From: Phycomyces nitens
Lineage: Eukaryota; Mucoromycota; Mucoromycetes; Mucorales; Phycomycetaceae
NCBI GenBank assembly: GCA_022702545.1
Contig: JAHRBC010000008.1
Coordinates: 1,674,001-1,738,000, forward strand
Direction of reading: 5' to 3'
Length of the DNA: 64,000 nt
Shown: positions 1 to 64,000 of the stretch, piece by piece
Numbering within the stretch: position 1 is the first letter of the stretch
Layout: every line of letters begins with the position of its first letter
Notes under the pieces: generated by a model
Databases searched by the model: none
What the model was told of the DNA's origin: nothing
Seen by the model: only the letters and a program-made list of their open reading frames with translations
Position numbers and translations under genes: made by a program

Positions 1-2579
1 CCACTAGACAATTGTATTCCAGTCTAAGCATCATGCTCATTGGTTTCTTTTTCAATGGCAGAGTTGACAGTGGCAAAGGCTCATTACCACAAATTGTTAA
101 CAATGGGTTCTCTGCAAATTCAAGAAATTCTGGCAATGAGAAGGCAGACAAGTCAAGGCATGGAATTTGGGCTGTGGTGATGTTTGGACGGATGGTCAAC
201 TTGCTGAATACGTCTGAGAAATATTGTCCATTTGGTGTGCTTAGGAAACCACGAACAAAATCTCCCTTTCTTGTATCCTCAACGAAACTTCTCATATACG
301 TGACCTCAAACCCACTTCTCCTGTTGGTGTTGATATTCTTGAGTATACTATTGTACCTCTCGAAACCAAAGAGCCAGTAGCTGTAAACTGGACCAAAGTC
401 CAGAACGGTTTCACGAAGGTGAAGATGTAAGTGCATATTGGGGGAGAGGAGGTCAGGCTCATACAGTTGCTCACAACCTTTACCAAACTGCTCCAAGTTC
501 TTGTGCGCGTCTTTGATATCATCCTCTGAGATACTTGGTTTTGAAAGCAAACGGCAGGCATTCACAAAGAACATCCAGTTTTTGAACATTGGCAGTGGCA
601 ACACGTTCTTCAACACCACGGGAGAGTACACCAAGCACCACGACTTCCACTCGTCAGCCTTCATGAATGGGAACCCCTTCCCAATCTTTGTCTTTAGTGC
701 TGTATAGTCGGCTGGCAACACCATTTTCTCCACCATCTTCTGCATGGCAACGAGTTTCCTACTGTCAATTAGACCATCTGCAACCCATCTCTCCATCATT
801 CTCTTGGCAGTGCCTAAGAAAAGATTGTGCATTGGATCGATGATCGTGCAGCGGACAACGTCAAAGTACTGGAGACGATGCAGTTTGGACCAGCAAACAC
901 CACTGGCAACTTCAAGGCGCTGCCTCTCAGCTTGAGTGGCTGCATTTCTCCAGACCTCAGCATCCTTATGATTATCATCTCTAGTGCGAAGGAGCCACTT
1001 TGAAGAATCAAATCCAGAATAATTAACAGAGCTCATTCCAGCTAACTGAGAGAATTGACGATTGCATTTATGACAGGCATTGGTACTGGTATGGGATGTG
1101 AATCCACATACTTTTCTTGCAGCGGGGATGTCACAAGCAACAACAAAGAGAGCAGTGCGGATTCTCACACCAGATGGACATTGGTGGGTCTTGACCTTGA
1201 TACCCAGGTACAGCTCTTCCAATTCGTCAACAAGAGGTCTGAGATAGTTATTGATTTCTGATGTCTTTGCTTCTTTAGGTCCAGGCATTAATCCCACGAG
1301 GATGACGTTCTCCTTTTTAAACCTGACATCGCGAGGAAGATTGTTTACTGCCAAGTAAATGGCACCACACGAATATGACACACCATCAAATGGCTGAAAC
1401 CAGTCAATATTCAGCGTCAGCATTATAGAGCGGCTGTCATCAACAAAGAGGTCACCATTGATGTCTTTGAGACTGTTCCACATCGCACCATCATAGACAT
1501 CAAACATTGTCTTTTCCACTTTGGGACCACGATTCCAAGAGTTGATTTGGGTTTCAAAATTGGGCCAAGAAAAGAGAGTCTGCAGAGAGTGTTTGACAGA
1601 TTGGTACACATACGATTTCTTTGGGATTGTGGACGAACTGGACTTGAACAAGCTATGGCCACACAAGGCGCTGTTTCCAAACTTGTTAAAGGTACAGAAA
1701 AAAGGTGCACCATCATTCTCATAAATACTGTGGCATTCACCACATGCAACATATTTTTTGATTCCCTTTGTCAAGGTGTTCATTCCTGCCATGCTTTTGA
1801 GACCAGAGACACTTGATGGGACTCGGAAAGAATCGCCAAAAAAATCCAGGATCTTGTTTACAATTGCAATCAAGATAATTGCGCCTTCATTGACAACGTA
1901 AAAGGAAATGAACAGGGCAAGAGCCTTGACCACAAAGCCGTGAATGAAACTCAATTCTGAGTTGAATTCTGAAAAATATCAACACAAAACACTTCATTAA
2001 TATACAATCTATATAGATGGGTGGATTAGCATCTCAGGTACTACACAAACCTTCATTATCAAGCATCTCATCTTCACTTTCGCTATCAGAGTCAGAGTCA
2101 GAGTCACCAACTGAGCTGCATTCATCGTCTGCACCAAAAATGGCATCAGATACAGAAAGAGGTAGGTTTCTAATGGGTTCTTGTACCCCCTCATGTCCTT
2201 CAATATCGTTTTCCAAGTCTGCCCAAGTGTAACAACATTGGTTTAATAAAAAAAACAATAAAATTTTAAAAAATCCTTACCACCAGACTCAAAATCCATG
2301 GCCTCTACATTGTCTACGGCCTCAAAATATTGCTCTTCATCATCAACAATTTCCATTGCTATTTAATTCAAAAACATATTTATTATTAATTAAATAATTT
2401 ACAAATCCAAATATAAAATATATCTTACATCTACCACCAAAAAAACTGTTTTTGGCATCTTCTTTAAGCATATGACGCTTAAATGTTTGAGCTGTGAGAA
2501 AATCAAATCCTCCTTCTTTGTTCTTGCAAATAGAACATCTGCATTCTTTTGTTCTTGTAGATTTATGGATAGGAGCCAT
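1..2579 (-). CDS. Tnp2-like CACTA transposase, four exons, 3' end outside window
   Basis: Proposed exons are 2429-2579, 2281-2358, 2051-2218 and 1968 to beyond position 1; frames agree across all three introns. Exon 1 encodes a short Cys/His module (CRCSIC, then a His about 17 residues on), also found at the start of the other two copies. Exons 2-3 encode a very acidic linker with Ser-Asp repeats. The last exon is open to the window start and carries the Tnp2 signature: NIDWFQPFDG, a PGPKE motif, ACDIPAARK, DPMHNLFLG, and a C-terminal NMHLHLHL...GFERYN block like DUF4218. It should bind element ends and catalyse cut-and-paste transposition in the nucleus. No stop or frameshift is visible, so this copy may be intact. 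It is a paralogue of the genes ending at 8451 and 15919. Confidence 0.8.
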
Positions 2580-2831
2580 TGTTTAATAAATAATTTAAAA
2601 TGTTTTGGTTTAACAGTAAAGAAGATATATTCAGGTATAGTTTATTTGATATGATTTGAGTTTAATATTTATTTTTCATGCTACACTATTCTCTACAACC
2701 AATAAAATCTATCAAAAATATGGTTTTTTCTCTTAACTCACAAAAAAGGGCCTGAGCTAGAAAATTGACCTTTATATCCCATACCTACTGTATGAACTAC
2801 ACATATGGGAATCAGGGGTATTTTTGCAGTG
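1..2831 (-). mobile_element. CACTA-1: CACTA-type DNA transposon, cut by window start
   Basis: Read on the minus strand, the element begins at 2831 with CACTGCAAAAATACCCC, the same terminal motif as the ends of CACTA-2. The first exon of its Tnp2-like transposase starts about 250 bp inside. The other terminus lies outside the window, so the target-site duplication cannot be checked; the flanking triplet here is TCA. By analogy with CACTA-2 and CACTA-3, a convergent partner gene is expected beyond position 1. Confidence 0.75.
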
Positions 2832-2936
2832 TCAGCCCTTATATCACTTTACTAATCTATTATCTAATAGATGTAATTGAAATATTTTTCATCTGGTCGG
2901 CCATTGCGCCCATTACACTGATGACCAAGTAAGTAT

Positions 2937-4682
2937 CACTACAAAAGTTGAGTGGTTTCATTCATAGCAAACTACTATATTATCTTACCATTAGTAGACT
3001 GAAGTTAAACATAATAAACTTTTTTATTTTTGATGGCAATTATATTATTCAATATGTTCTATTGGATAGAATAATAAAGTAAAGCCTTTTATATATGATA
3101 TTTGTTTGTGATTTATTTCTACTTCTTGTAACTATATTGTGAAATTAATTGTAGTAGAAATAATAAACAAATCAATTATTATCATAGTTATTCTCATAAG
3201 AAGGAAGAGAAATATGACCAGTATGCTTGCAAGTAAATAAGTTGACTGAAAATAATGAATTGTCTTGTAGTTTTATTATTATTTAACAGCATTGTGTACA
3301 CTCTTGTTCTTTATCTAGACATCTTTTTCAACCTAATAAACCATAAATTACAAAGATATGAAAATGACGGCAGGTATATTCTTTTGGATTATCATTTTTA
3401 TTGCCCGCATTTTATCAGGGTCAAACAGCCTTTTAATACAAAGTATTTGTTTTTCCTTTTTATTTTTTATATTCTTTTGTGCCTAAATATTACCGCAAAA
3501 TACTCTGGTAATTAATCCTTTTCTTTCTCTTGTAAATATATTTTTTACTCAATATATTTTATTATTCATAGGTAACTGCTTATAAATATATTATGGGGCT
3601 CTCTATTGCACTTGGCTGTATATTCAAAGGTAAAATCATATTATGCTAAAGCTATTTTTATTAACTAAATCACTCTTTTATATATAGCCGCAAATTCTAT
3701 TTTTCTATCTATCTCAATATAATATTCTGGTAAACATTTTATATTATAAATATGTCCTCTTTAATAACATCTATAACAGACGTCTTTCTATACTCTTATA
3801 TAGATTCCTGATTAAAATTATCTGGCTATTCCAATGGCTATATCTTGTAAGTAAACTAATATTTTAGTATTATATATTGCCTATCTACAAATATTAACAT
3901 ATATCTATTAGACAGTAATCATTTGTTAGTATATTACAGAGAGTCTATCAAATGTTCTGTTTATTAGATTAAAAATGTAAGTATAAGAATGAATGGTTTA
4001 TATAAAAATTATTTACTAACAATCTTCTCTTTTACTTTTAGACAGTATTGGCTTTCTCTCAGCTAGGTAAGTATCCTGGCTCTATTAAGAACCAGTTCAT
4101 GGTGCCGACCAAGAAATATTGATTGGTAGAATAGATATACCAAAGAAACAATCTAGAGACTAGAATATATAGCGCAAATGAATTTTTTTATCAAATAAAA
4201 CGAAAAATAAAATTTTTCAGAATCTATTGCTCTAAAAAAACAACAAACCAGGGAGGCTTGTTTGTATAGAATAACTACAGTTAGCTTGCAATAGTCTACA
4301 ATCATCCTTGATGGACTGTTAAAATATACTATAAAGCCCACTATAAAATATAATGAAAGATAAAACTGGTTGTTTGTAAGTGGTCAATCTCCCCTGACAC
4401 AAACTGTCTGTGTATCGTAAAATATAATGCAAAAAAGGGTAGAGCAACTAGGAATATATTGTGGCCACAATGTATATTTAAGTTTTGCACTGTTTGAGGA
4501 CATTTAAATATTCTACAATGGATTCTTGTACACCAGTAGGTAGGCTGATTCAGTTCACCCCCATATCTTTTTAGTCTACTACGGATCACGATTATATATT
4601 ACCAAAAGCATAGTAAAACTACACAATTAAGTAGCTTATTTTATAAGTTTTATCTACATAATACCCTTGGACTTTTGTAGTG
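2937..4682. mobile_element. Non-autonomous CACTA element, copy A (1746 bp)
   Basis: The left end reads CACTACAAAAGTTGAGTGG and the right end, reverse-complemented, CACTACAAAAGTCCAAGGG, giving a 12-bp perfect terminal inverted repeat. It is flanked on both sides by the triplet TAT (2934-2936 and 4683-4685). A near-identical copy of about the same length lies at 44129-45877, also flanked by TAT. No transposase is encoded. An 86-codon hydrophobic ORF (3255-3515) occurs in both copies, but the copy differences are mostly amino-acid changing, so it is probably not a gene. The interior is AT-rich and dotted with splice-like GTAAG and TTTTAG motifs. It is probably mobilised by a Tnp2-type transposase such as those nearby. 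Confidence 0.9.
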
Positions 4683-4685
4683 TAT

Positions 4686-4931
4686 ATAACCACTCAACGT
4701 TTATATTATTTTCCTGACATATTCTTAATAGATATTACTGAAATTTTCTATACCATTTATCAAAGTATTCAAGTTTTCTCGATATAAATACCAATGTAAG
4801 TATTGTTGTTCCATTCAAATTATTTTACAGTCTGCTAAAATACACCCATGAAAATTATCTAGCCACCCTTTTTTTTTTCAAAAGAAAACAAACACCCACG
4901 TAAGCAGTGCCGCAGCAAGTAACAAAGAAAG
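4686..4931. other. Short AT-rich spacer between two CACTA elements
   Basis: I see no gene here. It is the sequence left of CACTA-2; its natural continuation, once the whole nest is removed, is the sequence starting at 37827. Confidence 0.6.
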
Positions 4932-4934
4932 GTA

Positions 4935-7152
4935 CACTGCAAAAAATAATCTAAATCATTACAATATTAAAAGTTTATAATTGTAATTTTATGTATTAAT
5001 TTAATATCTGATAGATAAATTTTAATAAATACCCAGTCAGTATGTTAAAGAATAACTGACCAGATATTATATATTAACATGTCAGATTTGAAAATTTGGT
5101 GTGAGCTTAGTTATAAAGATTGTGTATAAACTCTATTCCAAAAGCAAACATACATACTATTACAAATTAAGAATAAAAACATGCACTGTTTGAGAACACC
5201 TGTCTGAGAAGAACATATATCTAGGCATGTAATAACAGCAGTGTTTTGCATTTTTTGATGACAATGATTCGATCAATTGCTTCGGAAAAGCTGTTCTTTT
5301 TGGTATTAATTCTAAAAATAATATTCTCAATTGGAAATTGGTTTGTAGGAATATATTTTTATTTTTATTTTTATTTTGAATAAAAAGAATTGCTCATAAT
5401 AATAATTGCTCTATAATATTTATTCTAATATATATATATAATTCTTGATTGTATGAGAGAGATGTAGATACTTGCTTTATGGATATATTCTATAATAAAT
5501 AGCAAATGCTATTAATATAATTGATTTTGATACTATTAATCAAATTATATAATACCTTGCTTCCTTGATTTGCTTGATATCTTTTTAGAGCTAGAGAATA
5601 TTGTGAGAAAAATTATTAAATATTTATACCAGCTTACTTATTATATATAGTCCTTGGAAATGTTGAATACTTTGATTTAATAAAGGCAAAGACAAACTTT
5701 TGAAATAGAATACTAAGTAGAGATAGCAATGAGTAAGAATATTAAAAAATATTTTTCAAGTATATATACTTACTAGAGGTATGAATTTCTGGAGGGCGGC
5801 TATATAGATACATAACATTTCTAATAGAATATGTATCAGTAAGAATAATAATCAAATGTAATAAAGAACATAGTACTTATCTTTGTATACCAGAATGATT
5901 TTGATTTTGTTTGCCAGGAGTATATATGGCAAACCGCACTTTAGAAGAAGTACTTGGATGATAATAAAAAGTAGAGAAAGAAAAAAAATGGATGAATAAA
6001 AAACAATTCTTGAAATAGCCGTAGAATCTGAGAGATGATTACGTATTTTTTTTTGAAAATAAAAAAATAAAAATATGTTTGTTGTGAATACCAAGTATGC
6101 AAAAAAGGCGATTAACACACTGTGCACAAACCCAGTCTGTAATATTCATTGTACTCTCAGTGCTACATGAATGGTTTAGGAAATAAAAATATAAAAACAA
6201 TAGAAATAGGCATACTCATAAAAGATATTATTTTATAAAACAAATGAATATTTAGTTATATGATTAGAATGAATATTCAAGTAATTAATCAAACTAAAGA
6301 TCTGAAGATATTAAATAATAATTATATATATATCATTGTCAAATCTAGATCTTATAAATATTAAGATAGACAACATTTCTTGATATCAGGCAAGTACCGA
6401 CTGGAACACAGATAGATCCTCTGCTTGATTGATATGTCATAAGAATAACAATTCATTTTTATATTTATAATCAAAATACCCAAAGATTTTTTTCAAGCAG
6501 ACCTTAACACTAAATAGTAAAATGTATGTTGATACTTGAACAGCTATATTTTATAGAGAGATGACTATCAGACATATGCTTACAATTGAATAAATACCAG
6601 AATCTGTAAATCATGAGCCAACAATTAAACAAGGGAAAGAAGAACATGACACGGTGTGTCTCGTTTTGGTTCCGTTCAGACCACGAACATCCTGTAAAAG
6701 TATGATGACTTTTGCAAGATTTCTTTTAAACCCATGTGCAAGAAGTACCCTTGCGCATGGTATAACATCATCAATTATACTTAGAAGAAGTTATAATGAG
6801 ATAGTATAGATTTCTTCAGTATAAAAGGCTTGATATGAAGCAACAATAAAACATCATCTCTATCTACCTTTATTTTTATTGATCAAACCCTGATTTGTAT
6901 CCTTACACATTTATTTCATTGTCACTGACTTATAATCACTCTTCGCAATAATTATAAGCATACCTCTTGTTATATTTGTCTTTTTGTATACATTCTACCC
7001 CAATTTCCTTACTGTTGGATAGACCCGAGCGTTATCACAGTACTTTATCCCTTTTTATTATACATTTTTGCCTTCTGAACTCGTTGGCAACCCTTATTCA
7101 TTTTTATATCTGACAACGTTGCACCACAAAACCAACTCAACACTTGTCAAAC
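4935..7152. other. Left subterminal region of CACTA-2
   Basis: This is AT-rich DNA without a convincing gene. A hairpin with an 11-bp stem and one wobble pair lies at 6732-6760, about 400 bp upstream of the partner gene. In CACTA elements the subterminal DNA normally holds transposase or TnpA binding repeats; I could not define a repeat motif here by eye. Confidence 0.5.
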
Positions 7153-8351
7153 ATGTCTGCAAGAGCGTCATCATCCAGATCACTACTTACCACAGTGAAC
7201 ACTGGTCGTGTTGGTACCCCTCGCCCATTGCTTGCTTCTAGATCTGACGATGTAACAATTCCTAGGAGTGAATATAACACTATGGTTGGCCTTTTATCCA
7301 CTGTTGATAAAAAGTTAACTGGTGTATCAACACAAGTTGGCGCAGTGTATGATAACGAAAGGCAAATGATGTTGTCTCTCAATGGTCTTGTTGCTTGCCA
7401 AGCCAGAGACCAAGTATCAGTCCAAATGCCCGTGGTAGAAAATGATGAGATTGTGAATATCATCCAACCTGAAGATATTCTTTCTGTCTCTAACTCACAA
7501 GTTAGCCTTCAGGATATCGTCAGTGCAACAAGATATCCAAAGTTATCTGTAAGTTCTAAATGAAACAGTAATATCAAAATATATTATTAATATATACTTT
7601 CAGAAAGTTATTCGAGATTACTTGAAAAACTTTCATCTTAAATCAGACGATCCCAGTTTGATCAAGGATAATGAAGAGAAGCCGACTTGGGATGTCAGTG
7701 TTGGATTGGCTGATGATGTCAATCAGAATCTAGCAAACGCTCTGATCATATATGCCCATGAACAGCCTGAATCAACATCAGTAACAGGAAAAGAACTGGG
7801 CACAATAATTATAAATAATTATTATAACCGTTTGGCTGATAGCAAGCTTGTGCCAGAGCTTAGAGAAGCAAAAAAGACAGCAAACCGAAGAGGCAACCAA
7901 AAAACTGAAGTAAGTGAATATTAAATAAAATACGCAAATATTTATATATTATGCTTTGTTTCACTTTAGCTTTTCAAGAGACGAAAGAGAACTTTTGTAA
8001 AGCACAAGGAAGCTGTTGAAAGAAGATTCAACAGGGATGCCAGTGGCATCTTTCATAGAGATGTAATGTCAGATGATGAAACAGACATGGAGATCACTGT
8101 GAGAGTACTTCGTCTGAACTGGAGGAGTGATGAGGTAAAACACAGGCAGATTGATATTTCTTATATTTTATGTCTAATGATAAAATATATCTGTATAGCT
8201 GAATGAGCTGTTTGACTTTTTGGACATGCTTGCCAAAAAAGATCTAGGAAAGAAAGCCAGTCAATTGAAGACTCGTCATTACGTAGTCATGCAAAAGACA
8301 ATTCCTCGCGGCTTAGTAGCCAAAATTCCCGCATGGTCAAAATGTGAATAA
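7153..8351 (+). CDS. CACTA-2 partner protein (about 339 aa, four exons), function unknown
   Basis: Exons 7153-7548, 7604-7909, 7970-8134 and 8199-8351 join in frame to 340 codons. The first ATG is 7153. I do not recognise a named domain. The N-terminal third is Ser/Thr-rich with a possible coiled-coil stretch. Exon 2 starts KVIRDYLK. Exon 3 is basic, then acidic, and ends in LNWRSDE. Exon 4 ends with a (V/I)P-x-G-(L/M)-V...P-x-W motif. The gene at 16064-17288 has the same four-exon layout, a second exon of exactly 306 nt and the same WRSDE and C-terminal motifs. In both elements this gene is convergent with the transposase (here 100 bp between stops). By position it could play the role of plant TnpA, an end-binding accessory protein, but that is inference from context. 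Confidence 0.75.
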
Positions 8352-8450
8352 ATCAACAAGCATCTCTTTTTCACTCCTTCATCTATATTGATTTTGGCAT
8401 ATATATATTGCATATTTTATGTAAGAAAGTCAAAAATAATAATAAGAAGA

Positions 8451-11042
8451 TTAAGCATAAATTTTTCTAGGCAATGGAATAACAATGACTTTGGCTGCAC
8501 CACGGCCAGAAGCTTGATTGCCGATTGCAATTGGGGATAGAATTCGATGAACTGGTAGAATGTTGTCATAGTCATATTTCTGAAAGGTTGGCTTATACAT
8601 ATCAATTCCTTGGTCTATTCTTGGCTGATGTTGAAGAACTTCGTACCATTCAACAAAAGCAAAGACATGCTGAGGATTGAGCCTTGTCATAAAATTGTCA
8701 TGGGTGGGTTTTGGGCAAAAGTTGTGGGCAAAAAGATACTTGATATAGCCAGCATAGGTATAGCTTGACTCACTATTTTTCTTGATATATATAGCCTGGA
8801 TATATGACCCTCTTGTGTTTGACCCTTCACCACTTTTGTAGACTTGGCCAAGAAGATTAATGTATGGAATCTTCTGGATTTGGTCATTTACAAAATTTGA
8901 GCTCTGGACCACACCTTTGGCACTTTGCAAGAGATTGTCTTGGTACTCAATGCGATAGAACTTGAGAAGGCAATTGTACTCGGCCGTTCTCATTGTTGTT
9001 GGCTCTTGGAGTTTTAATGGCAAGGCTGATGGTGGAAGAGACTCATTTCCCAATATGGATATTTCAGTTTCGGTTGCAGAGTCAACAAACGTAGGCAAGT
9101 GAAATATGGTGATCATATTGTTTTGGGCAGGGATTGTGGCATAGGTTTCTGTTATACTGGTAGACAGTTTTTGGAAGAGGGAGAGGTGAGATGGGTTGGT
9201 GAGGGTGGTGAGGTGTGATCTGTAAAAATTGCCCTTTGATGCATTTTCGATGAATTTATCCATATAGGTTTTTTCAAAGCCATTCTTCTTGTTCGTGTTG
9301 AAACCTTTGATTAGGCCATTGTATTGTTCGAAGCTAAAAAGCCAGTATCCGTATATTGGGCCAAAATCTTGGATCGTTTCTTTCAGGTGAAGGTGAAGGT
9401 GCATATTGGGCGATAGAAGATCAGGTTCATACAATTTCTCACATCCAATGCAGAATTTCTCTAGACTGTTGTGAGCTTGGCTTAACTCTTCATCGGTGAT
9501 ACTTGGCTTTGTCAACAATCGGCATGCATCAACAAAATGGATCCAGTTGACAAAAAGATCATTGCATAATCTGGACTTAAGCACGACAGGAGAATATATC
9601 AAGCACCAGGATTTCCATTCATCGGCTTTCATGAAAGGAAATCCCTTTCCAATCTTCGTAGTCAATGTGGTATAGTCTGGTGGCAGAGTCATGGTATTTG
9701 CTTCGTTTTGCATTTCTACAAGATCATGGTCATTGAGAAGATTGTCGAATAACCATTTTTCAACCATTCTCTTTGCAGTTCCCAGGAAAAGGTTGTGCAT
9801 TGGATCAATTATGGTTGATCGTATGGGCTCAAAGTATCCTAGTCGATGAAGCTCTGACCAGCAAACCCCGTTTTCAACCTCCAATCGTTTTCTCTCCACA
9901 TTAGTTGCTGCATTCTTCCACATAATAGCATGCTTCAGATTTTCTTCTTTGGTTCTGCCTGTCCATTCAGAAAACTTGAAGCCAGAATAATCAACGATGT
10001 TGGTACCTTCAAACTGATGGAAGTGGCGATTACACTTATGGCATGCATTTGTACTGTTGTGCGAAGTGAATCCACAAGTTTTTCTTGCAGCAGGTATATC
10101 ACATGCAACCATTAGCAGAGCAGCATGGACCAGAGTCTTGGAGCAGGTGTGGGTGTTGATATAGATGCCTGTGTACAATTCTTTAAGCTCATCAACAAGA
10201 GGCCAAAGATAATTATTTATCTCTGAAGTGCTGGCTTCTTTTGGTCCAGGCATCAGACCCACAAGTATGACATTCTCTGCCTTATTTCGCTCTTCTCTTG
10301 GGAGGTTGTTGATCGTCAGGTATATTGCTCCACAGGAATATGTCACCCCATCAAAGGGTTGGAACCAATCGATGTTGAGAGTGAGCAGCAATGACCTTTT
10401 CTTGGCAACAAATTGTAAACTAGCTTCATCCACGAACTCCTTCCACATTCTTCCATTGTATACGTCAAACATTGTTCCAGCAATCTTTGGTCCACGGTTC
10501 CACTTGTTGATTTGATTCTCAAACGTAGGGCGCTGGAACAATTTTTTCAAAGCTGTTTTGAGGGAGTTATATACATATGTGCGGTTTGGTCTCAGAGTTT
10601 TACTGTTGCTGATTTTGTACAATGCATTTCCACACTCTCTATTGCTTCCAAGTTTCTTGAAGTCGCATGTACTAGGAGCTCCATTAACATCACTGAAGAT
10701 ACTATGACAATTTCCACATGCTACATATTTTGACATGCCACTTGTCAAGTCGCTGAATCCACTCATTTTCTTCAAGCCAGGAATACTAGTAGGAAGACGA
10801 AATTCCTCGCCATAGTGCTCAAGAACCGAATTGATAAAGGTAATCAAAATGACACTGCCTTCATCAACAACAAAACAAGATATAAACATGACAATGAACA
10901 CTGTTATCAGTCGGTGCCATGGATCTTGAGGGAGGTTTGGTAAATTATCTATAGTTTGATTGAGCCGCATGTTAATATATTGCTTTTAGTAATAACATTA
11001 TCCTTTTTTATTTTGCACCTGTTTCTTCATCCTGGTCCTGCT
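8451..11042 (-). pseudogene. Tnp2-like transposase of CACTA-2, 3' portion (gene split by E1)
   Basis: The large last exon (8451-10948) encodes the Tnp2 catalytic region with NIDWFQPFDG, VACDIPAARK and DPMHNLFLG, the acidic candidates for a DDE/D site, followed by the NMHLHLHL...SFEQYN block and a C-terminal tail ending PLPRKIYA. An intron (10949-11018, GT-AG) joins it to an acidic exon fragment at 11019-11042. That exon is broken at 11042 by retrotransposon E1 and resumes at 37098, in frame after removal of E1 and one CTGCT. The Met-Arg-Leu-Asn reading at 10970 therefore lies in an intron and is not the true start. Apart from the insertion I see no stop or frameshift in the last exon. Confidence 0.85.
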
Positions 11043-11269
11043 TGTGGTAAAACCACCTTTAAATACTATTACAAATTGGCTTAACAAAAACTAAGTAACA
11101 AAATCCACTCAAGTAGATTTAAGTTACACTAATATCTAAAAGCCCTATTAACACCCAGTCAAGTATTTATACACAAATCCTACAACAGACAGAATTTTAG
11201 TTTCTCTTTTACTTTGAGAAATAAATATCAAGTAAAATTGACTTATCGTGTTTTAGTAATTTTGCTACA
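11043..11269 (+). repeat. E1 5' LTR (227 bp)
   Basis: It begins TGTGGTAAAACC and ends TTTTGCTACA. Bases 11043-11225 match 24050-24232, and the last 44 bases match 37049-37092. The right limit is set by the end of that second match and by the CTGCT duplication. Confidence 0.92.
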
Positions 11270-11331
11270 CTTTTTTCAATTTCAATATTTCCCTTTTCAA
11301 AATATTATCAAAAGAGAAAAAATTCTGTCAA

Positions 11332-12542
11332 ATGGTCAACCATTCTGAAAATATTTCTACCGCTGAAGCTACCCTCAATAACCAGGTAGCCCAACTATCA
11401 GTTACTGAGGATGTAGAGATGGCGGAATCAATTTTGTCCAACAAGACAGAATTGATGAAAGAGGACAACTCCTCTACAAAGGAGTTGACCGATGAGGAGA
11501 AGAAGAGCAAGTACAAACAAGACTCTCTTCGTCAATGCATCAGATCTACTGAGCAGGAGTTGGACAACATCCAATTGGAGATGATCAACATCGCCACAAG
11601 ACCAGGACTACAGTCCAAGGAAGAGAGACTTGCTGAGGAGGATCTCCAACAGAGGACCGTTCTCTTAACCACGAGACTCAAGTTATTTTGGGCTTCTATG
11701 AAGGAGGAGGAAGAGAAGACCAACAGGCTGTTGGAAGATGATTCGCAACCCGGCGGATACAAAGGAGCAGGGAACTGCATGTACTCACTTAGGGACATAT
11801 CCAAGTTCCAAATCCATGCCATGAACATGGTGTACTTTCCCGGTGAAATGGTTTACGAGGATGTGAACACATTTGCCGTCGCCTACGAACTCTTTCTGAA
11901 TCTATCAGGATTGGGTGGAAAAACAGGATGGAAGAAGCTATTAATCATGGTTTTTCATGCGACTTTCCACCATTGGGTGCAGGAAAAACTGTGTTTGGCT
12001 GAGTCATGGCAGGAAGCCAAGAAGATGATGGAGGAGAAATTTAACTCCAACATCGCCCGTGGCAAGAGCAGGCTCAGCATCCTGTTCATGTCAATCCGAG
12101 ACGATGAATCGGTGGAGGTCTACTCCATGCGTTTCTTGAAGGAGGCTAACAAGGCCAGGTTCAACAGCGAGGACACGACCTTGGCTGAATTCTTTTTGAA
12201 GAGTTTACCATCGTCATGGTACGATCCCATCTTCAATAACCTGAGCACAGGCAAGGAAGACGTAAGCTTTGTCAAGACGATTGACCAGGTCACCCAAGCC
12301 GCCAAAAGAGTTTCTGCCCCGCGTTACAACAAGGGAGACAAGAGGAAATTCTCGAGGGAATCAAACGACCTCTTCTGCAGTGCTCACGGAGGCTACACCG
12401 CAGATCACGATGAGGAGAATTGCAGTCAGGCCAAGCAAGGCAAGAGAGTGAGAAGGGAGCTGGTCTACCACGATGAGGCCAGGTCAAATGGCAACAAGCC
12501 AAGAAACCTGGGCTCGAAGAACCTTCCGTACCGAGCCACCTC
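11332..12542 (+). pseudogene. E1 gag portion of gag-pol, cut by CACTA-3
   Basis: The first ATG after the 5' LTR is 11332. The product is a Gag-like protein with a charged N-terminus, a helical capsid-like core around residues 150-330 and a basic tail with a Cys/His cluster (CSAHGGYTADHDEENC). It would form the virus-like particle in the cytoplasm. The native frame stops at 12542, where CACTA-3 begins. Beyond the insertion, after one CTC duplication, the frame continues at 19900 without shift, so gag and pol were a single ORF. The apparent C-terminus that runs to 12582 is read from the inserted transposon. Confidence 0.85.
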
Positions 12543-12785
12543 CACTGGGAAAACGGTGGGCTATTCTACTGTGCACAGTTAACTGAGAACGTGGAGAAAG
12601 CTGAAGCAAATTTGCAACTCAACACGTTTTTTTTGTGATCACCTTGAAAATATTGTTTTATTGTATTTAATTGGCTCAGATATAAAGAACAGGAGATAAT
12701 ATTTTTATACTCTTATAAAACCGTAGCAAATAAAGCATATGTAACACTTGTTTCCTTTTTGTTTAAACTTTAATACACAAATACC

Positions 12786-15700
12786 ATGTCTTCTACTTCC
12801 GATGTCTACAATGAGAAGTGCTTTTGCCCTAGATGCAGTACAAGCAAGAATGGTTACAGTCTTGTCCAGAAACTGACTGCTCAACGTCATGCAAAGAGAG
12901 CAAGATTAGAGCGTCTTGAAAATTGCGAAAGGGGCAAGTTACTTTTGTAAACACTCTATGAATTGTATCATAATATATTTTACTAGAAATCTCCTCTCAA
13001 CGCAATATGATAGATGTTGATTTTGAATGTAAGGATTATTTATTGGCATAGCAACAGAAACTAAATAACTACTATATTCTATATCTGGCTACCTTGTTCC
13101 ATAAAGTCGGGTCCTCAGATGTACTTGGTGATCAGGAGAACTCGCCGTTTTTGGAAGCCGATCCTTTTGCCAATCATGGCGAAATTGGTGCTGACAATGA
13201 GGCTAATGCCGATGCCGATGCTGATGCCGATGCCGATGAGAATGAGATGAACGGTGGTGATGATGACGACGAGGGCGATTTGGAAGAGATCGAAGTTGAG
13301 GAGTTGGATGGTGAAGGTCAGTGTTAAATAGAGAAAAAGCCTAAAAAATTGGGTGTTAATATTTTCCATTTTAAAATAGATCCTTTTGCCTCCCCCCAAA
13401 TGCCTGAAAACCCAGTGCACAGGTTCATCGCCATTTCTGTTGTCCTGTTTGCATCCCGTTATGTGGTTGACAAGGGCGCCGTTGTCTTGATCGAGTTTGT
13501 CAACAAGCTCTTGACAATCTATGATCAAGATTTCCAACTGCCCACAAGCCTGCTTGGTCTGCAGCGCATGACAGGATTTTCAGCCATGTCCCAAGGAATA
13601 AGGAAATCTGTTGTGTGCCAGGATTGTCACAAGGTGTACGAGGAAGCTGGGTCTGTTCCCCTTCGGTGTGATTTCCAGAAGCCAGGAGCACGTTCCTCTT
13701 GCGATTCCCAGTTGATGAAGGTGTCATCATCAGGTGCTTTGGTAGCCAGACGCCAATACAACTACCATTCTGTCAAGCAGGCGTTGAGAGTGTTTTTCCT
13801 CCGCCCAGATTTCGAAGCAAGAATCCGCCATTGGAACAAGGAGCTGAAGGTCGAAGACACGATGTGCGATGTGTACGACGGCGCCATGTGGAAGGAGCTC
13901 AAGGACTCGAATGGTGTTTCTTTCGTCCAAGACCCACGTTCTCTCATGCTGACATTGAACGTTGACTGGTTCCAGCCGTTCGATGGGGTGACCTATTCCT
14001 GTGGTGCGATCTACTTGGCCGTCAACAATCTTCCTAGGGCTGAGCGATTCAAGGCAGAGAACATCATTCTTGTTGGACTTATGCCTGGGCCCAAGGAACC
14101 AAAATCTGACGAGATCAACCACTATCTCAAGCCGTTGGTGGACGATTTGGAAGAGCTGTACGTTGGTGTGAAGATGCGAACTGCCGAGTGTTCATCAGGT
14201 GTTACCGTCCGTGCTGCGTTGTTTATGGTGGCGTGCGACATTCCAGCTGCCAGAAAGACGAGTGGGTTTACTTCCCACAACAGCACCCATGCATGCTTCA
14301 AGTGTAGTCGTGGTTTCTCTCGTTTGGACGGAACAAACAGCGTTGACTTTCGTGGCTTCGACTCTGCACAGTGGTCCCTTTGCAGTGGTGTCGAAAATCG
14401 GTTGCATGCTGAGGTGTGGAAGAGTGCCAGTACGCCCTCAGAAAGGCATCAGCTGGAAATCGAAAATGGCGTTCGATGGTCCCAGTTGCATCGCCTTGGA
14501 TACTTTGACGTTGTTCGCTGCATGATCATTGATCCCATGCACAATCTCTTCTTGGGTACGGCCAAGCGAATGGTCGAGAGGTGGATTGACGATGGCCTGA
14601 TCACAGACCATGATCTTGCTGCCATGCAAAAGACTGCCGAGTCTATGGTTCTGCCGGCCGATTATGCTGTCCTCAAAGGCAAGATCGGAAAAGGCTTTTC
14701 CTACATGAAAGCAGACGAGTGGAAGTCCTGGGTCCTCGTATACTCTCCAGTCCTGTTGAAAGGTGTGCTCCCTCCTGACAACTTCAACAACTGGATCAGC
14801 TTCGTTGATGCCTGCCGCCTTTTGGTCAAGCCAGCAATCTCGTTTTCCGAGGCAACCGATGCCCACGATTTCCTGGAAACGTTCGGTCGAAGATGTCAGT
14901 CCCTATATCCTGCGAATCTTCTCACTTGTAACATGCACCTACACCTTCATCTTCATACCATTATTCGTGATTTTGGACCAGTGTACGGTTATTGGCTGTT
15001 TTCATTTGAGAGATACAATGGATTGTTAAAAAACATCAAGACCAACAGACGAGACGGCTTTGAGTCCACCTACATGAAGAACTTTATTAATAATGCATAC
15101 AAGGGCGATTATGTATCTTCTGTTCTCCAATGTCCCAGTCAAACCCCCTTCCGCCCCTTTATGTCCAAGCTTACCTCCTCCTCCTATGCCCCATCCTATG
15201 CCCCATCCCATGCCTCCTCCCATGCCTCCTCCTATGCCCCCTCCTATGCCATGTCTCAAGGCCCTTTCCGGTTGAGAGCATTTATGCAAGCCTCTATGAA
15301 TCCACTCTCTATCAAAGGCAACGAACCTCTCCCTCCTTCTGCGTTGCCACTCTCTATGAAACCGTATGAATCAATGAACGACCTTGAATATCCCTATCTC
15401 TTGGAACACTATAAGCTCGTATATGCAAAGCCAGATTTAGTGGATTACCGACATGCCTCATCTTCGCCGTATTTTGTTGACAACCAAATATGCAAGATCG
15501 CGTCTATCGATCTCCTTGGCCAGTCATACAAAGGCAAGAAGGGTACTGTCGGTCATGGTTCTTATGTTCAAGCTCTGTTCTCTGGAAATGACAACGAAAA
15601 TCCGACTGCGTACACAGGCGAGATTCAATATATGTTTGTCCATTCCCAGTCTATGCCCCCTATGTCTCATGGCCGACTAAATCGTCATCACAATAAGCAA

Positions 15701-15919
15701 CATGTTTTCGCGTACGTTCGCTGGTTTGTCTTTGATTCCGAGCGTACAAGAGAACATGAAAGTATTGACATTTGTAGGCCACAATTTTCTCCAGCCAACT
15801 ACCACAGTATTGTGCCTGTACATCGCATTCTGTTAGAAGTAGCACTGGCTGAACATATGACCCAAAATAATGTAAAGAAGATACTGGTTATCCCTTTACC
15901 TAAAAAAATATATGCTTAA
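12786..15919 (+). CDS. Tnp2-like CACTA-3 transposase, four exons, 979 aa
   Basis: Exons 12786-12933, 12987-13028, 13107-13316 and 13380-15919 total 980 codons in frame. Intron 1 uses a GC donor (GCAAGT); the others are GT-AG. Exon 1 encodes a Cys/His module (CFCPRC, then TAQRH). Exon 3 is acidic with an Ala-Asp repeat. The last exon carries the Tnp2 domain: NVDWFQPFDG (Asp near residue 329), ACDIPAARK (Asp near 420), DPMHNLFLG (Asp near 518), then a DUF4218-like GYWLFSFERYN block near 675, and a Ser-Tyr-Ala-Pro repeat encoded near 15180-15250. It should cut the element at its CACTG ends. Stop-to-stop distance to the convergent partner is 145 bp. The gene is visibly richer in GC than the surrounding DNA. 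No lesion is seen, so it may be functional. Confidence 0.87.
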
Positions 15920-16063
15920 GTTTTAATAAAATATGTCTTTACTCATTTTTAAACAAGATTGCATACCAGAATAAAATAAACAAGTATAGGATTTGAATGA
16001 GTCTTTAGGATTGAGTGCATGAGAGGAGCAAAGATGAGGTTTTTTTATTTTTTTTTAATTTTT

Positions 16064-17288
16064 TTAATTTCTAACGGCCCATTCAGGTGGGGGAGGGACC
16101 ATTCCCTCCGGGACTGCTACTTCGTCGACGCGGCCAAACTTTCGACGAAGCATCTGACGATGTCTTGTTCCCAAGCCGGCAAGCACGTAGTCATTGACGA
16201 GTTCAAGGAAATGATTGAACTAAAATATTCATTAGTATTCTATAAAAATAATAAACAATATTCTTTGCGAATTTATTTACCTCGTCGCTTCGCCAGCTTG
16301 GGCGCGCAGTGAGGATGCGACGCCCAAATGAAGCATCGCTCCCCTCATCGTCAGACTCACCCTCAGACATTGCTGCCTTTTGGATGAGATTGCTGCAGTC
16401 CCGGTCCATTTCTTGGTCAATCGCCGCCTTGTTATTGGAGTATGCCTCCCGGCGGCGAGTGAGATGCTGATGAAATATATGATTGTCAATTGAGTTAATA
16501 GGAATCCTTTTCATAATAAAAATAATAACTCACGTCCGCCTGACGGCCATTTCTTCTTGAGCGAGCATTCGCTTCTGCTCGCTTCTCAAAAGACTTCTTC
16601 TCCTGAGTCCGCCTTCCATTGAAGTTGGTGTATATATACCGGCGGAGGTCAGGGTACCTCAACCCAGACTCGAGAAACCTTGGCTGGAGATAGGCCATTA
16701 TCTCGAGTACCAACTCTTTGTTGGGACTCTCGTTAAAGGCCACGTCCGTTCTCCAGCTAGGCTTTCGGTTGTTAGCCTCAACCAAGTCTGGGTTGTTGGA
16801 CCTGAAGTTTTGGGTCTTCAGGTAGCGTCTGATGAAGCCCTAATATATTTTTAGAAGGTATTAGACTAGCAATATATTTCAATAGTATATACTCACATAC
16901 GCGCGGTTGGTTTCCTGCATTTGAGGAGCTTCAAACGCAGCAAGTGCAACCACAGTGGGGGAGAGAGGAGCAGCAGCAACGGGAGCAGCAACAATGAGGG
17001 CAGCAACAATGGGGGCAGCAGCAACGGAAGCAGCAGCAACGGGGGCAGCAGCAACGGGGCAGAAGAAGTTGCCCCAGGGACATTTCCAAAACCATCCAAG
17101 ATGGCAATGGTACTGGCACCATCTTGGATGATAACACCAAGCCTGGTGTCCATAGTGGCTAGCCTGGTGCCAACAGAACGCACCTCTCCAGTCACATTGG
17201 ACAAACCAGCCTCCACACTGGTCAATCTGTCCATTAATTCCCTGAACTCGTCGGTTGTTCGAGGAGCAATTGCACGTCTGTTTGCCAT
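16064..17288 (-). CDS. CACTA-3 partner protein, four exons, probable 1-nt frameshift
   Basis: Exons 16897-17288, 16534-16839, 16281-16466 and 16064-16219 match the exon layout of the gene at 7153-8351; exon 2 is 306 nt in both. The N-terminal region has a heptad-like stretch (residues about 20-55) followed by an Ala/Pro/Val-rich tract encoded by a GCAGCAACG-type repeat. Exon 3 ends in PSWRSDE and exon 4 ends with a VPEGMVPPPPEW motif. Exon 1 is one base short of the frame needed by exon 2. A G-run of four at 17056-17059, where neighbouring repeat units have five, explains the shift exactly. So this copy may be dead or the base may be a sequencing error. The function is unknown; the pairing with Tnp2 suggests a transposition accessory role. 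Confidence 0.72.
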
Positions 17289-17739
17289 AATCTACAAAAT
17301 ATCAAATAATAATTTTCAATTGTTAATTGTCTTTATTTCATGGGATCTCATATAAAATATGTAATGTCTTATACATACAATTGATATTTGTTTTATTGAA
17401 AGGTTTTGGGAAGCAGAAGGGTGTGTTGTGTGTGAACAGGCCTTTGAGAATATAAAATACAGAGTATTTATAAAAAAGGAGTTTGATGAGCGGATCCAAA
17501 CACTTCTTGTACACACTAATGAATGGCTCCATTTGTTTTTAGATTCTATCCATTACACCTATTCTGTCTCTGTTTCAAATTATATATCCTTGTATTCTTT
17601 TCTTTTTGCTCTTTTTCCTTTCCCTCGTTTCCTATATCCGGGCCCATTTTTTCTTTCTTTTTTACACCTCTTTACACTAAAAATCGGCGGCTTCTTTATA
17701 AACATGCGCTCATTCCAATACATCCTGCCTGCATTGCTC

Positions 17740-18980
17740 ATCCAAACAATCTGTGGTCAGTTGAATGTGCCTTTAGCATCTCGCAAATTATCCTGACTCT
17801 CTTTTTTTTATTTTATAGACCTCCTCAACTCACACAGCTTTATTATATGGTTCAATCATCAATATTGGGCTAAAAAAATCTTTTTGTGTCAAACGATTTT
17901 CTATTCTAACGTTGCTTATTTTATTGTAGACCACACCACCAATCACCCCATCTACCTCTTCCTTCATGTACGATTGTAATCATAATGGTAATATCTTTTT
18001 TGGTCTTTATATTTTTTATAATATTATTCTGATCCTCTCTTTTTATCTTATAGCCTTCCGCCACTCACACAGTCTATTATATTGGTATCGTCATCAGTGT
18101 CATGGTAAAAAGAACCTTTTGGTGTCAAACTTTTTTTGTCCAACGTTGTTTATTCTACTTGGGTCACCCCCATCACACCCTGTCCATCTCTTCCATCATC
18201 TACAACTTGTTATCATAATGGTAATGCCATTTCTTGGTCTATACTTTTCTATAATATTATTGTTATTCTCTCTTTTTATTTTATAGACATATTCCGTTCA
18301 CACGCCTATTATATGGTATGGTCATCAGTGGCATGGTAAAAAATCGTGTCAAATAATTTTCCCCTTTAACGTTTCTTATTCTACTATAGACCGCCGCCAT
18401 CAATCACCCCATCTGGCTTCCCCATCATCCTCAACTGTTATCATAATGGTAATGCTGTCTCTTAGTCTTTATACTTTCCATAACACTATTCTGATTCTCT
18501 CTTTTTATCTTATAGACCTCCTCTACTCAAACAGTCTATTATATGGTATCGTCATTGGTGGCTTGGTAAAAAATATTTTCGTGTCAAACTATTTTATCCT
18601 CTAACGTTTCTTATTCTACTATAGACCGCCGCCATTAATCACCCCATCTGGCTTCCCCATCATCCTCAACTGTTATCATAATGGTAATGCTGTCTCTTAG
18701 TCTTTATACTTTCCATAACACTATTCTGATTCTCTCTTTTTATCTTATAGACCTCCTCTACTCAAACGGTCTATTATATGGTATCGTCATTGGTGGCTTG
18801 GTAAAAACTCTTCGTGTCAAACTATTTTCTCCTTTAACGTTTCTTATTCTACTATAGACCGCCGCCATCACTGTCCACCCCATCTGGCCCCTTCATCATC
18901 TACGACTGGTTATCATAATGGTAATGCCTTTTCTTGGTCTTTATCTCTTTCCATAATATTATTCTGGCTATTTACTAATA
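17740..18980 (+). repeat. Tandem satellite, about 5 units of roughly 235 bp, in CACTA-3
   Basis: The landmark ATAATGGTAAT recurs near 17985, 18218, 18446, 18683 and 18918, so unit spacing is about 228-237 bp. Each unit contains two acceptor-like motifs (TTATCTTATAG and TTCTACTATAG) and two donor-like motifs (GGTAAAAA and ATGGTAATGC) in regular order, delimiting exon-like blocks of about 50 and 59 nt. Adjacent units at 18450-18690 and 18690-18920 are the most alike. The blocks do not give a continuous reading frame. The array lies in the right subterminal part of the transposon. Confidence 0.85.
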
Positions 18981-19896
18981 TTGTTCTATACTCTTAATAA
19001 GAATCTATTGTTGGTCATCACGTAACATCCCTCTACTTAATTGTCAACTCTGTTTCTGGTATGTAAATCGATTATTCTATTACCCAATTCACCCATACTA
19101 ATTTACTTTACCCCATCTCTAGTCAATCTAATCATACAAGATGCCATGCCATGCCGCACAACTCAGCCCCACTTTGTCCGTTCTTATCCATCCCTTACAA
19201 TGTAAGTATAAAATACCTCGCATCTTGAACAACACCCGCACTCTTGAATATATGTCACTAATATAACTTTTATTGTATTAGAATACTGCCGCAACCACCC
19301 AAATCGCCGTCGGTCCCTATTTTCAGGTATTGTTCAGTAGTGAAGCACCCAATCCAAGTAGTATCAAGTAGGCCGGTAGAAGGGGCAAGGATAAACAGTA
19401 ATAGTATTAGAGCTTGTGTACAGAACCATTCTATTCTTTCCAATAAACACAAATATAAACCATAAACCTAATAAGTACGGGGTATAAAACAATGGGGGGG
19501 ATCATTCTATGCTTGATTGCACAGTAATAGTATTCGATGATTGGTTAATTGCTTGAGGATATCCTTGATACCATGGAGAAAGCCAGCTTCTCCCCAACTT
19601 TATTTGCTGTGTGTAATCGTCTTTTCAATTTATAAACACATAATCTATTACACTAAAAACATAGTTTTAAGCACAAAAATCTGGTAAACACCAAAAATCT
19701 ATATGCAGAAAAAGCTAACGAACCCTACTCTCCCAAAAGTTTTCAACTTTGCACCTGTATGAGATTCGACTTTGAGCCCAGGAGAAACCTTGCTTACTCC
19801 CATACTCGTAGTATTCTGTTCTCCCCTGAAAACCTAAACTTTTCCCCTATTTATTTCTGGTTATATACATGGTTTTACCCCACAGTTTTTGCAGTG
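18981..19896. other. Right subterminal region of CACTA-3
   Basis: I see no gene here. The last 169 bp (19728-19896) is a dispersed sequence, repeated at 42785-42953, and ends with the right terminal inverted repeat. Confidence 0.6.
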
Positions 19897-19899
19897 CTC

Positions 19900-22800
19900 C
19901 ACAAACCAGAAACCACTAGTTTCTAACAAGACGGAGGACCGTAGATGCAAGTTCTGCAAAGGACCGTTCGCTCGGGGCCATACTTGCGAGGCATATTACG
20001 ATGTGTTCCCAGAAAGAAGACCAGAAAACCTGGCAGCCGGAAGAAACGTCGCCATCAACATGGTGGCGTCTTCTGATGGATTGAACAAGAGCAAGTGGGC
20101 TCCGTACAACAACAACCACCACAACAATAACAACAACAGCAACAACAACCACCACAACAATAACAACAACAGCAACAACAACCGCAACAACAACCGCAAC
20201 AACAACCGCAACAACAACAGCGGCGGCGGAGTTGTGTACCCTGGCAGGAGCCAAATTCAAGACGCGATGAGCAATGCCATGAGCTCTGACCCCTTCGACA
20301 ACGAAGATTGTAAGTTGGCTGAAATTAATGGAGAAACATATCCATCCAACAAATTGTTATTGACACCTATTGTCATAGAAGGAACCAAGCTCATGGCCAT
20401 GTGCGATTCTGGTGCCGACACCACGTGTATTAACCAATACACATTTAATAAATATTTTGCGCACAAACAAATCTTTCCAGTGCAGGGTGTGATAAAAAAC
20501 TTTGCACATGAAAGTAGCAATTACCCTGAGAGATTAGGTCAGACAGAATTACTGTCAGTAGTATATGGAGATGCTCCATTTCGCTGTACCCATCAATTTG
20601 AAGTCGTAAATTTCCCTAATCACATAGCAGCCCAAGCTGATATATTGTTGGGAACAGATATATTCGAAAAGTTGGATATCCGAATGACGGGAATTGCTTA
20701 TCGTTACCCTAAAGAATTTGAAGAGAACTACTCAGAACCGCAAGATTTAAACTTTGATACAAATAATTATTATAATCCTGAGAACAGCAATTATGGAACT
20801 GAATCGGAAAGACAACAATTTTTCCAAGATATTTCGGTGGCCATACAGAAGAACGAAGATATCAAACCCGGTACATTCTGTAATGTACCTGCTTCAGAAG
20901 TACATATTCCTATGAAGCAAGACGGAACAAATTGTTATATTAGACAATACCCCCTACCATATAAATACATGCCCGAAATACAAAAGCAGCTTAACGAATG
21001 GCTACAGAGTGGCTTGGTAGTACCAGCAGAACCAAGTGCCCGATATAACTCTCCATTGTTAGTAATCCCTAAGAAAGGAGACGATGGTGCTTTAACAAAG
21101 CTGCGTATAGTACAGGACTTACGTCGGATAAATATCAACATATCAGATTCATACAAAGAGGACTATGCAGTCAACTGCATTCAAGATATTTTCCGAAAAG
21201 TTGCCAAACCAGGGATGGTGTTCTCAAAGTTGGACTTAAAAAATGCTTATCACTCATTTAAAGTTAAAGAATCCAATCAAGAAGTACTTTCTTTTACCTT
21301 TGAGAACAAAACATACAAATGGCAAGCTTGTTGCTTTGGCTTAAAAACTATTAAAAGTTTATTTTGCAGAGTTATCAAGATAATTCTTGGGGATACTGAA
21401 GGTGTCGAATCCTACGTTGATGACTGTATTTTATTCAGTACCCCTGCACAACATGCTCAACTCGTACAAACCGTGATAAACAAGCTTACAGCTGCTAATC
21501 TAAAACTCAATGTACAAAAATGCAAATTTTTCCAAACTACAATCTTTACCTTGGGATTTGTCGTTGGCCCTGGTATTACCAAAATAGACTTTCGAAAACT
21601 ATCGAATATTCAGGAATGGCCAATCTGTCGATCTGCAGAACAAGTCAGAAAACTCATGGGAACTATCACATTTATGAGAGACTATATTCCATTGAGCTCC
21701 AAACTAACTGCACCTTTGGATCAATTACGCTATGAACCTAATGTCAAAGAAAAATGGAATAACACACATACAGAATGCCTAGAAGCCATTAAGCAAGTTC
21801 TATTATCAAGTGCGGTATTACATGCCCCAGAGATGAGTAAGAAGTTTTACATGCAAACCGATGCCTCGCTTTATGGTGTATCTGCTATTCTGTACCAAAA
21901 GGCGGAGGATGGGCGCACTAAGCATATTGCATTTATATCCAAATCTTTGAACAAACATCAAAGGTTATGGTCGACCAACTGTCGCGAAATCTACGCTATT
22001 ATATTTGGGCTGGAAAGGTTTAGACCTTTATTGCTAGGCAACCCAAACCTAGAAATACAAACGGATCACTCAGCGCTAGTTTATTTATATTCTAGTAGCT
22101 ATTTGTCCAGTAACCTCCAAAATTATGTCGATACTCTCAACAAATACGGGCGACTGAAAATCAGCTACGTCAAAGGAGTAGATAACACTCTACCCGATGC
22201 GCTGAGCCGGCTATACCCTCCGGTTGAAGAAGATGTGCAACAAAAGAAAGAGGAGGATCAAGTCATCCGTAAAATGCTAAAATATATTATGATAAAATGA
22301 CAGAACATTGAACCCGATGTTACATCTAACTATGAAGTAAAGAAAAGAGGATCACACTTCACCAAACGTCAAATAGTACATAGCAAAGACAAAGACCTAC
22401 ATATCCTAGCCATTAAACTCAACAATGAGCAATTCAAGGAAGCTACCTTAGATTATTTGATTCCACCTCTAGCTGACAGAAAGTCATTGGTGGAAGAAGC
22501 TCACAAAATGGGACACTTTGGCATAGAAGGCGTAGTACAATCACTACTAAGTGATGGTATGTATTGGTCATCAATGTATAAAGAATGCAAGGAAATCATA
22601 TCGAACTGTATACCTTGTGCGCAACATACCATTGTAAAAAGAGGGTACAACCCCAAGAAAAGCATAGTGGCTTGGGATGTATTCGATCATATTGCAATGG
22701 ATTTGGCAGGACCTTTTGCAGTTACCGAAAACCAAAACCTATACATATTGGTAGTGGTTGATGTAGCAACTAGATACATTATTGCCAGACCATTACCCAA

Positions 22801-23920
22801 CAAACAAAGTGACACTGTAGCCAAAGTCTTAACAGGGATATTTGGAGATTATGGTAGTGCAATCGTAGGACGATTCATTCAATCGGATAATGGTAGGGAA
22901 TTCAGGAACAGCCTGATGCAATCTATTACCCAGATTCTGGGTATCAAACATAAATTTTCGACTGCCTACTACCCACAAGGAAATGGAATTGCTAAAACTA
23001 GCGTCAAAATGATAACAAATACCTTGCGCAAATTATGTGGACAAGACTTCAGAAACTGGGATGACATACTACCTACAGCACAATTATGCTGCAATTTGAA
23101 GATCCGTACCAGATCTGGTTCAAGCCCATTCTCACTCATGTTTGCGCGTAAGGTTAATAAACCTGGAGACTACTCTGCCAACGATACACAGCCATCTACA
23201 ACCAAAGAATGTCTTACTGAAGAAGAAATACTTCAGCGAGCAGAAAAAATGTCAACAATAGTATTTCCTGCAATTAAGAAACGTACAATGCAACTCATCG
23301 AAGAATATGACAAGAAATTTAACAAGAAACATTACCTTATCGATATACCTTTGGGACAAACAGTCATGGTATGATTACCATCGAGAGATACAAAACTATC
23401 ACCACTATTCGAAGGTCCATTTGTAGTCGTTCGCAAAACGGAAAGTAACAACTATGTATTGCGCGATGAAACGAATGAGCTATTACATCGTGACTATACA
23501 CCATCAGAACTAAAAGTGGTGAACATTGATGAAACTGCTATCGAAGATGAATATGTCGAAGTAGACGAAATACGAGACCATAAAGACGCAGGTCAATCTC
23601 GTCTATTTTTGGTCAAATGGAAAGGACTTGGAGAACGTGAAAATTCTTGGATTTCGGCTAGCGAATTTCGCTCACCGGAACCCATTCGCAAGTACTGGAA
23701 AAGACTGAAAGAACAAAAAAGCAAAGCAATGCTTGCTAAGGTCGCTACAGTCGTACAACCTGTTCGTAAAAGAGGGCGTCCAAGAAAAACCGATAGCGAT
23801 GTACCAACTACCAATTCCAATGCTATAACAATCGGGACAAAACGCACACGGACAATGACTTTACCTACCACCGTCCAAAACCAACCTGTACAAAAGAGAG
23901 GACGACCTCGTAAACTCTAA
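19900..23920 (+). pseudogene. E1 pol: protease, RT, RNase H, integrase with chromodomain and AT-hooks
   Basis: In order: a Cys/His knuckle (CKFCKGPFARGHTC), an Asn/His-rich linker (20107-20220), protease (CDSGADT near 20402), reverse transcriptase (YVDD near 21416), RNase H, integrase zinc finger (HKMGHFG...CIPCAQH) and catalytic core, then a chromodomain at about 23543-23700 (FLVKWKGLGERENSW). Two AT-hook-like motifs follow (RKRGRPRK at 23764 and QKRGRPRK at 23891). The frame is constant, but TGA stops interrupt it at 22298-22300 and 23372-23374. The integrase position normally holding the third catalytic Glu reads Lys (GNGIAK). The chromodomain suggests targeting to modified histones. This copy should not be autonomous. 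Confidence 0.9.
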
Positions 23921-24049
23921 AACTTTTATTTTTCACATTTTTTTTTTTTTTTTTTATCCAAGTCGGTTTTTTTTTTGTTTTGTTTTGTTTTTTTTGGATT
24001 ATTAGACTAACAAGTCGTTTCAATCATAATTGAACCTGGCTGGGGGGAG

Positions 24050-24232
24050 TGTGGTAAAACCACCTTTAAATACTATTACAAATTGGCTTAACAAAAACTA
24101 AGTAACAAAATCCACTCAAGTAGATTTAAGTTACACTAATATCTAAAAGCCCTATTAACACCCAGTCAAGTATTTATACACAAATCCTACAACAGACAGA
24201 ATTTTAGTTTCTCTTTTACTTTGAGAAATAAA
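24050..24232 (+). repeat. E1 3' LTR, first part (183 of 227 bp)
   Basis: It matches 11043-11225 and is preceded by a polypurine tract. It is broken after GAAATAAA (24225-24232), the 8-bp duplication made by the Merlin insertion. Confidence 0.92.
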
Positions 24233-24245
24233 GGTTGAATGAAGG

Positions 24246-24576
24246 TGTGAACGCGCTGGTTAGTCTTCTTGTTACGCGGGAGGGGATTCAATTAGAACTA
24301 ACCAGGTGTTCGATGAAAGTGTGATTATAAGGGTTTTGGGGTAGAAACAGTGTATGAGATTTGAGACTGTAGTTGATTGGTGTCTTTTATTTCAAGTTAT
24401 TTGTCTTGCTTTTATATTGTTTCTATCCTATGTTTTACATCATTGTTTTATCATTTGCAAAGGTCTACTAAGTCTTTTTCTCTTTCTACTGACGTTATTA
24501 GTTCTACACTAATTGTCTTTAGTTTTGTTGCTATGATTTTACTCTTTCCTCATTTTCAAGTTCCGTCGCACCGACA
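24246..24576 (-). repeat. E2 3' LTR (331 bp)
   Basis: On the minus strand it starts TGTCGGTGCGAC and ends GCGTTCACA. It is identical by eye to 29164-29494. The pol stop codon falls 43-45 bp inside this LTR. Confidence 0.95.
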
Positions 24577-27500
24577 TCACCCCCTCTCCAGCTTGATTCA
24601 CGTCCTCGAGAATCCAAAATACAAGCGTCCGGAGGCTGGGTAGGAGGACCAGAGGAAAACTTGGAAGAGTTGACCGGGACAAAACGCCAATTTTTCTGAT
24701 GGAAGGCCGGTTCGGCCAAAGGGGCATCAGGGCCAGGGTTGCTCTGGTCAAACTTTTGAGACGCTGCTCGCCAATCAGCCCGAGCAAAGGTGGGGTCAAA
24801 CCAAGTGGCCGGCACGCTAGTGTTCTTGACGGCCTTCAGGCGGTCCACATGGATCCAGTCTTCCTTAATTGTGCCTTCGAGTGTTGCCAACTGGTAGATG
24901 CCTTGGTCGTGGTTAAGCTTGTGTACTCGGAAAGGACCTTGCCAGTTGTATTCGAGACCAAAGCGCTGTTCTATCCGGAGAAGTACCAAGTCGCCTATTT
25001 CGAATTGCAGAGGAGTGACAGCTTTATCCCACAAGGCCTTGTCTTGCTCGCTGGAGGCCTTCATTCGTTCGATAGCAGCAGCACGGGCATCGCCTAGCCG
25101 TTCCAGGTCTTGAGCAATCTGAGCATGGTGGGTTCTAGGGTCTTGGGCCACCACAGAGTCAATGAACGGGCGGTTGGTATCGCCAGGGAGCACAGGTTCG
25201 CGGCCAAAAGTTAAGAAGAACGGACTGAAACCAGTAGTGGCATGTTTGCGGACTCGACATGCCCATAGTGCAGCAGGGAGACACTCGTCCCATCGATGTA
25301 AGGCGCCGTGGACTGACTTGCGCAACATGGCCTTGAGTGTTCCATTCAGCCGTTCGCATTTCCCGTTTGTTCGAGGGTGGTAGGCCGAAGTCAACTTGTG
25401 GTTGGTCTTGATCCTAGCGGTATACGCGGCTACCACCTTGCTCATGAAGTTGGCTCCTCTGTCAGACAGAATCTCATGGGGACACCCGAAATTGAGGACA
25501 ATTTCGTTATACAGGAAAGCAGCAACGTTCTCGGCAGAGGCAGTTTTCATGGCACGAGCAATCGGCCAGTTGGTCGTGTAGTCCACTGCGACCAGAATCC
25601 ATCGATTTCCTTGGGCAGTAACGGGGAGAGGGCCCACAAAGTCTAAGTGCCAGCGGCCAAACGGCTCAGGAATGTCCAGCGGATGCATCGGTTCCTTATG
25701 TCGCCGGTGCTGACCATCCGCAGCGAGTTGACACTGGGGACATTGGTCCAACCATTCGCGGATATCTTGCTTCATGCGCGGCCACCACCAACGTGTCTCC
25801 AACAGAGCATGTATGGATTCGCGGCCACTGTGGCCAAAACCTTGGTGGAACTGGGCAACCATGTCTGCTCGATGGCGGAACTGTAGAAACGGGACCAATC
25901 GAGTGTCCTGGTGGATCTGAACCCTGCGGTAGACCGCATCGTCCGTGATGGTAAAGTGGTCCCTTTCCTTGGCCAGTGTCTCCTGTTGTTCACTCGGTAC
26001 TTGATTAGTCGGCCATAGATAGTACATTGGCCAGTCGGTCTCATGCTCCACGGCCAGTAATTCATTCCTGGTGTATAGATAGTCGGGTTCCTTGGCTTCC
26101 TTGGCTGGCAAGCTTTCTGGACCACCTAGTCGTGACAGTGCATCCGGAACTACATTGTCCTTGCCAGGTTTATATTGGATAATCGGGTCATATAGTTCCA
26201 GCTCGTTTATCCATCGAGTCAATCTGGCCGGTGGGTCCTTTTTGGTCTGGTAGTAGAGTAGTGGGTTGTGATCTGTCAATACCACAAAGTCTTGGCCTTC
26301 GACGAAGCATCGCCAGGTGCGCAACGCATGGATAATCCCGAGAAGCTCTCGTTCTTGTGCCGGGTACTTGCGTTCGGCCTCTGAGAGCTTGGAGGATTCG
26401 TATGCCACTGGATGTTCTGCACCTTGAGCATCCTTCTGGAGTAATACGGCACCCACTCCAAAGTCGGAAGCATCGGTGGCAATGATATACGGCGCATCTT
26501 GGTCTGGGGGAAACAATACGGGAGCAGATGTCAGGAGGCTTTTTAGTTTATCAAACGCCTGTTGACAATCCGGGGTCCACGTAATCGGCCGCCTTTTGGG
26601 GCCACTTCCTTTAGTGAGGTCCGTGAGTGGGGCAGACACCTGAGCAAAGTTTGGAACAAACCGGCGGTAGTATGAGGCTAGTCCAATGAACTGCCTCACC
26701 TCTTGTACATTGGTTGGCACCTCCCATTTGTGGATACTGGCTACTTTGGCTGGGTCAGGCAGGATGCCTCTGGGAGTGATCTGGTACCCCACAAATATGA
26801 GTTGGTCTTTGGCAAACTCACACTTCTTGAGGTTGACTAGGAACTGGTGTTCACGAAGGCGATCCAGGACAAGACGGACATGTTTCTGGTGTTCTGCTAG
26901 TGTCTTGCTGTACACCAAGATGTCGTCCAGGTAGACCAGTACAAACTTGTCGAGGTAATCGTGCAACACCTTGTTCATCAGGGCTTGGAAGGTGGGTGGT
27001 GCATTCGTGAGACCAAAGGGCAAAACCTTGAACTCGAACTGGCCATATCGCGTGTTAAATGCTGTCTTGGGGATGTCGTCTGGCCGAATTCGCACCTGGT
27101 GGTAACCACTCTTGAGGTCGAGAGACGAGAACACCGAAGCATCCTTGATCTGCTCTAGGCACTCATCGATCCGTGGGAGTGGGTGTTTGTTCTTCTTGGT
27201 CAACTTGTTCAGTGCTCGGTAGTCGATGCACATACGCATTGACCCATCCTTTTTTCTGACAAATAGGATGGGGGCACCCCATGGCGACGCACTCGGTTGG
27301 ATCAGTCCCAGATCAAGGAGTTCTTTGAGTTGTGCCTTGAGCTCCCGCAGCTCTTTGGGACTCATTTTGAACGGTACCCTGCTCACTGGTTCTTGGTCAC
27401 CAACGTCAATGACATGTTCTACCGGCCTTTCAGGAGGGAGTCCAGGGAGCTGGTCCTTGAACACACTAGGGTACTCTTGGATCAGCTGTTGGGTGAACGT

Positions 27501-28316
27501 GTCGACAGTTTTCTCTGGTGAGCCAGCATCGTCCATGGTGAGCAAGAAGGATTCTGCTTGGTGCTTTAATGCTCGACATGCTTGTTTGGCGCTGATGAGA
27601 AAGTCTAGTTCTTCGGCACATCGTCTTTCAGTGGGAGTAATAACGAATTGACCTGCTGGTGAGTGAATGGTCCATGAGTTGGTTCGCCAATCCGGTCTCG
27701 GGTTCACTTGTTCCAGCCAGTTCATGCCCAGGATGAGGTCGAAACGGCTTTGGAACACCAGGGCTGTAATCTCGAACGGCGTACCTCCAGGACTGTGAAA
27801 GTCAAATTGTAGTTTTACTTTCTTGGTCACCGAAGTTTGATGATTGTCAGCCGTGTTAACTATGAGAGGCTCGTCTAGTCGGGTAGTTGGGAGTCCTTTT
27901 GCTATTCGGTGAGACACATAGTTGGCTGTGGCACCTGAGTCAATTAAGACTTGAATCTTCTTGCCCATCGATGAACCATTGTACAGTGGCAAACCCCTGT
28001 TGCCGGATACTTGGTTCAGCTCTGCCAGGTGGAGAGCTTCGCGTGGCCAATCCACACGCTCGGGCTCAGAAGCTTCTTGAGGGTCATTTCCTTGTTTCTT
28101 GCTTGCGCCATCTGACACCTCTCCAACTGCCCTTGCAGTTGCCATGTCTTTGACATCCGGTATGTCAGGCCCCAGTTTTCCTGTGACAGGCGGGTAGCGT
28201 TCCTGCTTACCCGCGGGCCTTTCCTCGAGAGAGCATACCATAATACCATCGCCTCCATCTTCATTGCTCTCTCGAGGTACATTGGTGGTCCTAAGGGATG
28301 GAGTTTGAGAGCACAC
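24531..28316 (-). CDS. E2 pol polyprotein: protease, RT, RNase H, integrase
   Basis: The ORF is about 1261 codons. Domains in order: protease (LIDSGATANYVS near residue 130), reverse transcriptase (YLDDILVYS near 460), RNase H (TDASDFGVGAVL), integrase zinc finger (HQGFGHSG...CPQC near 835-880) and DDE core (DFVGPL, LSDRGANF, NGKCERLNG), then a basic and Pro-rich tail. There is no chromodomain. The frame is shifted by -1 relative to gag and the two frames overlap. The apparent first codon is GTG, so expression probably needs a frameshift or reinitiation rather than its own ATG. The stop lies inside the left LTR. All catalytic motifs are present, so this is the best candidate for an active element in the window. 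Confidence 0.93.
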   Translation of the reverse strand: MCSQTPSLRTTNVPRESNEDGGDGIMVCSLEERPAGKQERYPPVTGKLGPDIPDVKDMATARAVGEVSDGASKKQGNDPQEASEPERVDWPREALHLAELNQVSGNRGLPLYNGSSMGKKIQVLIDSGATANYVSHRIAKGLPTTRLDEPLIVNTADNHQTSVTKKVKLQFDFHSPGGTPFEITALVFQSRFDLILGMNWLEQVNPRPDWRTNSWTIHSPAGQFVITPTERRCAEELDFLISAKQACRALKHQAESFLLTMDDAGSPEKTVDTFTQQLIQEYPSVFKDQLPGLPPERPVEHVIDVGDQEPVSRVPFKMSPKELRELKAQLKELLDLGLIQPSASPWGAPILFVRKKDGSMRMCIDYRALNKLTKKNKHPLPRIDECLEQIKDASVFSSLDLKSGYHQVRIRPDDIPKTAFNTRYGQFEFKVLPFGLTNAPPTFQALMNKVLHDYLDKFVLVYLDDILVYSKTLAEHQKHVRLVLDRLREHQFLVNLKKCEFAKDQLIFVGYQITPRGILPDPAKVASIHKWEVPTNVQEVRQFIGLASYYRRFVPNFAQVSAPLTDLTKGSGPKRRPITWTPDCQQAFDKLKSLLTSAPVLFPPDQDAPYIIATDASDFGVGAVLLQKDAQGAEHPVAYESSKLSEAERKYPAQERELLGIIHALRTWRCFVEGQDFVVLTDHNPLLYYQTKKDPPARLTRWINELELYDPIIQYKPGKDNVVPDALSRLGGPESLPAKEAKEPDYLYTRNELLAVEHETDWPMYYLWPTNQVPSEQQETLAKERDHFTITDDAVYRRVQIHQDTRLVPFLQFRHRADMVAQFHQGFGHSGRESIHALLETRWWWPRMKQDIREWLDQCPQCQLAADGQHRRHKEPMHPLDIPEPFGRWHLDFVGPLPVTAQGNRWILVAVDYTTNWPIARAMKTASAENVAAFLYNEIVLNFGCPHEILSDRGANFMSKVVAAYTARIKTNHKLTSAYHPRTNGKCERLNGTLKAMLRKSVHGALHRWDECLPAALWACRVRKHATTGFSPFFLTFGREPVLPGDTNRPFIDSVVAQDPRTHHAQIAQDLERLGDARAAAIERMKASSEQDKALWDKAVTPLQFEIGDLVLLRIEQRFGLEYNWQGPFRVHKLNHDQGIYQLATLEGTIKEDWIHVDRLKAVKNTSVPATWFDPTFARADWRAASQKFDQSNPGPDAPLAEPAFHQKNWRFVPVNSSKFSSGPPTQPPDACILDSRGRESSWRGGDVGATELENEERVKS

Positions 28317-28327
28317 ACCTTCTCCCT

Positions 28328-29143
28328 TTACTGGGTGTGTGCGTTGTCTTTTAACTGCTTCAACCAGCGGCAGTTCTTGACAACGTGGCCTTCCTTATCG
28401 CAGGCAAAGCACTTGGCCTTCGACCCAGTCTTGGTTCTGGTTTTCTGGTTCTTGTGGGTAGTGACATCGAGATCCATTGGTACTGGTCCAGTATACGGGT
28501 TTCCTTGCAGAGGGGCCAGCGGGACTTGGTTGGGAATGAAGTGAGCGCTTTCATACGTGAGTGCTGCTTGCTGTGCCGATGCCACTAGCATTGGGTCGTA
28601 GGTTCGTACGTGTAGTTGCACCTGTGGTTGGAGTCCTCGGACGAACCGGTCGAGAGCTTCGTCCTCTGTCATGGCCGGGATTTCCAAGCGTAAGTTATTG
28701 AAAATCTGACAGTACGAAGCTACTGAGTGTGTCTGGCTCAACGTAGCGAGTCTGTCTCGGGCATCACGGTGGGCGTTCAATGGGACGAACTCGGCTGTTA
28801 GTTTGGATTTGAAGTCTTCCCAGTTTTCAGGCGCTGCCTTGGTCTGTTCCTGGATACGCCACCAAACGTCGGCTTGGCCTCTCAGAAGGGTTGCGGCGTA
28901 GAGTACTTGGCGTTCACCTCTCAGGCGTACAAACGCGAAGTAGCGTTCTAGCGATCGAAGCCAACCTTCAACCATAGTGGTACTGCGTTCCCCTTGGAAC
29001 ACGTCCGGTTCCCTGACCTTGTAGAGTGGAGACGACTGGGATGGGGCGGGAGCTTCACTCTGTTTACGGAGGAGTTGGGTTACGGCTGCCATGGACGTTT
29101 CGAGTGCCTGGCGCCACTGGTTTACTTCTTCAGGAGAGGACAT
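28328..29143 (-). CDS. E2 Gag (271 aa) with CCHC zinc knuckle
   Basis: The ATG is at 29143, close to the primer-binding site. The protein has a retrotransposon Gag core (WLRSLERYFAFVRL...WWRIQEQ...LDRFVRGLQPQVQ) and ends with one CCHC knuckle (CFACDKEGHVVKNC) that would bind the element RNA during packaging. The stop lies 12 bp before the start of the annotated pol frame. It is related to E3 Gag at 33729-34850. Confidence 0.93.
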   Translation of the reverse strand: MSSPEEVNQWRQALETSMAAVTQLLRKQSEAPAPSQSSPLYKVREPDVFQGERSTTMVEGWLRSLERYFAFVRLRGERQVLYAATLLRGQADVWWRIQEQTKAAPENWEDFKSKLTAEFVPLNAHRDARDRLATLSQTHSVASYCQIFNNLRLEIPAMTEDEALDRFVRGLQPQVQLHVRTYDPMLVASAQQAALTYESAHFIPNQVPLAPLQGNPYTGPVPMDLDVTTHKNQKTRTKTGSKAKCFACDKEGHVVKNCRWLKQLKDNAHTQ

Positions 29144-29144
29144 C

Positions 29145-29163
29145 TTGTTCTTCAGCTACCAGT
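29145..29163 (-). promoter_or_regulatory. E2 tRNA primer-binding site
   Basis: Directly inside the 5' LTR the minus strand reads ACTGGTAGCTGAAGAAC. The core TGGTAGCTGAAG is shared with E3 at the same position and would pair with a tRNA ending CTTCAGCTACCA. I did not assign the tRNA species. Confidence 0.7.
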
Positions 29164-29494
29164 TGTGAACGCGCTGGTTAGTCTTCTTGTTACGCGGGAG
29201 GGGATTCAATTAGAACTAACCAGGTGTTCGATGAAAGTGTGATTATAAGGGTTTTGGGGTAGAAACAGTGTATGAGATTTGAGACTGTAGTTGATTGGTG
29301 TCTTTTATTTCAAGTTATTTGTCTTGCTTTTATATTGTTTCTATCCTATGTTTTACATCATTGTTTTATCATTTGCAAAGGTCTACTAAGTCTTTTTCTC
29401 TTTCTACTGACGTTATTAGTTCTACACTAATTGTCTTTAGTTTTGTTGCTATGATTTTACTCTTTCCTCATTTTCAAGTTCCGTCGCACCGACA
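29164..29494 (-). repeat. E2 5' LTR (331 bp)
   Basis: It is the partner of 24246-24576. It carries the element promoter and the transcript start, which I did not map. Confidence 0.95.
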
Positions 29495-29899
29495 AAGGTT
29501 GCCGGGGTTTTCGGACCCAGATTTAAGTACCGATTTGTTAGTTATATCAATGAATATTCAAATTCAAGATAAAGTTTTTAATGCAAATGTGACTAGTTTT
29601 TAATTTTATATCCAATAATATAATTTATTTTTATTTTGATATTTTCTCTATGAATATTACTCCTATTTTGATAAAAGTTATATCATTCGTTCTGAAATTT
29701 TTTTGTGATCAATATCAATATATAACAAGCATATAATACTTTGTCAGAAAAACTATCTATAGATTATAATAAAAAGTTAAATTAACAAACCATGTTTTGT
29801 GCTAGTTATATATGAAAAAAAATAAAAATTACTAAATTATAAGTATAGTCTAGTTGTAAATTTTTTACTTATCAAACAAATGGCCCATGTTCAATTCAT

Positions 29900-30210
29900 T
29901 GTCGTTCCTGATCTGGGATGGTCTTCCTTTTACTATAACAAAGCCAAAAGGTCAATCCCACTGGGGAAACAGGAGTATACGTAAAATCAAAGAGAGGATA
30001 AAAGATACTTTTTATTATTATGACTTTGGTTATCTTATATAGTTCTCTAACTAATACTGCGCATTATCCGCAGTAGTTATTATATGATATTTTCATAAAA
30101 GAAGAGACATTGTACTGCGGTTAATGCTCAGGAAGATGTTACTGCGCATAAAGAAGTACTGCGGTTAATCATCTTCAGATTTTACGGATTCATCAAAATA
30201 ATGTCCGACA
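29900..30210 (-). repeat. E3 3' LTR (311 bp)
   Basis: It is flanked on the left by TCAT and matches 34887-35197 except for one base. It holds several short GCGCA and GCGGT motifs (ACTGCGCATTA, ACTGCGGTTAA). Confidence 0.95.
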
Positions 30211-33200
30211 TCACCCTCCCGAAACTGTTGATAGTCCTCGATCAACCACAGAGGAATCCACAAGGGAAAACGGCAAGGCAGAAGAGGCATCCAAGACAAG
30301 GTCACGGCGCATCTGGGCACGGGCAGGGGTTGGGTGATACCAGGTATTGTGAAAATCATCGGATTTGGCAATCTTGAGGCGATCGGCATGGACCCAGGAG
30401 GTATAAGGCACACCCTCCATGGTAGTGAGCTTGTATATGTTCTTTTCAAAGTTCTTGTCAACGACAATGTACGGTCCCATCCAGTTGTACTCTAAGCCAA
30501 ATTTGTTCTCATGTCGTAGCAACAAATGCTCACCAATTGCAAACTGATGCGGTTTCATAATGGAGTCCCATCGTTCCTTGTCTTGTTGACTATTGGCGGC
30601 TACTCGAGCATCAGCATCTATGCGAGCTTGTTGGAGATTACGAAGAAAAGGAATGGCCCCATCAGAAACAAGAGCAGGATCATTGGGAATCGATGTATCC
30701 ATGAATGGGCGCAAGGGATCACCGGGAATACGGGGTTCGCGACCATATGTCAAGAAAACGGGCTAAACCCAGTCGTGCGGTGCTTTCTGATTCGGCAAGC
30801 CCAAAGTGAAGTCTCCAGATATTCGTCCCAATGATGTATAGCTCCATGGACATATTTGCACAACATTTGTTTGAGGATACCATTTAATTGTTCACATTTC
30901 CCATTGGTCCGGGGGTGAAAGGCAGAAGTCAACTTGTGGTGCAGCTTGATCTTTTGAATGTAGAATTTTAGGATATGCGACATAAAGTTGGCACCACGAT
31001 CAGTGAGAATTTCGTCAGGGCAGCCAAAACGCATAACGATTTCTTCGTACAGGAAGTTGGCGATGGCTTCACCAGTGGCAGCAGGGACAGCACGGGCAAT
31101 GGGCCAGTTAGTGGCATAATCAACTGCAACAAGAATCCAACGGTTTCCATTTACGGTAGTGGGTAGTTCTCCAATGAAATCGAGATGCCAGCGTGAGAAT
31201 GGGGGAGGAATATCCAGTGGCTCCATCGGTGCATGGTGGATGTTACGTTCCGCGTTGGAAGCCAATTGGCATTGAGGGCACTTTTCCAACCATTCTTTAA
31301 TCTGACTTCGCATGCCTGGCCACCACCAACGTTTCTTCATGAGATCGTATACCGTGGTTTCACCAGCATGTCCAAAACCATTGTGGAAGTTGTTTACCAG
31401 ATCGGCACGCTTTGTGAACAGTGCAAATCGAATCTCTTGAATGGTGTCACCAATCTTAACCAGTCTGAACACCTTCTGTTCCCGGACTACGAACTTATTG
31501 CGTTGTCGATTTAGTAACTCTTTGATATCTTCTGGCCATTCATCTTCGGTACGAGCATAGAATTTCGGCCAATCGGAAGTCTGTGTGTCTGGCATAGTGT
31601 ACAAGTATTCGGGTTCCATGGAGTCAATCGCAGAGGCATCAAATTCGGGACCGTCCATTCGGGAGAGTACATCGGGAACACCGTTATCCTTGCCTGGCTT
31701 GTATTGGATGATAGGGTCGTATAGTTCAAATTCAGCAATCCATCTTACTAGGCGAGGAGTTGGCTTCACTTGGCTGCGGAAGTACTTGAGTGGGAGGTGG
31801 TCTGTGTATACCGTGAACGGCTTTCCTTCGATCATACACCGCCATGTACGCAAGGCGTGTAAGATACCCAGTAGCTCGCGTTCTTGGGCCGGATACGATC
31901 TTTCAGCGGTAGATAACTTCTTCGATTCAAACGCCAATGGTTTCCAAATTCCTTCCTCATCTTCTTGCATTAGAACAGCACCAACACCGAAATCCGAGGC
32001 GTCAGTTTCAATACGGAACGGTTTGTCCATATCAGGGGCTAGGAGTACCGGTGCTGTACTAAGTTTTTCCTTGAGGATGTCAAAACTTGCCTGACATGTG
32101 TCCGTCCATACAATAGGGCGTCTCTTCGGCCCTGTGCCTTTGGTGAGATCCGTTAATGGGGCAGCAATTCCAGCAAAACCAGGAATAAAGCGTCGGTAGT
32201 GTTGTGCGAGGCCAATAAATTGCCGGACTTCTTGTACATTGGAGGGGCTATCCATTCTTGTATGGTCTTGACCTTGTCCGGTGAGGGAAGTATGCCTTGT
32301 GCTGACACGTTGAAACCAAGGAAAGTTAGCTCCTTCTTGTTGAATTCACATTTCTTGAGGTTGGCAATCAACTTGGCTTCACGGAGGCGGTTCAACACAT
32401 GGCGTACATGTTTAGCATGTTCTTCGGGGTCTTGCTGAATATGAGGATGTCGTCCAAATATACCAAAGCAAACTGGTCTAAGCAATCTCCAAGAACCTTA
32501 TTCATGAGGTGTTGGAAAGTTGGCGGGGCATTTGTCAGACCAAAAGGCAGGACCAGGAACTCGTATTGACCATATCGGGTGTTGAATGCGGTTTTCGGCA
32601 CATCAGAGTCTTGGATACGTACTTGGTGGTAACCACTCTTCAAATCCAGACTTGTGAAATGGTTTGACCCGCGGAGCCGTTCCAAACACTCGTCAATTCT
32701 TGGTAAGGGGTGGTTGTTACGGACAGTAACCTTGTTCAAGGCACGGTAGTCAACACACATTCTCATTTCGCCGTTCTTCTTTTTCACAAACAATATAGGT
32801 GCACCCCAAGGTGATGAGCTTGGACGGATGAGGCCGAGGTCTAAGAGTTCTTTCAATTGTTTCTTGAGCTCGTCGAGTTCGCGCGGGCTCATCTTGAACG
32901 GTGGTTTGTTAACAGGGTATGCATCGCCAGTGTTTATTACATGTTGAACATCACGGCTTGGCGGTAATCCGGGCAAACCATCTTGGAAAACGTCATCAAA
33001 CTCTTTCACCAATGATGTCCATTGCTCGTCTTTTGTCATTTCACCTTTCTCGCTCTTGATGTGCAACAAAAAGCATTCAGCCTCCTCCCTCCGAGAGAGT
33101 TTCTGGACTTGCTTGGCAGATATGAGGTAGCCCAGGTGAGGCTTCATCGGGCGGTTACCATAAGGACGCAGGACAAATTCATAGCCATCACGCGAGAGTA

Positions 33201-33717
33201 ACCAGCTGTCACTATGCCAATCGGGAACGGGTTTGGCATTCTGCAACCATGTGCGTCCGAGGATCAGGTCGAATTTGGTGGGGAACACGAAGGCATCAAC
33301 AACATCATTATAGCCGTTAAGAGAGAGAGTTAATGTGGCTTTTCGATTAATATTAATGCTGTGTCCGCCGGCAGTTTCAACTGATCGCCCAGGGATATCC
33401 GTGACAAGTGTGGCTAAATGAGTGATTTGCGGGGATACGTAGTTTGCACTAGCACCACTATCGACGAGAACCAATATCTGTTGTCCATTGAGTGTAGCAG
33501 CATACAGAGGGAGATCGGTATCCACAGCAGAGTGAAGATCTTCAAGAAAACTTTGATCGGCGGTGAGACAAGGGTCACAGTTCTCTTCAGAAATAGTCTT
33601 GTTCTCTTCATTGGTAACAACTTTATACTGGTCACAAGTTTCTTTATTACTCAAATGTTCAATAGGCTCATTATTGATACTGGCCTGTGGGGAGGAATTT
33701 TCTTCCATTGTACACAA
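30211..33717 (-). pseudogene. E3 pol, frameshifted
   Basis: The reading runs in pieces 33717-32392, about 32430-32240, 32255-30750 and 30753-30211. The protease ([12 protein letters not shown]), RT (YLDDILIFS), RNase H, integrase zinc finger and core (DFIGEL, LTDRGANF, NGKCEQLNG) are all recognisable. Frameshifts lie near 32430 (between RT subdomains), near 32240 and near 30755, the last apparently one base lost in a T-run. The first ATG is near 33708; like E2, pol is in another frame than gag. The integrase has Glu in the third catalytic position. The lesions make this copy non-autonomous. Confidence 0.88.
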
Positions 33718-33728
33718 CCGACCTCCCG

Positions 33729-34850
33729 TTACGGTTGTGTTTCGTGAAAATCCTGCTTCTTTCGGTGCTCCTCATCCAACTGCTTAATCACAGCCATGCG
33801 TTGTCTGCAATTCCTCTTGATATGGCCGGGCTTGCCACACCAATGGCAAGTAGCACTGGTTCGTGCTGGCTGGGGACGGGACTGGTAGTTGTTGCGGCGG
33901 CCATTGATTGCATCCAGGTCCATGGGCTCGGGTCCACTATACTGCTGGTATTGTGGTTGGTACTGTGGCTGGTATTGTTGAGGCAATGGGGCAGGCGTGT
34001 ACATTTCTTGTTGACCAAGCTGGAGACCACTGGCATATGCCAAGGCAATGTTACAGGCATCGTCAACGTCGACAGGGCGGGCAGCAAGGACATTACCACG
34101 CACACTTGGGTGGAGACCTCGAACAAACTTGTCAAGAGCTTCTTCGTCGTTCATCCCAGGAAGCTCCAACTGGATGTCTTGGAAGGCATCGATGTACTCG
34201 GCCACAGTTCCTCTTTGGTATAGTCTTGCGAGGCGGTCCCTAGAGGTCTGTAACGAGTATACTGGGCGGAATTCTCCTGAAAGAGCAAGTCTAAATTCGT
34301 CCCAGGTTGTTGGATGCTTCTCCTTGAGTTCCATTCGTCGCCACCAAGTGTCGGCTCAGTCACGCAGCAGGTTCACTGCAAAATCACAGGCTCTGGTGGG
34401 GGTGAAATTGTAGTACTTGGTGTAACGTTCGACTGCGCGCAGCCAACCATCGACAACTGCGGCAGATCGTTCTCCTCTAAAACAATCTGGTTGTTTTATA
34501 CGTTCTGCTCGCGAGTCTTGCTGTGCAGTTACTGCCTTCATCGCTTCAGCCACAGCTGCTGCTATGGCTTCGGCTGTGACTGTGACAGGTGGAGGGGCCA
34601 TTTCTTCTGGTTTTCTGTTCTTTCCTGTTAGTGTCGCGGCAAGGTGTTGGGCAAGTTCGGACCACTTTTCTTCTCGTGCAGGAGTACTCTTGATTCTTTG
34701 TTCTTCGGGTACGTATGGTACACGCCGGTTCTTCTTATAGTCGGTTACTAGTTCGCTGGGTAACAAGTTCTGGACTCGTTCTTCAATCTCGAACTGGCTA
34801 AGTGTTTTGTTGTCAAGTGTTTCTTGGTGTCTTTCAACCGGATTCATCAA
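33729..34850 (-). pseudogene. E3 Gag with one in-frame stop
   Basis: The ATG is at 34850. The frame is constant, but a TGA at 34356-34358 cuts it between LLRD and ADTWWRR, a conserved stretch of the Gag core. The rest continues to 33729 and includes a Gln/Tyr-rich region and one CCHC knuckle (CHWCGKPGHIKRNC). The stop is compatible with a CGA to TGA change. Without the stop it would be about 373 aa, longer than E2 Gag because of an extra N-terminal region. Confidence 0.88.
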
Positions 34851-34886
34851 AATTTATTAGGAGGAAAAATAGCTTCAGCTACCAAT

Positions 34887-35197
34887 TGTCGTTCCTGATC
34901 TGGGATGGTCTTCCTTTTACTATAACAAAGCCAAAAGGTCAATCCCACTGGGGAAACAGGAGTATACGTAAAATCAAAGAGAGGATAAAAGATACTTTTT
35001 ATTATTATGACTTTGGTTATCTTATATAGTTCTCTAACTAATACTGCGCATTATCCACAGTAGTTATTATATGATATTTTCATAAAAGAAGAGACATTGT
35101 ACTGCGGTTAATGCTCAGGAAGATGTTACTGCGCATAAAGAAGTACTGCGGTTAATCATCTTCAGATTTTACGGATTCATCAAAATAATGTCCGACA
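34887..35197 (-). repeat. E3 5' LTR (311 bp)
   Basis: It matches 29900-30210 except for one base. The right flank TCAT (35198-35201) is the target duplication. Confidence 0.95.
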
Positions 35198-35260
35198 TCA
35201 TGGTAAAGTCTTTTTTAATAATTTATATATAATTTTTTATATTTTAAAAAATATTTTATT

Positions 35261-36446
35261 TTAATCTTCAGCATATTCTTCATTATTATCATAAACAAAT
35301 TCAAAATCTGTAAATATGGCAGCTGAATTTATATTTCCAAAAGAAACTTCTCTTAAGGTTTTAAGTAAACCTTCCCAAAGTTTACCCTCATACTTTCTTC
35401 TCCAAATGAATTCCATGAGTAACCAAGGCATCATCTTCTTTGTTTTCAATCTGGGAGAACAGTTCATTTTTATCCCATTCCAGAGATCTATAAAATAATT
35501 ATTAAATATATATTAATATTATATTATAAGTTTATCTTCAATTGTGTTGGTGTGTACACTATCACTTGTCACATACTCAACACTGTGATTAACAGTTTTA
35601 TGAGTATAATTACTGTTAATCACTGATTCCAGTCCTCCATATGCAGCCCAGCAATCAGTATAAATAATACTTTCTGGTCTGACATACTTCTTTATTATTT
35701 GAAGGAGAGTTTCAGCATCTCTCTGGGGGACTGTCACCAAAAATGTCTTTCTGTCTGCTGTTCTCTCAATCCCTCCAAGAACCCAAACACCTTCAACACG
35801 GTGGCCTCTGTAGTATTTTCTCTTGCCAAACTTGCTTTCATCAATTTCAACAATGATAGGATTACCATTGCTGTCTAATCCACTTATTTTTTATATTAGT
35901 ATATAGATCATATATAAATAAATAATTATATTACTTACCAATTTGAATGTTTTCATTCATTAGATCCATTTGAATCAGCTGATGGATCCCAGAAATCAGA
36001 TTTCTGGTACTTTCTGGAGAACACCCAAGCATGCTACTAATTGTCATTCTTGGGATCTTGTTTAACCAGTAAAACATGCCTTCTAGGACCAGATTTACAG
36101 GAAGATGTCTCTTGGCAAAGAAAGAATCTATTCTTTCTGTTTTTCTCTCTCTTCTGCAGCACTGTTGTCCTTGGATGTTTGTACCACTGCATCTGTAGCT
36201 GAATCCCCCATCTCTTTCAAAGATATATCCCATGGGGCTTCCACCAGAACAAGTAAAAATTGGGTGGTTTCTTGGATAATACACCCCCATAGCAATTAAA
36301 TATCTATTAATTTTTTAAATTAATAAAATATATTTAATATATAATTATACTTACTGCTTAGTAGATTCAATATCAATTGTAGTCATTGTGATCCATCTTG
36401 TAGTTGGCAGTGAAGGGAAAGAAAGGTCTTGAGTAGTGATTGCCAT
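35261..36446 (-). CDS. Merlin / IS1595-type DDE transposase, four exons, about 340 aa
   Basis: Exons 36355-36446, 35939-36303, 35536-35874 and 35261-35487 total 341 codons in frame. The N-terminal part has a Cys-rich motif (FTCSGG...YRCSG...QQCC) resembling the zinc ribbon of IS1595 transposases. The catalytic core shows VEIDESKFGKRKY, YTDCWAAYGG and HTNTIE...WNGIK, the family's acidic residues. A conserved LMEFIWRRKYEG tail follows. The third intron starts with AT instead of GT (GAAG then ATAAAC). That may be a splice-site mutation and could disable the gene. It should mobilise elements ending in GG with 8-bp duplications, which fits the element around it. Confidence 0.87.
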
Positions 36447-36569
36447 AATTATAAAAAGATGAACTTGTAGAAAGAAAAGTAAAGAAGAATAGTAAAAATT
36501 AGATCTCTATTTATTAATTTATCTAAAAAACCAGTCATATAAAAATTAAATTTTTGTAACTCCTATATA

Positions 36570-36690
36570 CCAGTCACTGTTTTATGACTCATTTATACAA
36601 GTCACTTGTTTATGACTCATTCATACCAGCTGCTATATTATAACTCATTTATATTAATTAATATATTGTGACTTATTTTAATATAATTAA
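36570..36690. repeat. Degenerate tandem repeat, about 4 units of 30 bp
   Basis: The motif (ACCAGTCACTGTTTTATGAC, then TCATTTAT) recurs four times with substitutions, upstream of the Merlin transposase and inside the element. Such subterminal repeats could be transposase binding sites. Confidence 0.65.
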
Positions 36691-37048
36691 ATTTATATAT
36701 ATTTTTATAAATATCACTTATTGATATAATTCATAAGCTATCTACTATATATAAAAACATTTTGAAGTATTTCATTGTGACGCCTATTTTATGACGAGTC
36801 TTTTGACTATATATACATTACTCTAAGCCAAATATTGCAAAAGATATTTATATATTTAATATATTTTTTTAAAATTTTAAAACTATTATAAATCAACTGA
36901 AAATTAAGCTGTCACAGCCAAATTTATATGAGCGGAACTATTTTTTTTATAATTTTTAACTTTTGTAATGTCTATAATCAAAATCAAAAAACGCGGAGTT
37001 TAAATCTGACCTTTAAAACCCCATCAACCTTTAGAGATCCGAAATAAA

Positions 37049-37092
37049 TATCAAGTAAAATTGACTTATCGTGTTTTAGTAATTTTGCTACA
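37049..37092 (+). repeat. E1 3' LTR, last part (44 of 227 bp)
   Basis: It matches 11226-11269. It is preceded by the Merlin duplication GAAATAAA (37041-37048) and followed by the E1 duplication CTGCT (37093-37097). Confidence 0.92.
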
Positions 37093-37097
37093 CTGCT

Positions 37098-37586
37098 CTT
37101 CATCGTCATCACTCTTCTCATAGTCTTCAGAGTCAGAGAAAGCATCAATATATTCTTCACCTGTTCCAAAAATAGACTCTTCTACTGAAAGAGGTAAGAG
37201 AAACTCTATAGTCTCAATTGGTAAAGGTGTACCAGGAGAAGAAATATTGTCTATAGATACACAATTTAAATACGGTTGAATACCCCTTTGGTAAATAAAA
37301 TAAAATTACACTCAAAACCCTCATCAGCCTGGTCTATTTCCATAGTATTATTGATGGTGTTTACTTGGCTTGAATATGCTATTTGGTTTGGATTATATAT
37401 TATTATTATTAAGGTCTATATTTCTGTAGCTTATTTACTATTAATCTGACTGTTAAACAATTTGTCCTCATCGCTTTGGACATGGCAAGCTGCAGTTCTT
37501 TTGCTCGTCATTGTGAAGCCAGAATGATTGCGAGAGCATTTCGAGCATCTGCATTGCACTTCATTGGAATTACGAATGGAAGACAT
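37098..37586 (-). pseudogene. Tnp2-like transposase of CACTA-2, 5' exons (rest at 8451-11042)
   Basis: The ATG at 37586 starts a Cys/His exon (CRCSKC, then TAACH) like those at 2579 and 12786. A small exon near 37320-37350 (MEIDQADEGFE) and an acidic exon (about 37098-37256, with ESIFGTGEEYIDAFSDSED) follow, as in CACTA-1. The exact donor of the first intron is unclear. The acidic exon is broken at 37098 by E1 and continues at 11042. The N-terminal half of the gene therefore lies 26 kb from the rest. Confidence 0.8.
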
Positions 37587-37826
37587 TTTTCTTGTTACTT
37601 AGTATAGTAAAGAAGGAGTACAAAGTATCCAGTACTAATAGTTAAAAAATACTTTTTTACTTGAGAATATTAAATCAGATGATTGAATATCATTCAGCTA
37701 ATAAAAACATTCAAATCAATCTCTATTATTAATGCAAGATTTTGCCTGAGTTATAAATATTTTTACTCATGTTATTGATAATTCCAGATAACTATTAAAT
37801 TATGATTTAAATTGATTTTTGCAGTG
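37587..37826. other. Right subterminal region of CACTA-2
   Basis: This is the 240 bp of AT-rich promoter-side DNA between the transposase start and the right terminal inverted repeat, which ends GCAGTG at 37826. Confidence 0.6.
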
Positions 37827-37829
37827 GTA

Positions 37830-38784
37830 GGGGGTCTAGTAGACCAGGGTAACCCATATATTCTCCGGATGAGTAATAGAATACCCATCCAATTGAGAAA
37901 AGGGCAAGGCTAGCATATTAGGCAATAAAAGTAGGAGTGAGTAGAGATGAGAACGAATAGAAATCATTAGGAAAACTTTTTTTATCCAATAAAAACTATT
38001 ATAAACTACATCTTTGGCCTGTATCTGCCATGAATTCATACCGAATTCATACTGAATCCTATGAGGACACTGCTTTAATATTGAAGAGAGCAACCTATAT
38101 AAAGTAATTTAAAGAACTGAATCCTTCGGGGCTAGAAAATATGGGACGAAAAAAAAAGAAACCCCCCAATTTTCGTGACAAAAAAAAGCACAAAAAAAAT
38201 AACCCACCTTTTGCTTTTTGCACTTTGACGTTTCAGTATACTGATTGGAATCATTCAGACAACGAATCTTAAAAAATTAATATTAAAAAATTTGGCAAAT
38301 ATTATATCAAATCTTTATCATTCAGTCAAGAATTTTATAAATATCAGTATACTAAAATGGCCCTTCTTTTGCAGTGATAGATGAATAAAACAAGATAATA
38401 AGGGCTTGATCAATAAATAAAAGTAGATAAGAATAAAGATTCTATTACTGCTTTAACTAAAGTCTTTGGCACTAGAGAGGCATATACCAGTTTATTGTAA
38501 AACTCTTCTAAGCAGTATCAATGACGAAATACAATGCACAAGGGTATGCCTTGTGCAAGGGTTGAAAGAAATCCTCCAAAGTGAACTGTACTCCTTTGGA
38601 GGATATATGTAGTCTGAGAAGAACAAAGGGAGCATATACTATGCCAAGGATATATAAAACGAGTTATGATACTTAGAAGATGTCATGATATTCTAACTAC
38701 TATAAAAGAAGAAGAGTTTAAGAAATTAAGCATGCTTTTATATTCTCATATATACTCAAATACTCCCAAAACCCATAAAACAAA
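37830..38784. other. AT-rich DNA between CACTA-2 and the Harbinger genes
   Basis: No gene is recognised. Two adjacent perfect hairpins lie upstream of the Myb-like gene: TGCACAAGG with CCTTGTGCA (38535-38557) and an 11-bp stem ATCCTCCAAAG with CTTTGGAGGAT (38571-38604). The left end of the Harbinger element should be in this stretch, but I could not match inverted repeats. Confidence 0.5.
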
Positions 38785-39785
38785 ATGTCCAACGAATTTG
38801 CAAACACCTCTTCCTCTTTTTCTAGCAATGGAAATGGTAGAGCTTACGGCAAGTGGACCGCCAACCGCGAAATTGCTGCTATTGAAGCAATAATCGAGTT
38901 CCACCCTTTTGATTTGAAAAGAGGTGAAAAGGCAGCTGCATGGGAAAATGTATATAATGCAGTCAATGAAACCAACCAAGAGTGCAAGAAGCTTGGAAAG
39001 ACAGCCATCGACAGGAAGATCGATAGTCTTACCAAGGCAATGAAAGAGAAGATCGTCCACAATCTTACCTATGGGACAGGAAGCAATGACTCCGAGACAA
39101 GACTTGAACATCTTGTGTGTTCACTCATATCTTTGGTAAGAAACTCTATTTTTATAATAATAAATTTTGATTATCCACATTCAGGCTATCACTTACACAT
39201 ATCATAACATTTTTATATACAAAGATGGAAAGAAGTGAGGAGTCCAGAGCCATGGCTGACGAGAATCTCGCCAAGGCAGCTGCCAAAAAACGTGTTGAGC
39301 AGGCCTACTTGGTCTCTAACTCTCAATGTGGGATGGAAAGGAGAACCACATCAATTGCTGACGAAATAAACGTCAATCAGATGTTGGCAGGTGGCCCGGA
39401 TATGGTTTTTGACAGAACCAGTGATGACGATGAGGACGAGATGTTGGGTGAGCCACAGTCAAAGCGAGCCCATATGAACCCAGGTTCATATATGTCAAGT
39501 AAGAAGCATGACTTGGAGGTCATACTGAAGACCACTGGTAAGAAGATGGCCCATGAGGCAAGGGCCATCAATGTAATGGAGCGTGCCTCTGCAACCATTG
39601 CAAAATATGCAGAGAAGCAAGATGGGCTGTTGGAAGAACAGAAGAAGACAAGCCAGCGTCTTCTGGCAGTCCTGGAGACACAAAACATCATGCAGCAGCA
39701 GTCTCTCCTGCTGCATACTGATCTTTGTGGAATGATCGGTAACCTAAATGCTTTTTTGGAGAAGGCAAATAGACAGCTGCCCTAA
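38785..39785 (+). CDS. Myb/SANT-like DNA-binding protein of a PIF/Harbinger element (303 aa)
   Basis: Exons 38785-39135 and 39225-39785 join in frame to 304 codons. Residues about 22-70 form a trihelix/Myb-SANT-like domain (KWTANREIAAIEAIIEFHPF...AWENVYNAVN). An acidic stretch (DRTSDDDEDE) and a C-terminal helical region (residues 220-300, predicted coiled coil from its charge pattern) follow. PIF/Harbinger elements typically carry exactly such a Myb-like gene beside the transposase. The two proteins act together, the Myb-like partner helping import and end recognition. The gene is convergent with the transposase at 39958-41263, with 172 bp between the stops. No lesions are seen. Confidence 0.82.
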
Positions 39786-39957
39786 ATGCCTTCTCACCAG
39801 TCAACATCCTCTCCCCCTAGTGCTTTTTTTTTGTCTCCCTTAGTTCTTTTTTTTTGTCTCCCCAAGTCCTTTTTTTTGTCTCCTCTAGTGCTAGACGCAA
39901 AAACAATAAATAAATATATGTTATAAGTATACAGTATGTTTAAAGGTGTTATTTTTA

Positions 39958-41263
39958 TTATGGCGTTATCTCAGAAATATACTCTTGAAGTGATGGTGGG
40001 CTAATATCAAAGTGTTTTGATGTTTGCCCACCATTAACACAAATTTGTATGTTTTTCATCAGTGTAGCAACCAAATAAAAATGAGCACACTTGCTCAGCA
40101 ATGCCTTTTGCCCTGGTCTATACCGGACAAAGGCAAACAAATTAGCAACATGGCCAAACTCCCATTCAACCACAATCCTGAGAGTAGACATCGTGTTGTT
40201 GATGTCTTTCTCAACCCTAGGCATTGTCTGGCCTGTAATGGAAAAGATTAATACATTTACTATATAATAATTTATTACAAACTTACTATTCCGGAAAGGC
40301 TTGATGAGAATGTCAGAAGAACTGTATGCAGGATCGCCATAAATGGCATACAGTTCTCCACCATCACCTCTCTTGTCCAAGCTTTCCCGGAGTTCACCAA
40401 TCATGCCACTGTCCACCAGCATACTCTGGTCGTGGACAGATCCTGCAAAAGGTCCACTCAGGCTGGCTGTTATGCCATCTGGCATTACGATACCTTGATA
40501 TTTTAGACCATGGTATCGCTAAATAATCACAGAGTTTAACAATTAAAGTCCTGAAGTTTTATGTAGTTATTTAGGATACATACAACATGGCCATTGTAGA
40601 CACGCTCCTGGTGCCTGACTGGACGTGCTATGCCATTCAGCGTACCGTCGATGAATCCAATGACCCCTTTGTAGCAAGATCCTTGATAAAAGATACATAA
40701 TTAGAGATGGCACCATTATCAAGTGTCTTTTGCAAAATCAATTACTTACCTTTTCTTTCTGTGGCATCAGAAAATCTTGCAAGGTTGAAGGGATGCAGAT
40801 GCCTTTTGTTGAATCTGATCCCTTCATGGTACTGGCTATACAGCAATCTAATCATAGAATTGAAGACAACACTAATGGTTGTCTTGTTCATCTTAAACAA
40901 TAAAGCCAAGTCCATCAGCCGCGAAGGATATGACAACCTTCTAAGCATAATAGAAAGTGATAGAACTCTGTGCAACAAGAAGTTTTGGCTTGTTCCATTG
41001 CGGAACAAAACCTGCTCAGGGAAGCCCAACACTCTTGCTATCAGCTGAATCTCAGTGTAAGTAAATCTGAACAATGACTTGCAAGTGTCATTGTCCAATG
41101 AGAAGATCTCCAAAGGCGTCTGTCGGGTATGCAATGCATAAGCTCTGGAATCACAGTTCAAATGAATGAACAGTTCGTCTTCAGCCTCGTCTTGCTCTAT
41201 GATTGCATTGTTTATGTCATCATAGAGAATTGCAACTGCTGCCAGATAACGAGTAGATTCCAT
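39958..41263 (-). CDS. PIF/Harbinger-type DDE transposase (372 aa, four exons)
   Basis: Exons 40750-41263, 40584-40681, 40287-40518 and 39958-40232 total 373 codons in frame, all GT-AG. The N-terminal half has the helix-turn-helix region typical of the family (FTYTEIQLIARVLGFPE, then LRRLSYPSRLMDLALLF). The DDE_Tnp_4 core shows GFIDGTLNG, YNGH...HGLKYQG, GPFAGSVHDQSML, YGDPAYSS and a Glu in RIVVEWEFG. It is related to HARBI1-like proteins. It would excise and insert its element at TWA-type targets with the Myb-like neighbour. No stop or frameshift is seen, so the pair may be active. Element ends were not found. Confidence 0.9.
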
Positions 41264-41934
41264 GTTTAATAAAGTAAAGTGTTTTTAATAGAATAAAAAA
41301 AGGTGTTATGGATTGAAGTTTGACTGATAGAATTTAAAACGCGTTTTTCAAAAAAGGAAATGTGAAGACAAAGCGAAAATAAAGTGAAAATAAAAAAATG
41401 GTATGTCATAATGACGTACAATGTGAAAGTGAAAATAAAATCCCCAAACCTCTCTAATAAAGAGAGTTTTCATTCTTCAAGTTATCAATATGCTTCAATG
41501 CATCAAACAGTAATCTATCTATTATCTCTAACTTGCACTACGACGAGAGGAGTGGGAACAGCTACCGAAACGGTGACATAACTGCCATTTTTTCTGATTT
41601 TAGACTGCTTTTTCTCCACAGATTGGGGTTGAAAGGTAATGTCATCGATGCCAATTCATAAAAGTCGCATGGAATCTCTTTTCATCTGGCAATGAGGTAG
41701 TTGTAGTACCATAGAAAGGGCTCATAAATTTTTAGGCAACCTTGTTTATTGAAATGAGCATTTTATTTGGTGTTGAAGATGTTGCGCATTCTTGAAAAAA
41801 ATAATTTTTGTCCTGTGTGAACAAAACGGTAACATAACTGCCGTTTTTTGAAACCAATTTTTTGTTTTTGACATTATTAGCCACTTTGTTTTATTCGGTA
41901 TTAAATATTTGGGTATGAGAAAATAAGAGAATGA
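41264..41934. other. AT-rich DNA upstream of the Harbinger transposase
   Basis: No gene is recognised. A short motif, AAACGGT(G/A)(A)CATAACTGCC followed by T-runs, occurs twice, near 41560 and 41825. The right end of the Harbinger element is expected here but was not identified. Confidence 0.5.
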
Positions 41935-42495
41935 TTATAGGATTGATAGGTTACCCTTGGTGATACATAAGTTGGTATTAAAAACAAAATATGGCACAAT
42001 CACAAAAAATTGATTGCTGTTTGGTGGGTATTGAATGAGACCAACTTGATGGATGATGTCATCTACGTTGATGACGGCAAAAGTTGGTGAGGGTATATGT
42101 CCATGCAGGGTATCAGTTGGTCTCTTCTTTACAATCGGGACAGAAAAGTCATGTGCTGCTGTGGTATGCTCTTTCATGACATCAACAAATGCCAAAAAGT
42201 GGGTTATGCCATGGGTATCTTTATGCTGAAAATAAAACTCTACAGTGCCAACGAGCCAGCTTTGGATGGGTATATTGCGATGATTAGATGAAGATTTAAG
42301 AATGTGAGCAATCTCTACTTTGTATTTCGACTAATACCAATACTTACTTTTTATATGTACAAGTAAACATGATATGATGGTTACCGCAGCTGGTCTTGTT
42401 TTTCATTTTTTGGTATATGGATGAAGAGTACACTGTAGAGTCTTTCCAAAGGCGGGAAGCAACAACAATTGATGAGTCAGCGAGCTCAGTGGTAT
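41935..42495 (-). pseudogene. C-terminal fragment of a transposon protein, truncated by an LTR
   Basis: A frame ending at 41935 can be read back through about 42295 (GTVEFYFQHKD, then THFLAFVDV, then FAVINVDDIIHQ, then FFVIVPYFVF). A further in-phase-like block lies at about 42350-42495. The pattern resembles the tail of the Tnp2-like proteins here (GYIKYLFAH, HVFAFVEWY, ILPVHRI, VIVIPLP). This suggests a distant relative, but I cannot name the family with certainty. Upstream sequence is lost at the LTR starting at 42497. Confidence 0.5.
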
Positions 42496-42496
42496 A

Positions 42497-42784
42497 TGTT
42501 AGGATTGGTTCCTAACAGCCTTCGCACCACACTCCCGAAATAGATACTAGCTAGAAGACCAAATACATCATAGCTATCTTTAGACTTTCTTTTCTTGTAC
42601 ACCCAACTGCCACAGTTACCAATCATTATATTTAGACATATCTTTAACCTAGCTAGAAAACATATAAATACCAGTAGAGCTTGATCATAGAAAGATCAAG
42701 CGAACAACATCTTTTATTAAATAACTTATCCTTGAACCTCCTGTTTCTGTCTCTTGCCTTGTCTGCTTGGATCAGTTCCTGACA
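42497..42784 (+). repeat. Solo-type LTR (288 bp), same family as 48857-49142
   Basis: It starts TGTTAGGATTGG and ends GTTCCTGACA. The block AAATACCAGTAGAGCTTGAT and its neighbours match the reverse complement of 48857-49142. The flanks (GTATA and CTCTC) do not form a duplication, so one side has been lost or rearranged. Confidence 0.8.
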
Positions 42785-42953
42785 CTCTCCCAAAAGTTTT
42801 CAACTTTGCACCTTTATGAGATTCGACTTTGAGCCCAGGAGAAACCTTGCTTACTCCCATACTCGTAGTATTCTGTTCTCCCCTGAAAACCTAAACTTTT
42901 CCCCTATTTATTTCTGGTTATATACATGGTTTTACCCCACAGTTTTTGCAGTG
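42785..42953 (+). repeat. Right-end fragment of a CACTA-3-family element (169 bp)
   Basis: It matches 19728-19896 with one difference seen (GCACCTTTATG versus GCACCTGTATG) and ends with the same terminal TTTTTGCAGTG. The LTR at 42497-42784 abuts it on the left. The rest of the element is missing. Confidence 0.88.
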
Positions 42954-43660
42954 TACAGTGTCCTGTGTCTTATCAGGTATTGCACGTAATACACAAAATC
43001 TTGTGCAAATGTCTACTGTTGTGGGTAGAAATAAACTTGGAAAGATACGAAAGAATTTGTGAGAACTTGTGTAGGGTGTTTATTCAAAAGAAAAAGGTTA
43101 TCTTTCTACACAGAACTAACTACTGATATTTATATGTTTTCTGATTTATAATTCAGTATATGCTTTGGTAATATTTATCACGATGAGTCATCTTCCAGGA
43201 GTATTGTCTTTCTGGAAAGATCCAGAGAGACCTATTGATATGATACTTCTCTAGTCAGATCAGCCAGAGAGCTTTGGTAAAGAAGAGCATTTATGCTATT
43301 GGTAATATTTTAATATTCCGACCCAGATACTTGGGTAATGTTTTAGAATTATTAATTCATTGTAGTTGTAGTCTCTCAATCAAGTATTCATATAATAAAC
43401 GAAATATGTAGATGGAATATGATGATGCCATTAGATAAATATGTGTATATCTGTATATCCCATATTATGGTGATAACGATAATAATAATAAATAATAATC
43501 AATTATGTGTATGATGATCTGTGTATTGGATAATCTCATAAAGGCAGATCCGTTTGACTGGAATAGCTGAGGATATTATTTTATCCTTCAGTCTTACTCT
43601 CAGATTCAGCAGTGATCAATACTCATTTACAACATCTACCATTATGAGTAAATAGTTGTT
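42954..43660. other. AT-rich DNA between the CACTA fragment and E4
   Basis: No gene is recognised. It presumably includes degraded downstream parts of E4, whose integrase loses its frame near 43670. Confidence 0.4.
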
Positions 43661-44128
43661 ATTGTTGTGAGAGGTTGTGAAAGGGCCTGCGAGGTTGATA
43701 GCCCAATGGTCGCATGGTAAGTATGCATGAATTGGTCATAGAGGGTGATAACCTTTCTTTGCTATGTTATACTTTTGGCACTCTATACAGCTTTGTACTA
43801 CCTTGACAGCATCTCTATATATGTTTGTCCAGTGTATACCTTCATTATGAAGTGAGTTTGTTATAGCATCTGCTCCAAAGTGTCCAAAAGCATGTGCTTT
43901 GGTGAGAAGGTCTTCTCTTTTGTTATCTGGTGGTGTTAACATTTCATCATAGTTCTTGTTGACTAGAGTTTGTTGTCTGTTAATGACTATTTTTTGTCTA
44001 TTGAGAGTTTCTGTGGAGTCATTACCCCCTTCCAGCTTTTTATCCATAGGAAAAAGGCATGATAATTGGTCGGGTAGGATGTTGCTGAGACCAGGTAGAT
44101 GGAGTATCTCAAATGTATATTTGAGTAT
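43660..44128 (-). pseudogene. E4 integrase remnant
   Basis: It continues the RNase H end across the CACTA insertion (LKYTFEILHLPGLSN). It includes an integrase zinc finger (HAFGHFG...CIECQKYN) and, after a frameshift near 43730, the start of the core (DHWAINLAGPF). It is truncated there. Confidence 0.78.
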
Positions 44129-45877
44129 CACTACAAAAATTGAGTGGTTTCATTCATAGCAAACTACTATATTATCTTACCATTAGTAGACTGAAGTTAA
44201 ACATAATAAACTTTTTTATTTTTGATGGCAATTATATTATTCAATATGTTCTATTGGATAGAATAATAAAGTAGAGCCTTTTAGATATGATATTTGTTTG
44301 TGATTTATTTCTACTTCTTGAAACTATATTGTGAAATTAATTGTAGTAAAAATAATAAACAAATCAATTATTATCATAGTTATTCTCATAATAAGGAAGA
44401 GAAATATGACTAGTATGCTTGCAAGTAAATAAGTTGACTGAAGATAATGAATTATCTTATAGTTTTATTATTATTTAACAGAATTGTGTACACTCTTGTC
44501 CTATATCTAGACATCTTTTTCAACCTAATAAACTATAAATTACAAAGATATGAAAATGACGGCAAGCATATTCTTTTGGATTATCATTTTTATTGCCCTC
44601 ATTTTATCAGGGTCAAACAGCCTTTTAATACAAAGTATTTGTTTTTCCTTTTTATTTTTTATATTCTTTTGTGCCTAAATATTACTGCAAAATACTCTGG
44701 TAATTAATTCTTTTCTTTCTCTTGTGAATATATTTTTTACTCAATATATTTTATTATTCATAGGTAACTGCTTATAAATATATTATGGGGCTCTCTATTG
44801 CACTTGGCTGTATATCCAAAGGTAAGATCATATTATGCTAAAGCTATTTTTTATTAACTAAATCACTCTTTTATATATAGCCACAAATGCTATTTTTCTA
44901 TCTATCTCAATATAATATTCTGGTAAACCTTTTATATTATAAATATGTTCTCTTTAATAACATCTATCACAGATGTCTTGCTAAGCTCTTATATGGATTC
45001 CAAATTGAAATTATCTGGCCATTCCAATGGCTATATCTTGTAAGTAAACCAATATTTTAATATTATATATTGTCTATCTACAAATATTAATATATATCTA
45101 TTAGACAATAATTATTTGTTGGTATATTATAGAGAGTCTATCAAATGTTCTGTTTATTAGATTAAAAATGTAAGTATAAGAATGAATGGTTTATATAAAA
45201 ATCATGTACTAATAATCTTCTCTTTTACTTTTAGACAATATTGGCTTTCTCTCAGCCAAGTAAGTATCCTGGCTCTATTAAGAACCAGGTGATAGTGTCG
45301 ACCAAGAAATATTGATTGGTAGAATAGATATACCAAAGAAATAATCTAGAGACTAGAATATATAGTGCAAATGTATTTTTTATCAAATAAAACAAAAAAT
45401 AAAATTTTTCAGAATCTATTGCTCCAAAAAAAAACAACAAACCAGGGAGGCTTGTTTGCATAGAATAACTACAATTACCTTGTAATAGTCTACAATCATC
45501 CTTGATGGACTGTCAAAACATACTATAAAACCTACTATAAAATATAATGAAAGATAAAACTGGTTGTTTATAAGTGGTCAATCTCCCCTGACACAAACTG
45601 TCTGTGTATTGTAAAATACAATGCAAAAAAGGGTAGATTGACTAGGAATATAATGTGGCTACAATATATATTTAAGTTTTGTGCTGTTTGAGGATATTTA
45701 AAATATTCTACATTGGATTCTTGTACACCAGTAGGTAGGATGATTCAGTTCACCCCTATATCTTTTTAGTCTACTATGGATCACGATCATATATTACCAA
45801 AAGCATAGTAAAATTATACAATTCAGTAGCATATTTTATAAGTTTCATCTACATAATACCCTTGGACTTTTGTAGTG
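44129..45877. mobile_element. Non-autonomous CACTA element, copy B (1749 bp)
   Basis: The ends are CACTACAAAAAT and, reverse-complemented, CACTACAAAAGT, flanked by TAT on both sides (44126-44128 and 45878-45880). It is closely similar over its whole length to 2937-4682. It is inserted in the RNase H/integrase linker of E4, and its removal restores the E4 frame, which proves mobility and fixes the ends. The same 86-codon hydrophobic ORF is at 44447-44707, with six amino-acid differences from copy A. Confidence 0.93.
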
Positions 45878-45880
45878 TAT

Positions 45881-48856
45881 AGTGTTGAGCCAGTTTATCA
45901 TCATAGCATTGGCGATTTTTTGTGTATGAATATATGTGAGCACTTTGTGATCTGTATACAGGGTGAAAGGGTTACCCCAGAGATATTTGTGAAATTTGTT
46001 TAGTGCGTATATGACTGCTAGCAACTCGCGTTTAGCTGTAGAATAGTTTCATTCACTCTTGGATAAGGTGCGTGCCATGAATCCGATGTGTCTTGTCTCT
46101 CCCTTGATGACTTGGTAGAGTATGGCACCTATGCCTATGTTGGAAGCATCAGTGGCCACACTGAAAGGGTATTTCAAGTTTGGGTAACACAGGATTGGTA
46201 ATTTGAGTAATATAGCCTTGAGGCTTGTGAAACTATTGATGTGTTTGTCATTCCATATATGTTTGAGAGAACCTTCATTGCAAAGTTGGTCCAGTGGTGC
46301 CGTGAGTTGGGCTATGTTAGGGATATGTTCTCTGAAGTAGTTTATGATGCCCAGGAAGCGTTGTATGTCTTTTCCAGTTGACAGAAGTGGCCATTCTTAT
46401 ATGTTGCTTACCTTGCGTATGTCTAATGATATACCTTTCTCAGATACGCAGAAGCCTAGTAGAAAGACCGCTCTTTGTGCAAAATGACACTTCTTTGGAT
46501 TTAATATGAGATTGACTTTAGTGAGTTGATTTATTGCTGCGTTAACATGTTTTGCATGCTCTTCCATGTTATGTGAAAACATGACAATATCATTCACAAA
46601 GGTGGTGACAAATGACATGTCTTGAAAGACGATGTTCATCACTTGTTGGAACTTAGATGAGATGGGCTTTAATCCAAAAGGACAACCGCGGAACATATAC
46701 TGTCTTCCTTTAAAGGTAAATGCTGTCTTTGGTCTATCTGGCTTGTATACTTTGAAGTGGTGGAAGGCACTTGTCAAGTCCAGTGTCGTGAATATCACTG
46801 CATCTTTGAGTGTGTGGAAGATGTCCCTTATGAGAGGTAAAGGGTATCAATCTTCTTTGAGGAGTTTGTTGATATGTCTAGGGTCGAGACATGGTCTTTG
46901 GTCAGTATAGTTTCTGAACATATCCTTTTTCAGAGCTAGTGTAATTAGGCTGTTCCAAGCTGTATTGTTGGATGCTACTTCAATTGTACCATCAGCTAAC
47001 CAAGTGTTCACAGTTTCTTGTATTCTTGATTCATATACTATAGGTAGAGGGTATTGCCGCCTGTAAGATGTAACTCCCTCTAGAGTGTCGATATGAATGA
47101 CTGATTCAGGTATTGTGCAAAATGATGTTTTGGGGATGAGTTTGTTTTCTTCTATCAATGCTTCAATTGCTCTCATAAACTGTTTGTATTCATCGGTTGT
47201 ACCTGCAGGGGAATGATTAGGTTCTGGAACATCGTTGGGTATGTCTTTTTGTTTAGAGTTGACATGTTGATTGTCCCACGTAGTGGCTAGGTTTGTGATG
47301 GCCATACCCAGTTTTGGCATTAAGTCTGTGCCAATACTTATCTGGGTATCCAAGGATAAACTCATGACAATAAAGCTGTGCTGAATTGTTTTGTTATTAT
47401 ATGATAATGTGACATTGTCTATTGTTTCTAATTGTTCTACTATACTGCCTTGGGAGGCTAAATATATTTTTTGATGTAAAATCTTTTTATTTGCACAAAG
47501 AGAGAGTGATTGCATTAAATGTGGTGAGATGAAGGAGGCATTGGCTCCAGAGTCCACCAGGGCCCAGACACATCTACTCTGTACAAGTATAGGAACATAT
47601 AGTGAGCCATCAATAGAAGAAGGCAGTTTGTTGTCATTATTATTGTTATTATTATTATGTGAAAGGTGTTTTTTACCTTGTGCTTGGAGGTTCAGCTGGC
47701 TGAGGTCTACGTCAATGTTGTCATTGGCTGGTTCATTGACATGGGCCATGCGGGCGCTACGGTTGGCAAAGACTGGGGTCTTGTTCTTTGCCAAGTGGTA
47801 TTCTTGGCACTTATGCCCAGGGACATAAGGTGCCTTGTGGCAGAAGCGGCACAGTGTTGGTGCTCTCAAGGCACTTACCGGTGTGGAGAACTTGTTCTCT
47901 TTAGGAACCAAGTTTCTCAGTACCTGACACTCCTTACAGGAGTGTCGTCCCTTGGGGTGGACTGGGCAGGACCCATTAGTGGTGGCACGTCTGACCTGGG
48001 GAGAAACCTTGCCCTTCTTGAAGGAGTCCTGGTCCTTGTGGTGGTGGTGGTGGTCTTCTTGTCGGCGCTTGCTGCCAGTAGCCCAGCATTGCTCTTGAGG
48101 TCTGACCTCGTTTTCTTTGCCACAGGTGGCTATCACCAAAGAGATGACCTGGTTAATATCCTTTGGCGTGGTCAGGCCAAAGTGTTGGGCAATTGTCTGC
48201 CAGGCCTTCTCTCTGACTGTCTTTGTCAATGAGGTGACAAAGAGCCAAACCAGTTCTTCACCATTGGGCAGTGCTGCAGCATGGGCAGCCTCTTGGTACT
48301 TGCTGGTGTACCCACGGATTGGCTCTCTTGGTTCTTGTGTAAGAGCCTGCATCTCTTGTCTCTTCATCCAGAGATGGTACAGGTTACCATGCTCTTGTTC
48401 CATCTGGCAACAGAACTCGCCCCAGGTGTAGCCTTTTCCGGCCTTGGTGTACTGGAAAGATATTCTCTGACTCTTATCGCAAGTCAGCCAGAACAAGTGT
48501 TCCCAATGATTGTCGAATTGCAAGTTATGGGCACGGAGCTGCACCTCAAATTTGTTTAGGAATGACTGAATGGACTTGTGGACCATCTTGTTGGGCTGTC
48601 TGATGGGCCCACCTTGGAGCTGGAAGGCTGGCAGGTTTGGTGGAACAAATGAGTCGAGCTTACTGGCGTGCTCCCTGCCTTCCTTCCTCTTGTTGATCTT
48701 CTCTAAGACCTCTGCTGCCGAGGCGTCAGCCAGTACTTCCTGGGTGGACAGGAAGGCTTTCCAGCGCACCATCATATTGCCGACGGCAGCTTGGGCCAGG
48801 GCGACTTCTTCGGGAGAAGCGCTGGGATTATCCAGAACCTTCATCAGGTCGGCCGA
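45881..48856 (-). pseudogene. E4 gag-pol: Gag, protease, RT and RNase H with stops
   Basis: One frame encodes a Gag core, a His-run (DHHHHHKDQD), Cys/His clusters (CPVHPKGRHSC; CRFCHKAPYVPGHKC), an Asn-run, protease (LVDSGANASFIS), RT and RNase H. Stops interrupt it after NKLLKED (TGA, about 46845), after RKVSNI (TAA, about 46395) and in RNase H after SKSE (TGA, about 46050). The RT active site reads FVND where F/YVDD is expected, so a catalytic Asp is replaced by Asn. All these changes fit C-to-T or G-to-A transitions. This copy is dead. Confidence 0.88.
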
Positions 48857-49142
48857 TGTCAGGAACCGATCTGGACAGGAGCAAGGGCAGAGAAAACAGA
48901 CAGAGAAATGTAGATAGATTCCTTTATTAAAGAAGTTGTTTGCTTGATCTTTCTATGATCAAGCTCTACTGGTATTTATATGAATATGTTTATGTCTGCT
49001 ATTTATAAAAGATAATTATGATTGGTGTTATAAGTGTTCTGTCTATGGGAATGAATACAATAATTTGATTGGTCAGAGAGTATTAAAGACGGAATCAGTT
49101 ATGATTGGTCTAAAGGTCAAGACCAATTGGAGGTTCCTTACA
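48857..49142. repeat. Solo LTR (286 bp) inside E4 gag
   Basis: On the plus strand it begins TGTCAGGAACC and ends GGTTCCTTACA, and is flanked by the 5-bp duplication GCCGA (48852-48856 and 49143-49147). No internal retroelement sequence is attached. On the minus strand it matches the LTR at 42497-42784. It is the product of recombination between two LTRs after insertion into E4. Confidence 0.92.
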
Positions 49143-49336
49143 GCCGAGGCATTCTTGCGATGCTTGTCTAGGTCAGCTCCAATTGCCATGGTGTCAATGG
49201 CTATGGGCTCCTTGGTGATGTCAATGATTTCACCCATGACTTGGTCTTCACCGATGTGCTGGGGTACATCACTGATGTCGGTCTGGATGCTCTTGTTCAA
49301 ACTGGTGATGGAAGCATTTGCAATATAATCAGACAT
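49143..49336 (-). pseudogene. E4 Gag N-terminus, separated by the solo LTR
   Basis: The ATG at 49336 starts MSDYIANASITSLNKS, and the frame reads to DLDKHRKNASA at the LTR boundary. It continues at 48856 with the Gag core. Confidence 0.75.
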
Positions 49337-50150
49337 AGTTGTAAGAATTATAAAAATACAATTCACAGTAAAAAATGAGGTAGATTAGGGTTTTTAGGGA
49401 ACTAGTAGATACTGTGAGAGTGTTATTTATTAAAGAAAGAATATTATGGTAGTTTATATACTTATTATTCTAATTCCCTTTTAATGTAATGTCTATTGTG
49501 TAATGGTCGGTTATAACTGTTGAAGTGTGAAGTGTACGTGTGCCTGGTGTGTAACTGCTCCTGAGATGTTAACCTGCCAGGGTCATTAGCAAAGAGGAAC
49601 CAGAGATTGGCTGTGGAGTCTGTATTTCACTCAGCTGTGGTGTGTATACCACAATATTAACATCTAAGTTTTGTTTCTAAGAACAAATATCATTAAAGAA
49701 ACATCATTCTATTTCACGATACAACAGTATCAATCTCTTCTCTCCTGATTCAAACATAACTAGAACCAAGTATTGAAAGATAGCTTTGAATGGCTAGTCG
49801 TGTCAATTATTGCTGGATAGTATGAAGAAAAACCTAATGACAATTGTCTGTGCTTTTTTATTGACACATGTTAACTATTTTCTTCATGATTTTTATCTCA
49901 ATCACAGGTCTCTAGAAAATGAACTGATTTCTATCAATTGCTGTCATATAGAAACTCTAATTTTGAAAAAGTGCAGTTTTGTCCATGCCGGGCCTTTTTC
50001 TATTTTTTTATTGTCAGACCGAGCTGGTCTGGGAGCAGAGTAAATGAAAGAGCGTTTTGGTATACCAGTGACTCTGACTATCAAATACCTATGGTATTTA
50101 CACTCTGAGCACTTTAAAAAATGAGATACCTGAATTTTGTCTTGTGATTA
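49337..50150. other. AT-rich DNA between E4 and E5
   Basis: No gene is recognised. The E4 5' LTR is expected in about 49380-49660, but no second copy is in the window to define it. A 77-codon ORF at 49810-50043 has no recognisable features. Confidence 0.4.
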
Positions 50151-51461
50151 AAGGTGAGACAGGGCAAAAAATTAAGCAGAGGATTGTGATTGAAATGTGA
50201 GAATTTGTGATTCTGACTGTTGATACTTTGAAGTATACCCAGTACTGGACATGATATCTAGCTCAGTTGTGGATGCTCTATTGACAAACTGGTTTTTGCA
50301 ACATGACATTCCTAATAGATTGACCAGTGACAACGGCAGACAATTTGTATCCAGTGAGTTTTCTCTCTTCTTTGACACATATGACATTAGTCACACAAGA
50401 TCTTTGCCCCTTCACCCACAGTCAGAGCTGGCTGAGATTGTTGTAAAACTATTCAAAGACAAGCTTAGATGCTTGAAGATAGACGATAAAGATGACAATG
50501 GCTGGACAAGTCATATACCCTGGATCATAGCATCACATGCATACATGTTCTCACATTCCCTTGGATGTACTCCTTTTGAAAGATTCTATCCAAGCATATA
50601 TTCAGACTTGCAAGAGAAGGAGCAGTGGCCCATGAAGAAGCATACTGACCTACAAGAAACCCTAAAAAGAATCACCCTCTCTCAATTGGCGATGAATAGG
50701 TGCAAAGCGCTAAAGAGAGCAAATAGAGGAGTGTCTACAAGATGGTTCGAACCAGGAGAGTGGGCTACTGCACGGATATTACCAAAGGCGTCAAACGTTG
50801 CAAAACAATGGGAACGAAGAAGTGGCCCCTATCAAATAATATCCAGACACAACACAGTGTACTCCCTCAAGGACAAGGATGGCATACCCCTAGTAAAAAA
50901 TTACCACGGGGATAGGCTTATGCCTTACATATGGGAAGAAAGTGTTTTGATCACAAGTATACAAACAACTCCCCCACCAGACCAAGGCCCCGATGGTGGT
51001 GTGGGTTCTGAAGAAAAAGAAAGTCATGTACCAGATGATCTCATCCAAGATCATATTCACCTTGAAAATGAGAACTCATTTGAAGAATACAAAGAGGATG
51101 ACAACGAACAGAGTCACCAACATTTTGAGGCAGAATCTGATCAGACTGAGGAAGAGCATGAGGAACAAGAAGAACAAGAACGTGACGAACAAGAAAATGA
51201 AGATCGTTCAGAGGAGCAGATAGAGCCAGACGAAATGAATGAGCCTAGAGAAACTTTGGGAACTAATAGAGCTGGCAGGAAACGTCGAGCTACGTATAAG
51301 TGGATGGCATGGAAAGGATGAGATCAAGAAGACAATCCTGAAGAAAGGATTAGACCGAGTCCCCCACTAAAGCCATCACAAAAAAGGCGTGTAGTTGAAG
51401 AAGTTGGAGATGCCGTCAGACCAACCCAGCCAGACACAGAACCTGGCGAATGTTGTGAATG
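50150..51461 (+). pseudogene. E5: C-terminal integrase fragment of a Ty3-type element
   Basis: From 50251 an open frame encodes the second half of an integrase core (SSSVVDALLTNWF, LTSDNGRQF, HPQSELAEIVV), a C-terminal domain (RRSGPYQIISRHNTVYSLKD, YHGDRLMPY) and a long Glu/Gln-rich acidic tail ending in RKRRATYKWMAWKG, with a stop at 51321. A few in-phase codons follow (EERIRPSPPLKPS). Upstream, residues of the first half (ILTVDTLKYTQYW) are in another frame, so there is a frameshift near 50248. Protease, RT and RNase H are absent. Confidence 0.78.
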
Positions 51462-51615
51462 AGGGTGGGAAAAACCCCATTGTGTGGACCTGCTGTGACT
51501 GGGAAACCCCTCGCACATAAATAGCTGTAGAGCCAGTCTTCCTGCTCTTTGAGAAATATAATTGATTTGAAACCATACCACCCCTTTTGGTATTTTGAGT
51601 GAATTGAGCAATATC

Positions 51616-51815
51616 CTTGTGGTGGGAGTGTATTGAGGGAGTGTATGAAGAAGACATTCACTTTACAAAAAAGTCTACGCCACACTCTTTCATTTTCTTT
51701 TGGTGGGAGTGTATTGAGGGAGTGTATGAAGAACTAATTACAATCCTCACAAAAAGCCTACGTCAGACTTTTTTGGTTTTTTGACAGGCGGAGTGTAATA
51801 AGGGAGTGTATCAAG
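51616..51815 (+). repeat. Tandem repeat of about 83 bp, three copies
   Basis: The block GTGGGAGTGTATTGAGGGAG plus TGTATGAAG occurs near 51620 and 51703. A diverged copy (GCGGAGTGTAATAAGGGAG) lies near 51787. Each is followed by A/T-rich sequence with CTACG(C/T)CA. The purine tract followed by TGT resembles a polypurine tract plus LTR start, so this may be the multiplied 3' end of E5. Confidence 0.75.
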
Positions 51816-51872
51816 AATCTCCCAGTGCATCAAGGATTCCCTCATAATCTTACAAAGTCTCACAACACCAAA

Positions 51873-52229
51873 ATGTTCCCTACCACACTTTCTTGTAATA
51901 TTCCACAAAGACAATCCGTGCCCAAGAAAACATGGTGCAAGCAATTGCAAGATCTTGATAGTCTTGAACTAGCCATCCAAAAGCGCAAAGAACTTAATTT
52001 GACTACTTCGACCAATCTGGGTCATGTCGAACCTGCAAGATCCAATGTTGAATCTGATTACCTTCAAGATCAGAGTGATGCGGGATTGTCTGATGCTATA
52101 GAGCACGTACTGGAATTTAGAGCACCAGGCGATGAATATGGATTCTCAAGTAATGTTTCGAATCAATCTCCCCAAGCAAATCACAATTCTTTATCCAATC
52201 GCGGATTCAGTGATGAGTATCCATACTGA
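51873..52229 (+). CDS. Small ORF of unknown function (118 aa)
   Basis: An ORF starting MFPTTLSCN ends at 52229 with GFSDEYPY. It is hydrophilic, Asn/Ser/Gln-rich in its second half, and has no recognisable domain, signal peptide or membrane segment. It lies between the E5 remains and the GH47 gene and could be an extra retroelement ORF, a small host gene or chance. Confidence 0.25.
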   Translation: MFPTTLSCNIPQRQSVPKKTWCKQLQDLDSLELAIQKRKELNLTTSTNLGHVEPARSNVESDYLQDQSDAGLSDAIEHVLEFRAPGDEYGFSSNVSNQSPQANHNSLSNRGFSDEYPY

Positions 52230-52347
52230 CCAAAAAAAAAAAAGGAAAGAAAGAAAGAGAGAGAGAATTTGTATGATTATTGTATTATATCTCGCGGATA
52301 AGTTTTATTTTAGTAAAAAGAAAAGATTATGTATGTAGATTATCACT

Positions 52348-54552
<2,205 letters not shown>

Positions 54553-57500
54553 TGTAAGTATAAAGGATGGCACAACAGTAAAGTGTTTAAAAAAATGAAC
54601 TCTTTTTAAAGCAGGGGATTTTTTTCTTTTTCTTTTTCTTTTTTACTTTTTGCACAGTTGGGATTAAAAGGTATACAGTACCTCCTTAGTCCAGAAAACA
54701 TCGAACACATTAGCGTGATCACTTTAAAACAAGATATTGTTGTCTTGGCTTTAAGCAAGATGATATAGGAATCATATATATATAGAATAAATTCTAATAT
54801 TCTTAAACCATTGTCTAATATAGTAAAAATATTAAGCTTGATCAAAATAAGAATTAGCTTGAAACTATACTTCAAGACATTTTGGACATTTGAGGTGCCA
54901 ATTTCATTATTCAATGTCAATATCAATAAAAATACACAAGGTATGCATGCACCATCTACCTTGCTCATTTAATAAACAAAATTATACATATTTCTGCTTA
55001 ATCTATCATTTTTCTTTAATTTATCATCATAATCAGTCTACATGTGCGGATAACAATAGACAAAAGTATTGGAGGTCATTGATTTTGTTACTGAAAATCA
55101 GAGTTACTCAAATGGTCAACGGCACTACATCTTTCAAGTCTCTTTTGATTTATAAAAAGGTCCTATTGTATCATACATCTAATGGTACGATTTACTTTAG
55201 TTTCTACTGCAAGTATTAATCGTAATACGCACTTGGGTTGCTTTTGGAAAACAGGTACCCAACACTGTCTAGTTTTTTAATTGTGGGCTATACATGCTTC
55301 TCCTTTATATACATATATATAAATGTGGCAGTATAGACCTGGAAGAATAGAATATGAAAAGTATCTTTAAAATCTTGGTCTGTTTAAAGGCTAGAAGTAT
55401 TGGCAGTTAGTACCTATAGTACACCGTATTACTTTATAAAAAAAAAAGGCAATATTTTTCTACAAAACAACGTACATGGATCCATTTTCTGATTACTTGC
55501 TTTAGACTATAGTCGGCTCGTCGGTTCAATTTTGCCACACATATCTGGATAACCTTTTTTTTTGGCTTTTGGACTCCTTACTAATGAGTATATGGATGGG
55601 GTATAGCCAGATACCCCTGACTATCAGTGCCAACGAATCTTTTAATAGCTCTCAGTTACACCGAGAATAATTCCACCTAGAACGATTGCTAAATTATATA
55701 ATTATACCCTTTTTGTGATTACATGGTCAATTGATCCTATTAGTTATGCGGTAGACTTAAAAGGTATCTATAATCCTAAAATATTTTTCAGCATTTTAAA
55801 AGTACGATTATATAACTTGTGCTGGCAAAGTGATGTAGGAATCATTAAATAACGAGTGGCATAGCTGGAACGACAGTAGCTTTACTTCCGTCTCAATAAA
55901 CTTTATACATCCCATGTATTTTAAACATGATAATATCTTGATGTCATTACTTGCAAGTGTTCTGTTTTTCTTTTTTACATTAAATCAATATAGACCAAAT
56001 ATGGCACATATAGGTTCCGGGGACCAATGTGGTTATGCAAAATTTGCTGTCTACTGCCTGTTTATGTCAGCACTAAACTTGATCATGCTTTTATATCAAA
56101 GCAATATGTGTGCAAAAAATGCTTACAAATGCTCTCAAGACCCATTGGGTTAATAAATGGTAAATAGTGGCACTTTGGTTACCCTTTACTTTGACAATAG
56201 ATACGAAATTGTGCCCATCAAGGACGAATAACACTTTGTGGATGCCTATAATCGGATTGATTTCCAATAGTTGGTGTCTAGATGAGTCGCAAGACATGAA
56301 TAGCATATTGCTCCAAACAAATTAATTCAATATTACGGTGTATAATGGTTTTTTATCAACAAACCTGTGTTGATATTAATGTCTAAAAGCTTGACATCAT
56401 GAAAAACCAGACTAGTACCTATCGCTGCAAACAACAATTCATTCAGATTTAATATATATATATATATATAAAGAGGACCGATTCGTGCGCGGGAATTATG
56501 GTAAATACTAGTGGCCTCAAGGTCTTTAGTCATTTAAACCAAAAGTAAAAGATTTCTGTTTTTACATTTTTGTGCTTTATTACATACACAGCTAATATCT
56601 ATATAATTTAATAGCCTCAGAACCGTGCTTTCGTGTCTATAAAGCATATCTAATATTTTTTATTGATTTGATTTACCAGAGTGCTGCGATCTTGAACAGG
56701 GAGGCAGGTGAACTGGGTATCTTGAAAATCGAAAAACTAAAAAAAAAACCAATTTTTATTTCCTTGCTCTAGACTATAAATTACAGAGGCCTGCCAAGAA
56801 CGTCGACATGTAACCCACTGTTGTATGTCTAGATCATATCTAGCTTCTGTTTTAATGCTGTGTTTTATCCAACATTTTTGATGGATTTTACTTGTGCTCT
56901 AACAATGGGTGAGCTTGCAAGTATTTGATAGTATCACGTGCCAAGGAACATGAGATACAGCATTTGCGACCAGAATGTATTTTCATACCATTGGCTATTC
57001 CCTTTAACTGCTTGGTTGAAATGAGGAGTAGAGTATCTCTGGTTAGACCTGGTCTACACTTTATTTCTTTGGGTTTTGAAAGTGTAGTGTGATCAATTAC
57101 TTTTACCATCTCTTTATCCGTCTTACATTCCATCTCATGAGCTTATTATCTCATACCACTGCATCTATCCGCAAGAAAGGCTTGATTAAAACAGGGTAAT
57201 TTGGTACATATGATAAAATATAAATATGCCTGAGATCATGCATGTTTCGATAGCAAAACTAAAGGGTCTCAAAGGTTACATTTCAGAAACAGTGTGAACC
57301 ATATGTATGCTTGAACACAAACCATCAAGAAATTTACAAATTTGGGCTTCATTAAAGTGTACCTATACAGTATGAGAGTTATCTGCATTGACTGTCGACC
57401 AATTGAAAAGGCGTGGGAAATATGGGTGGGTGACAATGACCTGGAATCCCTAGTTTCGGTAAGAGATATTGGGAGGGTTGATAAGAGACATCTTGATTGG

Positions 57501-58354
57501 CAAGTCCCAAGACCTTGTGAAGAAAGTTCTTGGGTATAAATATTATTAGACTCATTGATTCTTGTGCTCTTTATCAATGTCCAACTAGAGTTATTTATCT
57601 ATCCTGTACAAACATCGATAAATGACAAGGACATTTTCTTTGTAGGATAACGCTGATGTTTGACATTTTCAGTATTGGAAATAAAATGTAATAAAATAAA
57701 ACAAAACAACTGTTTTGGGTCTATTAATGCTGTTTTATATATACCAAATCAATCGAAACATCTTTAATGCGAATTATATTTAGGAAAGAAAAAGATAATA
57801 AAATGTGTGATAAGATTAATTAACAATCAAGCATTTGGTAATGATTAAATAAAAAATAAAGAATAAAAATCAAAAAGGAGTATCAGACGTCTTGAATAAG
57901 TTTTTATATAATTTGGTGATGCTCATTCAATAATTGGTGCCATGATTTCTATTTCTCTAGATCTGTAGTATATGGACTATATGGATTGGCTTTGAGGTAC
58001 AAGAATGAGACTGTATGTTGGCCCATTTGGTGGTACCTCGTACACCATTCATCTGTCAGATCATGAATTGAAGGAGGTGATAAAGCAGCATTGGATATGC
58101 ATAGTGTCTTTTTAAGTATATAAATCTCCCAAATTCCATAGCATCTATAAATTCTTGTTTTCAACTCTTAAATTTCCCTCTATATTTTGGTTTTGGTAAC
58201 TCTTATTAAGTTCTTACCCAAGATAGTCAGGCCCATATTTTTGTTGGTCTATTACAAATATATAAATTGTTTAAAGCTCTTCAGCTAGTCTTTCTTTCCT
58301 TTTTTTCTCTCTTTTTTCCCCTCTACTTGATCTTATATTCTTTTGGTGATTCTA
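54553..58354. other. AT-rich intergenic region between divergent GH47 and GPI-PLD genes
   Basis: No gene is recognised in 3.8 kb. Short ORFs exist, such as 55914-56153 (79 aa, partly hydrophobic) and 56888-57133 on the minus strand (81 aa with Cys/His residues). None shows a family motif. A (TA)n run lies near 56455-56470. The flanking genes are divergent, so both promoters should be here. Confidence 0.5.
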
Positions 58355-61300
58355 ATGAAGATTCATTCAACGGTCATTCTAATGGCAGCATTCTGCCAAC
58401 AGATCTATGGCTGTGGAATGTAAGCTATTGATATTGGATTCAATGCCTGCGTCTAATTATCCTAGGTCTGTTCATAATGAGATCACCCATCGATCGCTAG
58501 AGATATTCCACCCTCGATCTTCAATAGAGGCCTTTTACAAAGATATGGTAACCAAACACACAGCCTTTGCTCAAGCAGGATCATTTTTTCCCGATTGGTG
58601 TGTGTGTGTGTGTATTTATTCTCCGCCTACTTATAAATTTATTGTCATGACTTCAAAATATGTTAGGGGCTACAACTGCCTTGGATACAGCCGACAGTCA
58701 GAGGATGGTAAATTGAAACACTTGGTTGGCTTGTATTAACCAGCCTTATAAGCCCATTGGCCTCCATTCATAAAGTCTGCGGTGGACTATGTTCGAGAGA
58801 CCTACCCACGGTCAGAGTGGACTGAACCACATGTCCAGGTAAATATATAAGCGCTTGGCTCTTTTCTTTTTTTTTGTTTATAAATGTACTACCGACCAAC
58901 ATCCAAATATTTTGTAGGGCCTGATTGCATTTGTGTTTTCTATAATGTCCCACGGTGTGGCAGACGTAAAGTGGCACAGTCTGGGTGGCCTGGAAGATTA
59001 CTTTATCCATGCAATGGCCCACAATGATTTCTATGGTGATATAGAAGAGGCCCACAAGGCTGCAGATACAGGGGCAGAGTTCACTTTGCGGCATTCCAGT
59101 CGTCTGTCATACATGAGTGATAGCTGGAAAGTGCCCCTCATTGATCTTATCAACATTTATGCGCGGATTTACGAAGCCACAAACGAGACCGCTCTGGTCC
59201 CGACCAAAGAACACCTTCAACAGTGTATGACTGCCGCATTTGCAGCCGCAAAGTTGGATGCCAAGCTAGGTCATCATATGTTTGCCTACTATGGATCCCA
59301 GAGCCCATTTTTGATTGAACAGCTCAATGACTACCACAAAGGCGGTAAGTTGCCAATGGATTTGATATTTGGGCTTTCTACGATACGAATAAATACATAT
59401 ACATATATATATATAAAAGGTCTCCAGGACATGTCAGCCAGTGTGGCCGAGTGTTACAGTGACATGGTTAGTGCCTTTGAGGACACGGCCAATCGAAATC
59501 ACACCATCTTGTGTGCTCGGTACTTTGACAGCACCCATTTGCCGTCAAACAAGCCTCGCTGCTCTCCTGTCCCACTTCAATATTCCCCAATCTGCCAGCC
59601 ACTCCAGGACTATGATCCCCACCGAGGAATCCTCACCCTCACCCTCCAATCCAATCAGTGCAAACTTCCTCTGCCTGCAATACCCCGTTCGTCGTTTCCC
59701 AGACTATCAAACCCTCCCGGGTCCCAGACCGCCTTTAGATACCAGCAGAATACAGAGGACATTCCTTTGGCTGAGAAAGATAACATGAGACACTGTAGCC
59801 CACTAAGCATTCCAAATCAAAAGAGCAGCAATTCTGCCCTAGCCCCTTTTGTCGTTACTCTCTCGCTGCCCATTTCATCTGTGGCAATTGGCCACGAAAC
59901 CGCAGTGGGCGACTATGATGCTGATGGCCAACTTGATCTGGCCATATCTGCTCCATATCATGACACTTTTAGTCGGGATGATCAAGAATATTCTAGTGAA
60001 CCAAAACTGATGGCTGGAGCTGTGTTTATTCTCAATGACACACGCACCCGATTCAATAGGATTGTCAACCAAGATAAGAATGTCAAGATCAATGACATTC
60101 GAGAACAATCCCAGGTAGTCTTGCAGGGAAATACCACCCATGGTCGATTTGGCTGGTCCATGGCCACGATTGATTTCAATCAAGATGGCATTGATGACCT
60201 TGCCGTTGCTGCCCCATTCTCAGATAACCTAGAGGGCCACATTGACATATTTTTTGGAAACCCTAAAGGCCTTTCTTCTAGTCCTGATATTCGCCTCCGT
60301 GTCCAGACTGTGGTTGGCCATGTTGAGGGACTTGGGTTCAATCTGATGGGATTGGATATCAATGGCAATGGCTATCGAGATCTAGTGGTAGGATGTCCTT
60401 ACTGTTCCGTACTGGATAACAAACAGGTGTGTACAATGGCCAAGGGGTTTTTTTTTCTGGTTTGGTTTGATGGCCAAGGCTTAACAGCAGACAATCTTTC
60501 TATTCTGGACAATAGGCCGGCGCCGTCTATGTATTTCTAGGAAAGCATAGCGAACATGCATCTAGAGCCGAGATCTTTCCAGATTGGTTTCTAACAAATC
60601 CACATGCATCGGCATATGAGCATTTTGGAAGCTCAATAGACTTTATACCTCCCCTCCCACACACTTCTGGAGTGCTGTTGGTTGGTGCTCCTGGCTATAA
60701 GCTAAAGAACCGTCAACAGGCTGGCCGAATCTATGGGTTCAAGATTACTCCGTCATTTTCCCCAGCCCTATGGTGGACAATGTCAGGCACACACGAGTTT
60801 CAGCAGTTTGGCAGGTAATTTAGCAGCACCCACAATATGATAATTGTCTAGATATGCCTTAAATGCCTCCAATAACCATGATATACAGGATAGCTTTGGT
60901 GGGCAAGACTGAAAAATCCAAAGGATTCCTGGCAGTTTCTAGTCCGTCAGAAGTAAGGATAACTTTGTAACCTAGGAAACACTTGATCAACAGGTGGGTA
61001 TGCATGCATCTTATTGTGGCTGGTCTTAGGAAACACGAGTGGCTTTGGATAAGCGTTGGCAGGCTGGTGTTGTCCGACTATATCATTCCAGTACCCTTTT
61101 ATGGGCTACTCAGCAAGATAACCAAGGAAATGTTGTTGAATTGGACATAAACTATGGCCTATTCAAACAGCTAGATGGACGTGAGACTTCTGGTAGTCTT
61201 GGCGCATCACTTGCCTTTCATGAACAAGGCAAAGAGCTGAGTCTCTGGGTAGGAGAGCCAATGTCAGAACAAGGTATGCACAAACTGATTCTGGCTAGAC

Positions 61301-61653
61301 CCATTATTTGTACTGAGGAAAAACTATTAGAAAACGGCCGTGTCTACCGATGGGTTTTGCAAAAAGATAGTATAAAGTGTCTCTATAACACACCTAATCT
61401 GGTATATATATATGTGTATATGCTATAAGCGGACCCATAGATTGAACAAGTGGTTGTGCTGATGAATTGTTTCTATAGGCACGATTTGGATCACACATTG
61501 GGCACACTGGTACAAATACCATTAGTGTTACATCCCAGCACTACAGCGACGAGGCCAGGCAAGTAAAAGTTTTTTTTTGGGAAATGTCGAGGTTTGGCTG
61601 ACAAGATTATTAGGTTCTCTGGAGCGATACACTTGATTCAACCTAGGGTTTAA
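58355..61653 (+). CDS. GPI-specific phospholipase D-like protein, eleven exons, 870 aa
   Basis: Exons: 58355-58419, 58466-58597, 58667-58707, 58753-58838, 58918-59344, 59420-60426, 60516-60814, 60889-60952, 61030-61401, 61479-61558, 61614-61653; total 871 codons in frame. Intron 10 uses a GC donor (GCAAGT). The start MKIHSTVILMAAFCQQIYG is a likely signal peptide. The N-terminal zinc-dependent PLC-like domain has the metal-binding His pattern HNEITHR, AHWPPF, SHGVADVKWH and MAHNDF. The C-terminal half has integrin-type FG-GAP repeats with calcium-binding loops (DYDADGQLDL, DFNQDGIDDL, DINGNGYRDL). As for GPLD1 it should cleave GPI anchors outside the cell, releasing proteins. The domain order matches animal GPI-PLD and the length is close to it. 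No stop or frameshift appears in the model. Confidence 0.9.
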
Positions 61654-62059
61654 GAGATATAAACAGTGTCATGTAAACACAGGTCCTCATTTACATATAG
61701 TTTAACCTTCTTCTTTATATATATATATATATTCATTCAATATAGTGTAAGAATAATGTGTACGTCAATCTCAGTCTGCAATACTTTAAGATTTGTATTT
61801 TCCAGTCATAACTATCATTTATATATCATCCAAGCTCTTGTTGGCTAAGCAACTTGTTTATACAAGGCTTCTGACCAATTGACCAACTACAAAAAATACT
61901 CTAGACTAGACCAAATGTTGACAAAACAATAGAGACACGTATTTAATAAGAATAATAGGAATAATGAAATTATGATACAAGATGATGAAGAATATAATAA
62001 TGGGGGGAGGGATGCTAATAAAGGCGCTTGCTCACAAAGTTAAGCATCTGGTTGTAGAT
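61654..62059. other. Intergenic DNA between convergent genes
   Basis: I see nothing but AT-rich sequence with a short (TA)n run near 61715. It should hold the 3' ends of the GPI-PLD and ankyrin genes. Confidence 0.6.
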
Positions 62060-63313
62060 TCAAAAGACCTTTTCCTCTTGGTTCTGGCACCATTCCTTGA
62101 CAAACGTGCGAACTTCTCCCTTTGTGGATTGACCGGGAGAGAGTGCAGAAATGAGTATCTCTGGATGATCAAGACGAGTGCCGTACTTTGCCATCAATGA
62201 GACAAGCCGTATATCGTTTCTACGGGCAGCACTACACACTCCTTGAATGGCTCCTGTGCTGTTGGGATCAGTTTTGCGATCCATCAAAACCTTTGCAGTC
62301 TTGTAATTGTTTGATCGAAGTGCTTCTTTGATGGGCATACCCTTGGACACATCTGGATTCACGCCATTATCCAGTAACAACTCTGCCATCTCTGTTGCAC
62401 CTCTTCGACATGCCTGCTTGATTGGCCACTCTTGGTTACAATGAGGGTCTGCTCCTGCATCAAGTAAGTATTCAACAGACTTTCTATCATCTACAGCTAT
62501 TGCATACTGAATTGGTGCATTCTGATTGGCCTGGGGATTTGCACCAGCTTCCAGTAACATTTTTACAATAGTTGAATGTCCTTTGTGTGCGGCGTTTTGA
62601 AGTGCGGCGTCGTTGTATGCATGGACATCTGCACCTTCCAATAGGACTTTTACAAGTTCAATGTGTCCTTGAAGACAGGCACGTCGTAAATGCCGCTCCC
62701 GGTTTACATGCACATTACATCCATATTCTGTCATCAAATGGCGTACAACAGGCACTTGGTTCTCTGCACAGGCAAGCATCAGGACAAGGTCTTCGTTATT
62801 GGGATGATGGATATCTGCACCGTATTCTTTTACGAGCAGATCAATGATTTCTATTGCACCTTTCATTGCTGCTACGTTTAGAAAATGTCCAAGGGTTTTG
62901 TGGATTGGCTGAATGGCGGCTAATAGTAATCTGCAGAGACGCACATTGTGTTTCGAGCTGGCTCTCCAGTACAACCAATCGCCATCTGCTCGTGGATTAC
63001 AGCCCAATTCCAAAAGATCATGGATTACTTGGAGGTTTACAATCTTGTAGTTCATTGCTCGTTCGCCAAGTGCAGCATCTTTTCCAAATCGTAGCATGAG
63101 ATACTTTGCTCTCACTAGATGAGAGAACGATAATTGCCAGAAACTGGCACATACTGTGGCAAGCTGTGGGTTCTGAGATAGGATGAATATGTACGTCTGG
63201 AGTTCTGGTGGAAGTCGCTGGAGAAAGGCCTGAGATAGTCTGTCAATGGTTTTGTGTGTCCACAATAATGGATCTAATGAAGGTTCAGTCGAAGGATACT
63301 GTTTAGCTGACAT
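62060..63313 (-). CDS. F-box-like / ankyrin-repeat protein (417 aa, one exon)
   Basis: A single uninterrupted ORF starts with MSAKQYPSTEPS at 63313. Residues about 30-60 (LPPELQTYIFILSQNPQLATVCASFW) are F-box-like. From about residue 145 at least seven ankyrin-type units follow, with patterns such as GHIELVKVLLEGADVHAYND, GHSTIVKMLLEAGANPQANQ and RKSVEYLLDAGADPH. The combination suggests an SCF ubiquitin-ligase adaptor that selects substrates through the ankyrin array, but the F-box is weak and no partner is seen. The gene has no intron, unlike its neighbours. It is convergent with the GPI-PLD gene, with 406 bp between the stops. Confidence 0.88.
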   Translation of the reverse strand: MSAKQYPSTEPSLDPLLWTHKTIDRLSQAFLQRLPPELQTYIFILSQNPQLATVCASFWQLSFSHLVRAKYLMLRFGKDAALGERAMNYKIVNLQVIHDLLELGCNPRADGDWLYWRASSKHNVRLCRLLLAAIQPIHKTLGHFLNVAAMKGAIEIIDLLVKEYGADIHHPNNEDLVLMLACAENQVPVVRHLMTEYGCNVHVNRERHLRRACLQGHIELVKVLLEGADVHAYNDAALQNAAHKGHSTIVKMLLEAGANPQANQNAPIQYAIAVDDRKSVEYLLDAGADPHCNQEWPIKQACRRGATEMAELLLDNGVNPDVSKGMPIKEALRSNNYKTAKVLMDRKTDPNSTGAIQGVCSAARRNDIRLVSLMAKYGTRLDHPEILISALSPGQSTKGEVRTFVKEWCQNQEEKVF

Positions 63314-64000
63314 ACTATATTATTCTGTGTATTACATGTGTAAATGTTAGTATTAGTATTATTATTTAATTTTAATTTTAATAATCTGATCAAAATATAA
63401 TAAAATAAAAAAAATCATCTAACAAAGTTTGGTGATCGTGTTTTAACGTTGTATCACGGGATCAAGTAGTTCATGACGTAAATCATGGCCTTTTTAGTGG
63501 TGCCTTATATATGTATATAACCAATAAACAACAATCTTTATATTTTATGCATCGTAATGCTTTATCACTAGAGGTGTTTAGAGTGAAACCTTTTCTATTT
63601 TGTTTTTTTTAAAAAAGCACACACACACATAATGAACAGATCTTTGGAATGATTAGATATGATGTTTTCCATCTGTTTTATAAATCTAGTGATAAACTAC
63701 CGATGCATAAATTAGCTCATGGGATTATAAAACTACAACAGCTTGTCATTTTACTGTTATGCCTAACCATTCAAACAATCTTTTGTGAATTGGTAATCAT
63801 ACTTTATCATTCTAATTGACCTACCATTAAAGAGAATCCCGTGATGCTTTAACATTGATTCCACAAAGGAAGGAATACTAAAGTTTTATACCAGAATTAC
63901 ATCATCATGATAAATGGTACATACAAAAGAATGGCATTGTCATTTAAGGAATAAGAAATAACTGTCAATAAACTGTTTTTTCAGGGTACTTTTCAGGCTA
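63314..64000. other. AT-rich DNA upstream of the ankyrin gene
   Basis: No gene is recognised up to the window end. It includes the presumed promoter of the ankyrin-repeat gene and a short (CA)n run near 63620. Confidence 0.5.

What the first reader, a model, noticed from the sequence alone, without database searches (positions are those of the whole stretch)
4932..37829. Six-element nested transposon complex resolved by target-site duplications
Every boundary has a matching duplication: CACTA-2 (GTA) > E1 (CTGCT) > CACTA-3 (CTC) and Merlin (GAAATAAA) > E2 (AAGG) and E3 (TCAT). Stripping the layers restores the E1 gag-pol frame, the 227-bp E1 3' LTR and the CACTA-2 transposase gene. A 33-kb stretch is thus one insertion site. 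Gene predictors would report unrelated fragments here; the two halves of one gene lie 26 kb apart.
Basis: seen in the sequence. Interest (0 to 1): 0.88.

Follow-up and report, generated by a model that had tools for sequence, protein, structure and literature searches.

The report
Nested transposons; one targets tRNA genes
Six mobile elements lie one inside another in a mould genome as first read, and one of them belongs to a family that lands just behind tRNA genes and has repeatedly hit one exact spot in a DNA transposon carrying tRNA-like signals.

Summary
The nest is real. All six layers and duplications are confirmed, and copies elsewhere in the genome show each site uninterrupted: CACTA-2 (1 locus), E1 (19 of 19 other CACTA-2 loci fetched), CACTA-3 (10 of 10 close E1 copies fetched), Merlin (the E1 5' LTR), E2 (13 loci), E3 (15 Merlin copies). 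The host is a Phycomyces (nearest protein P. nitens, 95%). Such nesting is ordinary.

E3 and a relative, E3B, sit mostly 16-51 bp downstream of tRNA genes: 18 of 41 sampled flanks hold a tRNA, 18 of 18 with the LTR on the 3' side. Of 20 tRNA genes read, 10 have an E3-class LTR within 200 bp downstream, 0 upstream. Sampled E1, E2 and CACTA-2 flanks show no tRNA. The Merlin site is a hotspot: 6 of 22 readable Merlin copies carry an E3-class LTR within the same 8 bp, in both orientations, with three different duplications. It coincides with Merlin's best A-box/B-box pair at tRNA spacing, though that pair is weaker than any tRNA's. A 2018 review knew downstream-of-tRNA retroelements only from dictyostelids. 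The Merlin decoy mechanism is inference.

The parts
4932..4934 (+). CACTA-2 left target-site duplication GTA
4935..37826 (-). CACTA-2 (ends CACTGCAAAAA; tnp2 transposase on minus strand), split by E1
37827..37829 (+). CACTA-2 right duplication GTA
11038..11042 (+). E1 left duplication CTGCT (right copy 37093-37097)
11043..37092 (+). E1, Ty3/gypsy LTR element with chromodomain; 227-bp LTRs, 3' LTR split by Merlin
12543..19896 (+). CACTA-3 in E1 gag, duplications CTC 12540-12542 and 19897-19899
24233..37040 (-). Merlin DNA transposon (IS1595-type DDE), duplications GAAATAAA 24225-24232 and 37041-37048; split by E2 and E3
24246..29494 (-). E2, Ty3/gypsy LTR element, duplications AAGG 24242-24245 and 29495-29498
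29900..35197 (-). E3, Ty3/gypsy LTR element of the tRNA-downstream group, duplications TCAT 29896-29899 and 35198-35201
29846..29856 (+). A-box-like TAGTCTAGTTG in Merlin (highest-scoring A box of the element, both strands)
29861..29866 (+). T6 run between the boxes (possible Pol III stop; inference)
29889..29897 (+). B-box-like GTTCAATTC in Merlin (second-best B box of the element); the E3-class insertions fall in or beside it

Best explanation
SHOWN: a six-element nest formed in the order CACTA-2, then E1, then CACTA-3 and Merlin, then E2 and E3. SHOWN on standing insertions: E3 belongs to a high-copy, recently active set of LTR retrotransposons (E3, E3B; names coined here) that sit about 16-51 bp downstream of tRNA genes with 4-bp duplications; active targeting is the plain reading. 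SHOWN: these and a third LTR family (E3C) have inserted repeatedly into one 8-bp stretch of the Merlin transposon. INFERRED (about 0.5): Merlin carries a tRNA-like internal promoter (A and B box at tRNA spacing) that recruits Pol III factors, so the E3 integration machinery takes it for a tRNA gene; Merlin is thereby a mobile landing pad, and E3's place in the nest follows from targeting, not chance.
For: Nest. tRNA link: 18 of 41 E3/E3B flanks hold a tRNA, all 18 with the LTR on the 3' side; by element 14 of 17 E3 directly, a fifteenth after reading the other side (L152) and a sixteenth through an LTR cluster (L153), and 4 of 10 E3B directly. tRNA-centred: 10 of 20 downstream, 0 of 20 upstream within 200 bp. 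Controls: 0 tRNA in 11 E1 loci and 20 CACTA-2 loci, one flank each of about 1.3-1.5 kb; 0 in 5 outer E2 flanks of 4 elements (the sixth, L097, is internal E2). Hotspot: 6 of 22 readable Merlin copies occupied; duplications TCAT (4), CAAT, AATT; both orientations; three LTR families. The E1 and E2 insertions seen in Merlin lie elsewhere. Promoter: the best A+B pair of both Merlin strands lies at the hotspot, spacing 42 (28 tRNAs: 42-45); 0 of 300 dinucleotide shuffles as high. Insertions lie 8-46 bp past the first T4 run after 17 of 18 tRNAs; the Merlin ones lie 35-39 bp past its T6 (counted). Precedent: Dictyostelium TRE5-A integrates at A/B-box loci without a tRNA (PMC5391098, passages).
Against: No tRNA is called at the Merlin site by ARAGORN (10 loci) or Rfam at E up to 1 (3 loci). 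The Merlin A+B score (17.6) is below all 38 tRNAs (21.0-41.5), and stretches of E1 (23.3, 21.1) and the right flank (17.7) score as high without being known E3 targets. The B box alone is only second best in Merlin, and 53 of 200 shuffles reach Merlin's best B score. The insertions fall inside the B box, not 16-51 bp beyond a tRNA-like end. The T-run argument was made after seeing the data. Six of 10 E3B elements had no tRNA in the 220-bp flanks; of five followed further, three still had none, one of these on one side only. In the tRNA-centred sample 10 of 20 tRNAs had no E3-class match.
Confidence: 0.75

Rival explanations
1. The Merlin hotspot is due to local DNA sequence or structure (a CCATG-TTCAATT-CATGG hairpin, or an AT-rich open gap) recognised by the integrase itself, unrelated to Pol III.
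For: Insertions are precise to a few bases and lie inside the palindrome; the composite promoter score is not exceptional across transposon DNA; one E3B site without a tRNA, L116/L117, shares TCAATTCA with the Merlin site.
Against: The families that hit it are the tRNA-associated ones; 15 E3/E3B sites read on both sides show no common duplication.
Confidence: 0.35
2. The six occupied Merlin copies descend from few insertions multiplied with Merlin or by segmental duplication.
For: All copies belong to one small family (27 copies as I grouped the 41 rows).
Against: Family, LTR strand and duplication differ: at least five classes (E3 plus TCAT; E3B plus TCAT; E3B minus TCAT; E3B minus CAAT; E3C AATT) on six contigs; E3 and E3B LTRs are 73% alike over about 120 bp and not aligned beyond. 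Outer flanks of the occupied copies were not compared systematically.
Confidence: 0.07
3. E3 elements are found downstream of tRNAs because upstream insertions are purged, not because of targeting.
For: Only standing insertions were examined.
Against: A 16-51 bp window in a 49-Mb genome needs targeting before any selection; unrelated repeats reach close to the 5' end of 8 of 20 tRNAs, so upstream insertions seem tolerated.
Confidence: 0.05

Closest known systems
Skipper-2 (Dictyostelium Ty3/gypsy, 8-23 bp downstream of tRNA genes; passages of PMC5911963 and PMC5006619)
   Same: LTR retrotransposon of Ty3/gypsy domain order inserting just 3' of tRNA genes
   Different: Skipper-2 is a chromovirus of social amoebae; no chromodomain was found in the E3 C-terminal piece; the host is a fungus; many E3 LTRs are identical, whereas D. 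discoideum Skipper-2 copies are described as highly degenerate
Ty3, Tj1, Tyl6 of yeasts (table in PMC5911963)
   Same: Ty3/gypsy elements tied to Pol III genes
   Different: they insert upstream, near the transcription start; E3 inserts downstream
TRE3 and TRE5-A of Dictyostelium
   Same: TRE3 lands downstream of tRNA genes; TRE5-A also uses A/B-box loci lacking a tRNA
   Different: non-LTR elements; those A/B-box loci lie on the rDNA palindrome, not on a transposon
Nested transposon clusters of plants and fungi (recalled)
   Same: layered young insertions resolved by duplications
   Different: one layer here seems explained by targeting

Membership tests
CACTA (CMC) superfamily: CACTA-2, CACTA-3 | tnp2-type transposase | tested here: met
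   PF02992 3e-16 and 8.7e-23
CACTA (CMC) superfamily: CACTA-2, CACTA-3 | CACT-type inverted ends and 3-bp duplication | tested here: met
   CACTG ends, GTA and CTC; the fifth base is G, not A
Merlin | IS1595-type DDE transposase, 8-9 bp duplication, inverted ends | tested here: met
   PF12762 3.2e-17; GAAATAAA; similar ends read by eye
Ty3/gypsy | integrase after RT/RNaseH, TG..CA LTRs, short duplication | tested here: met
   for E1, E2 and the E3 pieces, each piece searched apart
Skipper-2 | chromodomain at the integrase end | tested here: not met
   E3 C-terminal piece 30211-30762 has no chromodomain at E 0.01, only a weak MLVIN_C match
tRNA-downstream retroelements (by behaviour) | insertions in a narrow window 3' of tRNA genes | tested here: met
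   18 of 18 tRNA-bearing flanks, out of 41 flanks, on the 3' side; 10 of 20 against 0 of 20
tRNA gene at the Merlin hotspot | tRNA fold | tested here: not met
A/B-box Pol III locus at the Merlin hotspot | A and B box motifs at tRNA spacing | tested here: inconclusive
   best pair in Merlin at spacing 42, 0 of 300 shuffles as high, but below all 38 tRNAs and matched by stretches of E1
A/B-box Pol III locus at the Merlin hotspot | TFIIIC/TFIIIB binding | not testable with these tools
   needs ChIP or binding assays

The most novel reading that the evidence does not exclude
A fungal group of LTR retrotransposons evolved integration downstream of tRNA genes, and a Merlin DNA transposon carrying a tRNA-like Pol III promoter acts as a mobile decoy target for them, so that one transposon steers where others nest.
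Probability: 0.45. Interest if true: 0.75.

Novelty: new variant of a known kind. Interest (0 to 1): 0.55.

Why it matters
A 2018 review (PMC5911963, passages) describes downstream-of-tRNA insertion of retrotransposons as found only in dictyostelid genomes and not in S. cerevisiae, so a young, abundant fungal case would give an independent origin in which to ask which Pol III component is used. A DNA transposon as a recurrent precise target gives a natural series of occupied and empty sites for mapping the recognition signal, and suggests that part of transposon nesting may be targeted.

Tried and rejected
Considered and dropped: that Merlin is a hotspot for all elements alike. Its bodies are split often (13 splits over 1 kb in 11 of 27 copies as I grouped the 41 rows), but the other inserts whose ends I read (CACTG-ended in L061, L063, L064; E1 in L062; CACACC-ended in L057, L058) sit at scattered places. 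A shared duplication for E3/E3B at tRNA sites: none in 15 sites. A tRNA gene at the Merlin site: none. A second Merlin family to test conservation of the boxes: the search listed only this family (28 matches). A/B-box pairs at E3B sites without a tRNA: scores 7.4 or less, and 8.4 or less with three E3 flanks added, each flank scanned apart. Literature on Phycomyces, Mucorales or Mucoromycota tRNA-targeted elements: nothing on point in the listings (10 of 42 papers shown); the library is open-licence PMC only. The decoy idea in print: the listing gave nothing on point. (Merlin, CACTA, nested, fungi) likewise.

Limits: the genome searches scored 40 of 95, 40 of 82, 40 of 43, 40 of 275, 40 of 252 and 63 of 2276 candidates. 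E3 and E3B flanks were taken from the best-scoring, nearly identical LTRs, so older copies are not represented. The tRNA-centred sample took the top-scoring tRNAs, leaving out contig C2 and three places (C7:1987684, already read as positive; C4:5543837 and C4:5560265, near known E3 LTRs); it kept three whose E3-class neighbour was already known (C4:685975, the tRNA of L101; C8:2918315; C8:2919116). Only hits at E 1e-4 were counted. One search prints each tRNA twice (two ARAGORN runs parsed together), so its '36 of 41' is 18 of 41 flanks; its orientation labels are not used. L098 and L099 proved to be internal E3 sequence and were left out of the 41; L106, L107, L114, L115 and the 69-base L080 were also left out. 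L097 is internal E2 and is not counted as a control flank. The degenerate LTR in L065 near the Merlin site is counted among the 22 readable copies but not among the six. Plus and minus for LTRs mean the LTR strand as read in the window; E3 and E2 are coded on the minus strand there. L055's LTR was called E3B-like by eye.
Full report
Observation. The window is part of contig C10 of a 49-Mb, 11-contig genome. A protein coded at 58918-60540 is 95% identical to a Phycomyces nitens protein and 73% to one of P. blakesleeanus, so the host is taken to be a Phycomyces.

Empty sites. Nothing was cut out of any retroelement; I used other copies. CACTA-2 left (to 11042) and right (from 37093) pieces are contiguous, with the five bases CTGCT shared, in 19 of 19 other loci fetched. 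The outer flanks of CACTA-2 are contiguous with a single GTA in one locus, L049. E1 pieces on both sides of CACTA-3 are contiguous in 10 of 10 close E1 copies fetched, L007-L016; L016 is 94.7% identical and lacks the first part. The more diverged E1 relatives L017-L023 also run across but differ at the site itself. Merlin pieces on both sides of E3 are contiguous in 11 loci and four more were read directly. The uninterrupted Merlin left end (E2 site) occurs in 13 loci. The E1 5' LTR shows the unsplit Merlin site. Phase arithmetic across CACTA-3 agrees with one CTC kept. LTR pairs: the E1 pieces match without a difference over repeats of 183 and 54 bases that overlap by 8, E2 0 differences in 331, E3 1 in 311. 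The elements are young, so fast layering is the plain reading.

E3 is linked to tRNA genes. Twenty-five E3 LTR places, the window's among them, match over all 311 bp with the top score, and several lie 45-70 bp from another LTR, which suggested a common target. Flanks were fetched and scanned. Of 17 E3 elements sampled, 14 have a tRNA in the flanks read; a fifteenth has one on the side read later (L152 tRNA-Thr), a sixteenth has one beyond an adjoining E3B LTR (L153 tRNA-Asp); the last lies beside another E3 whose far side has a tRNA-Cys. E3B, an LTR family 73% alike over about 120 bp, has a tRNA directly at 4 of 10 elements; two more lie in or near LTR clusters with a tRNA within about 600 bp (L159, L161); two have none within about 1 kb on both sides (L154-L157); the remaining two were read on one outer side, one of them out to about 1 kb (L163), without a tRNA. 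In all 18 directly scored cases (14 E3, 4 E3B) the LTR is on the 3' side of the tRNA, 16-51 bp away in 17 and 92 bp in one where another LTR piece intervenes. LTRs occur in both orientations. Elements read on both sides give 4-bp duplications in 15 of 15 listed; the pair L080/L081 was not in that list and its two flanks do not match.

tRNA-centred test. Twenty tRNA genes off contig C2, taken by covariance-model score, were read with 200 bp on each side. Ten of 20 have an E3, E3B or E3C match downstream, beginning 14-58 bp from the tRNA in nine and 113 bp in one; 0 of 20 have one upstream. Three of the ten were known or suspected beforehand, and three other places, one already positive and two near known E3 LTRs, were left out. 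Controls by the same tRNA finder: 0 of 11 E1 loci and 0 of 20 CACTA-2 loci, 0 of 5 outer E2 flanks.

The Merlin hotspot. Grouping the 41 rows by place gives 27 Merlin copies (my grouping). The E3 site could be read in 22: 15 empty, 6 occupied, 1 (L065) with a degenerate LTR close by. Occupied: the window (E3, TCAT), L055 (E3B-like solo LTR, TCAT), L086/L126 (E3B, TCAT), L053/L127 (E3B, opposite strand, TCAT), L051/L129 (E3B solo LTR, opposite strand, CAAT), L088/L128 (E3C solo LTR, AATT). All lie in GTTCAATTCATGG. With three families, two orientations and three duplications, at least five classes of insertion are distinct. E3C also occurs near tRNAs or in the same LTR clusters (L144; L154, L155, L160, L163). 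The chromodomain element E1 (L062) and the element E2 (this window) have entered Merlin at other places.

Why there. The site lies in a T-arm-like palindrome (CCATG TTCAATT CATGG) whose GTTCAATTC fits the B-box motif GTTCRANNC used for Dictyostelium (PMC5391098, passages). Scoring Merlin with A- and B-box profiles made from local tRNAs (38 distinct sequences), the best A box of both strands lies 42 bp upstream of this B box, the spacing of real tRNAs (42-45), and the pair is the best in Merlin (0 of 300 shuffles as high). But the B box alone is second best and not above shuffles, the pair's score is below that of all 38 tRNAs, other transposon stretches score as high, and no tRNA is called. 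Geometry also differs: at tRNAs the insertion is beyond the gene, in Merlin within the B box. A possible reconciliation, made after the fact, is that insertion is set by the Pol III stop: tRNA-side insertions lie 8-46 bp past the first T4 run in 17 of 18, and the Merlin ones 35-39 bp past the T6 between its boxes. I hold the Pol III decoy at about even odds, against a purely local DNA preference.

Comparison with print. [quoted passage not shown] cerevisiae; the fungal Ty3/gypsy cases in its table (Ty3, Ty3p, Tj1, Tca8, Tyl3, Ylt1, Tyl6) are upstream. PMC5006619 (passages) gives the Skipper-2 windows and its chromodomain. E3 shares the behaviour but not the chromodomain. The listings showed no paper on such elements in Mucoromycota; that is an open-licence library only, so priority is not settled.

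Verdict. The nest as reported is correct and ordinary in kind. The surprising part is the tRNA link of E3 and the recurrent precise site in Merlin.

Noticed in passing
L132, L135, L136, L138, L141, L145, L150, L151 (upstream 200 bp): 8 of 20 tRNA genes have repeated sequences reaching to within about 10 bp of the tRNA 5' end, of several families; most end like TACAACACCYGTGTCA. Perhaps a second, upstream-targeted guild of elements.
   Followed up: partly
window 2932-4686 and 44124-45881: Direct repeats of about 1.76 kb, 94.7% identical, about 41.19 kb apart, flank the whole nest; nature not determined.
   Followed up: no
window 42784-42953: 99% identical to the last 170 bp of CACTA-3 (19727-19896) and ends TTTTTGCAGTG: a further CACTA end right of the nest.
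   Followed up: no
window 255-1606: Sequence 67-68% identical to the transposase regions of CACTA-2 and CACTA-3: another CACTA element at the left edge.
   Followed up: no
Merlin copies: 13 splits of more than 1 kb in 11 of 27 Merlin copies (my grouping) over 1.84 kb, against 1 split copy in about 31 close copies for a 738-bp CACTA-2 stretch (40 of 82 candidates scored): Merlin seems interrupted unusually often.
   Followed up: partly
L093 (C4:11781-12040): The flank of one E2 copy looks like E3C LTR sequence, so E2 may have entered a tRNA-linked LTR there.
   Followed up: no
G000 contig C2: tRNA genes recur at about 66.9-kb spacing (for example 65666 and 132568); C2 may be mitochondrial DNA assembled more than once.
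   Followed up: no
window 30211-34853: The E3 copy's coding region appears as several separate frames, whereas E2 keeps a 1287-aa frame.
   Followed up: no
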